From positions 160,267,398 to 160,331,397 of the forward strand of contig CM068825.1 in NCBI GenBank assembly GCA_028554795.2: a stretch of 64,000 bases of DNA, written 5' to 3'. Below, one piece after another: positions 1-64,000 of the stretch. Below the pieces are notes generated by a model, which was not told the DNA's origin, searched no databases, and was given only the letters and a program-made list of their open reading frames with translations. A program made the translations under genes and the position numbers. Every line of letters begins with the position of its first letter. The stretch's first letter is position 1. The DNA is from Sinohyriopsis cumingii (lineage: Eukaryota > Mollusca > Bivalvia > Unionida > Unionidae).

Positions 1-1
1 C

Positions 2-298
2 GAGTTACATCGTGTCACCAAAAAAGAAGACGACGTGTACGACATCGAAAGCATTCTCGAACGCAGAACTCGTAAAGTGGGCAAACGACGTGTCAAAGAA
101 GTCAAAGTACGTTGGAAAGGATATCCACCCAGTTTTGATTCTTGGATCGACGCTTCGCAAGTCATCGACTATAAAAGAAGTGACCATCATGCCCTTTCAC
201 ACAGACGCAGCTACTGCGACCACTCCTTCACCCAGTTCTTCTTTGCAAGATTTACAAAAACAACCCTTGTGGGTGTGGTGTGGAGAACGTGTGCCTAA
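2..298 (+). pseudogene. Polinton integrase, C-terminal chromodomain part (element A)
   Basis: Frame 2 reads the end of the integrase, cut by the window edge, including the chromodomain (a YDIES start, then VRWKGYP and a DSWI segment). Relative to the intact copy at 9575-10687 it lacks four bases near 171-175, just before the stop codon. The frame therefore runs on to a stop at 298, over the downstream membrane-protein gene. The catalytic DDE core would lie upstream of the window. Homology is clear; the 3' frameshift may be tolerated because it alters only the last few residues and adds a tail. Confidence 0.85.
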
Positions 299-599
299 AA
301 CGCAAATCGCCTTTTTCTGCCAAATCTTCGTGGTGTATTGTGTCATCGGTGCAGCCATTGCCAATTTGAGTTTGCAACAAGGAGACAAACAATTGTGGAC
401 CATTTTATTGAGCAGTTGCATCGGTTACCTGCTTCCCAATCCCTCCCTGAAATTCTCCTCGAACGGGAACAACGGGAACCTTGTGTCCAGTGCTAGTGCC
501 AGTCACCACTTTAACAACAACAATAACCCCATTTTGGGCGGAGACACTCCTCTAACTTCCAGTAACCCCTCGGACAGTCACAGAACTCTGGAATTATGA
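189..599 (+). CDS. Conserved Polinton two-helix membrane protein (element A copy)
   Basis: 136 residues from ATG 189. The centre has two hydrophobic segments, one after VPKTQIAFF and one ending in GYLLPNP, flanked by a Ser/Thr/Pro-rich N-terminus and an Asn/Ser-rich C-terminus. The same family occurs in Polintons of many invertebrates between integrase and minor capsid; its function is not known to me. It is nearly identical to the copy at 9150-9569. The stop overlaps the next ATG as ATGA. A TATA-like run lies at about 170-178. The frame is open, so this copy is intact although its neighbours are broken. Confidence 0.8.
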   Translation: MPFHTDAATATTPSPSSSLQDLQKQPLWVWCGERVPKTQIAFFCQIFVVYCVIGAAIANLSLQQGDKQLWTILLSSCIGYLLPNPSLKFSSNGNNGNLVSSASASHHFNNNNNPILGGDTPLTSSNPSDSHRTLEL

Positions 600-1516
600 G
601 TCACCCTAACAAATTTTACTTAACCTTACCCAGTGACAGTTCTATGGAGGTGTTTCCCAACAACACTTTGTGCTGTTACACGGCCAAATTACCTCAGGCC
701 ATCCAATTAGATCACGAAGCCCACTGGGAAGTGGCTTTAGTGGAAATCATTCACCCGACCCAAGTCCTCAATGTCCTTCCCAATCAAAATTTTTTTTTAC
801 GGTGGAAGTTCATGACGAGCAAATGCAAAAGTACTTGAATACCCATGTCAAATATGACAATAAAACCTATGATGACAAAACTCAAAAGTGGACCTACCAC
901 TTGTTCGTTCCCCTCGGCTATTATTTTAGTGGTCATCATTTGGTCAGCACCATAGCCTCCAGGTTTAATGGCGTGTTTCTTAAAGCTTTGGAGAGTGTCA
1001 GAAAAAGTGTCACCTTGGAGTACCACAAAGTAGCTCGTCGCTTCCTGGTGAAATTTGAGGGAGGTTAAACGATGTCTATTTTATTTTGTCCTGAATTGTT
1101 TGGCATGTTGGGCGGGGACATGGAGATGAGAAAGAAATTTGATCAAAAAGGTGAGCTAGCAGTCATTTCCGACAACGATTCTTTTAGCAAGTCATTTCGT
1201 TCCCCAGTAGAAATGAACCAAGGACTGAATTTGATATTTGTGTACTCCGATGTGGTGGAGTACAATGTGGTAGGACACACCTCCGCACCGTTACTGCGTG
1301 TCATTCCTTTCAAAGTGGATTCTGCCACGATCGCTGACAAGGAAGGTGGAAAGACTTATCACGTTTGTACATCATCATTATTTGCCCTTCAGTAAGTCGT
1401 ATTTGGACACTGTCAACATTGCTATAAAAGGAGATCTGGGACAAAATATTCCATTCACCAAAGGAAAAGTCACGGTGAAGCTTCATTTTCGAAAACGGTT
1501 CTCTCCCGACTCGTAA
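596..1516 (+). pseudogene. Minor capsid (penton-like) protein, frameshifted (element A)
   Basis: Three reading frames together cover the 311-residue minor capsid protein found intact at 8218-9153. Frame breaks lie near the T-run at about 790, at a stop near 1066, and near 1360-1390. The ATG overlaps the stop of the membrane-protein gene, as in the intact element. Minor capsid proteins of Polintons are single jelly-roll penton homologues. This copy cannot make a full product, which dates loss of capsid function in element A after its insertion. Confidence 0.85.
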
Positions 1517-1519
1517 GTC

Positions 1520-1962
1520 ATGTATCCAGTGTACCGAGGGGTTGCTCGACAGCCAGGACACGGTTTAGGGGATATGTTAAAATCGGCCTTTCGTTCGGTG
1601 TTCCCGTCTTGAAACCGATGGTGATACGAGGATTGCACGCCTTGAAAGATGCCGCACTGACGCAAGGCAAAGAATTTCTCCAAAATGTCATCATCGACAA
1701 ACAAAACCCTAAAGAAGCCTTCTTGAGGGCAGGCAAAAATGTCTTGCTGCAAACGGGCAAAGACAGTTTGGGTCGACGAGAAACACCTATAAATGCCCTA
1801 AACGCTACCGATTCAGGCATTCCCGCTTCCCTGACTCCACAGCAAGGACACGGCAGAAAAAGGCGACGAAGAAAACACCCCTTCACCAGTCTTCACACTT
1901 CTAAAGCTAGAAAGACAAAGAAAAGAAGAACCGTTCGAGACTTAGACGTTTTTGATTACTAA
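1520..1962 (+). pseudogene. Basic capsid-associated protein, frameshifted (element A)
   Basis: Homologue of the 139-residue protein at 7795-8214. It opens at ATG 1520 but hits a stop near 1611 after a one-base loss in the segment equivalent to residues 27-30. The remaining frame from about 1609 to 1962 keeps the ALKDAALTQGKEF helix, the arginine/lysine cluster and the RDLDVFDY end. A TATA-like TATAAAAGG lies at about 1422-1430 inside the preceding gene, as in the intact copy. Confidence 0.82.
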
Positions 1963-1983
1963 AATTTATTGAGACAAAGAAAA

Positions 1984-2483
1984 ATGATGCACCGAGAGTC
2001 TTGTGCCTGTTCCAAGTCGGAACTAGATCTCTTTGCCATGCCCCCCACCATGATGACGATGCAAGAATCCCAGTGGGTCGAATTTCATCCCGTCTCCTCT
2101 TTGACGGAATCAGCTCCAATCGAGTTTGATATCAAAGGTCAACACGAAGATTACATCGATCTGAATAGCAGTTACCTGTACTTGAAAGTCAAAGTGATCA
2201 AAACGAACAACACCAATCCAGGAGCCAATGCTAGAGTAGCTCCCGTCAACAATTTCATGCATTCCTTGTTCAGCGAAGTGGACTTGTACTTGAATAACAA
2301 ACTGGTCAGCAGCAGCATGGATACTTACCCTTATCGAGCCTATCTGGGAAATCGCTTGACGTACGGAAAAGAAGTCAAGAATACTCATCTGGATGCTTGC
2401 GTGGTATGGAAACCTGACACAGCAGGTGAGAACACGTTTAACGACACAGTCCTGATAGCAGATGACGATCCTCACAATGTGGG
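1984..2483 (+). pseudogene. Major capsid protein, 5' part, split by inner Polinton (element A)
   Basis: Starts ATGATG at 1984 and follows the MCP of the inner element (6457-7782) closely for about 166 residues, up to the HNVG segment where the inner element inserts. The apparent extension of the frame to 2685 is translation of the inverted repeat and is not capsid. The 3' part resumes at 22717 after the 6-bp duplication. Both halves are open in matching frames, so the insertion may have been the first inactivating event for this gene. Confidence 0.9.
2478..2483. repeat. 6-bp target-site duplication, left copy (TGTGGG)
   Basis: TGTGGG immediately precedes the inverted repeat and is repeated at 22717-22722. 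The uninterrupted MCP of the inner element reads CACAATGTGGGGTTTAA at the same codons, so the target held one copy. Six-base duplications are the known signature of Polinton integration. Confidence 0.93.
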
Positions 2484-2804
2484 AGTAGTGAAGGGGGGCA
2501 CTATACGTACAATGGGAATTAGCATTAAAAACACCCTTGGGGCACTATACGTACAATGGAAATTTAACATGGAGAAAAATCGTGGGGCACTTTACGTACA
2601 ATGGGAATTTAACATGGCGATAAATCGTGGGGCACTTTACGTACAAGGGGAATTTAACATGGGAATAGAGTTTGGGCTTGTTTAGGGACAAGGGGAATTT
2701 AACATGGAATTTTTTTTTAAAAAAAAATTTTTAAAAAAGGGGTAGGCAATTCAAAAGACTATCTCTTTTCGAGAAATATGGCTGGCCCTGAAAAGGGCCT
2801 TTGG
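2484..2804 (+). repeat. Left terminal inverted repeat of inner Polinton
   Basis: Matches the reverse complement of 22396-22716 almost base for base, with small length differences only in the A/T runs near 2705-2740. Internally it holds four to five imperfect direct repeats of about 45 bp (starting near 2495, 2539, 2584, 2629 and 2675) built on GGGGCACT-TACGTACAA and GGAATTTAACATGG. Its inner edge contains the histone-type stem-loop at 2784-2799. Confidence 0.95.
2759..2799 (-). terminator. Histone-type 3' stem-loop and U7-like downstream element
   Basis: On the minus strand GGCCCTTTTCAGGGCC (2799-2784) forms a 6-bp stem with a TTTC loop, the metazoan replication-dependent histone mRNA form. 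AGCCA follows, then CGAAAAGAGATAG (2771-2759), like the purine-rich element bound by U7 snRNA. It begins 16 nt after the stop of the gene at 2815-3396 and lies within the inverted repeat. No AATAAA is seen in its place. Confidence 0.8.
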
Positions 2805-2814
2805 CTTTCTTCTT

Positions 2815-3396
2815 CTATTTCCTCCATCTTCTCATCCAGCCCCTAATCTTTCCCCAAATTCCTTTTTTCTTCTTCTTTTCATTTTCCGGTATCCAGTCTG
2901 GGTGACCCATGGCTCGGAACTTCTGTTGGATTTTTATCCAGTTATTGTTCAGTCTCTCATATTCTTCTTTTTTCTTTCTATTCTCTTGTTCTTTTCTATC
3001 TTTTGCCCACCTGTCCTTAATTTTCTGCACTTCTTCCTCTATTATCTTTTTCATCTTTTCTTCCGCTTTCTTTAGTTGTTCAATGCCCCTTTTCACGAAC
3101 TTCCACTCTGACCATTTCTCTAGTTCTTCTAAATAGCATCTCACTGCTTTTACTTTGTCCATAGACTCTTTTATAGTCCCCACTCTTACATACTCTGGTT
3201 TAATCAATCCTCTCAATCTCTTAACTTCTTCCTCTATCATCTCCTCTATCATCTTCCTCGCTAATTGTAGTTCATTGACATAGTCAAGACTTTTTCTCAA
3301 CCTCCATTCTCTTTCTATCCTTTCAATAGTGTACTCTCCATCCATCATCCAAAAATAAACATTTCTTAAGTCATTGAACAACGCCGACACTTCCAT
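2815..3396 (-). CDS. Charged coiled-coil protein with basic amphipathic tail
   Basis: 193 residues from ATG 3396. Long Glu/Lys-rich helices dominate (residues about 40-65 and 85-145), including an ARKMIEEMIEEEV segment that resembles parts of the two next genes. The C-terminus is strongly cationic and Trp-rich (GIWGKIRGWMRRWRK), suggesting membrane or nucleic-acid contact. I recognise no known family. It is the leftmost gene, transcribed outward, with TATA-like TATAAGAA and two copies of the shared promoter motif upstream and a histone-type stem-loop 16 nt after the stop. These signals make it a credible gene despite low complexity. Confidence 0.75.
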   Translation of the reverse strand: MEVSALFNDLRNVYFWMMDGEYTIERIEREWRLRKSLDYVNELQLARKMIEEMIEEEVKRLRGLIKPEYVRVGTIKESMDKVKAVRCYLEELEKWSEWKFVKRGIEQLKKAEEKMKKIIEEEVQKIKDRWAKDRKEQENRKKKEEYERLNNNWIKIQQKFRAMGHPDWIPENEKKKKKGIWGKIRGWMRRWRK

Positions 3397-3444
3397 CTTG
3401 TATCTGTTATTCCGTAGAATGGTTTGAACGAAGAATACTGTGGG

Positions 3445-3555
3445 TTCTTATACGAAAAGCGCAGACGTGAAGGAAAACATCCCCCTAAGAACATAAAATG
3501 GATCTTACCTAGATCATGACCCAACAACGCGCGAACGTGAAGGAAAACATCCCCC
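3445..3555 (-). promoter_or_regulatory. Promoter block: TATA-like box plus two copies of shared motif
   Basis: Minus-strand TATAAGAA (3452-3445) lies 49 nt before the ATG at 3396. Immediately upstream, 3461-3485 and 3531-3555 each carry GACGTGAAGGAAAACATCCC-type sequence (plus-strand reading; the second copy has AACGTG). The same block precedes the genes starting at 4161 and 5047 at nearly the same spacing, so a transcriptional role is likely. Confidence 0.65.
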
Positions 3556-3767
3556 TACTTTTTTCATTTCATATAATATAACCCAAACTATACTCTCCAC
3601 ATACGCTAAGAAACAATAAAGAAACCCATAATCTACTATTCACACTAACTTACTTTATTAGTTACAAACACAAACACAAACACACAAACACATACACTTC
3701 CACTATTAATAAAGAGTTAGTGTTTATATTCACACTACTCTACCTACACACATTGGCAAATTGATCG
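3556..3767. other. AT/CA-rich spacer between cassettes
   Basis: No ORF. Contains ACAAACACA runs and a TTAGTG-rich segment. Most of it aligns with 4361-4627, showing that the spacer was duplicated together with its neighbouring gene. It ends in ATTGGCAAATT, which also precedes the stem-loops at 4653 and 21304. Confidence 0.6.
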
Positions 3768-3808
3768 TTATTTCTTTTCTAGAGTATTGGGTAGCCCTGA
3801 AAAGGGCT
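3768..3808 (-). terminator. Histone-type 3' stem-loop and U7-like downstream element
   Basis: Minus-strand AGCCCTTTTCAGGGCT (3808-3793) followed by ACCCA and, 10-15 nt on, TAGAAAAGAAATAAC. The ACCCA flank matches the classical animal histone signal. It starts 30 nt after the stop codon of the gene at 3838-4161. The first and last stem pairs differ from the copy in the inverted repeat (A-T instead of G-C), a compensatory change that keeps the stem. Confidence 0.82.
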
Positions 3809-3837
3809 GTTTTGTTTGGAACTTCATGGGCACCTGG

Positions 3838-4161
3838 TTAATGGTGGCACCTTCCAGGCCTGGCGCCACATACACATCTTATCCCCCAGTTACTTTTTAC
3901 CTTTTGGGGGGAGAGAGCAGAGGCAGGATATGTCGCTTCAGAATCCCAATTTTCACTCTCTGGGATTCTGAAATTTTTTCTTCTCTCCTTTTCCTCCTCC
4001 TCTTCTTTATATCTTCTCTCCTCCTCTTCTTTTTTTCTTCTTTCCTCCTCTCTTATCCTTCCCTCCTCGACAATGGCTTCAGCGGCCAGTTCATTTAATA
4101 TGCGCCTGGCATATTCCAGATGCACATGAAGTTCCAACAGTTTCTCCAGTCTCGTGTTCAT
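3838..4161 (-). CDS. Small Glu/Arg-rich coiled-coil protein
   Basis: 107 residues from ATG 4161. Residues about 5-30 form a helix (LEYARRILNELAAEAIVEE) similar to segments in the flanking genes. Residues 33-60 are an uninterrupted Glu/Arg/Lys helix. The C-terminus has a short Cys/Arg/His-rich stretch. No known family is recognised. TATAAATT 50 nt upstream, the shared promoter motif, and a histone-type stem-loop after the stop support a real transcription unit. Likely a diverged duplicate of its neighbours. Confidence 0.65.
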   Translation of the reverse strand: MNTRLEKLLELHVHLEYARRILNELAAEAIVEEGRIREEERRKKEEEERRYKEEEEEKERRKNFRIPESENWDSEATYPASALSPQKVKSNWGIRCVCGARPGRCHH

Positions 4162-4211
4162 TTTTGGTGTTGATCAATCAACAAGGGTAGCTGGACTGCC
4201 GAACGACTTTC

Positions 4212-4251
4212 AATTTATACTGAGAGCGCGGACGTGAAGGAAAACATCCCC
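4212..4251 (-). promoter_or_regulatory. Promoter block: TATA box plus shared motif
   Basis: TATAAATT (minus, 4219-4212) followed upstream by the shared motif at 4228-4251. The motif begins 67 nt from the ATG at 4161, against 65 and 69 nt in the sister genes. A second, degraded copy (GCGGACCTAAAAG...) lies at 4340-4360. Confidence 0.65.
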
Positions 4252-4287
4252 TAATAACATAAAATTCATCTTACCTATATCATCAAC

Positions 4288-4331
<44 letters not shown>

Positions 4332-4627
4332 AACAACGCGCGGACCTAAAAGAAACACTCACTCACTTTTTATGCTACCCATCACTATTTTAAAAATTTT
4401 TTATAAATCACTTCAATAGACTATCCACATACTCAAAGCAATCCAATCTAATCCCAAATATACACCTCAAACACTAAGATAAGATATCATTTTAATCTAC
4501 TATCCACACCAACTTACTTTTAGCTCTTACTAACACTAACACACAAACACATACCCTCACATTTTTTAAGAGAGAGTTAGTTTTTATATACACACTACTC
4601 TACCTACTCACATTGGCAAATTAATCG
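4252..4627. other. Spacer with 42-base A tract, duplicated from neighbour
   Basis: No ORF. An uninterrupted run of 42 A lies at 4289-4330, at the point where the homologous spacer near 3520 has only CCCAACAACG, so the tract expanded after duplication. The rest aligns with 3556-3767, including the ACACAAACACATAC run. Confidence 0.65.
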
Positions 4628-4668
4628 TTATTTCTTTTCTAGAGTATTGGGTAGCCCTGAAAAGGGCT
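4628..4668 (-). terminator. Histone-type 3' stem-loop and U7-like downstream element
   Basis: Minus-strand AGCCCTTTTCAGGGCT (4668-4653), then ACCCA and TAGAAAAGAAATAAC. It lies 29 nt after the stop of the gene at 4697-5047. Stem, loop and downstream element match the copy at 3793-3808, as expected of duplicated cassettes. Confidence 0.82.
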
Positions 4669-4696
4669 GTTTTTTTGTTTGCTATGGCATTCTTTT

Positions 4697-5047
4697 TTAG
4701 TTTCTAAGAATGCGATGTCCTCTGAGGATAGACTTTCTGGCAATAGGTCTGCTTCTTCGGAAAGAGAAGAAGAACTCTTTGGTGTCGATACGGCAATCGA
4801 CAAAGCCTCTGTCAGGTTCAGGTTGCTGTTGTTGCTGCTGTTGCTGCTGTTGTCTCTGAAGTCTGTACTTCTCTGTCCATTCTTCTTTTTCCCTGTTCAC
4901 TTCTTCTCTGAAGAGCTCTTCTATTAGGTCTTCAGTGATTTTTAACATTCTCACATTCTCTATTTCTTCTGGCTTCGGTATCAGACTGTGTCTGACCCTA
5001 TGCAAATTCACGTAGGCTTCGTTGAGCTTAGCTAGTTTGGAGCACAT
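4697..5047 (-). CDS. Small charged protein with polyglutamine tract
   Basis: 116 residues from ATG 5047. An upstream in-frame ATG at 5167 would add 40 residues, but the shared promoter motif lies between the two, 69 nt before 5047, so the shorter form is preferred. The N-terminal half carries LNEAYVNLHRVRHSLIP and LKITEDLIEELFREEV, like its neighbours. A run of ten glutamines follows, and then a tail without known features. A histone-type stem-loop follows the stop. Function unknown. Confidence 0.65.
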   Translation of the reverse strand: MCSKLAKLNEAYVNLHRVRHSLIPKPEEIENVRMLKITEDLIEELFREEVNREKEEWTEKYRLQRQQQQQQQQQQPEPDRGFVDCRIDTKEFFFSFRRSRPIARKSILRGHRILRN

Positions 5048-5099
5048 CTTCTTAGGAGGATGAGTCGACAATGGATGGTTAGACTGGGAACAACCCCGG

Positions 5100-5140
5100 T
5101 TCTTAAAGTTAAAGCGCGGACGTGAAGGAAAACATCCCCC
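5100..5140 (-). promoter_or_regulatory. Promoter block: TATA-like TTTAAGAA plus shared motif
   Basis: The motif at 5116-5140 matches the copies at 3461 and 4228, and a weak TATA-like TTTAAGAA lies at 5107-5100. The spacing to ATG 5047 matches the sister genes. Confidence 0.6.
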
Positions 5141-5367
5141 ACACGGTTTTCGAGCCGCAACGTTCATGAGAGGGATAGTAAGAAATGAAAGAGCATCAAT
5201 CCAACATTCTTATAGCTAAACAAAAGACAAAGGCATTTTTTTCAAAACACAACATTTTTTATTTAAAAATCACTTAACACTAAACAACAACATTTTTAAC
5301 AATAATCCAACATTATAACATCAAACAATTTTCTTCAAATCACAAACATTTGTTCTTCAAATACTAA
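5141..5367 (-). other. Spacer with poly(A) signal of the protease gene
   Basis: AT-rich, no ORF beyond the extension of the previous frame. Minus-strand AATAAA at 5263-5258 lies about 105 nt after the protease stop and is the probable poly(A) signal. The homologous AATAAA is kept in element A at 24275-24280. Confidence 0.6.
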
Positions 5368-5928
5368 CTATTTTGAACAAGGCTGACAACGTTGTGAATG
5401 AAATTGTGATTTCCACTGTTGGAAATCATTAGGCCATTGATGGACACTACGTTTCCTAGCTTGAGACAAAAGATAAGCATAATGGTCACAAAACCATCGG
5501 TCTACTTTCACATCGTTTCTAGCAGAAGAACGAGGATCGAAATGAGTCACTAAATGTTCTAAGGAATAGCCCAGGCTGCGATGATGCAGAAAATACACAC
5601 AATATTGTCCACACACCAAGGAATCTGTGCCTTGTAATTTCACATTATTGAATCGGGTGGTTTGAGCATTTCTTCTCATAAAGTCAATGATATCGTCTTC
5701 CAAAGGGGGCAATCCGTACGAATCGAAATATTCCACACATCCTTCTTGAGGAAAGTAGATGGCTACCCAGTGGGTTCCTGGGAGATGACTGTCGTCCGTG
5801 TTGATCACGTAAGCTTGATGGTCTTTAGGTTTGCGATGAGGGAGTTCATCTTTAGCACAGACGACAGGATTCCAAGAAGCCGTATACGAACTGTGGTTCA
5901 AAAGGTAATAAAGTTCCCAGGTATCCAT
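5368..5928 (-). CDS. Adenain-like cysteine protease (virion maturation protease)
   Basis: 186 residues. The fold family is the Ulp1/adenovirus protease clan. The visible catalytic set is His53 (GTHW), Asp69 (YFDSYG), Gln99 (KLQG) and Cys106 (VCGQYC), in the order and spacing of adenain. In adenoviruses the enzyme cleaves capsid and core precursors; in Polintons it is taken to mature the capsid. It is encoded next to the conserved small protein and MCP, in the usual Polinton late cluster. The length is a little below adenain (about 200). The sister copy in element A is almost wholly deleted. Confidence 0.95.
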   Translation of the reverse strand: MDTWELYYLLNHSSYTASWNPVVCAKDELPHRKPKDHQAYVINTDDSHLPGTHWVAIYFPQEGCVEYFDSYGLPPLEDDIIDFMRRNAQTTRFNNVKLQGTDSLVCGQYCVYFLHHRSLGYSLEHLVTHFDPRSSARNDVKVDRWFCDHYAYLLSQARKRSVHQWPNDFQQWKSQFHSQRCQPCSK

Positions 5929-5953
5929 TGATTTGTGTGTGCTTTTTTCTTCT

Positions 5954-6451
5954 TCACAGGTAATAATAAGTTGTCAATTCGATCCTGACTTTTTGCTTGA
6001 AAATGTCTGACGAATAAACGGTTATTCGTTCTGTTTCCTCACTCTGATTCAGGAGAGCTTCGATACGATGGATCTCTTGAGTGGTTAATGGTGGACAAGA
6101 ATGTTCACGCAAGTCTTTATACCACTGGTGCAACACGTCTTTGTTCGAGATGAGACTCCAAGCTTCGTCCAGATACTCGTCCAATTTTTCTTCTTGACTT
6201 AACATCAGGCATTTATCGTGTTGAATTTGACTGGGATGATCGTTTTGACATCCATAGCAATTTTTCTTGATCAATTCCGTCATTTTGTCGACCAAGTGTT
6301 TGGCAAAACAGGAGACTAAATGGGCTTCTTGTTCTGGCCATCTCGACTTCATCATGACAATTTCTTCGTCTTGGGATTCTCCTTCCACGGTCTCCTCACA
6401 TTCCATGTCCAAAGTTTCTTCACTTTGTAAAGAGGGATAACAGTCTTCCAT
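5954..6451 (-). CDS. Conserved Polinton protein with Cys/His motif
   Basis: 165 residues. It has an acidic N-terminus (about 1-35), then a helical region with a Cys/His motif around residues 85-105 (YGCQNDHPSQIQHDKC) that recurs in proteins next to MCP in other invertebrate Polintons as I recall them. The spacing could bind a metal. Function unknown; position between MCP and protease suggests a virion or assembly role. Element A carries a relative (23547-24029) in which this motif has been deleted. Confidence 0.75.
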   Translation of the reverse strand: MEDCYPSLQSEETLDMECEETVEGESQDEEIVMMKSRWPEQEAHLVSCFAKHLVDKMTELIKKNCYGCQNDHPSQIQHDKCLMLSQEEKLDEYLDEAWSLISNKDVLHQWYKDLREHSCPPLTTQEIHRIEALLNQSEETERITVYSSDIFKQKVRIELTTYYYL

Positions 6452-6456
6452 GGCTT

Positions 6457-7782
6457 CTAATAATCTAGAATGACTTCTCTTAAACTGTTGATTTCTATCG
6501 TATTGTCAAATTCTGCATACAGGATGACGTTCACTGTGTTCCCTGCTTCCAGTGGACTCGCAAACTGAATTTCCACACGAATCTGGCCAGATTTTATAGG
6601 GTGGAAATGTCCCTCGTCGCTGCCTTGGTCTGGAGTGAAATCGAAAGCCCACAAAGCATAGCCTCCGTCATAATCGTCGTACTCAATGCCGTGACTGGTG
6701 TTGGTTCCTAACTGGCCGGTGGCTTCGTACAGGGACAAGTACGATCTCAAGTAATTCTTCTGGGCAAAGTTAGGCTCGAAAGGTCGGGTACACAAGGTCT
6801 TGCCATCGCGACTGACTTCGATCTTGGACACATTGTAATGCTTAAACTCAAAAGGATTTTCGTTGTGGACTCCGTTGAAGGCTGTATTCTTGACGATACC
6901 AACAATCAAACGCTTCGGTAACTGTCCTTGGAACAGATGATCTTCGATCATGGATCGCTGTCCAGCAGGAATGGTGAAGGTTTTTACTTCTACGCGTCGT
7001 ATGGGATACTTGGCGGTTGTTCTGCTTAACGTTTGACTGATATCGTTTCCCACTTTAGGTAACACTTCTACGCGACGCACGTAGAGCTTGGCTTCTTGGA
7101 TAACAGTTTTGTATTCATTGTTATGGGCCATCAAATGGAAAGCGGCACTGCTACGATTCAGTCTCAGACGGATATCCACTCCGTTCAGCAAATACTTTTC
7201 TTGTAACCACATGTCCAAATGCAAACGATCCATCAGTTCTAAACTTCGCCCTTGCAGAATTTTAGTTCTACGTGTGTTAAACCCCACATTGTGAAGATTG
7301 CCATCTTCTGTCAGGGCTGTGTCGGTAAACGTGTTTGCACCGGCCGTGTCAGGTTTCCATAGCACGCAAGCATCCAGATGAGTGTTCTTGGCTTCTTTTC
7401 CGTACGTCAAGAGATTTTCCAGGTAGGCGCGATACGGGTATGTATCCATGCTGCTACTGACTAGTTTGTTATTCAAGTACAAGTCCACTTCACTGAACAA
7501 GGAATGCATGAAATTGTTGACGGGCGCTACCCTATCATTGGCTCCAGGATTGGTGTTGTCAGTTTTGATCACTTTGACTTTCAAATACAGGTAACTGCTA
7601 TTCAGATCGATGTAATCTTCGGGTTGTCCTTTGATTTCGAACTCGATGGGAGCTGATTCCGTCAATGAGGAGACGGGATGAAATTCCACCCACTGGGATT
7701 CTTGCATCGTCATCATGGTGGGGGGCATGGCAAACATATCCAGTTCCGTCTTGGAACAAGCACATGACTCTCGGTGCATCAT
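6457..7782 (-). CDS. Major capsid protein (double jelly-roll hexon homologue)
   Basis: 441 residues from the first of two adjacent ATGs at 7782. It resembles Polinton and adintovirus major capsid proteins: an N-terminal segment with Cys and MPPTMMTMQESQW, the DLNSSYLYLKVKV strand, NFMHSLFSEVDLYLNNKLVSSS, and a C-terminal segment with DFTPDQ and hydrophobic strands ending in ILDY. Such proteins form trimeric pseudo-hexameric capsomers of an icosahedral shell. The frame is intact. It ends 5 bases before the next gene's ATG. It is the homologue interrupted by element B itself in element A, so the insertion hit a relative's capsid gene. Confidence 0.93.
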   Translation of the reverse strand: MMHRESCACSKTELDMFAMPPTMMTMQESQWVEFHPVSSLTESAPIEFEIKGQPEDYIDLNSSYLYLKVKVIKTDNTNPGANDRVAPVNNFMHSLFSEVDLYLNNKLVSSSMDTYPYRAYLENLLTYGKEAKNTHLDACVLWKPDTAGANTFTDTALTEDGNLHNVGFNTRRTKILQGRSLELMDRLHLDMWLQEKYLLNGVDIRLRLNRSSAAFHLMAHNNEYKTVIQEAKLYVRRVEVLPKVGNDISQTLSRTTAKYPIRRVEVKTFTIPAGQRSMIEDHLFQGQLPKRLIVGIVKNTAFNGVHNENPFEFKHYNVSKIEVSRDGKTLCTRPFEPNFAQKNYLRSYLSLYEATGQLGTNTSHGIEYDDYDGGYALWAFDFTPDQGSDEGHFHPIKSGQIRVEIQFASPLEAGNTVNVILYAEFDNTIEINSLREVILDY

Positions 7783-7794
7783 TTTTTCTGTGTC

Positions 7795-8214
7795 TCAATA
7801 ATCGAAAACGTCTAAGTCTCGAACGGTTTTTCTTTTCTTGGCCTTTCTCGCTTGAAGTCTGGTGAAAGGGTGTTTTCTTCTTCGTCGTCTCTTTCTGCCT
7901 TGTCCTTGCTGAATGCCTGACTCGGTAGCGTGCAGGGCATTTATAGGTGTGTCTCGTCGACCCAAAATGTCTTTGCCCGTTTGCAGCAAGACATTTTTGC
8001 CTGCCCTCATGAAGGCTTCTTTAGGGTTTTGTTTGTCGATGATGACATTTTGGAGAAATTCTTTGCCTTGTGTCAGTGCCGCATCTTTCAAGGCGTGCAA
8101 TCCGCGTGTCACCATCGGTTTCAACACTGGGGCCACCGAACGAAAGGCCGATTTTAACATGTCTCCTAAACCGTGTCCTCGCTGTCGAGCCATCCCTTGG
8201 TACACTGGATACAT
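7795..8214 (-). CDS. Basic capsid-associated protein (pVI/pX-like)
   Basis: 139 residues. The N-terminal half is an amphipathic glycine-containing helix region (GHGLGDMLKSAF, then ALKDAALTQGKEFLQ). The C-terminal half is highly basic with GRKRRRRRKHPF and KAKKRKTVRD. The layout resembles adenovirus minor core and membrane-lytic proteins, but I cannot show homology. It lies between MCP and minor capsid with only 3-12 bases between genes, implying joint late expression. A TATA-like box (about 8301-8308) lies in the upstream gene. Confidence 0.75.
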   Translation of the reverse strand: MYPVYQGMARQRGHGLGDMLKSAFRSVAPVLKPMVTRGLHALKDAALTQGKEFLQNVIIDKQNPKEAFMRAGKNVLLQTGKDILGRRDTPINALHATESGIQQGQGRKRRRRRKHPFTRLQARKAKKRKTVRDLDVFDY

Positions 8215-8217
8215 GAC

Positions 8218-9153
8218 TTACGAGTCGTGAGAGAACCGTTTTCGAAAATGGAGTTTCACCGTGACTTTTCCTTTGGTGAATGGAATATTTTGTCCCAAAT
8301 CTCCTTTTATAGTAATGTTGACCGTGTCCAAATACGACTTGCTGACCGGCAAATAGTGAGGATGGACAAATTCGCGGTGAACGTGATAAGTGTTTCCACC
8401 TTCCTCGTCAGCGTTTGTGGCAGAATCCACTTTGAAAGGAATGACACGCAGTAACGGCACGGAGGTGTGTCCCACCACGTTGTATTCCACCACATCGGAA
8501 TACACAAAGATCAAATTCAGTCCTTGGTTCAGTTCTACCGGGAAACGAAAATACCTCGCAAAAATATCGTTGTCGGAAATGACTGGCAATTCGTTTTTCT
8601 TCATCATGACCATTCTCATCTCCGTGTCACCGCCCAATATGTCAAACAATTCAGGACAAAATAAGAAAGACATGAATTTTTTGGACCCCTCAGAAAATTT
8701 CATCAGAAAGCGACGAGCTATTTTGTGGTATTCCAGGGTGACACTTTTTTGGACATTACTCAAAGCTTTATGGAACACGCCATTAAACCTGGAGGCTATG
8801 GCGCTGACCAAATGATGACCACTGAAATAATAGCCTGGGAGAATGAACAAGTTGTAGGTGGTCGTTTTAGTTTTGTCATCATAGGTTTTATTGGTAGATG
8901 TGCCAATCTTATCCAACTCCTCTTGCAATTGTTTGTCATGAACTTCCACCTTAAACCAATTTTGCCGGGCAGTGATATTGTGGACTTGGGTCGGGTGAAT
9001 CATTTCTACTAAAGCCACTTCCCAATGGGCTTCGTGATCTAACTGGATGGCTTGAGGTAATTTGGCCGTGTAACAGCACAACGTGTTGTGGGGAAACACC
9101 TCCATGGAACTGTCACTGGGTAAGGTTAAGTAAAATTGGTTTTGGTGACTCAT
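8218..9153 (-). CDS. Minor capsid protein (penton-like single jelly roll)
   Basis: 311 residues, intact. The N-terminus (FYLTLPSDSSMEVFPNNTLCCYTAKLP) followed by WEVALVEMIHPTQ is typical of the minor capsid protein of Polintons. Several beta-rich segments follow, including YYFSGHHLV and QGLNLIFVYSDVVEYNVVGHT, and a C-terminal RKRF. It is expected to form pentameric vertex capsomers. Its ATG overlaps the stop of the membrane-protein gene in an ATGA arrangement. Confidence 0.9.
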   Translation of the reverse strand: MSHQNQFYLTLPSDSSMEVFPHNTLCCYTAKLPQAIQLDHEAHWEVALVEMIHPTQVHNITARQNWFKVEVHDKQLQEELDKIGTSTNKTYDDKTKTTTYNLFILPGYYFSGHHLVSAIASRFNGVFHKALSNVQKSVTLEYHKIARRFLMKFSEGSKKFMSFLFCPELFDILGGDTEMRMVMMKKNELPVISDNDIFARYFRFPVELNQGLNLIFVYSDVVEYNVVGHTSVPLLRVIPFKVDSATNADEEGGNTYHVHREFVHPHYLPVSKSYLDTVNITIKGDLGQNIPFTKGKVTVKLHFRKRFSHDS

Positions 9154-9569
9154 AATTCCAGAGTTCTGTGGCTGTCCGAGGGAATATTAGTGGATGTCAG
9201 AGGCGTGTCTCCGCCCAAAATGGGGTTCTGGTTGTGGTTGTTGGAGTGGTGACTGGCACTGACACTGGCACTGGACACAACGTTCCCGTTTGAGGAGAAT
9301 TTCAGGGAGGGATTGGGAAGCAGGTAACCGATGCAACTGCTCAATAAAATGGTCCACAATTGTTTGTCTCCTTGTTGCAAACTCAAATTGGCGATGGCTG
9401 CCCCGATGACACAATACACCACGAAGATTTGGCAGAAAAAGGCGATTTGCGTTTTAGGCACACGTTCTCCACACCACACCCACAAAGGTTGTTTTTGTAA
9501 ATCTTGCACAGAAGAACTAGGGGAAGAAGGACTGGTCGACGTAGCTGCGTCTGATGTGTGAAAGGGCAT
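9150..9569 (-). CDS. Conserved Polinton two-helix membrane protein
   Basis: 139 residues from ATG 9569. An in-frame GTG three codons upstream is ignored because eukaryotic starts are AUG. Two hydrophobic helices (residues about 38-58 and 68-86) are joined by a short polar loop, with the GYLLPNP end seen in other Polinton homologues. The C-terminus is rich in Asn, Gln and Ser. It probably inserts in a host or virion membrane. It begins 6 bases after the integrase stop, with TATAAAAA (9592-9585) inside the integrase 3' end. Confidence 0.82.
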   Translation of the reverse strand: MPFHTSDAATSTSPSSPSSSVQDLQKQPLWVWCGERVPKTQIAFFCQIFVVYCVIGAAIANLSLQQGDKQLWTILLSSCIGYLLPNPSLKFSSNGNVVSSASVSASHHSNNHNQNPILGGDTPLTSTNIPSDSHRTLEL

Positions 9570-9574
9570 GATGG

Positions 9575-10687
9575 TCACTTCTTCTTTTTATAGTCGATGA
9601 CTTGCGAAGCGTCGATCCAAGAATCGAAACTGGGTGGATATCCTTTCCAACGTACTTTGACTTCTTTGACACGTCGTTTGCCCACTTTACGGGTTCTGCG
9701 TTCGAGAATGCTTTCGATGTCGTACACGTCGTCTTCTTTTTTGGTGACACGTTGTAACTCGGGCAAATAAAACGTTCCTTTGAGTACTTCTCCGTTCATG
9801 TCTTCCAATTTATAGACGGCAGGATGACGGCCATGCACTCGTCCAGTGACGCGAAACAATTCGGTCGTCCAGTTAGGTAAGTAACCTTTGTCGAAAGTGC
9901 GTTTGGTTTTGCCAATGCGCACCCAATCTCCTACGGTCAACTCTCCACTTTTCTTGGGGACAGCCCTCGTCGGGGACCTACCAAACAGGCGCTCAAACAC
10001 CAGCACTTCGTTGTCGGGAGTCACGTCTTGCGGGGCACGTCCGATGCTTCGATGGTAAGATTGGTTGTACGCTTGCACCAGGTGCGGTAAGATGTCGATG
10101 TACTTCAGAGTGTGGTGATGCGTAAAATATTTCCACATGCGTTCTTTCAAAGTGCGTTGAAAACGTTCCACGATGCTGGCTTTGGTTTCGGGATTCTCGG
10201 TGGTAAAAAAATGAATGTCACGTTTCTTTAATTCTTTTTGGAAAGCTTGGTTCAGAAATTCGGTGCCTTTGTCCGTTTGCCATCGAAGAGGGCGACGACC
10301 GCTTTGTTTCAACACCCGTTGCAGGGCTCGCACTAACTCGCTGCTGGATTTGGAAGTCAAGGGCACGACCCAGGCAAATTTGGAAAAGACGTCGATGACA
10401 CAAAACAAATATTTGTAGCCGCGATTGTAGCTGGCCAAATGAGAGACATCGGCTAAATCGGCTTGCCATTGATGATCGATGCCTTCCACTCGGGTGCGAC
10501 TTCTGGCAAACTTGCGTCGAATGGGTTTGTGTAAAGTGTAGGTAGCTTGTTCTTGTAACCATCGTTGTACTTGAGGTAAACGGAGACTTTTCAGTCGCGT
10601 TTTGGCAGCACGATACAATTTTTGAACTCCTGCGTAACCTGCAGGATGGTAGGGATCGTAGTAAATGCTGGCTAAGACTTTTTCCAT
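9575..10687 (-). CDS. Retrovirus-like integrase with chromodomain
   Basis: 370 residues. The rve catalytic core shows Asp77 (WQADLADV), Asp139 (QTDKGTEF) and Glu174 (SIVERF), a DDE triad with near-canonical spacing. A GPY/SH3-like segment (VGDWVRIGK) follows, and residues about 322-365 are a chromodomain with VRWKGYP. It integrates the linear element by strand transfer, giving the 6-bp duplications seen here; the chromodomain may steer to methylated histones. The N-terminus lacks a clear zinc-binding HHCC motif, as far as I can see. It is followed closely by the membrane-protein gene. Confidence 0.95.
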   Translation of the reverse strand: MEKVLASIYYDPYHPAGYAGVQKLYRAAKTRLKSLRLPQVQRWLQEQATYTLHKPIRRKFARSRTRVEGIDHQWQADLADVSHLASYNRGYKYLFCVIDVFSKFAWVVPLTSKSSSELVRALQRVLKQSGRRPLRWQTDKGTEFLNQAFQKELKKRDIHFFTTENPETKASIVERFQRTLKERMWKYFTHHHTLKYIDILPHLVQAYNQSYHRSIGRAPQDVTPDNEVLVFERLFGRSPTRAVPKKSGELTVGDWVRIGKTKRTFDKGYLPNWTTELFRVTGRVHGRHPAVYKLEDMNGEVLKGTFYLPELQRVTKKEDDVYDIESILERRTRKVGKRRVKEVKVRWKGYPPSFDSWIDASQVIDYKKKK

Positions 10688-10710
10688 TTTTTATTTTTTG
10701 TGTTGGTGTG

Positions 10711-11412
10711 TTAATAAGTCACCCACTCTTCGGTGATGCTACTTTGGGTGGGTCGAAAGGGTGGTTTGGAAACGGATTTACGTGTCCGATGGGCTACGGG
10801 AGTAGAAGTCGAAGGTAGTGGTGGTGGTGGAGGTGGCAATGGAATGGCTTTGGTTTTTTTTTCTTTTTTCGCTTCTGGTTTCTCTTCTTTCTTTTTCACT
10901 TCTGTCGAAGGAGGAGTGGACATCATCTTTTTAACCCAAGCTTTCATTTCTTCTCGTTGGGGTGTGGGGGACGGGGTCAATAAGGATGCTGCAATCTTAC
11001 TCGAAATGGGAGCTGCTGACGGTGTTTGAAACACTTCGCGCGTCTCTTCTTCCTCAGGTCTTCGTGGGGTAGCATCTCTGGTGACGGTTGGGGATGACAG
11101 TGGTGGTAATGATGATGATGATGGTGCTGGACTTTTCATCAAGGTCTTAAAATCTTTCAGAGTGGGTAAAGCTGTTTCGTCTAAAGCTTTCTGGTGAAAG
11201 AGTTGCAGTCGTTGCAAGAGTTGACCGTACTTTTGCGATTTTTCTGTTTCGGACAAATCTTGGCGATCCATCAAGGATTGCAATTCGTGTTGTAACTGGG
11301 ACATCTCGCTCAAATGGGGATTGGGAGGTAAATGCGGGGTGCGTTGTTCTTGCCACCGATGGTATTCCATCCATCGTTTGTAAGGCACTAAAGCTAGTTT
11401 TCGTCCTTCCAT
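10711..11412 (-). CDS. Conserved Polinton protein with Pro/Ser-rich C-terminus
   Basis: 233 residues. The N-terminal 90 residues carry LALVPYKRWMEY and a helical block (LQHELQSLMDRQDLSETEKSQKYGQLLQRL) that recalls a conserved family next to the integrase in cnidarian and mollusc Polintons. The rest is low-complexity Ser/Pro/Thr, a Lys/Glu block and polyproline (near residue 195), ending ITEEWVTY. Function unknown. A TATA-like ATAAAAAGG (about 11466-11459) lies 47 nt upstream of the ATG. Confidence 0.75.
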   Translation of the reverse strand: MEGRKLALVPYKRWMEYHRWQEQRTPHLPPNPHLSEMSQLQHELQSLMDRQDLSETEKSQKYGQLLQRLQLFHQKALDETALPTLKDFKTLMKSPAPSSSSLPPLSSPTVTRDATPRRPEEEETREVFQTPSAAPISSKIAASLLTPSPTPQREEMKAWVKKMMSTPPSTEVKKKEEKPEAKKEKKTKAIPLPPPPPPLPSTSTPVAHRTRKSVSKPPFRPTQSSITEEWVTY

Positions 11413-11461
11413 GGGGTTGTCAGGGGTAAATTCTGAGATCTTGGGACTTCCGAAGGCCTTT

Positions 11462-11848
11462 TTATCTTGCTCCCACCAGTCCTCCCAACATGGTTCCCAA
11501 GACTCCTTTCAGTATGGGGCCTAACAAGAGAGGTAAAATGCCTCCACGTTGGACCAACATCTTCTTTTTTTGACGAATGGGAATTTTCTTTTGAACCATT
11601 TTCCGAAGAACGTGACGATGTTTGCCTAAGCATTGTTTCTGGTGTTTGGACAAAGGGATCGTGCCTTTCAAGACGTTCAAACAACATTCGCACACGGTAT
11701 CGATGACCTCTTTGGAGGCCGTTTGAATGAGTTTTTTTCGTAGGGGTGGAGAAGCTTTGGACAGGACAGATAACATGTCCCCATGTTTGGCTAAACGTGG
11801 TGGCAGTCCTTTCCTTTTTTTTCCTTGGGGTTTTCTGGAGGGTGACAT
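11462..11848 (-). CDS. Conserved basic Polinton protein with hydrophobic C-terminus (pX-like)
   Basis: 128 residues from ATG 11848; the longer frame uses a GTG. It has a basic N-terminus, a middle segment (VIDTVCECCLNVLKG-IPLSKHQKQCLGKHRHVLRKMV), a Lys-rich stretch and then VQRGGILPLLLGPILKGVLG, a Gly-rich hydrophobic tail. This arrangement is shared by a family common in invertebrate Polintons and loosely recalls the adenovirus pX/mu core peptide. A TATAAAAAA box at 11911-11903 lies 55 nt upstream. Confidence 0.8.
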   Translation of the reverse strand: MSPSRKPQGKKRKGLPPRLAKHGDMLSVLSKASPPLRKKLIQTASKEVIDTVCECCLNVLKGTIPLSKHQKQCLGKHRHVLRKMVQKKIPIRQKKKMLVQRGGILPLLLGPILKGVLGTMLGGLVGAR

Positions 11849-11902
11849 CTTTGAGTCTTTAGGAGCACCTAAAAACACTGATACTCTACTCGGTCACAGG
11901 CC

Positions 11903-11911
11903 TTTTTTATA
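11903..11911 (-). promoter_or_regulatory. TATA box of the pX-like gene
   Basis: TATAAAAAA on the minus strand, overlapping the 3' end of the upstream gene, 55 nt before ATG 11848. Confidence 0.6.
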
Positions 11912-12866
11912 CTGGAACGCGTCGCCACTGATTGTCTTTACGGCGTATCAGTTTGAGGACAGGCATGACACGTCGTGCAGGGGTACGTAACGGACTAAAT
12001 CGAGCCAGTTCTTGCTTGGACAAATCCAGTAAACTTTGTAACATGCCCGATCTTTCATGGACTTTGATTTTGGGAGAAGGTACTTTGTGAGCAGCAGCCA
12101 CTGCCGCTAAATTGGAAGGTCCTGCCACTGGGGAAGTTCTTTTGGGGGTCATCGACGGAGAAGTTCTTGGTGTAATCAACGTCTCCAAGTACTCTTCAGT
12201 TCCTGGTGACATCAACGGAGAAGTGGACAAACGTGAGGCTACCGGAGACGTTGTGGCAGGTCGTGGCTTGCGAGTGTAAGGTTGCGTCCTGGCCGATGTG
12301 CCTCTTTTGCGACTAGTTTTCTTCTTCTTCTGTGGACTTTTCTTTTTCTGGGGACTTTTTCTCTGTTTCTTTTTCTGGGGGCTTCTTTTCTTTTTCCGGG
12401 GTGATGGTGGTGGTGTCTGGTCAGAGGAGGGTCCTGCCACTGGAGAAGTTATTCTTCTTGGGGACTTGGTCTTTTTCTTTTTCTTCTTGGGGCTTCGTTG
12501 AACTTTTGTCTTGGGGATAACTTTGGGGGCATTAGGATCCCATCTTAAGAGTGAGCGAATGATGACCCCTCCTAGAGTACCGCTCCCTCCAGGTTTCAAA
12601 ATGATTTGTTTTTTGGTTTGAGTGTCGATGCGGGGATCGGCCAGTTGGACCAAAGCGACTTTGTTTCGATCGAAAAAGCGTTGGGTTTGATGAGGAATCT
12701 GAATGATTCCTTGGAGTAATTGACGTGCCGTCACCGTGAACCATCGTAAGACTTCTTTGAGACTAGCTTCTAAGACACGAGCTCGTGTTTGTGGATCTTT
12801 TTCTCGACTGATGCCATACAAGGCACGAATCAATTTGACGGGAAGATGCGACTGAAGGGACGTCAT
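11907..12866 (-). CDS. Conserved Polinton protein with SPKK-like basic repeats
   Basis: 319 residues from ATG 12866; a GTG two codons upstream is ignored. The N-terminal 115 residues are folded-looking, with RFFDRNKVALVQLADP and KKQIILKPGGSGTLGG, a block I associate with Polinton core-type proteins. Residues about 120-205 are repeats of Ser-Pro followed by Lys runs (SPQKKK, SPRKKK, SPKKKKK), like the SPKK DNA-binding motifs of histone H1 and sperm proteins. The C-terminal third has Ser/Thr-Pro sites and VAGPS repeats. A DNA-condensing virion core protein is a reasonable inference. Confidence 0.75.
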   Translation of the reverse strand: MTSLQSHLPVKLIRALYGISREKDPQTRARVLEASLKEVLRWFTVTARQLLQGIIQIPHQTQRFFDRNKVALVQLADPRIDTQTKKQIILKPGGSGTLGGVIIRSLLRWDPNAPKVIPKTKVQRSPKKKKKKTKSPRRITSPVAGPSSDQTPPPSPRKKKRSPQKKKQRKSPQKKKSPQKKKKTSRKRGTSARTQPYTRKPRPATTSPVASRLSTSPLMSPGTEEYLETLITPRTSPSMTPKRTSPVAGPSNLAAVAAAHKVPSPKIKVHERSGMLQSLLDLSKQELARFSPLRTPARRVMPVLKLIRRKDNQWRRVPV

Positions 12867-12904
12867 GTTCACACTGTGTGAGACAGACGAAAAAGGGTCT
12901 GAGG

Positions 12905-12912
12905 TTTTTATA
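12905..12912 (-). promoter_or_regulatory. TATA box of the SPKK-like gene
   Basis: TATAAAAA on the minus strand, 39 nt upstream of ATG 12866, in the gap after the ATPase stop codon. Confidence 0.6.
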
Positions 12913-12920
12913 GATTTTTT

Positions 12921-13664
12921 TCATGGGGAGTGAAATGAAGTCGAGGACGGAGACGTGTACAGGACAGGCCCTCCGTCTTGGCACCAGTGGTGAAACAAGT
13001 GGGTACGAAATCGCAAATCCTCGGGGGTCGTAGGTTTCAAATCGACGAGTAAATAGGCGTGTGGAGTTTGAGTGGCATCGTCGTACGCCTGAGTCAGCCA
13101 AGGCGTTCCTAACTGTTTGGCTAAGACTTGCACTTGCGATTTATCTCGAGGACTTTTAAACAAGACCACGTAATGCGCATTGAGACTGATGGTGCGATGG
13201 GCTTTACTTTGTTGAAACAAATTTTGGGTGATGTAAACGACACTGGCATTACGGTGATGCCCTTTGCGCGTGAACCACAATTTAATTTCTTCTTCGTCTT
13301 CTCCTAACATGTCGTCGAAAATGACCAAATGGGTTAGACGGGAGTCAGAGACGATGCCGTCGTCTTCTTTAGGAATGCCTTCCACAAACACGATGGAATC
13401 GCCTTGACTTTCTCGCAAAAGGCTGTACGCCGATTGCCACTCTTTGTAACACCACACGATCCGTTGAGGGGGCCGATCGATCAAATGATGTTTATGTTCG
13501 ATCAAACGTTTGACGAATTCGGTTTTGCCAGAACCGCTAGGTCCAGCAATGAGCATGTTAAAGGGATGGCGAAGATACAAAGCCTCCCAACTGGCACGAT
13601 CTAAGTGTTCGTCGATGACTTTGACAGTAGAGGAAGAGGGAGCAGAGACAGCAGAGGTAGCCAT
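12921..13664 (-). CDS. Genome-packaging ATPase (FtsK/HerA type)
   Basis: 247 residues from ATG 13664. Walker A is GPSGSGKT at about residues 41-48 and Walker B is LVIFDDML at about 113-120, with conserved WCYKEWQ and VVYITQNLF segments typical of the Polinton/adenovirus IVa2-like packaging ATPases. It is expected to pump DNA into preformed capsids. The frame could be extended upstream only through a GTG, so ATG 13664 is chosen; TATATAAA at 13719-13712 lies 48 nt upstream of it. Confidence 0.93.
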   Translation of the reverse strand: MATSAVSAPSSSTVKVIDEHLDRASWEALYLRHPFNMLIAGPSGSGKTEFVKRLIEHKHHLIDRPPQRIVWCYKEWQSAYSLLRESQGDSIVFVEGIPKEDDGIVSDSRLTHLVIFDDMLGEDEEEIKLWFTRKGHHRNASVVYITQNLFQQSKAHRTISLNAHYVVLFKSPRDKSQVQVLAKQLGTPWLTQAYDDATQTPHAYLLVDLKPTTPEDLRFRTHLFHHWCQDGGPVLYTSPSSTSFHSP

Positions 13665-13711
13665 GGTGTGAGAAATGTCACTTGTGACACGAAAAACAAA
13701 CAAGACAAGAG

Positions 13712-13719
13712 TTTATATA
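13712..13719 (-). promoter_or_regulatory. TATA box of the packaging ATPase gene
   Basis: TATATAAA on the minus strand, 48 nt before ATG 13664 and just beyond the poly(A) signal of the preceding gene. Confidence 0.65.
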
Positions 13720-13735
13720 CTTTTTCAGAACACGT

Positions 13736-13741
13736 TTATTG
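13736..13741 (-). terminator. Poly(A) signal AATAAA
   Basis: Minus-strand AATAAA 7 nt after the stop of the ORF at 13748-14134. It marks the 3' end of the accessory gene group. It contrasts with the stem-loop ends of the terminal genes. Confidence 0.55.
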
Positions 13742-13747
13742 AATGTT

Positions 13748-14134
13748 TCAAATATGAACACGAAAGACAAAAATACATACAACCCAAATAGTGATGTACA
13801 GGAATATAAAACACAGCAAAGCGATCAAAGTGGAATATAAACAAGTGTCTGTACAACATGTTTTGGGTAACGAAGATGTCCTAGGGACAGTGTGTAATGT
13901 TCTTACAGTCTCTACATGAGGTATTGTCACACAAGTGTCCTCCCGGAATGACCTTTCAGGCCTGTCCATGACAGTTCTGTCCTGAAGCGAGTGGTTGTTC
14001 TCGGTGACGGGTTCTTCTGGCACCGTCACTAACACAGGTTGAAAAGTAACTTTTTTCCTTAAACAACTCTTGTGCATACTGGGCCACTTCTTGGGTCCAA
14101 ACCTCAAAACCCCCCTTTTTCCAGTCACGAACAT
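13748..14134 (-). CDS. Putative small protein with C-terminal membrane helix
   Basis: 128 residues from ATG 14134 (a GTG at 14158 is ignored). The first 90 residues are polar. The last 30 are a strongly hydrophobic helix (LIALLCFIFLYITIWVVCIFVF) ending in a short basic tail, so a tail-anchored protein is possible. It overlaps the ORF at 13956-14297 in another frame by about 180 bases. Either both are used or a frameshift joins them. The near-adjacent AATAAA supports a real 3' end here. Confidence 0.5.
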   Translation of the reverse strand: MFVTGKRGVLRFGPKKWPSMHKSCLRKKVTFQPVLVTVPEEPVTENNHSLQDRTVMDRPERSFREDTCVTIPHVETVRTLHTVPRTSSLPKTCCTDTCLYSTLIALLCFIFLYITIWVVCIFVFRVHI

Positions 14135-14297
14135 CTGTCCAATGAGAGTGTAAGTCACAAGCTACACACACATCGTCATACACGTCTTGGGTAGCTAAAA
14201 GTTGACGAATCTTTTTTTCCTGTTGAGGTCGAGAAGTATCCAGATGAAACCGCAAGGCTTTGAGCAAAAGGAGTTTTTCGTGACCATTTAAGGCCAT
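13956..14297 (-). CDS. Putative accessory protein, unknown
   Basis: 113 residues from ATG 14297. Residues 1-40 look helical (HEKLLLLKALRFHLDTS), with two Cys and His-containing segments near residues 50-58. No family recognised. The start lies 10 nt upstream of the end of the previous ORF's stop region, so the genes are tightly packed. The final 30 residues lie over the membrane-protein frame and look less protein-like, hinting that the true product might switch frame. Confidence 0.45.
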   Translation of the reverse strand: MALNGHEKLLLLKALRFHLDTSRPQQEKKIRQLLATQDVYDDVCVACDLHSHWTDVRDWKKGGFEVWTQEVAQYAQELFKEKSYFSTCVSDGARRTRHREQPLASGQNCHGQA

Positions 14298-14512
14298 GGA
14301 GGTGGTAAGTACTGATCGTAAAGAGTCCACAAAGAATCGGCTGGTAAACGAAATCCCAGAAAACAAGTCACTAAGACACACACCACTTGTCGTCCCAAAT
14401 TGAATGGATACAGTTCTTGCAATAATCGATGGTAATGATCCACGGTTTGAATATGGTCATTGAGTTCCTTCCACGGAATCTGTTGGATTACATACGACAT
14501 AAGTCGTGGCAT
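14288..14512 (-). CDS. Putative small accessory protein, unknown
   Basis: 74 residues from ATG 14512, with a second ATG four codons on. It is rich in aromatic and hydrophobic residues (NLGRQVVCVLVTCFLGF) with a Pro-rich end. TATAAAAA lies only about 10 nt upstream. It ends inside the start of the next ORF and overlaps the end of the previous one, a compact arrangement. No homologue recognised. Confidence 0.45.
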   Translation of the reverse strand: MPRLMSYVIQQIPWKELNDHIQTVDHYHRLLQELYPFNLGRQVVCVLVTCFLGFRLPADSLWTLYDQYLPPPWP

Positions 14513-14975
14513 AGCTGCCTGTTTTTATAGTCTCTTTGTTTCGAAAAGAATACACGTACTTTCTAGCCAGTGATCTTCGTTTTCCAGTGGGTAATGTAAA
14601 TCTTGCATACTGTAACCGAAACGTCAAAGTTCGATTAGAAGTTTCCTCTTCCGCTAAGTAGATTCCACGTAAAATATGTTGGTAATCCTTTACCTCGTCT
14701 TCCTCAATGGGTTGCTCTAGGTGAATCTCGAAGTAACCAAAATGATCAACACGTGAATCATCGGGGGCCTGGAAGTATTGAACAAGGTCTGACCACTGAA
14801 ACAATTTCTGACGAATCAGTTCTCTTATACCCTTCAGGTACCAGTGGTTAAAGATCTGGTGACGTAACGGATGCAATTGTTCTTTACGTTTCACTTGTAT
14901 TTTCACCAGCTCTCGGTAAATCCTTTCTCTCAACTCCTCAGGCAAGCCCAAAATGTACTCTTGTAAAGTATCCAT
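14457..14975 (-). CDS. F-box-like paralog 3 of tandem family
   Basis: 172 residues from ATG 14975, chosen because the MDTLQE start is shared by all three paralogs. The N-terminal LPEELRERIYRELVKIQ resembles the first half of an F-box (LPxELxxxI). The middle (HPLRH-IFNHWYLKGIRELIR) and the EEDEVKDYQHILRGIYLAEEETSNRTLTFRL region match the paralog at 15223-15678. If it is an F-box it would recruit a cullin ubiquitin ligase; this is inference from a short motif. The longer frame to 15053 has no support. Confidence 0.6.
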   Translation of the reverse strand: MDTLQEYILGLPEELRERIYRELVKIQVKRKEQLHPLRHQIFNHWYLKGIRELIRQKLFQWSDLVQYFQAPDDSRVDHFGYFEIHLEQPIEEDEVKDYQHILRGIYLAEEETSNRTLTFRLQYARFTLPTGKRRSLARKYVYSFRNKETIKTGSYATTYVVCNPTDSVEGTQ

Positions 14976-15210
14976 AATTATATACACTGTTTTTGGAATC
15001 GTTGGGTGGCGACCAATAGCCTCGTTTAACTTTGTGTCTAATGTAATATCCACTCATAATCAGTCTTCTTGTACTTTGGAACATAGCATAATTTAAAAAC
15101 GGACGAATCACTTTGAGTTTGCGTTTCACTTGTATTTTGATCAGCTCTCGGTAAATGCGTTCTCTCAACTCCACAGGCAAAGCACGAATGTTCTCTTGTA
15201 AAGTATCCAT
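14938..15210 (-). CDS. F-box-like paralog 2, short
   Basis: 90 residues. The first 32 are almost identical to the paralogs (LPVELRERIYRELIKIQVKRK), after which it diverges and stops early, so it may be a truncated duplicate. The 3' end overlaps the start of the next paralog by 38 bases in another frame. Function unknown. Confidence 0.5.
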   Translation of the reverse strand: MDTLQENIRALPVELRERIYRELIKIQVKRKLKVIRPFLNYAMFQSTRRLIMSGYYIRHKVKRGYWSPPNDSKNSVYNYGYFTRVHFGLA

Positions 15211-15222
15211 GAATAGGTCATA

Positions 15223-15678
15223 CTAAATTCTCTTTGGTCTGACACAAGAAATGTACTCTTTGCACAAACATGGTTTTACTTCAGTGTCGAATTTAAATCG
15301 TTGAGTCACTAATCTACACATTACAATTCGTTCAGAAGTTTCCTCTTTCACCAAGTTGACATTGCGTTCAAGATGTTGGTAATTCGTTAACTCTTCCTCT
15401 GGAATTCGATGCAGTACGTTTACAATGATGTAGGTAGAATCGTCCATAACAAACCAATCCATTTGAAAACTAGAGGATCGTTGATCAATGTCTGTTCGAT
15501 GGAACACTTTCAATTGAATCAATCCTTGTATAGCCTTCAGGTACCAGTGGTTCAAACACCGGTGACGTAACGGATGCAATTGTTCTTTACGTTTCACTTG
15601 TATTTTGACCAGTTCTCGATAAATGCGTTCTCTCAACTCCACGGGCAAAGCACAAATGTTCTCTTGTAAAGTATCCAT
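15223..15678 (-). CDS. F-box-like paralog 1 of tandem family
   Basis: 151 residues. The N-terminal LPVELRERIYRELVKIQ block is followed by HPLRHRCLNHWYLKAIQGLI and a C-terminal region (IPEEELTNYQHLERNVNLVKEETSERIVMCRL) that matches the third paralog with many substitutions. The 5' leader including TGTTCTCTTGTAAAGTATCC is conserved among the three copies, so duplication included flanking DNA. Possibly a host-interaction family. Confidence 0.6.
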   Translation of the reverse strand: MDTLQENICALPVELRERIYRELVKIQVKRKEQLHPLRHRCLNHWYLKAIQGLIQLKVFHRTDIDQRSSSFQMDWFVMDDSTYIIVNVLHRIPEEELTNYQHLERNVNLVKEETSERIVMCRLVTQRFKFDTEVKPCLCKEYISCVRPKRI

Positions 15679-15706
15679 GAACAGATTATTATGGTAAGAA
15701 GTTACT

Positions 15707-16345
15707 TCAATGTCTCGGTCCTACTAAGGGTAAGTAATGACAATTCGGTGACCATCGAGCATGTTCAACGTAGGCCGAATCTTGCGGTTCCCAGTGGTGA
15801 AGTGACACACCGCAACTGAAGCACTTGACTTTATCTCCTTCGCCCAAGTAGAAAAATCCGGCTCTGGCTAATTCTTCGGGGGTCGGTCCTCCCAGATACT
15901 TTGGCCATTTTCCTTTGAACGATTGAAGACGATTTTCAAAGTCGCAGTATTCCGACAAACGCACAGGGAACGAATATTCGTCTTTCACAGGTTCGTTTCG
16001 ATGAGGGTTGAGTGACATGGGTAGGAGTTTGCTCAGGGCTGGATGACATCCGTAGGGGGGTAGACGTGAAGGTGAACATTCCCCTTTAAAACGAAACCCA
16101 GTAAAATGTCCAAGAGGACGAGCGGCATCACTTTCGCATCCCACAGGTTTGACACGCACAGCATCACTTTCCATGATAGGGGTAGGGGTACTAAAGTTCC
16201 CATGATGCTTTACGGCATCGCTCAGGTCACAAGGTACAGCATCGTACCCATCGCAAGGCTCACAATCGCATTCCACTTCCGAAGCCTCACACTTGAATTG
16301 TGCCTTTCTAAACAACTTGTTCTGTGTTTCTCTGAAAGTATTCAT
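15707..16345 (-). CDS. BIR-domain protein (inhibitor-of-apoptosis-like)
   Basis: 212 residues. The BIR domain (about 122-203) has the zinc ligands Cys-x2-Cys-x16-His-x6-Cys exactly spaced, with FKGKWP and GFFYLGEGDKVKC before it. Residues 1-120 are not recognised and contain short repeats (ESDAVRVKPVGC and ESDAARPLG). No RING is present. IAP proteins block caspases or regulate ubiquitin signalling; viral ones delay host-cell death. A TATATAAAAA box 56 nt upstream of ATG 16345 supports this start; an internal ATG at 16018 would give just the BIR domain. Confidence 0.88.
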   Translation of the reverse strand: MNTFRETQNKLFRKAQFKCEASEVECDCEPCDGYDAVPCDLSDAVKHHGNFSTPTPIMESDAVRVKPVGCESDAARPLGHFTGFRFKGECSPSRLPPYGCHPALSKLLPMSLNPHRNEPVKDEYSFPVRLSEYCDFENRLQSFKGKWPKYLGGPTPEELARAGFFYLGEGDKVKCFSCGVSLHHWEPQDSAYVEHARWSPNCHYLPLVGPRH

Positions 16346-16377
16346 CTTGTTTGCTCGGTCTTGGTAGTCACAATGAA

Positions 16378-19300
16378 CTATCGATTTTGCCTAGGGTTCC
16401 TTTTTATATACAGACCAATACCGACGTAACCGTACGGTAAGGTGAAATGATTAGGAAGTCGAACTCGCTTCTGGTATACAATTTGATAGATTTTTTCCAA
16501 GGGTCGACTGACGATGTGGTGAGTGGGTAAACGTACAATCTTGTTCGGTTGATAGGTGGTCACTTTAAAGTTTCCATCCTCTCCCGATTGCAAGGCTTCT
16601 TTCAATACCCCAAAGTTGACCACTCGACTGGTACGATAATTCAGAGTCAATCCTTTCACTTTGCACGTCGTGTGCACTTCTCCTTGTTTGTCACGGTATT
16701 CGTAGCCGTAATTTTTGGGACCGCCACTGACGAAACTTAAAATCTTGTCGTCGGGATGCTCGTCTGTCCAGGCTCCTAAACGGTCTCCTTCGATGTTAGG
16801 GTGATGTTGAATCGGGTGATGGATGTAAATGCAACTGTCTGTGTCAAAGTACAGGACGCGTTCCCCTAACAGTTCTAAAGCCTCGTACAATTTTAAGCGA
16901 GCATGGGCTGTCACGTAAGCCGCAATGATGACATTTCCAAAAGGGTCGTCTTGTACAAAGTCCAGATCTTCTTCGTAATTGACCAAGATCAAATTCTCTC
17001 GAACGACGTCCACGTGTTTCATGTATTTGGTTTTGTCGTGAATCATCTGGAAGTAGCGGGAAGGTTCTGTCAAATATTCCGTCTTGGGTAAACACGGTCG
17101 TTGTGCCATTTTACCCCATAAGCAATTTAACATCACTTTGGCAAACGATCGCCTGCCTTCGTTTTTCTCGATGTGGTCTAAAGTGATGCCTTCTTGTTCG
17201 TAGTATTTCTCTTTGAATTTTATTTGGTCTTCGGGAGTGTGACACCAGGAAGGATAGCCGCTGGCTTCTTGCTTCAGTTTCAAAAAGGCATCCACGTAGT
17301 CTGCGAAAATGCCTTTCTGCGTGGGGTCACCCTTGTGGTATTGTTGTGTCTTGGGAAAGTGGCAAATTTCGTACACTTCTAACAGTTGGTATCCCATGTC
17401 CAGAGCTTTGAACAATTCTACGCTGACCCAGGTTCCCGTCAAGGCCCGTTCTTCCTGGCTGTGATGGCAAGGTTGGTCTTGGTTGCACGTTTCGGCACAA
17501 GTACGGCACAAGGGAAACATCAGTTTGCCTTGACAATGGTGAGGTAAGACGGGATGGTATAGGTTCGTGGGAGGCAAAACTTTACACTTGATCAAGCCTT
17601 CGTATTGTCGAATGTTTTTCAGGTCGATGTGTTCCGTCAGCAATTGCGGGTGCCCTACAGGAAAGCGACAATATTTGCACACGTAGGGATACAGCGAACA
17701 CACGTCCAAGTATTTGATTTCTTCTCCTTTCTCTTCGTCGGCTTGGTACAGCAAACAGGTGGCATTGGTCCTTCCTCCGTACAAACTATCCCTCGGGTTC
17801 AGCGGGTCCACGAACTGGTAACTTTCCACGAGGCGTTTAAACTCGGGATCGGTTTTCATACGGTGATCGTACTCGTGTTCCCACATTTCCACCACTTGGT
17901 ATCCTTGCTGTTCCAACTTTAGGCGCCGCTGACAAGTGTCCTGGTACAAGTCTTCCATGGTTCGTTGCAACAACTGATTTTTAGTGCCACGGTCAGGGTA
18001 ACAGACGGGACATCCGTGAAATAAGCAACCGTTAAACTCGTACACGATCTTGGGGTTTTCTAAGTCCCAGCCATCGACCGAATACGTTCCGATGGTCTTT
18101 TCGCCCCCTCCGTTGCGGGCATGCTGAATCCACTTGTCTTCCTTGTCGCACAAGTAATGTAACCAACGTAGGGCTTTGACCGAGTATTGACGTTTGACAA
18201 AGTGGGTCGTTTGAGGACTGATGACAGCCACGGTCTTTTCAGGCATGAATCGTTGTCGATACACTAAGGAACACGCTTTGGCAATGGTGCAAGCTTCTTT
18301 CAAAGGATCGACCCCTCCGTGTTCCATGAACAGTTCTCGAAATTTTCCACAGCAACGCCGTAAAATGTCCACGTCGGAACGACAATACTTTAGCATTTCT
18401 TCCTGAAAGTCGAAAGGGTCCGAGGCGTGAGCCTGGTACCAAGCGTAGAAAGCTTTTCGTTGTTCGGTACGCATGTTGTCGGGGTCGTAATAGTGAGCCT
18501 CAGGTAAATGGGGTAGAACGGCGTGTTTATTGGCTTCCGTATTGAAAAAGTGTGGAAAGTACCCTTTAGCCATTTCTGTCATTCCAAACGTTTTAGGCAT
18601 TCGACTCAAAGGCATGGCCAAATAGCTCATCGAATCTTTAAACTGCACTTGTCCCACTTGCATGAAAATGATTTTGGCTCCGTTCAAAGTCACTTTAGGA
18701 CGTTCGGTGCCTTGTTCCGTATAGTACCTCAAAAGAAACTGTCCATCGTATCCGGAGAAATTGTGAGCCATCACCGTGGCATGACGATGACAATCTCCGT
18801 AACGTTCGATGTCCTCTTGGCTCCACGTCTTGTCGACGGGGTCTAAGACCCATTGGGCAAAATCGGCTAACGTGTTTGGTCCCCGAAAGATTTTTTCACG
18901 CCCTCCGGGTATCTTGCTGCAGTGAGGGCAATGACTGAAGATAGGTTCTTGAATGCACTTCTCGCACGCTCGATGAGCCACGCAGAAATTAGGAATGTGA
19001 ATGCCGGTCTCTTGCATGCATTCGAAATCGAAAAAGATGAAATTGCCTTTCTTCTTGTGACCGTCCTCTTTCTCTGGTGGGGGTTGGTATTTTTGCACGT
19101 AACATTGGTGTTCCAAGTCCACGATGTGGTGACAAATGTGACATTTTTTCTTTCCTGAACATACGTGTGCCTTGGTATTATTGGTACGTATGACTTGTTC
19201 ACACGTAGAGCACAATCTTAGCAGTTGACAAGCGCATTTCTTCTGTGAACCTTGCGTTTTCAGATGTTGTTGGTAACAGGTAGGGCTGACAAACGTGCGC

Positions 19301-20445
19301 AGACAAGTTGAACAAGGCACTGGTTCTTCGCTCAGACAGGGTGAAGAGGCCAAACATCCTGTGCATTTCGATCCACAATGCTTGTGTTGCTCTCGATTGT
19401 TATAACCATGGTCACATTTCTCACAGTAATAACTGTATTTCAGGAATCCGGTGATACTGGTAATGGTATCGAAATGTTCATCTTGATGATAAAGGTGAAT
19501 GTATTTTCCGTCCTTAAAGTCTTGGCCTCGAAACAACAGAGGTCCGCGCACTTCTTGAGGGTGCACTTTCAAGGTGTATCGTGGAGCTAGGGCATCTTGC
19601 AATTTTTGCATCTCAGGAATACCACAGGGTGTGTCTTTGGACAGGCCGGCTTGTCGTAACAGGAGTTCTGCTTCGCTTCGTTGTTTGGCTCGATAGGAAC
19701 GTTGAATAGTGTTCCAGGTTCTTTTCCATTCTACCGTGTCGTTCTTGTTGGCATAGGTTCGTCCCACCACGATGGCACGGGCTAAACACATCTGGTCATG
19801 AGGATTGTGAATTTGGACAAGGCTACGCTTAATGCTGCGAAGGTCGTTCACCAATAACATCTTTTTGCGTCCAGTCCCTTGAGGAGGAGAGACGTGGGTC
19901 ATGTCCAATGTGGCTTTTCCATCGGTGATGTCAAACTGGTCATTAGATTGTTGCACGTGTTGAATCTTGTCCATGACTTTGGAAGCGGTCAATTCTGCAG
20001 GGGTGCTAAACTCGATCCAAACAGGGGATTTCAAACCGTCGTGTTGTATGGAAAGTCTCAAGCGATCGTCTTCTTTGGGTTGACATTGTTGCTTGAGTGC
20101 AGTGAGCAAAGAATCCCACACCTCAGTGATGAACACTTCTGCTTTCTCTAACGGCACTTCAGCCTTGAAATCTTTAAACTTCACCGTGTATTTGTAAGCC
20201 GTGGTTCTAAATTTTCTAGAGGAGCGCTTTTCCGTCTCTCGAATGGAATAGTATTTTTCAGGGTTGACTAAGGGTGGTGAACTTGTTTTAGAGGGTTCTG
20301 ATTCTGGTTCACTCATGTCCTCTTCAAAATCACTGGCATGAATTTGTGCCAAGATTTCAGCTCTGGTTCGAGGCGATAGATCACGTTTCTGCCTCTTACT
20401 TTCTTCTTCTTCTTCTTCCTTCTCAAATGAATTAGATCGTTTCAT
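16378..20445 (-). CDS. polB: Protein-primed family B DNA polymerase
   Basis: 1355 residues. Exonuclease motifs: FIFFDFE (about 468), HNFSGYDGQF (about 560) and YCRSDVDIL (about 687). Polymerase motifs: A, DVCSLYPY (about 914); B, KVMLNCLWGKM (about 1103); C, YFDTDS (about 1199). N-terminal of these are a basic/acidic tail and a Cys/His-rich zinc-ribbon area (about 335-460). This is the Polinton/adintovirus polymerase, expected to copy the linear element from a terminal protein; the precursor for that may be the N-terminal part. Motif B has Cys where Ser is usual (NSLWGK in relatives). Intact. Confidence 0.95.
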   Translation of the reverse strand: MKRSNSFEKEEEEEESKRQKRDLSPRTRAEILAQIHASDFEEDMSEPESEPSKTSSPPLVNPEKYYSIRETEKRSSRKFRTTAYKYTVKFKDFKAEVPLEKAEVFITEVWDSLLTALKQQCQPKEDDRLRLSIQHDGLKSPVWIEFSTPAELTASKVMDKIQHVQQSNDQFDITDGKATLDMTHVSPPQGTGRKKMLLVNDLRSIKRSLVQIHNPHDQMCLARAIVVGRTYANKNDTVEWKRTWNTIQRSYRAKQRSEAELLLRQAGLSKDTPCGIPEMQKLQDALAPRYTLKVHPQEVRGPLLFRGQDFKDGKYIHLYHQDEHFDTITSITGFLKYSYYCEKCDHGYNNREQHKHCGSKCTGCLASSPCLSEEPVPCSTCLRTFVSPTCYQQHLKTQGSQKKCACQLLRLCSTCEQVIRTNNTKAHVCSGKKKCHICHHIVDLEHQCYVQKYQPPPEKEDGHKKKGNFIFFDFECMQETGIHIPNFCVAHRACEKCIQEPIFSHCPHCSKIPGGREKIFRGPNTLADFAQWVLDPVDKTWSQEDIERYGDCHRHATVMAHNFSGYDGQFLLRYYTEQGTERPKVTLNGAKIIFMQVGQVQFKDSMSYLAMPLSRMPKTFGMTEMAKGYFPHFFNTEANKHAVLPHLPEAHYYDPDNMRTEQRKAFYAWYQAHASDPFDFQEEMLKYCRSDVDILRRCCGKFRELFMEHGGVDPLKEACTIAKACSLVYRQRFMPEKTVAVISPQTTHFVKRQYSVKALRWLHYLCDKEDKWIQHARNGGGEKTIGTYSVDGWDLENPKIVYEFNGCLFHGCPVCYPDRGTKNQLLQRTMEDLYQDTCQRRLKLEQQGYQVVEMWEHEYDHRMKTDPEFKRLVESYQFVDPLNPRDSLYGGRTNATCLLYQADEEKGEEIKYLDVCSLYPYVCKYCRFPVGHPQLLTEHIDLKNIRQYEGLIKCKVLPPTNLYHPVLPHHCQGKLMFPLCRTCAETCNQDQPCHHSQEERALTGTWVSVELFKALDMGYQLLEVYEICHFPKTQQYHKGDPTQKGIFADYVDAFLKLKQEASGYPSWCHTPEDQIKFKEKYYEQEGITLDHIEKNEGRRSFAKVMLNCLWGKMAQRPCLPKTEYLTEPSRYFQMIHDKTKYMKHVDVVRENLILVNYEEDLDFVQDDPFGNVIIAAYVTAHARLKLYEALELLGERVLYFDTDSCIYIHHPIQHHPNIEGDRLGAWTDEHPDDKILSFVSGGPKNYGYEYRDKQGEVHTTCKVKGLTLNYRTSRVVNFGVLKEALQSGEDGNFKVTTYQPNKIVRLPTHHIVSRPLEKIYQIVYQKRVRLPNHFTLPYGYVGIGLYIKRNPRQNR
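16401..16410 (-). promoter_or_regulatory. TATA box of the BIR gene
   Basis: TATATAAAAA on the minus strand, inside the 3' end of the polymerase gene, 56 nt upstream of ATG 16345. Confidence 0.65.
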
Positions 20446-20579
20446 CTTGAAAGCAAAAAGTCAAATGACTCAAGTTCAAACACCATAAACTACTTTATAG
20501 TCATAGCAGACCAGCGTATATAAAAGGGTGTGTGTCTTGTCCTTTCACTATTCATTTCACTCTCAAGCCGAGCACAACG
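20446..20579. promoter_or_regulatory. Bidirectional promoter between polB and zinc-knuckle gene
   Basis: 134 bp between divergent starts. Plus-strand TATATAAAAG (20517-20526) lies 54 nt before ATG 20580; minus-strand TATAAAG (20499-20493) lies about 48 nt before the polymerase ATG. No shared motif of the left cassettes is present. Confidence 0.7.
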
Positions 20580-21050
20580 ATGGAAGAGACTGACCAGATG
20601 GAACGTTTCGTTAGAGCTTTGCGAGGGGTCATTAGAAAATTCTCTTCAGACCAGCCGACAGACTACTCTCCTTCCTTTCGAGATAAAAGTCAAGATACTT
20701 GCTATATCTGTCAGAAGAAAGGGCATTGGTCTTCAGAGTGTCCAGACCGTCAAAAAAGAACAAAAACAGGGACTAAAAAAGACAAAAGTCAAGATACCTG
20801 TTATTATTGTAAAGAAAAAGGACATTGGTCTCCAGATTGCCCAAAAAAGAAACAAGAGGAATCAGAAGAAAAGAAGGATTCTTCAGAAGAAGAGAGGGAT
20901 TCTTCGAAAGAAGAGAGGGATTCTTCAGAGGAAGAAAGCAGACAGGTGAAGAAAAAGAAACAGGAGAAGAAAAGAAGAAGGGAAGAAAGTGAGGAGGAAG
21001 AAGAGGAAAAGAGTGTGACGGTGAAGAAATTCAAAAAACAGAGAGACTAA
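20580..21050 (+). CDS. CCHC zinc-knuckle protein with acidic Ser/Glu tail
   Basis: 156 residues from ATG 20580. Two perfect CCHC knuckles, C41-C44-H49-C54 and C74-C77-H82-C87, are joined by a basic linker. The C-terminal half is alternating Ser/Glu and Lys/Arg (DSSEEERDSS repeats). Such knuckles bind single-stranded nucleic acid, as in Gag and CNBP. It is the only long ORF of B on the plus strand besides the small 22148 gene. A role in replication or RNA handling is possible. AATAAA at 21137-21142 follows. Confidence 0.8.
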   Translation: MEETDQMERFVRALRGVIRKFSSDQPTDYSPSFRDKSQDTCYICQKKGHWSSECPDRQKRTKTGTKKDKSQDTCYYCKEKGHWSPDCPKKKQEESEEKKDSSEEERDSSKEERDSSEEESRQVKKKKQEKKRRREESEEEEEEKSVTVKKFKKQRD

Positions 21051-21279
21051 ACAAGGAGAAAAGAAGAAGTCAATGAACTTTTTATTATAGTGTTGTGTTG
21101 TGAATTGTGAATTGGATTGTAAAAAATGGAGAAAAGAATAAATTAATGATATAAGGTAAGTGTCTTTGAGTTTTGATTTTAAAATAAGAAGCTACACTCA
21201 CGCACTCATACACAGACACGTACTATAAGGGTAAAAATGGGTAGGGGTTTATTTTTGAGTTATTGGCAAATTGAAATTG
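21051..21279 (+). other. 3' spacer with AATAAA, no gene
   Basis: AT-rich. AATAAA at 21137-21142 is the probable poly(A) signal of the zinc-knuckle gene. The right part ends with TTGGCAAATTG, shared with the spacers before the other stem-loops, and belongs to the next gene's 3' flank on the opposite strand. Confidence 0.6.
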
Positions 21280-21319
21280 TATTTCTTTTCGAGAAATGTG
21301 GGTGGCCCTGAAAAGGGCC
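21280..21319 (-). terminator. Histone-type 3' stem-loop and U7-like downstream element
   Basis: Minus-strand GGCCCTTTTCAGGGCC (21319-21304) with an A/T-rich 5' flank and ACCCA 3' flank, then TCTCGAAAAGAAATAC. This is the closest of the five to the textbook histone signal. It starts 28 nt after the stop of the gene at 21347-21928. Confidence 0.83.
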
Positions 21320-21346
21320 TTTTTTCTTTATGGTGCAGGGGTGAGT

Positions 21347-21928
21347 TTAAGCAATCAACTTTAACTGCCTTATGCCTTTGCCACGGCCAAGGCCTACTTC
21401 TGAACTGCGTAATGCTGATGATGATTGGGTTGAAATCACTAAGGGTGGTACGGTAGGCTTAGTCACAGGGTTGACGTGTTTAGCTCGGGAAGGTCGTATT
21501 CTCTTCGGTCGTAATAAAGAAGTCTGATACATTTGTTTCAGACTTCTTAACTCCGCTAAAATGTCCAACAGTACCGTGACCGTTTGATTTTCACCCTCTT
21601 GTTTCTTTGCTGCTACTACTTCTTCTTGCTGTTGCTGCTGTTGTTTTTTTCTTACCTCTTCTTCTTCTTGTTGCTGTTGCTGTAGGAGAAAAGCCTGTTC
21701 CGCTTCCTTTTGTCGTTGTATAAATTTCTCCAATTCTTCTTTTTGTCTCTGTCTAAAATTTTCCACTTGCGGTAATGAAGAAGGTAACGCAGGTTCCGGA
21801 ACAAATTCTTGCGAGGAGAGAAAATCCACAAAATCCCAATTCACCTCTTCTGAAAGTAAGTCCGAGTTCCCTTGGGCAGTCTCTCCTGCTGGTGCACCCC
21901 AATGGATCGTTTTCTGAGTTTCCGTCAT
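21347..21928 (-). CDS. Gln-rich coiled-coil accessory protein
   Basis: 193 residues. The N-terminal 60 residues are acidic and polar; residues about 60-120 are a Glu/Gln/Lys coiled coil with polyglutamine runs. A leucine-rich segment (TVLLDILAELRSLKQMYQT) and a basic tail follow. The single EEVNWDFVDFL segment is acidic-aromatic, like a transactivation domain; this is conjecture. The promoter has TATATAG and a palindromic CRE, and a histone-type stem-loop follows the stop. No known family. Confidence 0.7.
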   Translation of the reverse strand: MTETQKTIHWGAPAGETAQGNSDLLSEEVNWDFVDFLSSQEFVPEPALPSSLPQVENFRQRQKEELEKFIQRQKEAEQAFLLQQQQQEEEEVRKKQQQQQQEEVVAAKKQEGENQTVTVLLDILAELRSLKQMYQTSLLRPKRIRPSRAKHVNPVTKPTVPPLVISTQSSSALRSSEVGLGRGKGIRQLKLIA

Positions 21929-21975
21929 GTTGAATCACTGTCGCATAGATTGACTGCACACAAGCGCTAGCGAAT

Positions 21976-21997
21976 CTATATAGACTACGTGACGTCA
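21976..21997 (-). promoter_or_regulatory. TATA box and CRE-type palindrome
   Basis: CTATATAG at 21976-21983 lies 48 nt upstream of ATG 21928, and TGACGTCA at 21990-21997 is a perfect CREB/ATF site. Its position close to the TATA box suggests control by a host bZIP factor. Confidence 0.6.
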
Positions 21998-22095
21998 CAT
22001 ACTGCACTCTTACGATTGGATGCGGGCTAACTGAATTCTGTAACGCGTGTTTGGATTGGTGAATGAACTCAATCCGTTTCAATCCTTTCTGTCCC

Positions 22096-22103
22096 TATAA
22101 ATA
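22096..22103 (+). promoter_or_regulatory. TATA box of rightmost gene
   Basis: TATAAATA 45 nt before ATG 22148, divergent from the promoter of the gene at 21347-21928, with about 220 bp between the two starts. Confidence 0.6.
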
Positions 22104-22147
22104 AGCGCCGTTCACTGCATTGATTCACCTATTCTCGGAGCCTCAAC

Positions 22148-22378
22148 ATGTGGACAGACGTTGAATCTTCAACCCTTGTGTCAACAATGATGTTCAGGAC
22201 GGACATGCTCATGTATGTCCGATCCAAGTGGACCGTTGTCCACAGGACCAACAGCAGCCTGTGGATAAGAAGAGTCTATATAGAGAGACAAGGTTGCCTC
22301 AAGAGGACTCTGATGTATGGCCCTGCTGTAAGACGAAGTTTGAGGACAAGAAAATGTCGCAAATGCCCTCTATGTTAA
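22148..22378 (+). CDS. Small Arg/Cys-containing protein, unknown
   Basis: 76 residues. No family recognised; the sequence is rich in Arg, Ser, Thr and Val and ends CRKCPLC. The coding call rests on context: a TATA box 45 nt upstream, outward direction, and a histone-type stem-loop 23 nt after the stop, exactly as for the four other terminal genes. It may be the right-end counterpart of the left cassettes. Confidence 0.55.
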   Translation: MWTDVESSTLVSTMMFRTDMLMYVRSKWTVVHRTNSSLWIRRVYIERQGCLKRTLMYGPAVRRSLRTRKCRKCPLC

Positions 22379-22395
22379 GGGCATATTAACATAAA

Positions 22396-22716
22396 CCAAA
22401 GGCCCTTTTCAGGGCCAGCCATATTTCTCGAAAAGAGATAGTCTTTTGAATTGCCTACCCCTTTTTTTAAAATTTTTTTTTTAAAAAAAATCCCATGTTA
22501 AATTCCCCTTGTCCCTAAACAAGCCCAAACTCTATTCCCATGTTAAATTCCCCTTGTACGTAAAGTGCCCCACGATTTATCGCCATGTTAAATTCCCATT
22601 GTACGTAAAGTGCCCCACGATTTTTCTCCATGTTAAATTTCCATTGTACGTATAGTGCCCCAAGGGTGTTTTTAATGCTAATTCCCATTGTACGTATAGT
22701 GCCCCCCTTCACTACT
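22396..22716 (-). repeat. Right terminal inverted repeat of inner Polinton
   Basis: Reverse complement of 2484-2804. Contains the same 45-bp imperfect repeats and, at its inner edge, the stem-loop that ends the rightmost gene. Ends CACTACT followed by the target duplication. Confidence 0.95.
22401..22441 (+). terminator. Histone-type 3' stem-loop and U7-like downstream element
   Basis: GGCCCTTTTCAGGGCC at 22401-22416, followed by AGCCA and CTCGAAAAGAGATAG. It is the mirror copy of 2784-2799 and serves the gene at 22148-22378. Confidence 0.8.
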
Positions 22717-22722
22717 TGTGGG
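22717..22722. repeat. 6-bp target-site duplication, right copy (TGTGGG)
   Basis: Identical to 2478-2483, directly after the ACT end of the inverted repeat, and followed by GTTTAATG of the interrupted capsid gene. Confidence 0.93.
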
Positions 22723-23542
22723 GTTTAATGACCGTCGTAAGAAAATTCTGCAAGGGCGAAGTTTAGAACTGATGGATCGTTTGCATTTGGACATGTGGTT
22801 ACAAGAAAAGTATTTGCTAAATGGAGTGGATGTCCGCCTGAGACTGAATCGTAGCAGTGCCGCTTTCCATTTGATGGCCCATGCCAATGAATACAAAACT
22901 ATCATCCAAGAAGCCAGGCTCTACGTGCGTCGTGTGGAAGTGCTACCTAAAGTGGGAAACAACAGTCAGACTTTGAGCAGAACCACCGCCAAGTATCCGA
23001 TACGAAGAGTGGAAGTGAAAACGTTCACTATTCCTGCTGGACAGCGATCCATGATCGAAGATCATCTCTTCCAAGGACAATTACCCAAACGTTTGATCGT
23101 TGGTATCGTTAAGAATTCAGCCTTCAATGGACTTCACAACGAAAACCCTTTCCAGTTTCAACATTACAACGTAGCCAAAATCGAAGTCAGTCGCGATGGC
23201 AAGACCTTGTGTACCAGACCCTTCGAACCTAAGTTTGGTGACAGAAATTATTTGAGATCGTACTTGTCCCTGTACGAAGCCACTGGTCAGTTAGGAAGCA
23301 ACACCAGTCACGGTATTACGTACGAGGATTATGCAGGAGGCTATGCTTTGTGGGCTTTTGATTTCACTCCAGACCAAGGCAGCGACGAGGGACATTTCCA
23401 CCCTATAAAATCCGGCCAGATTCGTGTGGAACTTCAGTTTGCAAATCCACCTCCAGATCACACAGTGAACGTCATCCTGTATGCTAAATTTGGCTATACC
23501 CTAGAAATCAACAGTTTGAGAGAAGTCATTCTAGACTATTAG
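22717..23542 (+). pseudogene. Major capsid protein, 3' part, split by inner Polinton (element A)
   Basis: Continues the MCP reading after the insertion with the NDRRKKILQGRSLELMDRLHLDMWL region and runs open to the stop at 23540-23542, about 270 residues, closely matching the intact MCP. No further frameshift was seen, so the only clear defect of this gene is the 20-kb insertion between its halves. Confidence 0.9.
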
Positions 23543-23546
23543 AAGC

Positions 23547-24029
23547 ATGGAAGACTGTTCTCCCTCTTTACCTAGTAGAGAAGCTTTGAAGATGGAATGT
23601 GAGGAGACCGTGGAAGGAGAATCCCAAGACAAAGACGAAAAGGACATCGTGATCAAGTCGAGATGTCCAGAACAAGAACAGCAATTGGTCTCCTACTGTG
23701 CTACATACCTGGCAGACACAATTACGATATGGATGAAGCATGATTACTATGGATGTCAAAACATCAGTCAAGAAGAAAAATTCAACGAATATCTGGACGA
23801 AGCTTGGAGTCTGTTTAAAAAAGACGTGTTACGTTGGTGGTATAAAGACTTGCGTGAACAGTTCTGTCCTCCATTAACGACTCAAGAAATCCATTACATC
23901 AAAGCCCTCTTTGACAAATTCAAAGAGAAAGTCGAGATCGAAATTGATCACTTATTATCAGCAAAAGAACATTTAGTGACTTATTTTGATTGTGATTTTT
24001 CTAGAAACGATGAGAGAGTAAATCGTTGA
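23547..24029 (+). pseudogene. Conserved small protein fused to protease fragment (element A)
   Basis: 160-residue frame. Residues 1 to about 135 match the protein at 5954-6451 but lack about 14 residues that hold the DHPSQ-His-Cys motif. From about 23955 the frame changes to protease-derived sequence (EHLVTYFD and RNDERV match the protease near its residues 124-140). A deletion therefore fused the two genes and removed the protease catalytic core. Whether a protein is made is unknown. Confidence 0.75.
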
Positions 24030-24152
24030 TTTTGTGACTAGTATGCTTATTTTTTTGTCTTCAGCTAGGAAACGTAGTGTCCATCCATGACTCAATGACT
24101 TGCAACAGTGGAAATCTCAATTTCATTCACCATGTTGTCTATCTTGTGTAAA
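24030..24152 (+). pseudogene. Protease C-terminal remnant (element A)
   Basis: Stop-containing sequence still reads RKRSVHP, LQQWKSQFHS and a Cys-rich end, matching the last 35 residues of the protease at 5368-5928. The catalytic His, Asp, Gln and Cys regions are absent. Confidence 0.8.
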
Positions 24153-26205
24153 AAAAGAGTGTGAAAAAATGTTTGTTATTGAATTGAATGATTTTTGTTG
24201 AAAAAATGTTTATTGTTAAATTGAATGATTATTGTTGAAACAAAAATTGTGAATTGTTAGTGTTAAGTGATTTGAATAAAAATGTTGTGTTTTGAAAAAA
24301 ATGCCTTTATCGTTTGTTTTGCTATGGGTATCATGATTCATGCTGTTTGACTTCTCTCTATCCCTCCCATGTCACTAATTTAGCGTTCCGACTCGATCTG
24401 TTGCTGCAAAAGGAAATATCTAGAGCAAAGTGCTTACGTTTGTTCAGTTTTTTATTTCAAGCCCTACAAAAGGATACAAGTTTGTCTTGAAAGAGGATTG
24501 AAACTCTAAGTTACACGGACGTGAAAGAAAACACGCCCTTTGTTCCTACAGTTAGCTGCCGATGTGTTCATTCTAATCATGCTTGCCGTATATCTTTGTG
24601 TTTTAGAGGTCCTATTTCTTCTGAAGTAAATACACGCATCAATAGACAGACAGCTTGGGTCACCATCCTGGAGGTTCACTATACTTTAGTTTATTTACTT
24701 CATAAAAACCCCAGATTCACAATTTAAAAAAAAACCAAAAAAAAAAAAACCATGCCACTCAGTTCTGTAACACTTCTGACTCTACCTATGTGAGTGTGTA
24801 TGTCAAAATGTTTAAGTGAGGTAAAAAAGAAATTGACAATTTCAGAAAAGTGAACCAGTACTGTGACCTTTCAGTAGTTGATACGGTTAGAAGAAATGGT
24901 ACAATACACAACAGAGCGATTCAAGTTCGTATTCAGTCTGTCAGCACTGCAATGGTAACAATGCAAGAGCGTAGGCATTATTTTGCCTCACTAACTTCGA
25001 ACAAAACAATGCATCGCTCATCATAAACGATTTCATTGGCTAGACTTATTTTCTGACCGCGTTCACTACGAACTGACTTCAGTATCTCTTCACACAGTGT
25101 CGAGATAAGTCGTGTCTCACTGCTAGTCGATTAATAAAATAATTAAAAACAGTAAAACTAACGCAAGAACAATCGTACCCTGGGCGATCCCGCAGAAATT
25201 GTATCAGTTTTATAGTCAAATACATCACAGCATATTTTGGATGAACTATTCTGTGAGAACTTTACATCCACGTTATCAAAAAAGGAGGGAATTTTAGTTG
25301 CCTAAATCTGCAGTTCACTCTGGTGATATTTAATAATGGTGAAATTTTTCTATGGCTGTGATTATCTGAGTGGAATGAGTGTTTCTTTGAATCTTTCTTC
25401 ACGAAAATAGACTGTAAAAACAAACGTGTCTTGATATGTTCTACAGTAGGAAAAACTCTCTCTCTCTCTCTCTCTCTCCGTCATAGTAGTGTTGTTTGAA
25501 ATCTTAATGGTTTCTGTTCCCGTGTGAAGATACCTCTCCAAAATTGTGACCAGTAGTCACCCTATTTCTGTGAAATGTTCCGTTTGTTATGTAATTTTTT
25601 TTTTTGAAACACTTACATCCTTACAAATTGTAAATCAGTAAATCGCTGGATGAAATAAAATCTGGAGTGGACGAGCTTGTACAATTCAGGTATCGTAGCT
25701 TTCTCTTTATTTTGGCACTGCAATGTGTCACGGAAAAATTCTAAACTTAGTTCTGCCGTTTTTTTCAAGAAAGGAAACAAACACAAGGCTTTTTTAAGAA
25801 TGACGCGAGTGACATTGCGCTGTATAACCCTGCCTATGGTTACCTCTGAAATCTAAAACCAAAACACACGTTCGGAAAAAAAAATTGTAACAATGTTGAA
25901 GAATGACGCGAGTGACATTGCACTGTATAACCCTGCCCATGGATTGTGTTTATGTTTTTAGCTTGTCAGCGTGTGGATAGTATATTGGGGTTTGATTTGG
26001 CTGCTTAGCGTGTGTGGAAAGTATATGATTGGGTTTTGTATGCCTTCACGTAGGTTTGTGTGGATAGTATATGATTGGGTTTTGTATGCCCTCACGTACG
26101 TTTGTGTGGATAGTAGAGTGTGTGGTTGTTTAACCTTCCCTTCTGTGTGGATAATAGAGCTTAGGGGTTAGACTTGGCTTGTCAACTCAGTGTTTGTCTC
26201 TTGTC
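24153..26205. other. Right flank of element A, no intact gene
   Basis: Positions 24153-24330 align with the protease 3' flank of element B, including AATAAA at 24275-24280. One copy of the shared promoter motif (ACGGACGTGAAAGAAAACAC) occurs at 24515-24539. Beyond this I see no recognisable gene. There is a CT microsatellite (25458-25480), a 44-bp direct repeat (25797-25840 and 25898-25942, AATGACGCGAGTGACATTGC core), and imperfect repeats of GTGTGGATAGTATATGATTG (25970-26160). Confidence 0.5.
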
Positions 26206-26600
26206 TGTGTTATCTCCATCTCCCATGTTCAATTTCCCTTGACGCTATACAACCCAAGATATATTCCCATGTTCATTTTCCCTTGTCGCTATACAGACCC
26301 ATCCCTGTTCAAATTCCCATGTTAAATTCCCATTGTCGCTAGATAGTCCCTGGCGACAAGGGGAAATTTAACATAGGCAATACACCCTGGTTAGGGGCTT
26401 GTGAATAGTAAAGCAAGAGTTTGTTTTGTTTCTAGCGTGATTTTTACCATTGTCCCTAGACAGTCCTAATACTTTTTGTCTCTCTAAAGTCCCACCCATG
26501 TTAAAGTCCCATTGTCCCTAGACAAACCCACCATGTTACAGTCCCATTGTCCCCCAAGTACCGGTCCTGTATTCCTATGTTAAATTCCCATTGTCCCTAT
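26206..26600. repeat. Degenerate Polinton TIR-like repeats
   Basis: At least six copies of a CCCATGTTAAATTCCCATTG-type unit followed by TCCCTA or TCGCTA, one in inverted orientation (near 26345-26375). The same words build the inverted repeats of the inner element (CCATGTTAAATTCCC, CATTGTACGTA). The likely explanation is the right terminal repeat of element A, or another family member, in decay. The left end of A is not in the window to test it. Confidence 0.55.
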
Positions 26601-26639
26601 GAGAAAGTACTTCTTTTAGAAGCGCCAATACAAAAGAAG

Positions 26640-26760
26640 TATTTTCACTACGCTATAACACTAACTGCATATCAACTGATGTGATTTATTTGATAACCTG
26701 TAAAAAATGTAACATGCAATATGTTGGACAAACATATTTATAAAATGTTAATATTTCAAT
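26640..26760 (+). mobile_element. Penelope-like element fragment (GIY-YIG endonuclease)
   Basis: Frame from about 26650 reads ISTDVIYLITCKKCNMQYVGQT before a stop at 26740. This is the CxxC-containing start of the GIY-YIG domain of Penelope-like retroelements. Only this fragment is recognisable; the reverse transcriptase is absent. Confidence 0.65.
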
Positions 26761-27369
26761 AAATTTTAATACCAATAATCACTCTACTCGATTTTTCTTT
26801 TATGACAATAGATATTGTGCATGAAGACATGAACACTCTCATAAAAGAAAGTTATTAGATTCATAAGATACTTTGTATGATAATGGCCTTAATACCAATT
26901 CACTATATAAAATTGTATAAAATGTTAATTAAAACATTGATTTGTTGTATATCCTTTATAAAAATGTAATTGTATGTATGACTGTTTGTCTATATTTCAT
27001 TATTTTACTTGAGTTTTAATTGAACTTTTCGTAACTTTTCGCAACTTTTCGCAATTTTCGTAACTTTTCGCGTTTTAGTCATACCGCGGTGCGTGTTCTT
27101 GGGCACAATTTAGTTGTCGTATTCAGTAATACTTATTTGGAAAATGGTATTTAAATTGACATCACATATATTGCATATGTACAATTTTGTCTTACTGTGT
27201 TAATTCTATTAGACATAAAAAAGATGAAAAGAAAATTATTGTTATTATTTACATTTACGACATTTAGAACAACCTACGATATAAATAATAGCGAGTCACG
27301 ACTGTTAAGAAAAGAGACGAGATTGTCTGCAACAAGAAACAAATTCGTATGATCTTTAACGATTGAAAT
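26761..27369 (+). other. AT-rich region upstream of host gene
   Basis: No ORF. Contains five tandem copies of an AACTTTTCGC-type decamer at about 27025-27073, just before a GC-richer stretch (CATACCGCGGTGCGTG). The last 70 bases before 27370 are the presumed 5' leader of the host gene. Confidence 0.45.
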
Positions 27370-27457
27370 ATGGCTGAAGAAGAAGGCTATGATGTAAAAG
27401 TATACATCTACGATGTAACAAAGGGCCTTGCTAGATCTATGTCGCCAATGATTTTAG
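27370..27457 (+). CDS. Exon 1 of the PPPDE gene
   Basis: ATG 27370, [22 protein letters not shown], donor GTAATT; ends after the first base of a Gly codon. Matches the N-terminus of DeSI-1. Confidence 0.85.
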
Positions 27458-30400
27458 GTAATTTCAAAGTCAACTATTTTCGATTATTTATTGAGTGCAT
27501 TCATACCTCCACCACCATTTATGCGAAACAAACATAGGATTTAACCATTTTTGGCGTTTTTAGGAGTTACATCGAAGTTGCGAATGAATTTCCTGGAGTG
27601 TTTTGCCACACATTAGCGATAACAAAGCATGAGTGACTTCAGTATTCTGTCTTGTATGTTTCATAATTTTCAAAATTTGCCAGCACAATAAATGTTATAT
27701 CATACATTGAATTTTTTAAATATATTTTACAAGCGAGGCTATTCGTTTTAGATATTGCAGTCATTTCCACTACCAGCTAAAACTTTTACATTTTAAGTCA
27801 AGCAAATTATTGAGATAAAGGGACACGCCACCGTCAAGAAAACCACAAAATTACCCAAAAGCAAGCTATCCCCATGTTAGGCTTGCTATGAGGATCAGAG
27901 ATTGCTGTCATCAATGGTGATTTCAGTTCAGGTAGTTTGAATCATACACCAACCCTCAAAATCTTATGAAGTTATTGGTTTGGTTTGGTGCCTTATGGTA
28001 CAGCAATACAAGTAGGCAATTTATTGCCAAAGCAATTTGAGCAATGTGCCTTGCCCAAGGATGCACCACAATATCTGACATACTAACGACTGAGCCACCA
28101 AACACCTCAAAAGAAATAAAGGACAGGGTTCAACACCATCCATTATTTTAAATATATTTCATTGATAGTATTTTTTTCACTTTTATGATGACAAGCCATG
28201 TTTTTTTAAAGCATTGTATGATCCCAACTCATGCTTACCCAGATGCTATCAACAATTTCTTCGGAGATTACTGATTTTAATATATTATTGTTATGACTCT
28301 ATGGTCACAAACTAATTAACAGAAAGAAACAAAACCAACAAGGCTTGCAAAACATAAAAAATAATTTAATTATCAAAGTTATAAATGAAAATGTGAGAGG
28401 AACTTACAGTATTATAAATTAGCTCAACAGATTTTAAAACCATAAATGTACTGGAAAACAAGTCTGCAGACTTTCAACGGGAACACAAGAAATGAGGATG
28501 ACTCTAAAAAAATCAGAATGAATCTGATGGCTCAGTTTTTTCCTTATATACACCTTCCTTTGCGACAATATTTCATAATGTACCTATGTGACAGATCTTA
28601 CTACTCATTTGGCCTTGAACTGGACTATTCATGTGACATAGTCCAACTAATGGGAAGTTACTGAATTCTTATAGAATCATCCTGTTCCCAAACGCCAATG
28701 AAAAATTAAGTCAAAGATATCATTAGATCTTATTATTAAGATTATTATTAATAATTGGTGGACTATTCATGTGACATAGTCCAACCGATGAGAAGTTACT
28801 GAATTCTTATAGAATCATCCTGTTCCCAAAAGCCAATGAAAAATTAAGTCAAAGATATCATTAGGTCTTATTATTAAGATTATTATTAGTAATTTGTGGA
28901 CTATTCATGTGACATAGTCCAACCAATGGGAAGTTACTGAATTCTTATAAAATCATCCTGTTCCCAAAAGCCAATAAAAAATTAAGTCAAAGACATCATT
29001 AGGTCATATTATTAAGATTATTATTAGTAATTGTCAACACATATGTCAGCATTTATTTATTGATAGTATGTAATTTTATGCTCTTAACAGACTCAGGTCA
29101 CATTGGCAAAATCAAAGTAAAGATATTTTATACAATTTGCAACCATGAATAAAAACATACAAACATTAAATAAAATCATGTACAAGGAGTTACAAAAAAA
29201 GATAGATATACTTAACATTATCACCTTGCAGACATACACATACACACAAACACATACACATACACACATGCTTGCACACACATGCAATCACAATAACAGA
29301 TGCTCCACCACAGTACTAGAAATGACCTAGGCACACAATCAATAATGATGCAGATCACTGCCCATTAAGATGTTTTAACTGCTTTAATAAGCCTAAAACA
29401 GACTAGAAATTGAAAATATAGACTTCTATAAGGTGAAAAAACAAACAAATGGATGTTTGTTGTAGAGTAATGTGGATGGGTGGTAGCTTTGATTATGTCA
29501 GATATTGATTTAAATACTTAAACATTTTTATAAAGCTGTAATTGTAATTCATGAAAGTGTAAATTAAGGATTTGGATGAAACTGAAATTGTAGTTCATGA
29601 AAGTGTAAATTAACGATTTGGATGAAACTGAAATTGTAATTCATGAAAGTGCAGATTTAAACATTTGGATAAAACTGAAATTGTAGTTCATGAAAGTGTA
29701 AGTTAAGGATTTGGATGAAACTGAAATTGTAATTCATGAAAGTGTAGATCAAACATTTGGATAAAACAGAAATGTTAGTTTATGATAATGTAAAAGTATA
29801 GGTGGAAATATATCATATGTTATATGTTAGTTGATTAAACCATGAAGACAAAAAAATATTATTTTACTTTGTCTAAGTGTCAGTTTGTGATTGAATCATG
29901 TCTTTTCCACATTTAGTTGCCAGCCCTTATGATCCACCACCCCTCCACTCCTACCCAGCTGCTTCTTATTTTTGTCATTGTTCATGGATTATATAACAAA
30001 CTATCTGAATTTTGTATTTCTTACTCTGTTGATTTATCTTCATTTAAAAGCTGAGATGTTGAACAAGAGCAAAATAATTATAACCTTTGCGAATACTTTA
30101 TAGTTCTGGCATGACCCCACATTAAAATAGGGCTGGTATACCTCGGCTGCTTCCCAGCTGGTATACACCAGCTGCTTCTCACAAGTGCTGGTATACCCCA
30201 CCTGCTTTCCACAAGTACTTTTATGCCCCAGCTGCTTCAAGATTGCTTATGACAAGGTTTCCAGCAGTCTGTTCCTCAATGTTGTCAATGTTTGTCATGT
30301 ATCCAGTTGGATTTAAGAAACCAATTTGAGTGATATCTTGACTTAACACACCATTCCCAGGCCTGAAAAAAAGAAATGGTAAAAATGTTTTAAGATGATA

Positions 30401-33400
30401 TTGGTCTTAAAGCCACTTAGCTCATTTATTGTGAAGATACAGCTTTGATTCTTGTACCAGTGTATCTCTAAGAGCTTTAAAATGATATATAAAAATAGGC
30501 AGGTGATTACATTTGAAAAATGGTGTTTTAGAATTCTGTTTGCCTTCAGATTAATTGTGAACATTGGCTGAGCTTGTCAACACTTGAGCAATGCCATTTT
30601 TTGCTAGATTTATGTCAAACATGGTATGTAGGCTTAGATCATGAAGATATCTGATTAGCTTTATTGAGTGAGACAAGAGGGAGACAAAGAAGAATATTGC
30701 AGAATAAGTCATCTCATTTCATAGGTTATAGAAATATGAACTGCAAGCACATGTATCTTCTTTAATCCACTGCTTTATGGATTTATGAGAGAAAAAAGCA
30801 GATAATGAAATGTGACTCTTTTAGACTTTCAGTTTTTGGTGATGTTTTGAAAGTAAAATAAAGTTTCTTGTTCTGTTGCAGTTGATTAACTATCTATACC
30901 CCTATTTGTAATTACAGTGTTTTAATCTAGGTACTTCTATCAATTAGTTTCAATATATAGTTCATATTGTGATCCTACATTTGTAAAGTTTTATATCAAG
31001 AATAAATGCCGTAGAGACCAAGAAGGACACATAAACTTTAATTAAAGGACTGATCTTTTTAGGGGAAGCAGAATGTTTGTTTGAGCCAAAATACTAAAGT
31101 CACACCCAATGATATGCATTAATGGATTAATCCAGGTCCTGGGCCAGATCAGTAATTCTTAAAGTCACACACAATGATATATATTAATGGATAATTCCAG
31201 GTCCTGGGTCAGATCAGTAATTCTTAAAGTCACACCCAATGACATATATTAATGGATTAATCTAGGTCCTGGGTCAGATCAGTAATTCTTAAAGTCACAC
31301 ACAATGATTTATATTAATGGATAAATCCAGGTCCTGGGTCAGATCAGTAATTCTTGAAGTCACACCCAATGATATATATTAATGGATTAATCCAGGTCCT
31401 GGGCCAGATCAGTAATTCTTAAAGTCACACCCAATGATATATATTAATGGATTAATCCAGGTCCTGGGCCAGATCAGTAATTCTTAAAGTCACACCCAAT
31501 GATATATATTAATGGATTAATCCAGGTCCTGGGTCAGATCAGTAATTCTTAAAGGCACACCCAATGATATATATTAATGGATAAATCCAGATCATGTGCC
31601 ATATTTTGCCTACCTCTGCTATAACTACTCAACTAAGTGGAGGGAGTATCTCAGAAACCCCAAACTACTGTCAATGTGCGACTAAATAATTCACAGGACT
31701 GAGTCACTTTTGTATTCATGAAGAAGGTGAAGTTGACATATTATTTTGTTGGACTTAGTCACCCACTTCACCTGGAAGCATGGCTTGTGATCATTTGTTT
31801 TCTTTTCTCAGAATTAATTGTGACCCTATGAAACATAGGTACAAAAGTTTTCTTTATTTAAATTTCCACAGCATCACTGTTCATTTCATAACATATGACA
31901 GATTCATTACACTGCAATCTCATCATGAGCATAATCTTAGTTCAAATGACGTGTCACTTCTGTATACATTTCAGAGGCACATAATATCTGCACCAACTTT
32001 GGAACATCATGTTTGTAAGTGCATTTATTTGAAATGGTGCAGTAGACATCTATAATAGGATCCAGGATTGGAAAAATCGAATATTTTCATGCTTCCCCTG
32101 AATCAAGATTTGTTTGAACTGTATCAAAAATGTTGATTTTTGTAAAAGTAAATTTTGATTTTGTATAATACTGTCGGTAACTAGCATGGAATTTACTTGC
32201 ACAGTGAAGTTTTCAATTTGTCCTATGATGCCAGACAAGCATATTTTTTCCAGCTGACAATGTGATGGGGTTTTAAGGTTTAGTAGATTAAAAACCCAAT
32301 GCTTCTTAATTTACCTTTAATAAAACTTGAAATATGTTTCAATTGGATTTTTACTAGTTTAGAAGCCATATTTATGGTTTAGTTTTGATTAAACTTTGAA
32401 TATAGGCTTATGCAAATGAGATCTTGCAAGAGTTTGATCAGTAACAAGATCCATATGTACTAACGAGGTGATTCACAGAGCTTATTACCGCTCTAGAGAT
32501 TTCTGATCCAATTTTGATTAAACATGGTAAATATACTTAATTCTTCAAGATCTTTGACAGGTACAGGTACAGTTATGAGCAAGATGCATTTATATTTTGA
32601 TTGGCCGAGTATATAAACTCATTAGCAACTATGCTGAAATTTTGATTGTTCTTGTTGAATATTCTATATTAAGATGATGAATGAGTTTAATTATTAGGAA
32701 GATCTATGCATGTTATTAAGGTAGTTTTGTATCTGATTGGCCTAATTTTGATTGGATTTTGCATCAGTTTGGTAATAAGTTTATGCCATCATTGTCTTAG
32801 ACAGCTTGTGTAATAAGTCAGATCTGTGCATATTAATGAGATGATCTTGTATCTGATTGGCCTAATTTTGATTGGATTTTACATCAGTTTGTTAATAAGT
32901 TTATGCCATCATTGTTTTAGACAGCTTGTGTAATAAGTCAGATCTGTGCATATTAATGAGATGATCTTGCATCTGATTGGCTGAATTTGTTACCTCACAA
33001 GATTTAGAGACCATATATTTCATCTAATTTTGATAAAACTAGGAAAATAGGTGAATATCTTAAACATCCTTGATGAGTTGGATTATAAGCAAGAGACTTC
33101 TTATTAATTATGCATTATTTCTTTGGAAAGTTTATGTAAGTTATTGTTACAATACTGCATAAGAGTGCTTAGTGAAATGATTAACTATTAAGTTATATAA
33201 GTCAGGTGAACTATATCAAGTTGACTTTGGCAACTTGTCAGTCTAGTGAAGAAGCTTTATTTTGTGAAAATAATAATGTTACCAGTGAAATATAGACTTA
33301 AGCATGAATTAAACTCTATATATTTTTTAATACAGAAATTGTTAAAACGTTTGTGTCAAAAATATGCTTCATTTATGAAATGTAAGAGAATATTTTGAGA

Positions 33401-36400
33401 TCATATTATAATTACAGTTTTTCATTCAATATTGTAGGGAAGCAGTTGGATGGTATTTGGCACACAGGTCTTGTTGTGTATGGCCAGGAGTTCTTTTTTG
33501 GTGGGATGGGAGGAATTGAAACATGTCGACCAGTATGTATTCAGGACTTCACAGGTGTTAAATATTGTCAGATGTTGAAACTGATTATGCCATCTTTTCA
33601 GTTATCTATACTAATTAGAAATGCTCTCTTGATTGAAAACGTAGTCTTTGGATCAAATGGTTGCCTTAGTATACATGTTATAAGCTAAGAAATGAAATGC
33701 TGATGGTCAGCTTTTTAAATTTTGATGAATGGACAGAAATATTGAGGAATTTTTCCAAAACAGTAATCACAAACATCTGTTACAGCTGACATCATTTCAT
33801 TATAACAGATACAATAAAAATAATATTCTGACAATAATAAGTGTAAATTCTGATATTATGTACATTTATTTTTCATTCCAAAAGCATACAGGCAAGTAAA
33901 GGAAAGCACCTTGCTCAAATATAAACCATATTAGCTGATCAAAATATGGTTGGAATTGAACTTGCACCCTGCTGAATGAGTAAAAACATTAGACTTAAGA
34001 GGTGACACCTGCCTATGTGTAGTTGTCTGTAATAACTTGTACTTTTTTAAGATGGTAACAAATATAAATTGTTTTGAAGTTGAATAATAACACACAAAAA
34101 ACTAACATGAACACATGGACACATGCAATGAGGCACACAAAGAAGAGTAAAGTAATATTTCTGCACCAATTTGATTTTGCGGATCAGGTAATTAGCTTAG
34201 CCACATTTCAAATTCTTGTGTGATATACAATGTATGCAGACTGATTTATATTTAAAATGGATATTTTTGGTGTCAATATTCTGAATTAGGGCATAAATTA
34301 GGTCACATTGAGGGATGGTTGAGCAGAGTTGTTTTGAAATCTATTAGGAGTCAGTTATAGCAGCATCAGAGATGAATGTCTTTTAGATGTTGTTTTATTA
34401 AAAAAAAGTGATCATTGATAAGTCTCCTTAAGGCTGCCTGACCTGGTTGTCATGTTTTATAAAAGTAATTATTGTATGAATATTTTCATTAAACAAATTG
34501 GGTGCGAACCAATAGAAGCCCGAGTATGCTTGTTTGTATTTGTGGGCTTGATGACAGGCTATGTATAGTGGCCAGTATTTCTGGTGGAGGAAGAATCTGG
34601 GAAAATCCTGGGAAGAACCTCTGACCAATGGGAAGCTACTGGTATGCTTTCCACATACCCACCTTGGCCAAGCCTGAGACTTGAACCCACATGGACAGTG
34701 GTGAGATGCGAGTGATCTGTAAAGGCAAGCACCTTAGATCACTTGGCCACCTGGGGTCACCTTAGACCACTTGGCAACCTGGGGTCACCTTAGACCACTT
34801 GGTCACCTGGGGGCACCTTAGACCACTTGGCCAACTGGGGGTACCTTAGACCACTTGGCCACCTGGGAGCACATTAGACCACTTGGCCACCTGGTGACTG
34901 TAAGTCTGAGTAAGCTGCTAACAATCTACACATGGATACATAGCTTCTAGTGGGTTTTGTATGTGAATTTTGTTGTAAATTAAAATGTTAATGAAAGAAA
35001 TACCTTTTCCTATCCAAAACATGAAGGTATTAGAATGAAGGAATTCTCTGTGTTGATTGGTAAAGGACAAATATTCCAAAATACACTGTACATAGCACAG
35101 TCACACTTTTCTCTACAAACCAAAGTAAATGCCTGATGGCAAGCATGATAACATGGAAACTGTTGGTACAAAGTCTGCAGTGTCACGTTTTGGTGGTACT
35201 CAATCAAATGTGTAAATAATGGCTACCCATGAAAAGATGCCAAACTGGCTTTTTTACACATGTAAACAATGAATGCAAATTCTCATTTCAAGCTTGGATC
35301 TTGAACAAATACCATGCACTGAATACCAGTGTTGTTACTGTTATTCTTTCAGGCATTTGGCATAATTTCATATTCAAAGAATTCACCATATAAATTTATA
35401 ATTAATACATTCTGGTGGAAAAAGCATTTCATTCATAGAGCTATCCTCTGTCTTCTTCCCTGGTATTTTTTGCTTTCCTATGATAAGGAAGTAGCAAGTC
35501 CAGTTGCTACCATCTAACAGATCTAGGTCATATATAGAAATGATTTTCTTGACAGTCACCTTTGTTCAAAGACTTGCGATACCTTTTAAATTGAAACACT
35601 GTTCCTATCATGTATATACTATAAAATTTGCATGAGTTCCTCAGTTCAGTATTCTTGCAGAATTTGTGTATTATTCATTGAATTTGAACAAACAGAATAT
35701 CTTCTCTGAAATAGCTACTGTAATCTTGGTCCATTGTCTGTTTTTGGATTAAAAGGAGTACCATATATACTCTCTTATAAGTCCTACTGAAAACTGCACA
35801 GACCCAGATCTGCCATCGCATAATGCACTGGCAGATCTGGATCAGTGCAGTTAGAAGTAATCTGTAGAACAAACAGTATAGACCCTGATCTGCAGATGAC
35901 ACATACCTGCCATCACTGCCCAGTTCCCACCTCCCTCTCCACTTGGTACAAGTCAAAGAAAATTATGATATTACAGTTGTTGGAAGTTGACTGAGGTATC
36001 AGACTGAGATCATTTTGAGTTTTTAAAAAAAATTCTAAACCTCCAGTTAGTATTGGGTCGAAGGAATACTCTTTTTGACTGTGGAAAGATATAGCAACAT
36101 AATAACAGCAGGTAAGTATTACATAATTAAAATTGGTACCCCCCCAGAAAAACAAAAAAAACCCATCCTGCCAACTACATATTTATACCCAGTGAAGTGG
36201 GGATTTTGATAATGAAACTTGTGTTTCCTTATTTGTAGACTTGCTCTGTGTTCAGATGATTATAATTGATTTTTTTGTTGGGTATATTTCAAGGTTTTAG
36301 AGCAGGCATAAAATTATCTTGTAGCATCAGTTTGATAGTGAGAGCACACCCACACCCACTGTTTTTTAGCTTTACCAATCCTTAAGTTGAATATGGGGTT

Positions 36401-39400
36401 GGTTATATACAGCCGCATGGGCCATTGTGACCTAGTCGCTGGTTTCTTGACATCATGATATGAATGTGTCAAGAACAATGTACATTCTACAACATCTGCC
36501 TGATGTTTTAGGTCCCAGCTTAGATTTGCCCCTTTTTTTATTTCACTTTGATGTAACATTTGTTTAAAATATTTTCACCAGGGATTGCAGCTTTATATAT
36601 GCCTGAGATTGATATTTTCTTTCAAAGAGATGGCATACTATTTTAAAATTCAATGTTTTAACTTAGATGAACATTCCTAGGTATCTATATTTCAGGGTGG
36701 AACAATACTTGGAAATCCAACTCAAATTGAATACCTGGGAAAGACACATGTACCATATGAGATGTTTGTTGATTACCTGCGTGAACTGTCAGTGACTACT
36801 TACAGGTCAGTTTAACCAATTACAGTAAACTGGGCAAGTTATGAAGTCACCTTGTTGCTATATAAAGAACCTATATATTTTACTCACAATAAAATTGCAT
36901 GCACTGCTATATTTATTTCAGACAAAAAGAACAACATTGGAGTGTACACAATGTAATGCTTATATACAAAACCATGTCTTGTACTCAGTGAAATCTGTTG
37001 CTTTGTTTGGTGTGTACAAAGAACACAAGGGATAAAATAAAAGCCAGATTTAGTAGATTAAATTAATTAAGAAACTGTTTATATTGCCTGTAAATCCTCC
37101 AGTTTGGTGAAATTATTGATTAATCAGCTTAAAAGATAATTATTTTTAATCATTGACCTGTTTTTGAAATATTATGGTCATTTGTTATCTTCTTGCTTAT
37201 TCTCATTTGTCTATAAATTCATTTATTTTGTAATTCTTCTATTTGTCTCACTTTTATTACATTCATTTATTGTTGGTTCATTCTGTTATTTCACTCTTTC
37301 AATCATTTTATTATTACATTTACTCTTTTACTTACCCACTTATATGGCTGCATCACTGTCTGCTTGTTCATCCATTTCATTGTGCATTCCTTTTAATTAT
37401 AAAAGGCACATTGTTGTATTTAAATAGATATGGCTATTATGGAGGAATTGCTGAAGATTCCTTGAATTTGTTTATTTAGAGTGAAAAATATGTGCATTAG
37501 AAAACTTTTAATTCAGTATTTCTTTTAGACATTAATATGATTTATTACATATCCTTACGTCTGATTAGGCATTTGATATAGATGTTCATTCTGTGATTCC
37601 ATATTACAGACAGAAATTTTCTGTATCTCACACCTAGCCTGGAGTTTCTTGTACATCTTTAAATTTTAAATAATAGTGCACTTATAAAACATTGGGAATG
37701 ATTTCTTGAATGGTTTTGTGCTATACATTTTAAACTGTCAAAACACGTTTTTTTTAAAGAAATGAGTTTTAGCTGTGGGGGATAATAGGGTAATACTGTA
37801 AATAGTAATGAGCAGTTTGTGGGCATTTCACCTCTGAGAAATTGAATCTTCATTTTCATAAAAAATATGTGCTTAAATTGTCATCTTTAAGTTAATGGAT
37901 CAATAATTTCTTGAATTAAATGATAACATAAAAATAGAGATTTTGAAAGTACCATAGATTAATGAAATTTCTGCATAAAATTGAATGTATTTTGATATGA
38001 CTCTTGAGTCTTAAACTAAGTAGCAGACAAAGTAAAAACTATAAAGTTTAGCAAAATTTAACAAAAAAATTATATCCCTAAAATACATAGTGAAAATTTA
38101 AAAGGAACTTACAGCATTGTGAATTAAGTCCCAAGTAATCCTAAAAGGTATATTACAAGTTCAGAAGTTAAACTTATGATTGATGTTGTTATATGGCGGC
38201 TGTATATCATTTGCTTTGTTTTTGATAACAGCTGCTATTGCATGGAAATTGTGAATCAGCATTATGAGATTCACATAGTTTGGTAATAAATCAAATGCTA
38301 TTTGGCACAGATATTTTTCCAATAAATAATACAATATATAATAAAATTTCCATTGATGAAAATCTAGAGAAACACCTGCATGTGGCAAAACTAAAAAATA
38401 AATACCATCAGAAAAGTCTTATCATGTGAAATTTGTGTTTTAATTTTATTTCTTTAATTTGTTTTTAATGTAATTGTTTGAACTGTGATATGACTTCTTT
38501 TCAGACATGAAAATAGTCATTTTGACTGTCACTGCCTCACTGAGAACCTAATTATTAGAGTACATACTCAGTGATTAAAATTTATTTTGTTAAATGTTGA
38601 GAACCTAAGGTACAAGCTAATTAGCATATTCATTGTCTCAGCTGATTATATCACGGTAAAGCATAGATTTTGATTTTGACTAATCTGTGCATTTTTCAAC
38701 AAACTTTTGCTGTGATGCATTAAAAAATACAGGTTCAGATAAAAAACCATCCAAATTCTATCATTTCTCCTTCTTATGTGTCATTTTTCTTTTTTCCAGA
38801 TGTAGTAATGTGGCATCTGTTTTTTTTAGTACAATTGAGTTATACTCAGTCATTGCCTGTTGATATTGATGAAGGAGTGTATGCTGTCGTTTAATATCAC
38901 TGTCTTGAAGAATTAACAAGTGCAAACATATTGATGGGTTATGATTGCACTTCTAGCTATGAAGCTTTATTTCATTAGTGATTGCTTACAATGGATATAC
39001 CTGTTCTGACCTATAACAAATCACTTTATCAGCAATGCAGACAGACCAATGATGCGTCTGCACAATATATATCTAGACCTAGCTCTGGTTACATATGTCA
39101 GATGGGAATTTTTTTAGAGGGTTGTACAATAACTTTCATAATAATGCCAAACGTACAGTTCATTTTGTAAATGTATACATAAAAAATTGAAAAGAATTAT
39201 GTGAATAAAAAGGTAAAATATAATAAATACAAAACCACATGTGCTATGTTCTGTGTTTGCATTCAAGAACTTGTTTGATACGGTGTAGGAACACGCCTTG
39301 GCCTGACGGCCTTGACATATTCCTACACTGTATCAAATTCGTTCTTTCCACCCACACATATGTAGTCTTGTCCATGTATGTATCAAAATTGGCATGAAAA

Positions 39401-42400
39401 GGTAAATCAATTAACAGAATCATTGTATTAGTAAGACATTATTGAATGTTGAAAAGTATCTGAATTATGTTACTTTAAAGATTCCTTTAAACTTATTTAT
39501 ATTTAGACATTCAAGCCATAAACTTAATATAGAAGCAGATAGATGTGAAGATGACTACGTCAGAGCATTTTAAAAAATTTTTTTTATAGAAGTAATAAGT
39601 ATTAGTTGGCCATGAATATTATGAATTTTTTCGTTTGTAAAATTTGCTGAGATATTTGAGAAAAAATATTAAAATCAATGGTGGTGTGCCATCCCATTTT
39701 AAAAAAATTCTATTGCTTGATGTCATCTCAAAGTCCACAGTTTATATACATGTACCATTTAGTAGCTGGACAAGAAAATACTCTGACAAGAAGTATGTTG
39801 ACCTTATTTGTATGTATTGTGTGACAGTAGAATAAATTACTGAAATAAAGTTTATAAATATACTTCGATTTTCACTTTTAGTGAAATGATATTGTAACTG
39901 CCCTTTCAGTCATGCAACAGACTAACTTTCTGTTTGACTTGATGATAATTTATGTCCTAGAACATTGTCTTCTTTGACAGTTTGTCATATGGGGTTAAGG
40001 AAAGGAAACTACTCCAACTTAAGTGATTCATGAATTTGTAAGTACTTCATGTCAGATTGATTTATGTTGAAAAATCTGTCATCAGTTTACAGTCTTTAAT
40101 TGACTTTATCAGGTGTAAGTTCCATAAATATTAAAATTCATTAATATCTACAGCTGTACATTATTACCTTACCTCACTCACCAAATCCACATTCATCTAG
40201 ATGTCCATTCTTTAGATCCACGTGTACTCTGTGTAATCAAACTTACGAACTTTTTGCATTGTGGAGAGCTGCTGCAATTTTTTTAACTGTTGTTTGCTTG
40301 GATAGGAAATGTGTCCTACATATAACTGGTGCACATCTTAATTACCTGGAGAGCCATGTGGCTTAGTGGTTAGCATGCTGAACTCATGACCAAAAGGTGT
40401 GGATTAGAATCCTACAATCCTACAATTGGACCAGCCTGGGTCAGCTACCATGGTGTGTTCTTTGGCAAGGCACTTTACACCAATTGCCTTGGCACTAAAT
40501 AATCTATGTTGTTATACCATTAGGTACCAGACCAAACCAAATTTAACTTGCTAACTCAAATAGATGGCAAACATCACTACAGGACGATACTACACTTTGT
40601 ACAGTAGGTTAGAAGTTGCATAACGTGTGACATAAACCTCGTTGTGGACTTTTGTTGATTACAGCACACAAAGAGTACTTTTGTCTGTTTAAACATCATG
40701 CATTTAGTACATTTCTGGATTGATATCTGTTGCTTATAAACCCTACTGGGGGGCCCCGAGTGGCCGAGTGGTCTAAAGCGCTGTCCGTTACAGATCACTG
40801 CTTTCTCACCTCTGTCTGCCTGAGGTCGAGTCTCGAGCTTGGCCAATGTAGATATGTGAGAAAGCTTGCCAGTAGCTTCTCGTGGGTCGGTGGTTCTTTC
40901 TGGGGTTTTCCCGGGTTCTTCCTCCACCATTAATACTGGCCACCATGTATAGCCTATCTTGTGCTGAAAAATGGCGTTAAACCCTATAACAACAACAACA
41001 ATAAACCCTACCATTGTAGGTCCAACTGCTACCCACAGAAGACCATTGTTTTAATATCTCACATATCATTGCTGATATCTTTATCATCTGATACTGTTTT
41101 ATATATTTTTTATGCTTTTTGACGTTATATTTCCATGTTTTTTGTATTTTCAAGGGCTGAGTGTTACCACCTGTTAGAACACAATTGTAATTCATTCAGC
41201 TCAGAAGTTGCCCAGTTTCTTACAGGCAAAGACATACCATCTTATGTCACTGGATTGCCATCTGAAGTTTTGAGCACGTAAGTAGAGTTCCATGTTCCGT
41301 GTTGCTTGGAGGAATATAAGTATCCTGCTGTGGCATGCATTTTTTTCTGTAAATAAAATAGTTGTGTTTTTAATAATAGTAACTTACTTTATGTATTTAA
41401 GAGAAATGATGGATCAGAAGAAATGTATCAGTTTTAGCATTGTTACTTTCCCAGATGGTTTTACAGCTACTTAAATCAGAATAGTTTCCACAGATTACTA
41501 AATTATGTTCTGAAAAATTCTTCTTCAGTGTTATAAATTCTTTCATGTAATTTGAAGGAAAGAATGAATTTTAAGACATTTACAGCTAAGGTTATGTTGA
41601 GCTGGATGAAATTTGCTTATAATTTCAAGAAATTCAAATTTAAATATGAGTTATTTCAGTGACAAAATTTATATTCATTCCTTGGACTCTGTTTAAAATC
41701 ATGTCAGCCATCTGTATTCTTAACTCTAAATTTTATTTTGATTTTAGGTAATCAAAATTTAATCTTTTTAACTTTTTCTTCAAATCTGGCACACAAGAGT
41801 AAAATTATCTTAGGTGCATAGTACAGCATGAAGTTGTAGTCAATTGCTTTGAAACATTTAGTGACTAAAACTGAAATGCATATTGTCCTAACCTGGAAAA
41901 ATATGACTAAAACTGAAATAATAATAATAATAATAATAATGCTTTATTTATAGAGGGTGACTCATTAGTCAAGGACTATTCTCCCTTGAGGCCCTTCTAA
42001 ATGCATATAGTCCTAGCATGGAAATATGACTAAAACTGAAATGCATTTAGTCATGGAAGTGTGGCTTTTATTGCCTAATACATGTACATGCTCATATTTG
42101 ACTAAAATATCTCTGCTGCCAATAAATCCATGCTTCATATTTGACTAAAATATCTCTGCTGCCAATAAATCCAGAAAATTGGTCACTTATGGTCTTAAAC
42201 TTTGGTTCAGCTTGTCAGCTTTTGCAATTTTGACATCTCTCATCAGTTATGTATTGTAGCTAAAATTCTGTGATATGAAAGATTGCATCATCAGTCTAGT
42301 TTTCGAGACTCTTACTATAAAACAATTTATATTTCAATGAAATAATAGAAGCAAGAGATATTATGTGTAGCACCATGAATGAGCTAGAGTTAAGTCAATT

Positions 42401-44291
42401 TTTTAAAATCAGTGCTTACTGCATAGCTGGAAAAGACAGGAATTATTACATGATTATATCATTGATATTATATAAGTTTTTACTGAGGCATATTGTTGCG
42501 CTGTAAACAATGGAGACAGTGGACATAAAATCTGTCTCGTATTAGTATTCAGTTATGGAGCAAGCAATGTTCATGCTTTTTATACATTATGCATAGCTTA
42601 AAAACCAGTGTCTCTGGTAACATTTACTCAGATCTGATTTATGCAATTTATGGTTAAATTTAATAATGAGTTACAGTTAAAATTAATGAAGAGGTAATGT
42701 CCAGAGTATTAACTGCATTACTTCCCTTGACAAAGGTTCAATTTGATGTTAATGTGTGATTTTCTGGAAGAAGCCAACTGGCCACTACAGATTGTATAAT
42801 CAATTCAAGTAAAATGATGGATTTTTTATTTCTCAACATAGCATATATAATAGAAATGTTGGAAAATATGTAGAGATTATACTTCTGTAGCAGCATACAT
42901 AATTTTGTAATTATTTCTAGTAATTGTCATCATTTGTTTTCTGTCTTCTCTCTCTCTTGTTGATCATACTGACCATTACTTGTTTTAAATTTTCACAGTA
43001 TCACTTTTCCTTTAATAATCTATCACAGATTCCCTACAGTATATGTTAGTGAGCTCTTTATTCTGCTGATGCATCAATTCTACATAAATATCAAGTATAC
43101 ATGTACTAACTTTGTGAAGGTCATACTTTTAAATGCAAATTATTTGTCAATGATGCAGCAGAAATTTATAATGGCAATAAATGTGTTCTTATCAGGTACT
43201 GATTAAAAACTAAGTCTGAACCAAAAGCACCTTATTTTACCTGTATAATAAGAAAATGAAAAATTAATATACAGTTTTAATTATTGAAATAACAGTCCCA
43301 TCAAAGAAAATGGTTAAGTTAATGATAAGTATAACCTGCTATAAAATGGCTGTCTGTTGTGGAAAACCTGCCTGATCTCAATAACTGTATCATGATGAAA
43401 TAATTCAACCAATATACCTTTTTCTTTGTGCATTTGTCATGCGGAGTTTGTGATCTTCAACCATGGCAAAATTTTATGAATTTTAAAATACCCTTTCACA
43501 TATTAAAGGGACAGTCAGTGATAAGCTACTTTTTCTTCCACGTTTTGGTGTAATAAGCCTTACTTTTGGGTAATCAAAGAAAATGCACGTTAAACAATAA
43601 ATTATTCAGTGATTTTATATTGTTAGCAGACAGCTGAAAATATCAGTCTTTCAGTAAGTCTGATCCTTTGGTATTTTACAAGCATGCTTCTGTATTGTTT
43701 ATCAGGCATGGTTAATACTGGTTTATGCTATGGCTAATACTGTTCATTTATGAGCAGGCCATTTGGACAGATGATCAAGCCCTTTATTGATGCCATGTCA
43801 GTGCAACCAAGTGGAGGGCATGCTTTGTTTGACCAACAACCATTTCGGGCACCTACTGCAAGCCAGACTGATTCCCAGAAGCAAGGAAACAGCACAAGAG
43901 GAGGAAATACAACAATGGCACATCCTTCTTCACAAAATCAAATGACAGTCAACAAAAAATCAAATGAAAAGGAAACCCCAAAAGAGTCAGACATGAAGAA
44001 ATTAACACCATATGTATATAAAGTTGTAAGTATGAAGTGGATGAAAAATAGTAAGACATCTAACTGTTGATTTGAGGATCATAGTTGGTATGCATGCATG
44101 TATTAATATTATCTCTGTTGGTCAGAAGAGTCATGAAGAATGTCCTGATATTCAAAATTGAATTCCTCCAGCTCTCATTGAATATTTGCAGCATGATATA
44201 TGTAAATAAAAACACAACTCTTTCTCTTTCTTGTGCTGTTGTCAGTTTTCACTAAAATAGTTTCAATTGGGAAAAATTAAGTTTGTTGTCT

Positions 44292-44352
<61 letters not shown>

Positions 44353-47300
44353 AGCCACATACTATGAATCACTTTAAATTCATTGTTATCAAATTTTGAC
44401 AGTTGGTTACAAAATTTAGATTCATTGGTACTTAATTTTGGAGAGTTATCACTTTAATTATTAAAAAAAATGCCAAGATATGAATCAGAGAAGATGTCAT
44501 CATTCTCTAGCATGCATTTAAATTCAAGAAAAAACAAAACATGGATGTAATTAGTGTGAATTGTGGTTTGTATTGCTTTTTAATGTTTTCAAAGCCCATT
44601 GCAGGAAGAGACTGCTGTCTGAATTAAAGTTATTGGCATCATATCTTTTTGCCAGTCATATGCACAAAACCTTCAATTAATCTACCAACAAATTCTCCAA
44701 AATAATAACTTTCATGAGTGGTATTTAAACTAGGTGAATGATCAGTTAAATGACTGAGAAGACAGTGGCATTGTTTTAGCCGATTGATCTGAAAACATCA
44801 ACCCATCATCCAGTTGACACCAAGTGGATGATCTCCATATATGACAGGGTACATATATCACTTGTGACAGGTGCGATTAAATGGGCTTTCAGCAAAGTGG
44901 GACTGACCTGCTGATTGTTTGTAAGACAGCGGTTATGTGTTTGAAACTTAATTAGCAATAACAGTGCATTGTGTCTTCTTAATGGAATAAGGAATGGTAT
45001 ATGTGATCAGTACAATATAATATGTAGTGAAAACTTGTTTTATTCATGAAACAACTTAGATTTGATATGGTAATTGCTTTCAGTATGGAACATAGTCAGA
45101 CTAGATTATACAATGCCTATTGATTTATATGTAGGGTATTTTTTAATGAATAAACAGCTGTTAATGTTATTAAGATTATGTGCATTTAAAAAAGGTACAA
45201 ACTGTCCTTGGCTTCATACTATCTTGAATGTTAACACTTTCACATTTCTTTTATTTGCAAATTTCATTGGATTACATGAAGTGTTATTGATTGTTCATTT
45301 TATAAATGGATATAATACATGCTTTGTGAAGTAATTTTGACTTTATTATTATACCATCAGATCAAGTCATTACATTACTTTAGAGCTTACAAGTTCATGA
45401 AATTTTGCATGCAAATTAAACTGTGATCAATAAAGTTCCATTTTACCTCACATTCCATTAACATGCCATGTATTTGTGTCCTTTTCCTCTGTAGTATAGT
45501 TACCATTGATATTAAAATAAGAGTGATGCTTTACTATGGCATCTAGAGGTGGGTGGGGGTGTGAGCACTTTAAATATCAGCCTGGTTTAAAATCCATTAT
45601 GACTTTAAATTCTTGGTATACCTTGTCCATGAAATCAGTGAAACTTTGTACGTCATGAAGTTTCCGTGATTCACAGTACCTAAAGTCCTTAGGTAATACC
45701 ACCCCCAGTCACATACTGAAACTTGTCATCTCATAACATGTTACGGAAGACATGCTGTATAAATTGTGGTATTATTATTGGTATTTATATGCATACTTGT
45801 GCTAAAGTTTTCTACATCAATCTTATTTATTATCATGACAGACTATCAGGGAGACAATTCAGGTAAAAACAAATGACAGTTGTTGACGATTTTAGTGTGT
45901 ATTTTGAAGTAAGGACATGTTGACAATTGCTTGACCATATTCTGTATTTAAAAAAAAAAACAGCCATTTTCTATATATTACAGAAGCTGACAGGAGTGGA
46001 CACATGGCAGGAGGTGCTGTCATGCAAAGACTTTCTTCTTATGAAAGAAGTATATCAGTACCTTGGAGCAAGTGACCAGTCACAGTGGTCACTCAGTCGT
46101 GACCAACTGGACATGCTGGTCAGTTTGCAACTCAGCAAGGAACTGGGCACTGCACTGGTCAACAAGGCTTTTCAGATTATGCAGCAGTTGGTCCTGGTGG
46201 AAGATTTTCTACACCTGCTTCAGCATGATCCAAAGAAAGGTTTCTGTCAAATATTGCTTCAGTTTGATGCCTTTAGTGATGATGTGAAGGAGCAAGCAAT
46301 AAAGATGGTAAGATGCTTTGAGGATTGAACTCCCCTTAATTTATACTGTTATTGGAAAACACAAGATTTTGATTTCAGTTTTAAATGTTATACTGTAATT
46401 TATCACATAATCATTACACTCTAACTATAGTGTGTGCAGTTTAATACTTTTGATTTTACAACATGTTAACATATCATTTTATGTGATTTTTATTGGTCCA
46501 AAGAAGCCAATGAAATTCTTGCACATTATTCTCTTTACTGATTGGCTGCAATTGTGGGAAAAGTTTCCTAACCCTGCCTTCTGCAACTTTTTGTTTTTAC
46601 TATTACTATCCAGATTTTGGATGCCATTTTTCATTAAGATTCCCAAAAGGGAATTGGGGAAAAATTGGTCACTTCTGTCTGAATATGGCCAATGTACCTG
46701 TAGTGGTTCATTACATCATGCATAGCATATCATGCTCTGAGAAATGGCATTAAACCCCAAGACAAAAACAACAACAGCAAGTAAAACAAAGGGTATTGTT
46801 CAGTTCATAGTGGGTATGCTGGGAGACATGAGCGGTATACATGTAACATGTAATCCACCCTATATACATGTATGATTTAAATGTAACATGTAGAAGTAAA
46901 TAAACTCACCTCTGTTCACAGAAGAATGTGAACATAAACTGGTCTCCCAACTGACAAAACTTTATCCAACCACAGCATTTTTATGTAGTGAAATAGCTCA
47001 TTTGAGCCAATGTTTCTTATGTGATGCAATTCCAACTAAAAATTTGTTTATGTCTTCTATTGTCTGTTCTTCCAAATCAAATAATGCAGATATCCAGTTA
47101 CAAATACATTACAGCAAGTCTTGAATTTCTGCATTCACTAATCTTCCTTTAACATGAATATCCCAACAGCGGAATGTTTAGTACTGAAACTGATACATTT
47201 AGCGTAAACATGGATCTTCTACCGAATGAGTATTGGACAGTGTGAAATTATACGCATTGGATATTATGTGTTTAAAAATGATTTTGTCTGTGTAAAATGT

Positions 47301-50300
47301 TCTATTTATTAAGGGATATTCCATTAAAATATACATGGTACCCAGTGAAGGCACTTTTTTTGAAAATGTATGCTAGGGTACTCAGATCAAACAAAGAGTT
47401 CACATGAAAACAATACAAAATTCTAAATGCATCTATGGGTGACTATTCTATATTAAAAGTGCCTTCCCTGAGTCCTATGTAAATTTTACTGGAACACCTC
47501 TCAGAAAGACAGTTGCTCTTTCATTGATAATTTGTAAAAATGAGCTACTTTTAGATGTTAATGGTTGTAGAGTTTTGTCTGAAACTTTTTTTTACATACA
47601 ACAAATGAAAGGTGCAGCATCTTAGATATGAAATTATTCCTTCCTCTTTGTAAAATATTTCCATTAAAGTAAAAACTGTATGATAAACTGGATCTCAGAT
47701 GGGAAATGATTTAATATTAAGTTTATGAAAGTCATTGAATAATGTCCAGGTTTTGCTTGCCAAGGTTCACAAAGCTGGATATTCAACTTGTTTCGTGGAT
47801 TCACTATTAAATCATTACCTATTCTAGATCCTCTATATACAGAACACATGATAAGTATTAAGTATTATACTGTGATATACAGAACACATGATATTCATTA
47901 AGTATTATACTGTAATATACAGAACACATGTTAAGTATTAAGTATTATACTGTAATATACAGAACACATGATATGCATTAAGTATTATACTGTAATATAC
48001 AGAACACATAATATGTATTAAGTATTATACTATAATATACAGAACACATGATATGCATGAAGTATTATACTGTAATAAACAGAACACATGATATGTATTA
48101 AGTGTTATACTGTAATAAACAGAACACATGATATGTATTAAGTGTTATACTGTAATAAACAGAACACATGATATGTATTAAGTGTTATACTATAATAAAC
48201 AGAACACATGATATGTATTAAGTGTTATACTATAATAAACAGAACACATGATATGTATTAAGTGTTATACTCTAACAAACAGAACACATGATATGTATTA
48301 AGTGTTATAATGTAATATACAGAACACATGATATGTATTAAGTGTTATACTGTAATAAGCAGAACACATGCATTAAGTGTTATACTATAATATACAGAAC
48401 ACATGATATGCATTGAATACACTTATTATACTTGCTATTGCTCAGTTTGAGTCAGTGGATTTTTTTACACCATAATGTGAGTCCCTCTTTATCACTTTTG
48501 GCCCCCATTTAGTGTGCTCACATTTACCAAATCCAAGTTGTAACTCTGTAATGTATGTTTTTGGGAAAACCTGACTGATATAGCCTGCATTGAGATGGTG
48601 TTAGCTATCAAGCCTGTCTCAGCTGTAATATTTAAGTTCAGACAGTCATTTAACAGACTTTAACAGTTATTCTGATGCAGTTGTTTAGAGCAGTACCTGC
48701 CCAATCCTGTGAAGCACATGGTGAATGGATAGCAATTACCTGCCTATGCTTTTATCTTATGATACATTGGTTGTTTGCAGTAAATTTTCATTCACTGTAT
48801 TTGGCATGTAAATACATAATTTTTCAGGAAATAAATACAGAACTGAAAATTGGGAAAATTTCTTCTTGCCTGGGATCTTACGTTTTCCAGAAATTTCAAG
48901 AATGTATGAAGTTTTAGAGCATAAGACCAGATGCTGGCTGATGATGTTTATTTAGTGGTGTGTCGATCAATAGGTGCTTGTGGATGCTCTGCAGGCTTTA
49001 TTTATGGACAGATTTCAATGAAACTTGTTATGTGAATTTACATCAAGAAGATCTTGAATCACTGCATTAATCAGGAAAATCCACTTGTTTGAGTCTCAAT
49101 GAGGTGATCTGGTCTCGGATTAGCTGACCATGTTGATGCTTCTGAGGCTATATTTAAGAAGAACTCTTATGAATGATACAAAGTATACATAAAATGATGC
49201 ATTTCTATAGACGGGAAAGTGCATATGCTATTAAATTATCTTTTCCCTTGATGTGCCTGATGTCAATATTGTATTCCTGTAACAACAAACTCCACGTTAG
49301 TAGTCTTTGATTTTTATTTTTCATCTTGCCGATGAAAGTAAGATGGTTGTGATCACTAAACACAATAATCGAAGAAGGAGCTGAACTAATGTAAACTTCA
49401 AAATGTTGTAATGCCAGTATCAAAGCCAAACATTCCTTCTCTATTGTTGAGTAATTTCTTTGGTGCTTATTTAATTTCTTAGAAAAATAGCACACTGGAT
49501 GATCAACACCATTTTCATCTTCTTGAATCAATACTGCTCCAACCCCAATCACTTACATCAACAGACAGTTTAAATGATTGGCTGAAATTTGGAGCTGTAA
49601 GAACTGGCATGCTTTTAAGTCTGGCTTTTAAGTTATCAAAGCCTCCAGGCATTTTTTAGTCCAAAGGAACTTGTTTTTCTTGCTAAATAAATTTGTCAGG
49701 GGTTCAGCAATTATGGAAAAATTAGAACAGAATTTCTGATAGTATCCAGCCATACCTAAAAATTGCATCACTTGCTTTTTACTAACACGCACAGGGAATT
49801 CAGAGATAGCCTTGACCTTAGCATCTATAGGTTTACCTTGTCCATGTCCCATGAATATATCCTAGAAAAGTTACACTAGCACGGCAGAACTCACTTTTGG
49901 ATAAATTAATTGTCAAACTTGCATCTGTGAGTCTATCAGAGAATTTCCAAATTGTTGATAAATGTTCTTTCCAGGTGTCACTGTAGATGATGACATCATC
50001 AATGTAAGCATCACAATTATCTGGATGAGAGGTGATCATATTCATTAGACATTGAAAAATACTTGGCGAACCTTTCATCTCAAACGGCATCACTTTATAT
50101 TGATAAAGTCCATCTGGAGTCATGAATGCCAAAATTTCCTTTGCTCTTTCCATAAAACTCCTTTCAGAAGGTCAGATTTGGTGATATACTTGGCATTTCT
50201 GATTTTATCAATGCAGTCATCAATTCTTGGTAACGGAAATGAATCTGTTTCTGTCACACTGTTCACCTTCCTATAATCAGTGCACATATGGAAAGTTTTA

Positions 50301-53300
50301 TCTGGTTTTGGAAAAAGTATACATGGTGAACTCCAATCACTTGTACTGGGCGCTATGAAATCATTCTCATTTTTTCAAGTATTCCTGTTTGAGAGGGTTC
50401 ATCCTGTATGGGTGTTGTTTCACAGGTGTGGAATTTACAATTTCAGCGTCATGGTTAATTTTGTTTGTTCTTGTAGGAACATCTAGAAATAAGCGCTCAT
50501 ATTCAAATAATAATGTTTAAGTTCATTCCTTTTTTGCTGTTGCAAATTTGAAAGTTTCTGGTCCAGATCATTCATAATTTCTGAAGTCCGAAGATTTGTT
50601 ACTCCAAAATCAGTAGAGTCCGATGGTATTCCTTCATTTAAATCTTCCCTGAGTGGGACAGGTACAACTAAATTAATAACATGTTTAACCTATCTCTTTC
50701 AATATACTTCTTTAATATGTTTATGTTTCAAAGTTGTTTTTGTTTTCAAAAATCATTTACTTTCGTTTCAACTGTGTAGGGACCATAATACTTGGCCTGA
50801 AGAGGACCTTTTGGTATGGGCAAGACAGCCAGAACTCTATCACCAGGCTGAAAACTCCTTTCATTTGAGTTTTTATCATATCTTGACTTCATTTTTGATT
50901 GCGTAGAGCGAAGATTTGCTCTTGCAACCTCACAAACCTTTGACAACTTATACTTAAAATTGGAAACATAATTGAGAAGATTAATTTCAGTATCTTCATT
51001 AGAAAGAAGTTTCTCTTTCAACAACTTCAATGGTCTATGCAAAGTGTGTCCAAAAGCCAGTTCAAAGGGACTGATTCACAAGGATTCTTGAACTTATTCC
51101 CAGACAGCAAACAATAGTAAATGAATGCCTTCATTCCAGTCTTTACATGTATAAAAACAATATGATCGAATCATATGTTTCAAAGTCTGATGAAATCTTT
51201 CTAATGCTACTTGGCTCACAGGGTGATAGGCAGAAGATTTGAATTGTTGGATGCCTAATTTGTACATAACTTGCTGGAAAATTACAGACATGAAATTTGA
51301 CCCTTGATCAGATTGGACAGATTTGGGAAGGCCAAATTAAGTATAAAAAACTTTATCAAAGCTTTTACAATTGTTTTAGATTTAATATTCCTCAAAAGAA
51401 TTGCCTCTGGAAACCACATTATGGTCAACAAGTATTGGTTACCTGACTTGGCCTTAGGCAAGGGACTTACACAGTCTACCATAATTCTGCTAAATGGTTC
51501 GTCAAGTGCAGGAATAGGTTGCAGATGAGCCTTAGGTATCTTCTGATTGGGTTTTCCTACCATTTGACAAGTATCACAAGATTTACAGAACTTACAAACA
51601 TCACTTTTAATTTGTGGCCAATAGAAGTGAGTCAAGACACTGTGCTAAGTTTTATTTATCCCAAAATGACCAGCCAATGGAGTTTCATGGGCCAGACTAA
51701 GAATTTACTGTCTGTAGGATTTTGGAACTACAATTTGATAGTTCACTGACCACTCATCACCAGCAGGTACCTCGGGAGGTCTCCATTTTCTAATAAGAAT
51801 TCCATTTTTAATGAAATAACAGACAGGTACTTCAGTGGCTTCAGTTTCACTAATGTCCCTTTGAAACAAACAGGAGATCTCAGGATCTTTTTCCTGTTCA
51901 ACGACAAGTGATTGTTGTTTGTCACCCTGATTAGAAGAAAGAGAATGAGTAGTTAAAAGAGCACCACTGTGATCAATACCTTTTGATTGATCCAAACAAG
52001 AAGTGAAAGTGACCTCATCAAAAGCCTGACCAGTACATGTGTCAGTGAAAGGAATTCTTTCCTGATCAACATCATTCTCAAGAGCTTTCTTTGCCATAGC
52101 TATAGTAGCTGCACTAGCTGGGTATTAATCAGGGAATTCTTTTTCCGTAGGATCGACTTTCTGATTCAAACAAGGCTTGTCGGTTATGTGTGGATTAACC
52201 ACAACTTTATCTCCAGCTAGGTCATTGCCTAGTAATAAATGCATGCCCTTAACGGGTAAAGCAGATAAAGTTCCGACTGTCACAGGTCCTGAGACTAAGC
52301 CTAATGACAAATTTCCACAATGGAGAGGAACATTAACAAAGCCGCACGCTACTCCTTGAATAAGAACACTTTCATTAGAAGAAGACTTCTCAGGAAAAGG
52401 CAAAGTACCTGATAATAAAAGACTCTGAGAGGCTCCTGTGTCCTTTAAAATTTTAATAAGGATAGGATTGGCCGAATCACCCAAGAGTGATATAGAACCC
52501 TGCAATATGAATGGTTCATAATTCTCCATAATAAAATCAGACTGGGGTTTATTAGACCCAACAAATATATTGCTTACAATACATGTCTGTGACCTCTTAG
52601 AAATAAGAGCAGTTAGAATAGATCTGTCTTGATTCTGATGCTTATTTTTCAATTTGTAGCAATCAGAAATAGCGTGCCCTTTCTTCATGCAATAGGTACA
52701 TGTAGGAAGAGACAAGGATTTTTTTTATCATGCTTATCAGAAGCTTGATTTTTAAAAGTTGTGCCAGACTGAGATTTAGAAGGGCTTGTATTAGGCTGAA
52801 ATACTTTTCAACCAGATGACTGCTGAGTACTGCTGAGACTTGCCTACAAAAGGATCTTTATGAACTAAAGAATACTCGTCAGCACCACAAGCAGCATTTC
52901 CTAAGGTTTTGACCCTATGCTCATCAAGATAAGTCTTAATGTCACTATGGACGCAGTTGTTGAACTCTTCAAGTAATACAGTTTGTCTGAGACCTTAATA
53001 ATCTTGATCAAAGCATCATCTGTCAAATAACTGCTCTTTTTCTTTTGCTAATTCAGCATGAGTTTGTCCAGCTTCTTTTTTATAGTTTCTGAATTTTTGC
53101 AGATAAGCCTCAGGGACTAACTCATTACTCTTTAAGATGCATTCCTTAACCACATCATAGTCAGCACCTTGCTGTAGTGATGGTGAATGGTAAATATCAC
53201 TAGCTCTACCAGTAAGTACACATTGTAATAATAAAGTCCAATGCACCTTTAGCCATTTCAAATTTTTGCAATGTTTTCAAAACGAAGAAAATATTTGTCA

Positions 53301-56266
53301 GCTTCTTTTTCTCTAAAATGGGGCACTAACCTAATATTTGTTGTAACATCAAAACTTGAATTTGTATCTAAAGTGGGAATTTGCTTTTCACTTACCAGCT
53401 CCATTTCTTTTATTCTAACTGATATTCCCTCTCTTCCTTCTCTGTTTGCAACTGTCTCTCTTTCTCTGATTGTAACTTCATTTATTCTTTTTGTAACTCC
53501 ATTTGTCTTTCTTTCTGTCTTTCTTCCTTATCTGATTGCATTTGCATTTGTTCGTTCTGTGACTGCATTTATATCTGATTCTCCTCTTTCTGAAATAACA
53601 TTTGTTCTTTCTCTTTCCCCAATTGCAACTGTATTTGTTTTTCTTCTTTATCTTTTTGAAGTTCCAGCTTCCTTAACTCTAATTCCATCTTGTATTTAAT
53701 TTTAATTCCTTTACTTTTATTTCAGAGTCTGATAAAGACTTACTGATCGAAACCAAAGCACTTTTATCTAAAACATTCTTTTCCACCAAATTTAGGACCA
53801 AAATATTTTTTATTTCTTACTTTGTTAAAGAAGCTTTTGCCTCAGAAAGATCATATTTTTCAAAAGGTCTGATAGTTCCTGGGTAATATTTGAATGAAAG
53901 ATTCCCACTTTTGATGACATTGTCAAAAAAAGCCTGTTGATTTCACTAAAGATTCAAAAATGTAAAATAATACTTGGGATTTAAAAAAAATAAAAAACTT
54001 GGATAGTTCAAATTTCCAAAAACAAAAGTTTTCTGAAATATTTTAGCCAAAATTCATATATCACAAGGATGAGCAACCTAATTTTCTTTGTTACGTTTTA
54101 GGCTCTTTAAAACAGTAACAAGAAAAGAGTGACGACAACAAGCTTTGTAAAATTTTACATATAATTTATTTCCCCAGAAAAAGCAAGGTAAAAATGAGAA
54201 AGAGAGCTTAAGGTTTTATTAATCAAATCCAAAAAAATCCAAGAATTACAAAACAGAAGTTCTAGAAATAAAAAGTCCTAAATGAATCTGAGTTGGAATC
54301 TTGATTAAAAAAATCAAGATGGAGGACAATGACATATGCATTAGTCATTGTTGTCCTGATGTGTCAGCAGTTCCTTGTTGAACCACAGAAAATAATATTC
54401 CAGTTTTGAATTCTGAGTAAAATTTCAGAAAATGTCTCTGTCCAAGAATTCTGTATGAGCTCTTAAATATTTCCAGGGAAAAGAATTAATAATTCCATAA
54501 AATAGGGACACAACAATACACTTTTAAGTGTCAATGGTTTATTGCCCAACTGACTAAATTCTCTATAGGAAAAGGTTATACGCAAATTTAAGATACAAAA
54601 CAGATAACCGTATGTTAGTCATATGATCATGTTTCTAGGACAGGATAGAAGCTTTTTACATGCCTAACATCATGTACTCCCAGTATGGCCTTGACTAATA
54701 CAAGTGATTTTACTCAGAGAAAGAATTATATATAAAAAATTTGTTTACTTCATCTCTTAGGATTCTAAATCAAGGTCAGGAGCTAGGTCAGTATTAGATA
54801 CAAAGTTTCTATTATTAGTGTTTACAAAAAAACAGTCAGGTCCAACTAATTTCTGGAAAATGTCAAATCCAGTAAATAAAGTTACATTACAATAGCTTAT
54901 AATGGAATGTAATTTTTTTAAAACTAACAAACAAACAAATAAATTAACTCAAATGTAAATTAAATCAAATATACATAACAGTTTTATATCACCAAGATCT
55001 CAGATGAGTTTGATAACCAGTGTGCTGTGTCCATTCTCTGGTTGGCTGACCTTGTAGATATGCTAGAGGCTTTATTGATGATTGATTTGTATTAAACTTG
55101 CTATGTAGATTTATATTATTAAGATTTCTGGTAAGGTCAAAAACCAGCAAAATCTATGCATATTTAATGAGGTGATTTGGGCCTTGATTGGCTGTCCTTG
55201 TGGATTCAATTGCAGCTTTATGTACGAACAGGTTTTGATGAAACTTGCAAAGTAGCTTTAAAACCGTAAGATTTTGGATGAATTTGATTACAACCAATGT
55301 CATTGATATTAATAAGATGATATAGGCTCTGATTGGCTGACCTTGATATAGTCATCTAGATGTTTTTCCGAAAACACTTTTGTTTCCAAAGCATAACTTT
55401 GAAACCATTAAGTGTTTCAACCAAACCAGATATTTTTTATGTTTGCATGGAAACTAAGTGTAGCGTAGCAGTTTATAAATTGACAGAGTTAGACCATTGG
55501 GACTAGAGTATGAAGTCCAAAAATTCAGAGACAGGACTATATGGTACTTTCAGTAGGAGTCTTGACATAAGCCGGACTTTGGAGGAGGGAGTAGGTTTTC
55601 TCAAGATAACTTTTATGAAAAGATTTTGATGAAATTTATATGTAGCTGTGTCTATGCATATCAGTGAGGTAATTCTGGCTATGCTTTGATATTGGAAATT
55701 TGTCTTAATGATGACGATATCCATTCAGCATTACCAAAAAAAGAAATAAAAGTGCTTGACCAGTTTCAACCAAATTTTGCAACAAAAATTGGATTTATGA
55801 CCATGGTCTGTAAGGTAAGCAATGTCTGGCTCACTTAGATTTCTTGTTCTGTGTATAAATTCTGAACAAATAACATTCATAATACTTCCAAAGCAGAGTT
55901 TTGTACAGGTCATGAGCTGATTGACAGATTATTTTTTCATCTCTGCCATGATGATCTGATATTCAGTATTACCCAGAAGTTTAGTTTTTATGAAGTACTT
56001 TGCAAATAGAAAAACATAAAAATGAATAAAAGAAGTACTAATAAAACAAGTACTGGTTCACATCTATTTCTGAATTTCAGATCAGTAACTGTTGCAGTTG
56101 TGATGTTGGATGTGGCATGGCTACCAGTGACATACCAGTAAATGGAGACCCAAGCTATCTGAAGCAGGTTACACAAATTTGTGTTAGCTGCTTGCTGGTG
56201 GACAGCACACTCCTGTGTCAAGGAGCTATAAGCACAGTTTACAATCTTGTCATCAACTGCAAACAG
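27370..56266 (+). CDS. Host gene: DeSI-1-like PPPDE protein with PUL-like C-terminus (seven exons seen)
   Basis: Exons 27370-27457, 33438-33532, 36696-36805, 41155-41277, 43758-44025, 45984-46307 and 56081-56266 join without frame change, all with GT...AG introns. Exons 1-4 encode a PPPDE (DeSI-1 family) domain: [29 protein letters not shown] with the catalytic His, FFFGG-GGIE, and NCNSFS with the catalytic Cys. Such enzymes are thiol isopeptidases (deSUMOylation, palmitoyl removal). Exon 5 is a Ser/Thr/Gln linker. Exons 6-7 are helical and resemble a PUL (Cdc48/p97-binding) domain. No stop codon is seen; the gene continues. Confidence 0.85.
27985..28112 (-). mobile_element. tRNA-derived SINE relic (family 2)
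   Basis: The minus strand reads TTTGGTGGCTCAGTCGTTAG (A-box-like), then GGGCAAGGCAC-type sequence and a tail rich in ACCAAACCAAACCA. The same order occurs at 40351-40545. Confidence 0.55.
28622..29035. repeat. 138-bp tandem repeat, three copies
   Basis: Copies start at 28622, 28760 and 28898 with GGACTATTCATGTGACATAG, itself a short palindrome. Copies differ at few positions. Confidence 0.85.
29535..29770. repeat. 46-bp tandem repeat, about five copies
   Basis: The unit ACTGAAATTGTAATTCATGA followed by AAGTGTAAATTAAGG and GATTTGGATGAA repeats with scattered changes. Confidence 0.75.
31098..31600. repeat. 65-bp tandem repeat, nearly eight copies
   Basis: Units begin AGTCACACCCAATGATATAT and end AGATCAGTAATTCTTAA. 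Copies are about 95% alike by eye. Confidence 0.88.
32390..33080. repeat. Dispersed repeat copies
   Basis: Blocks with ATTAATGAGATGATCTTG, CTGATTGGC and GATCTGTGCATATTAATGAG recur here and at 48950-49180, 55000-55340 and 62215-62300. No ORF or terminal repeats found; may be old tandem satellites or a non-coding transposon. Confidence 0.5.
33438..33532 (+). CDS. Exon 2 of the PPPDE gene
   Basis: Acceptor TTGTAG, donor GTATGT. Encodes [16 protein letters not shown] with the catalytic His in IWHT, and the FFFGG segment. Confidence 0.9.
33885..34015 (-). mobile_element. tRNA-derived SINE relic (family 2)
   Basis: Minus strand has a B-box-like AGTTCAATTCC and AGCAAGGTGCTTTCC, matching the family at 40351-40545. 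Confidence 0.45.
34450..34760 (-). mobile_element. tRNA-Leu-like SINE (family 1), minus strand
   Basis: Minus strand reads GGTGGCCAAGTGATCTAAGG (A box), GTGGGTTCAAGTCTCAGGC (B box), then the body with TTCCTCCACCAG and ATACTGGCCACTATACATAG, as in the copy at 40749-41003. It lacks the GGCGTTAAACCC end. Confidence 0.7.
34731..34895. repeat. 28-bp tandem repeat of SINE A-box, six copies
   Basis: The unit ACCTTAGACCACTTGGCCAC plus CTGGGGTC repeats six times. Its reverse complement contains TGGCCAAGTGGTCTAAGG, the A-box end of the adjacent SINE, so the array grew from the SINE head. Confidence 0.8.
36696..36805 (+). CDS. Exon 3 of the PPPDE gene
   Basis: Acceptor TTTCAG, donor GTCAGT. Encodes [17 protein letters not shown] and FVDYLREL, matching the DeSI-1 region between His and Cys motifs. 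Confidence 0.88.
39266..39346. repeat. Short inverted-repeat hairpin
   Basis: Arms of about 27 bp (AAGAACTTGTTTGATACGGT... and its complement ending CGTTCTT) differ at three or four positions and flank a 28-base loop with CCTTGGCCTGACGGCCTTG. Could be a tiny MITE or a structured RNA element. Confidence 0.7.
40351..40545 (+). mobile_element. tRNA-derived SINE (family 2)
   Basis: A-box-like TGGCTTAGTGGTTAGCATG, B-box-like GGATTAGAATCC, then a body with GGCAAGGCACTTTACACC and an end in TACCAGACCAAACCAAA. Confidence 0.65.
40749..41003 (+). mobile_element. tRNA-Leu-like SINE (family 1), best copy
   Basis: Head GGCCCCGAGTGGCCGAGTGG with an intact A box; B-box-like GAGGTCGAGTCTCGAGC; body with GGGTTTTCCCGGGTTCTTCC; tail ATGGCGTTAAACCC followed by AAC repeats. 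It is not a functional tRNA gene: no paired acceptor stem. Confidence 0.85.
41155..41277 (+). CDS. Exon 4 of the PPPDE gene
   Basis: Acceptor TTTCAAG, donor GTAAGT. Encodes [20 protein letters not shown], the catalytic Cys block, and [14 protein letters not shown]. Confidence 0.92.
41278..43757 (+). other. Intron 4
   Basis: No coding sequence recognised. Contains an ATA trinucleotide run (41918-41940) and a 43-bp direct duplication (42089-42172, TTTGACTAAAATATCTCTGC core). Confidence 0.65.
43758..44025 (+). CDS. Exon 5 of the PPPDE gene (linker)
   Basis: Completes the Thr codon of exon 4, then [20 protein letters not shown], the end of the DeSI-1 homology. A Ser/Thr/Gln/Lys-rich linker follows, to donor GTAAGT. 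Confidence 0.88.
44026..45983 (+). other. Intron 5
   Basis: No coding sequence. A GA microsatellite of about 60 bp lies at 44290-44349. Confidence 0.7.
45984..46307 (+). CDS. Exon 6 of the PPPDE gene (helical, PUL-like)
   Basis: Acceptor ATTACAG, donor GTAAGA. 108 codons, no stop, forming leucine-rich helices ([43 protein letters not shown]). This resembles the start of a PUL helical repeat domain. Confidence 0.82.
46715..46785 (+). mobile_element. SINE family 1, 3' end only
   Basis: GAGAAATGGCATTAAACCCC followed by an AAC-rich tail, matching the end of the copy at 40749-41003. The head is not identifiable. Confidence 0.6.
47833..48415. repeat. 40-bp minisatellite, about 14 copies
   Basis: The unit ATACAGAACACATGATATGC then ATTAAGTATTATACTGTAAT repeats with substitutions; the last units are shorter. 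Confidence 0.9.
48950..49180. repeat. Dispersed repeat copy
   Basis: Shares GAGGTGATCTGG, TTAGCTGACCATGTTGATGC and GGCTTTATTTATGGACAG words with 55000-55340. It abuts the truncated end of the gypsy element. Confidence 0.45.
49205..50500 (-). pseudogene. Gypsy reverse transcriptase and RNase H
   Basis: RT: a [15 protein letters not shown] segment near 50310-50250, then [17 protein letters not shown] and [12 protein letters not shown] (catalytic YIDD) at 50100-49970. Connection segment [14 protein letters not shown] near 49780. RNase [21 protein letters not shown] and VFSDHNHL at 49500-49330, ending ALSRL. Frames break near 50150, 49830 and 49560. Confidence 0.88.
50746..52097 (-). pseudogene. 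Gypsy integrase
   Basis: Zinc-binding region ([18 protein letters not shown]) near 51630-51560; catalytic core with [14 protein letters not shown] near 51480; [20 protein letters not shown] near 51220; GPY-type end with [11 protein letters not shown] and GPYTVE near 50800. Stops and frameshifts near 51300 and 51060 break it. It lies between protease and RT. Confidence 0.85.
52125..52715 (-). pseudogene. Gypsy zinc knuckle and aspartic protease
   Basis: 196-residue frame with [16 protein letters not shown] (CCHC knuckle) at its start and [11 protein letters not shown], the aspartic protease active site, near residue 91. Confidence 0.85.
53016..53930 (-). pseudogene. Gypsy Gag with long coiled coil
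   Basis: The minus strand from about 53700 to 53400 encodes Glu/Gln/Lys heptads ([15 protein letters not shown]). The frame at 53261-53016 ([13 protein letters not shown] and [10 protein letters not shown]) is a capsid-like piece, in the style of SCAN-related Gag. Multiple stops. Confidence 0.65.
54110..54925 (-). repeat. 5' LTR of the gypsy element
   Basis: About 0.8 kb aligning, with divergence, to 63115-64000. Shared blocks are AACAAGCTTTGTAAAATTT, TAATTTATTTCCC, ATCCAAGAATTA and GTTACATTACAATAGC. Confidence 0.75.
55000..55340. repeat. Dispersed repeat, two to three units
   Basis: Units of about 145 bp with GGTTGGCTGACCTTG and AAACTTGCTATGTAGATTT. Confidence 0.55.
56081..56266 (+). CDS. 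Exon 7 of the PPPDE gene (PUL-like)
   Basis: Acceptor ATTTCAG, donor GTAGGC, 62 codons open in phase with exon 6. Cys-rich start, then VCSC-type and [24 protein letters not shown], the alternating hydrophobic pattern of PUL/armadillo helices. Confidence 0.72.
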
Positions 56267-58681
56267 GTAGGCTTTCACAATTTTGCTTTAAATTGAAACA
56301 GTTTAATTTATTCCTTACTTGCATATTATGCAAATAAGAAAAGAAGATAACAATATTGGAAATTGAACCCTTGAACGCATGTAACTTGGACAACCATGTG
56401 GCAAGACCTCCAACTTTTTTATCCACTGTGATGGATCTGCTTTAGTAGAACAGCTAGAAGACCTCTATTTATGAATGTATTTGAAGTGCAATTAGTTAAG
56501 CACATTTTTTAACAAAAGTTTAATAAATGACCACACTTTTCATTTATGGTGGTCTGAGGTCCTAGAGTGATCTTTCATGGTTGCAAACTAGTCATATATT
56601 ACCAGCACTAACATTGGACATTTAGTCATTCTTATGGATTGAATCAGATGTGCTGTTGAATACTTTATATGTCTAAAAAGAGTCATGAAAAGGGACAAAA
56701 TGGAAAGTATTTGTGAGGCCTCTTGAACAAGCTGACTAGTCATGAGCAGAAAGAAAAACTGATGAATGATGAGGTGTGTCACTATTCCATCTATGTAAGG
56801 GGAGACCACTATTGTCTGACTTGTCTAAATAAGCAGATGACATTTAGCACTTTTATTACTATAACAAGCAAAAGATGTGGTTGACATCTTGTTTTCCCTG
56901 GAAGAGTGCAGTTTGCAAGGTAATGGAAAGACTGTTATTGTATTATAATCAGGTAATGTTTTTAAAGGAGAAATACAGATGCTTCAAAATAAGAAAGATT
57001 ATTGTATGACTTCTCACTCTTTTGTTGTAATCTTATGGTTTAGAATGTTATGAGGGGTATTTGAAAAGTTCTGAATTTTTTGTTATGACTATTTTGTTTC
57101 TTTGAACCTGACAATAAATTTAATGCTGATTGATAGACAAGACATTGTTCTATAAAAGATGTATAGCATCCAGGCTTCTGCAGATATATATGTATGACAT
57201 AACATAGGAAAATGAGAGGCTTCTGCAGATATAAGGGGTCATGCTACCAGGCGAAGTGGGTGACTAAGTCGCCTAAAAAGGTAAACTTTGCCTTCTTCTG
57301 TTAGGAAAGCAAAAACGACTTCGCCCTGTGAATTTTTTAGAGGTACATTGACTAATCATGAGATGCTCCCTCTCCTTAGCCAGGTTCGTTCTGGTATTGT
57401 AGGGAAAGGTATTCCTCAAGCCATAAGTAGCTAGACCTAGATTCGATATCAATTACGCTGACAAGCAAACTCTTGCACATTCACAGGCATGTGTTTTGAT
57501 AACTGATTGATCATTAACCCTTTCCCGAGTAAGTTAGCAACTAAGCTCTTATTACTACCTGATATATGCATGCTATCCTTTGATGATAAAAAATATAAAC
57601 TTGTGTTTCGAAACTTTAACAATAGTATGTAAATAACAATTTGTGTTTTAATAATAGAATCGGTGATTTGAATATTTAAACTACCTCTTATGCACTATTT
57701 CGTCATAAAATTAGTTTGAAACTGTAATTGTACCAGCAGCGGTGAAATAATGGCAGACATCACTATGTCTGGGAAGTACCAGTTTATTATATTGTCTGTT
57801 TTCGTAAATCATTGGGCAGATATATTCAGTAAAATATACAATTCATAAAAAGCAAAGCCTATGTATTATGTTGTTTAAGATTTAACTTTAAAATGCAATT
57901 ATATGGGTCAGAAATTTATGAGACATTGCTGTGTTGTGGAATTCGCGAGAAGCATTGTAAGGTCAAAGTTGTTTTCTGACCTGACTTGTGAAAATACGGA
58001 AAAAAGCTGCGAAGCAGATAATATTTAATCAATGCCTAATATTAATAAAAGTATGTAGACAAATAAATAGACCATACATTTGCAATTCTCTCATGGACTG
58101 TTGTTTTAATGAAGCTATTTAAAGTGAGTGATTACATTAAAAAAAAAACTCCTTCTAAAAATAGATTCACTCACGTCTATGTTGATTCGGTTGGAAAGAA
58201 GGGTTTAGTTCAGATACTAACTATCAAGGAGCCATGTCTGTAATTTTATGCATTTTAGTGTATTATGTATGAATAGTTACGGTAATGTTTTATCCACAAG
58301 GAAATTAGGATGAACAGTATGATCTGAAGACACGTACATTTGCCCTCATGTACATGGTACAGGGATTGTTTCAAACACGTTTAGAAATCTTTGAAAGTGC
58401 CATTATTGTGAACTTTTAAAAAGTATAAAAAATAAATAAATACAAAAATAACAAAATTTGATTAAGGATAGTTGATTAAGCATTTTTATTAACTTGCAAT
58501 TACAAAACTGTAATCTGGTTACTCAGTTAAAATTTGTTACAATGTAGTTTCTGTTATTTTCTTTTAGAGCCAAAATAACTCAGAAACTTTTCTACTTGAA
58601 AATAAAGTATTGTTTAAATCCAATATTAAATGTAAATTTGAATACTGGGAAATAGAGGGCATATTTCAAATAAGAGAACAC

Positions 58682-58724
<43 letters not shown>

Positions 58725-58833
58725 CATTTCTTGCTATGCGTCTACTTCTCCCTGTTGAGCTTTCACTTTTCCCTGTTCTGTCCAAAAGAAGAAGTCACTT
58801 CTCCCAAAAATTCAAGTCTAGCTTGACCCCTGA
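56267..58833. other. Intron or flank with no recognised exon
   Basis: AT-rich. One and a half diverged units of the 45-bp satellite occur at about 57172-57230. An AT microsatellite lies at 58683-58721. No further exon of the host gene was recognised. Confidence 0.55.
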
Positions 58834-60850
58834 GATATATGTGTATGTCATAACATAGGAAAATGACAGGCTTCTGCAGATATATGTGTATGTCATAACA
58901 TAGGTAAAGGACAGGCTTGTGCAGATATATGTGTATGTCATAACATAGGTAAAGGACAGGCTTGTGCAGATATATGTGTATGTCATAACATAGGTAAATG
59001 ACAGGCTTGTGCAGATATATGTGTATGTCATAACATAGGTAAAGGACAGGCTTGTGCAGATATATGTGTATGTCATAACATAGGTAAATGACAGGCTTCT
59101 GCAGATATATGTGTATGTCATAACATAGGTAAATGACAGGCTTGTGTAGATATATGTGTATGTCATAACATAGGAAAATGACAGGCTTCTGCAGATATAT
59201 GTGTATGTCATAACATAGGTAAATGACAGGCTTGTGCAGATATATGTGTATGTCATAACATAGGAAAATGACAGGCTTGTGCAGATATATGTGTATGTCA
59301 TAACATAGGAAAATGACAGGCTTGTGCAGATATATGTGTATGTCATAACATAGGAAAATGACAGGCTTCTGCAGATATATGTGTATGTCATAACATAGGT
59401 AAAGGACAGGCTTCTGCAGATATATGTGTATGTCATAACATAGGAAAATGACAGGCTTCTGCAGATATATGTGTATGTCATAACATAGGTAAATGACAGG
59501 CTTGTGCAGATATATGTGTATGTCATAACATAGGTAAATGACAGGCTTGTGCAGATATATGTGTATGTCATAACATAGGTAAATGACAGGCTTGTGCAGA
59601 TATATGTGTATGTCATAACATAGGTAAAGGACAGGCTTGTACAGATATATGTGTATGTCATAACATAGGTAAATGACAGGCTTCTGCAGATATATGTGTA
59701 TGTCATAACATAGGTAAAGGACAGGCTTGTGCAGATATATGTGTATGTCATAACATAGGTAAAGGACAGGCTTGTGCAGATATATGTGTATGTCATAACA
59801 TAGGTAAAGGACAGGCTTGTGCAGATATATGTGTATGTCATAACATAGGTAAAGGACAGGCTTCTGCAGATATATGTGTATGTCATAACATAGGAAAATG
59901 ACAGGCTTGTGCAGATATATGTGTATGTCATAACATAGGTAAATGACAGGCTTCTGCAGATATATGTGTATGTCATAACATAGGTAAATGACAGGCTTCT
60001 GCAGATATATGTGTATGTCATAACATAGGAAAATGACAGGCTTCTGCAGATATATGTGTATGTCATAACATTGGTAAATGACAGGCTTGTGCAGATATAT
60101 GTGTATGTCATAACATAGGAAAATGACAGGCTTCTGCAGATATATGTGTATGTCATAACATAGGTAAATGACAGGCTTCTGCAGATATATGTGTATGTCA
60201 TAACATAGGTAAATGACAGGCTTGTGCAGATATATGTGTATGTCATAACATAGGAAAATGACAGGCTTCTGCAGATATATGTGTATGTCATAACATAGGT
60301 AAATGACAGGCTTCTGCAGATATATGTGTATGTCATAACATAGGTAAATGACAGGCTTCTGCAGATATATGTGTATGTCATAACATAGGTAAATGACAGG
60401 CTTCTGCAGATATTATGTGTATGTCATAACATAGGTAAATGACAGGCTTGTGCAGATATATGTGTATGTCATAACATAGGAAAATGACAGGCTTGTGCAG
60501 ATATATGTGTATGTCATAACATAGGTAAATGACAGGCTTGTGCAGATATATGTGTATGTCATAACATAGGTAAATGACAGGCTTCTGCAGATATATGTGT
60601 ATGTCATAACATAGGTAAATGACAGGCTTCTGCAGATATATGTGTATGTCATAACATAGGAAAATGACAGGCTTGTGCAGATATATGTGTATGTCATAAC
60701 ATAGGTAAATGACAGGCTTGTGCAGATATATGTGTATGTCATAACATAGGTAAATGACAGGCTTGTGCAGATATATGTGTATGACATAACATAGGTAAAT
60801 GACAGGCTTGTGCAGATATATGTGTATGTCATAACATAGGTAAATGACAG
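58834..60850. repeat. 45-bp satellite array, about 45 copies
   Basis: The unit GATATATGTGTATGTCATAA plus CATAGGTAAATGACAGGCTTCTGCA varies mainly at three sites (A/T after AGG, A/G in AATG, C/G in CTTCTG). One extra base at about 60413 shifts the phase. The 45-bp length makes open frames by chance. Confidence 0.97.
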
Positions 60851-61022
60851 AGATAGAGGAGGAACAATTGTGCTACTGAGTAAAGTGCATACTGCCAGAT
60901 CTTGGCACTCTTAGGGTACTCTCTGACTGATATAAACACAAATTGAATATGGGTGTAATTGTCTGTAATATTTTACAATTTTGGGGTGGTTTCATGTTTC
61001 TGGGAGACCATTGTCTACATTA

Positions 61023-61850
61023 CTTAACAGGAAAAGACTGCTGTGAAGTGGGCAGTTGATGAAGATGCTTGATACACAGTGGAAATATTTTATATTATCA
61101 CCGAGCTATAAGCCATCAGCAGTTTTTAATATATTGAAGGATCATTTGAAGCACAGAAGTGCTAGTGCAAGATGGGTCCCGCATTTGTTGACTGATTGTA
61201 AAAAAGATTTGGATTCAAACTGTCAGACAGCTACTCACCAAAAGAGTGGCCAGAGACATTTGAATGAAATTGTCATAAGTGATGAAACATGGATTTACTG
61301 TTTTGAACCAGACTCAAGAGAAAATAATAATGTTTAGATCATGGAAAAATGCAGAGTAGAGACCATGATTTGCTTGACATAGTCAGACTCTCTAGAGAGT
61401 TTTATTTGCAATATTTTTTGCTGCAAAAGGCCTGGTCATCCTGGTACCTGTGCCTGACTCAGCTAGTGTCACTTGATATTTGTATGCCTCCTGAGAGCTG
61501 TCAAAAGTTGTAGAACTACCCATCCATGCACGAATGTAGCCATCTACTCTGTGGCAATGCATTGATGCATAAATCTGTTATTGTGACAGACTTCCTGAAG
61601 AATCACAGCATCCAAACCTTGTCACATCCTCCATACAGCCCTATTTAGTTCCAAGTGATTCATGACTGAATCCTTTTATTAGAGATTCACTGTGAGGCAG
61701 ACGATTTGAAGGCTTCCTTGTGTTTTGAAGTGCAGTTTTCCATAGTATGAACATCATACCAAAAAATGATCACAAAATGGCATTTAATAATTTGATAATT
61801 AGAATGAGAGTGTGTGCAAAGGTGCATGGGGAGTACTTTGATATAATATA
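61023..61850 (+). pseudogene. Mariner-type transposase relic
   Basis: 61056-61337 reads ILKDHLKHRSASARWVPHLLTD, then HLNEIVISDETWIYCFEPDS (with the DETW block of mariner). Downstream frames give SHPPYSP and, near 61690-61840, GRRFEGF, IPKNDHKMAFNNLI and a GEYFD-like end. Numerous stops and shifts. Confidence 0.85.
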
Positions 61851-62205
61851 CCCCTCATATAGCACCCTTGTAGGAATACACAAGGGTGATATAATATACC
61901 CTCATTCAGCACCCTCATAGGCATACACAAGGGTGATATAATATACCCCTCATATAGCACCCTCAAAGGCATTCACAAGGGTGATATAAAATAACCCTCA
62001 TACAGCACCCTCATAGGCATACACAATGGTGATATAATATATCCCTCATATAGTACCCTCATAGTCATACACAGGGGTGATATAAAATAACCCTCATATA
62101 GTACCCTCATAGTCATACACAAGGGTGATATAAAATAACCCTCATATAGTACCCTCATAGTCATACACAAGGGTTATTTAATATAACCCTCATACAGCAC
62201 CCTCA
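61851..62205. repeat. 48-bp minisatellite, about seven copies
   Basis: The unit CCTCATATAGCACCCTCATA plus GGCATACACAAGGGTGATAT repeats directly after the mariner relic. Confidence 0.9.
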
Positions 62206-63114
62206 TTGAACTAGGTAATCAGCGAGATCCATGAATACTAATGAGGTAATCTGGCATTTGATTGCCTGAATTTGTTTCCATTCTAGAGGCTGTATTTCTG
62301 ATGGCAGTCATATTTCCTTCCATGTTACATACTCAAATCAGTGCATGATGTCCACTAAATGTAATTGTTGCCCTTCCTGCTTTTTTCGCCAAGAATCTAA
62401 ATATTCCCTTTTATTTTTCTTTATTATTAAAACTTTTAAAGAGGTTTATTGTCCCTTTGTCCTGAAAATGTATTGCTTGATGGATGCCATTTTTAAAACA
62501 AATAAGCAGCAGCCAGATGATACAGACATTTTGCAGAACAAAACTCATGCAATTTAAAGTGTCAGAGGTACTCCTGTAAGTTGGTCTGGTTTCCCAACCA
62601 ACTCCACTGGATCAAATGTGAAACCCAGATCTGAATCAAACACAGCCAAGCCAGTATCCAATTTTACTTCAAACAATCATATTTCCATAATTTGCTTTTT
62701 TTCCATAAGTCTGTATTGTATAGGTCATTTCCATAAGACTTATGGCAAAATCGTAAGGGTTTGCAGGTCTGCCATTTTGTTCTACAGAAGGATGCAATGT
62801 ATGACAGAATTCAGTGAAGTAAACTACCCTTGTGGTTTTCAGTACATTCCTGTGAACTTGGTACTTATGCTTATCACCAGATATGGATGTTGACCAATCA
62901 TTACACTTCCACTTTTATGAGAAATTGATATGTATATACTTGTCTGACTAATACTTATCTTCAAAATGGGGTTGGATACAGGAGAGTTGTGGCTATCAGT
63001 GATTTCTGAAGGATTTTATGCAGATGGTAACTCTTCTTGGGCATTTTCATAGAGTGAGAGTTTCAGTTTTTAAGTGGGGTGGCAGTTTTTATGAGAACAA
63101 GACATATTGTTATG
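62206..63114. other. Non-coding, no gene seen
   Basis: Starts with a copy of the dispersed repeat (62215-62300). The rest is unremarkable AT-rich sequence. Confidence 0.5.
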
Positions 63115-64000
63115 AATATATGCTCGTAAAATAAGTAACAAAAGAGTGAAAGACAACAAGCTTTGTAAAATTTAACAAATAATTTATTTCCCTAGAATAC
63201 AAAGTAAAAATGAGAAGAAAAGAATATTGCAGTATTGCGAATTAAATCCCAAAATAATCCAAGAATTAGATCAGGCACAAATCTAGTAATTTATAGTCCT
63301 AAATAAAACTCAGTACAAGTCCCAAAGAGATCCAAAACTGAAGGTGATGAAGTGTCTGTTATAGCTTATGAAGTGTTGATGTGTCAACAGTCTTTTGTTG
63401 AATCACAGTAATATAATTCCAGGTTTTAATATATTTTAAATTCCAGTGTATGTCTTTATCCAAGAATTTTATCAGAGCACTTTTGTATTTCCAGAGAAAA
63501 TAATCACTTAAATTCAAAAATTTGAAGAAAAGAATATTCAACCCAAAAATCGTCACAACATAATACAACTTGACGGTGCTAGTTGTTAAAGCACAAATGA
63601 CCAAATCCTCACAATCACAAGATTACATAGTTCTCTACTTGACCTCAGGTCACAATTAGCATTTTTTAAAAACAACCATTATGTAATGGAAAATAACTTT
63701 CTAGCATGCTTTAATGAGCCTTATTTATTTACAACACAATAGCCTATAAAATTCAGTTTGGAATCTCCAAAACCCTGACCCAGATCAACATGTTTACTCC
63801 TTGTTTACCTGAATAAAAATCCTGATATTAAGTTCGTACACATAGATAATAATTAAGCTATTATTAGTTGTTTACATAAAATGAAATAAAAAATAAAATA
63901 AAAAGTCAAGCAGAAATGAACTCAATTTTGGAGAAGGTCCAGTCCAGCATACAATGTTACATTACAATAGCATGTAATGAAATAAAAAAAATTATAACTA
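63115..64000 (-). repeat. Second gypsy LTR (solo or start of another copy), cut by window
   Basis: Aligns along its length with the LTR at 54110-54925 but with many differences, so it is an independent, older or subfamily copy. No internal gypsy sequence precedes it. Confidence 0.7.

Follow-up and report, generated by a model that had tools for sequence, protein, structure and literature searches.

A Polinton in an apparent bivalve genome with histone-type 3' signals on its terminal genes and histone promoter elements on some of them

The window, a 64-kb stretch of DNA, contains a young Polinton that is nested within an older, related one, as judged from the flanking DNA, which aligns to the interior of the young element (Table 1). 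Its terminal inverted repeats (TIRs) are 324 nt long and 99% complementary, its termini are AGTAGTGAAGGG / CCCTTCACTACT, and it is bounded by a 6-bp target duplication (TGTGGG, 2478-2483 and 22717-22722). It encodes a type-B DNA polymerase (Pfam DNA_pol_B_2, E 5.3e-42), a retroviral-type integrase (rve, E 2.4e-14) with a chromodomain (Chromo, E 1.1e-7), an A32-type packaging ATPase (Pox_A32, E 1.3e-7; 31.8 bits at a cut-off of 22.8, best stretch 26 residues) and a candidate for an adenovirus-type protease (Peptidase_C5, 16.4 bits at a cut-off of 21.3). Polymerase, integrase with chromodomain, ATPase, inverted repeats and the 6-bp target duplication are the same as in Polinton/Maverick elements and adintoviruses. 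A further protein of 441 aa has 1,391 relatives (E ≤0.001), and those among the 120 listed for which both organism and name are given are mostly bivalve F54H12.2-like proteins. The host is apparently a bivalve animal.

Five short, single-ORF genes at the ends of the Polinton are each followed by a histone-type hairpin. None of their proteins has a Pfam histone match up to E 1, and the product of gene 4697 (genes are named here by their first coordinate), scanned as the longer frame, has no Pfam match above the cut-off. As the ATG of the longer frame, at 5167, is located 5' of the promoter element, this gene most likely starts at 5047.

Table 1 Features of the young Polinton (RF00032, Rfam histone stem-loop model)
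Feature	Position	Strand	Remarks
Young Polinton	2484-22716		20,233 bp; nested within older related Polinton
Left TIR	2484-2807		
Downstream element TCTCGAAAAGAGAT	2761-2774	-	
Hairpin GGCCCTTTTCAGGGCC	2784-2799	-	3' of gene 2815; RF00032 35.6 bits, match 2804-2759
Hairpin gene 2815	2815-3396	-	193 aa, charged, coiled-coil-like (by eye); no Pfam match above cut-off
H2B-type promoter element, gene 2815	3459-3481	-	22/24 nt to host H2B promoter; 6 nt 5' of TATAAG (3447-3452)
Extra H2B-type element copy	3529-3551	-	more diverged; score 36, 0/200 shuffles
Downstream element TCTAGAAAAGAAAT	3770-3783	-	
Hairpin AGCCCTTTTCAGGGCT	3793-3808	-	3' of gene 3838; RF00032 31.0 bits, E 6.4e-5, match 3813-3768
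Hairpin gene 3838	3838-4161	-	107 aa; no Pfam match above cut-off
H2B-type promoter element, gene 3838	4226-4248	-	23/24 nt to host H2B promoter; 6 nt 5' of TATAAA (4214-4219)
H4-type promoter element TTTCTTTTAGGTCCGCGCGTT	4335-4355	-	upstream of gene 3838; 21 nt identical to host H4 promoter; score 43, 0/200 shuffles, null maximum 34
Downstream element TCTAGAAAAGAAAT	4630-4643	-	
Hairpin AGCCCTTTTCAGGGCT	4653-4668	-	3' of gene 4697; RF00032 31.0 bits, match 4673-4628
Hairpin gene 4697	4697-5047	-	116 aa from likely start 5047; longer ATG at 5167
H2B-type promoter element GATGTTTTCCTTCACGTCCGCGC, gene 4697	5114-5136	-	23/24 nt to host H2B promoter; 0/200 shuffles
Downstream element TCTCGAAAAGAAAT	21281-21294	-	
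Hairpin GGCCCTTTTCAGGGCC, flank ACCCA	21304-21319	-	3' of gene 21347; RF00032 41.2 bits, E 9.6e-9, match 21324-21280
Hairpin gene 21347	21347-21928	-	193 aa, Q-rich; MTETQK family
Divergent promoter of both right-end hairpin genes	21929-22147		CRE TGACGTCA, CCAAT-type boxes, TATA
Hairpin gene 22148	22148-22378	+	76 aa; MWT family; TATAAA at 22096
Right TIR	22393-22716		
Hairpin GGCCCTTTTCAGGGCC	22401-22416	+	3' of gene 22148; RF00032 35.6 bits, match 22396-22441
Downstream element TCTCGAAAAGAGAT	22426-22439	+	

The hairpins lie at the coordinates and on the strands where a preliminary description of this DNA had placed them, and all five have the 6-bp stem and the TTTC loop given there. The purine-rich block, said to follow 10-15 nt on, takes the form N14 then AAAAGA in every case. 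The distance from stop codon to hairpin, put at 16-30 nt, is 15, 29, 28, 27 and 22 nt from the coordinates. The compensatory stem change is limited to the outermost pair (G-C to A-U). RF00032, the search that had been proposed, matches all five hairpins with E values from 9.6e-9 to 6.4e-5; three score above the gathering score of 34 and two just below it, and the window contains no further match up to E 1. In 200 first-order shuffles of the Polinton, a relaxed core motif occurred once, with both strands searched. The two outermost hairpins lie within the TIRs and are thus copies of one sequence, which serves two different genes. The core genes of this Polinton (polymerase, integrase, ATPase, candidate protease) are without the hairpin signal and presumably use ordinary 3' ends.

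The H3, H4 and H2B genes of the host end in the same type of hairpin followed 14 nt on by a CTAGAAAAGA-type downstream element, again N14 then AAAAGA, so that no clearly different signal is used by the host. The 16-nt hairpin of host H2B is identical to that of the Polinton, whereas those of H3 and H4 have one loop base changed. In stem type, loop, spacing and purine element the Polinton signal corresponds to a replication-dependent histone mRNA 3' end, but the genes concerned are not histone genes and belong to the accessory genes that a mobile element carries. Two of the hairpins are part of the TIRs, and it could be argued that the hairpin functions at the DNA level, perhaps in replication or transposition, its likeness to a histone 3' end being incidental. 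This is extremely unlikely: three copies lie in the interior of the Polinton, each of the five follows closely on a stop codon in the sense strand, and all have the 14-nt spacing and the downstream element of the host.

The signal is also present in related Polintons of the host genome. Altogether, 75 stem-loop matches were scored in this genome, and all 55 that were examined lie in relatives of the Polinton described here; of 30 copies of one gene that were found by protein alone, all keep the hairpin, 28 of them exactly. Polinton copies share ancestry, so these counts are not counts of independent events. In the MWT family, at a mean dS of 1.16, mismatch is 0.016 in the hairpin, 0.047 in the downstream element, 0.152 in the spacer and 0.204 beyond the signal, in a comparison for which the ends were not selected for their own hairpin and saturated dS pairs were set to 3. 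The contrast is weaker in the MTETQK family (hairpin 0.033, dS 0.098). A G at stem pair 2 (position 7), which SLBP requires according to a passage in PMC10388802, is found in 205 of 206 hairpin sites, a sample that was itself gathered by likeness to the hairpin. The dN/dS values of three hairpin-gene families are below 1, with 0.154 for the family of gene 2815 (17 pairs with dS>0.1), 0.377 for the MTETQK family (91 pairs) and 0.103 for the MWT family (508 pairs).

These data bear on the possibility that the hairpins are hitch-hiking remnants, that is, pieces of host histone genes that were captured and spread with the Polinton, while the mRNAs are polyadenylated at a downstream AATAAA. Capture is made plausible by the closeness to the host's own genes, and AATAAA is indeed present beyond two of the five hairpins, about 50 nt beyond that of gene 21347 and about 130 nt beyond that of gene 3838, which makes polyadenylation a possible fallback for these two. 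However, no AATAAA follows the TIR hairpins within the Polinton, the signal is found on several genes with different proteins, and in one family, despite far-diverged synonymous sites, hairpin and downstream element change more slowly than the rest of the 3' region. We therefore regard a remnant as very improbable.

The older flanking Polinton has no RF00032 match, nor do four loci in genome contigs (L002-L005) that encode a relative of the 441-aa protein; the four are distant, partial loci of other species, and L002, by eye, terminates 817 nt past its protease-like ORF. They come from bacterial MAG records, and the names of two of these records refer to a symbiont of a tubeworm or mussel. Viral contigs gave no relatives by ATPase, by polymerase or by a 25-row alignment of the 441-aa protein. 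Pattern scans of the viral contigs returned one and six stretches; the viral contig L001 was rejected at 24.8 bits, below the gathering score and with neither the ACCCA flank nor the AAAAGA element, and L006-L011 had no RF00032 match. The search for the U7 snRNA of the host with the Rfam model gave no match, and the control likewise matched nowhere. A pattern derived from the downstream element matched 51 times, compared with 14 times for the reversed control. Four of the 51 were examined: the two best candidates turned out to be 3' ends of Polintons in antisense orientation, L110 was discarded since its match is found several times among the matches listed, and L111 since it has no 3' stem.

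Likeness to histone genes is also seen upstream of the genes, in a comparison with host promoter sequences taken from one histone repeat unit. Three of the five hairpin genes have a 24-nt element of the host H2B promoter just before a TATA-like box, which is a clear TATA box in two of them. The spacing differs: the element lies 29 nt before TATAAA in host H2B, but 6 nt before the TATA box in the two Polinton genes. The exact 21-nt match to the host H4 promoter is located between two genes that bear the H2B-type element. None of 200 shuffles attained the score of this match or of the H2B-type matches. Between the host H4 promoter and the H2B-type elements there is also a weak likeness, equalled by 19, 24 and 73 of 1000 shuffles. 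The Polinton shares with bivalve tandem histone repeats its 3' signal and promoter elements of H2B and H4 type; the gene order in the host repeat is H4 then H2B, the order described for Lucina pectinata (PMC6210712).

Other promoter matches were rejected. The divergent right-end promoter has no significant match to the host H2B, H3 or H4 promoters in the strict test, in which 536 of 1000 shuffles were as good as its match to H3; the values for the two strands in a loose gapped test were 0.014 and 0.12, and no likeness to H3 is claimed. A region upstream of a core gene (16346-16495) matched the host H2B region with a score of 31 and beat 1000 of 1000 pairwise shuffles, but since four of 200 whole-element shuffles attain this score, the match is treated as chance.

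The H2B-type motif is present in 30,508 copies in the host genome, with all kinds of match pooled, and the listed places have the Polinton-like spacing. Such numbers would fit a transfer in the opposite direction, in which Polintons were the source of the H2B and H4 promoter elements in the histone repeat of the host. This is highly unlikely in our view, as stem-loop and downstream element are typical of histone genes in several animals (Rfam model; passages in PMC7026596 and PMC1924863), which makes host to element the simpler direction, for the 3' end only. The numbers would also fit a decoy, transcripts with hairpins soaking up SLBP or U7 snRNP and disturbing the histone supply of the host instead of acting chiefly in the expression of their own genes; gene 2815 alone has at least 150 near-identical copies in the host genome. 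A pure decoy would need neither dN/dS values below 1 nor histone elements in three promoters, and a decoy effect could be a side effect. As the main function it is very improbable.

The preliminary description had read the 3' ends as histone-like processing signals, and the match to the host's own histone genes together with the retention of the hairpin in relatives within the host genome lends support to this reading. It is further based on the Rfam matches, the slow change of hairpin and downstream element in the MWT family, the nearly invariant G of the second stem pair, the dN/dS values of the three families of hairpin genes and the H2B- and H4-type promoter elements. Judged from the sequence, the Polinton likely expresses its terminal accessory genes in the manner of the host's replication-dependent histone genes. 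RNA polymerase II would make short transcripts from the hairpin genes, SLBP would bind the predicted hairpin, U7 snRNP would pair with the downstream element and CPSF73 would cut between the two. The resulting mRNA would have a stem-loop end and no poly(A) tail and would be made and be stable mainly in S phase, so that the accessory proteins would be timed to the replication of host DNA. A restriction to S phase, proposed in the preliminary description, is supported indirectly by the promoter elements in common with histone genes. Probably a histone-gene expression programme of the host has been taken over at both ends, by H2B/H4-type promoter elements and by stem-loop plus U7 element, which would give the first non-histone mRNAs of a mobile element in an animal that are made like replication-dependent histone mRNAs, with accessory proteins coupled to the S phase of the host.

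In animals, only replication-dependent histone mRNAs have a stem-loop in place of poly(A) at the 3' end, according to PMC6303110 and PMC10388802. Such 3' ends are not known from Polintons or adintoviruses, and our literature search found no paper that describes them, or promoter elements of histone genes, in these elements. If true, a virus-like element that is present in very many copies and has the host version of this signal together with histone promoter elements would break the rule that stem-loop ends are for histones only, and mobile elements would have a previously undescribed means of keeping in step with the cell cycle. The hairpin transcripts would then escape RNA-seq of poly(A)-selected RNA, and the activity of such elements may have been underestimated so far. 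The Polinton offers a testable case of coordination between a mobile element of this kind and the replication of its host.

Five genes of the young Polinton, three at its left end on the minus strand and two at its right end, one on each strand, are followed by a hairpin with a 6-bp stem and a TTTC loop, 15–29 nt past the stop codon. This is the structure given in the preliminary description, apart from its stop-codon distance of 16–30 nt. The purine-rich block described there is also present: in all five 3' ends, 14 nt of any sequence and then AAAAGA follow the hairpin, and slightly past this downstream element all five have a box, AATTTGCC or GAATTGCC, in common. With the Rfam model of the histone 3' stem-loop (RF00032; gathering score 34), which had been proposed as a check, the hairpins scored 41.2, 35.6, 35.6, 31.0 and 31.0 bits; three are thus above the gathering score, but two are below it. 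The model gave no further match in the window up to an E value of 1, the older Polinton included, and shuffling the element 200 times produced a relaxed hairpin core once. Two of the five hairpins are the two inverted-repeat copies. The hairpin is absent from the core genes of the young Polinton, and AATAAA follows some genes, for example at 5263 after the protease gene and at 21137 after a zinc-knuckle gene. AATAAA is also found downstream of two of the hairpins, which counts against a histone-type reading of the 3' ends.

Features of the young Polinton (window positions)
Feature	Position	Strand	Remarks
Young Polinton	2484-22716		20,233 bp; 324-nt inverted repeats 99% alike; TGTGGG target duplication
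193-aa hairpin gene, left end	2815-3396	-	
Hairpin gene, left end	3838-4161	-	
Hairpin gene, left end	4697-5047	-	
MTETQK hairpin gene, right end	21347-21928	-	Q-rich
MWT hairpin gene, right end	22148-22378	+	76 aa
Shared 3'-end box	2745-2752, 3755-3762, 4615-4622, 21265-21272, 22448-22455		AATTTGCC or GAATTGCC
BIR (inhibitor of apoptosis) domain gene	15707-16345	-	Inside Polinton; Pfam E 9.5e-24

An older, related Polinton encloses the young one, with its halves at both sides of the insertion. The half at 1-2483 gives an 88% alignment to the interior of the young Polinton and the right flank (22717-24371) one of 76-83%; strong homology ends at 24371, and short inverted-repeat-like matches appear again at about 26221-26600. 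The insertion point lies inside the older element's gene for a 441-aa protein. The window's 441-aa protein has 1,391 relatives and, among the 120 listed, those named by organism are mostly bivalve 'F54H12.2-like' proteins, which makes a bivalve the probable host. Pfam domains in the window are type-B DNA polymerase, rve integrase with chromodomain, A32-type ATPase, BIR and zinc knuckles; a match to an adenovirus-type protease is below the threshold. A long repeat at 58795-60832 was read as two ORFs made of MTYTYICRSLSFTYV-like repeated units.

Tandem repeat units, each about 8.3 kb long, contain the core histone genes of the host, and the 3' ends of H3, H2B and H4 were taken from one unit. The hairpin is GGCCCTTTTTAGGGCC in H3 and H4 and GGCCCTTTTCAGGGCC in H2B, and CTAGAAAAGA is present at all three ends, its AAAAGA beginning 14 nt past the stem (counted by eye for H4, which has an additional, earlier AAAAGA at a spacing of 3). 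RF00032 scored 35.9 bits for H3 and 38.2 bits for H2B, the two ends scanned, and the signal is identical at a second H2B copy, on another contig. The objection that host histone genes may use a different signal fails, since hairpin type, spacing and CTAGAAAAGA are shared by H3, H2B and H4. Host U7 snRNA was not found with the Rfam model, whose control was also silent, or among the 4 matches read of 51 from a pattern search.

The three left-end hairpin genes have GATGTTTTCCTTCACGTCCGCGC upstream; of its four copies in the element, those at 3459-3481 and 3529-3551 have one base changed. It stands 6 nt ahead of a TATA-type box in two genes, and the third left-end gene has only a TATA-like TTTAAG. 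The counterpart in the host H2B promoter is GATGTTTTCCATCACGTCCGCGCT. Alignment to this promoter matched 23/24, 23/24 and 22/24 nt, a level reached by 0 of 1000 shuffles for each gene, and a comparison with the whole element gave scores of at least 36 only at these four copies. The host H4 promoter sequence TTTCTTTTAGGTCCGCGCGTT is identical over 21 nt to 4355-4335 on the minus strand, a score reached by 0 of 200 shuffles. The Polinton contains no match to the host H3 promoter, and the divergent promoter shared by the right-end genes had no significant match to the host H2B, H3 or H4 promoters in a strict test; host promoters were read from one histone repeat unit. The tally over 85 genome loci (L020-L104), in which each strand of a locus could count once, came to 49 for the H2B-type core and 32 for the H4-type core.

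Genome-wide, the H2B-type motif has 30,508 occurrences, versus 0 for the reversed pattern, and among the first places, the ones listed, clusters of two or three with spacings like those of this element are common. At three matching copies per element, this suggests that the genome may hold a number of elements, whole or partial, of the order of ten thousand. Scoring of 150 among 13,247 candidates gave at least 150 copies of the 193-aa gene with 94-100% identity; for 19 of those listed, the window's own included, the match is at 100%. Judging from these copies and the number of motifs, the Polinton has undergone a very large and recent expansion.

When the whole host genome (2.90 Gb, 1,138 contigs) was searched with RF00032, 75 of 589,472 first-look candidates were scored, all at or above the cut-off; one of 14 control genomes had a match, below the cut-off. 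Each of the 55 scored matches examined aligns to this Polinton over at least 1,723 nt, with 74-92% identity in the longest aligned piece, and no histone was seen among the ORFs upstream of their hairpins (by eye, first 50-60 residues). At one locus (L098) no ORF was found upstream of the hairpin, and a few other ORFs are short or broken; at another (L051) the ORF is protease-derived, and the two aligned pieces of greatest length come from the protease-side and left-end regions. The host histone ends are missing from the 75 matches; the list is therefore incomplete, and the frequency of the signal outside Polintons cannot be read from it. The expectation that related Polintons carry the hairpin held within the host genome, in 55/55 matches and in 30/30 copies of the 193-aa gene found by protein match alone (near-identical copies; 28 exact hairpins, two with one change), but not in the older flanking Polinton or in four partial loci of other records, where the RF00032 hairpin is absent. 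These four (L002-L005) come from bacterial MAG records in the GTDB collection and encode relatives of the 441-aa protein; they are probably contamination from animal hosts. In a mussel-symbiont record, a sub-threshold twister-P1 ribozyme match (L003:11734-11798; 28.9 bits versus a gathering score of 67.2) lies about 400 nt past the ORF related to the 441-aa protein.

The hairpin genes are real genes. In pairs with dS > 0.1, dN/dS is 0.103 for MWT (34 distinct copies, 508 pairs), 0.154 for the 193-aa gene (18 copies, 17 pairs) and 0.377 for MTETQK (22 copies, 91 pairs). None of the five proteins has a Pfam family above the cut-off; in other sources, the 76-aa protein has one relative (64%) and the 193-aa protein five (47-56%), all proteins without DNA context.

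The 3' ends of two genes were compared between copies. For MWT, loci fetched for another reason gave 18 rows, and sorting by eye removed two that are not gene ends. The hairpin is present in each of the other 16 and exact in 14; mean dS among these 16, with saturated pairs taken as 3, is 1.16. For MTETQK, 15 of 38 rows are premature stops or other ORFs, and the hairpin is exact in 17 of the 23 gene ends left (mean dS 0.098 for 22 anchored ends). Because some copies are fossils in decay, variation is to be expected. Mismatch in hairpin, downstream element, spacer and next block was 0.016, 0.047, 0.152 and 0.204 for MWT (0.086 in the 16 nt preceding the hairpin). The corresponding values for MTETQK were 0.033, 0.031, 0.122 and 0.303 (0.400 before the hairpin), in an ungapped comparison of positions in which indels inflate the outer blocks. 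Among 206 distinct sites selected by hairpin likeness (up to two mismatches, or four if a purine run follows), the second stem pair has G in 205 and C opposite in 202, and the loop is TTTC in 204. The two stem versions with a compensatory change, as first described, were seen again at 77 unselected sites (L060-L089): 45 have A-T as the outermost pair, 32 have G-C, and none has a half-changed pair. These are probably two inherited states and not 45 events.

In histone genes, according to passages of PMC7026596 and PMC9756948, the stem-loop is bound by SLBP, the U7 snRNP pairs with the purine core of the downstream element, which is AAAGAG in mouse, and CPSF73 cleaves between the two. A full-text search of the open-licence literature, at the level of titles and abstract openings, returned no account of mobile elements, Polintons and adintoviruses included, with 3' ends of the histone type. 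Here, we could demonstrate the anatomy of such ends in a Polinton, their match to the host signal, their conservation and the coding constraint on the genes. From the DNA, we infer that the Polinton transcripts are processed like histone mRNAs: SLBP would bind the hairpin and the U7 snRNP the downstream element, CPSF73 would cut between them, and the products would be stem-loop Polinton mRNAs without poly(A), made mostly in S phase.
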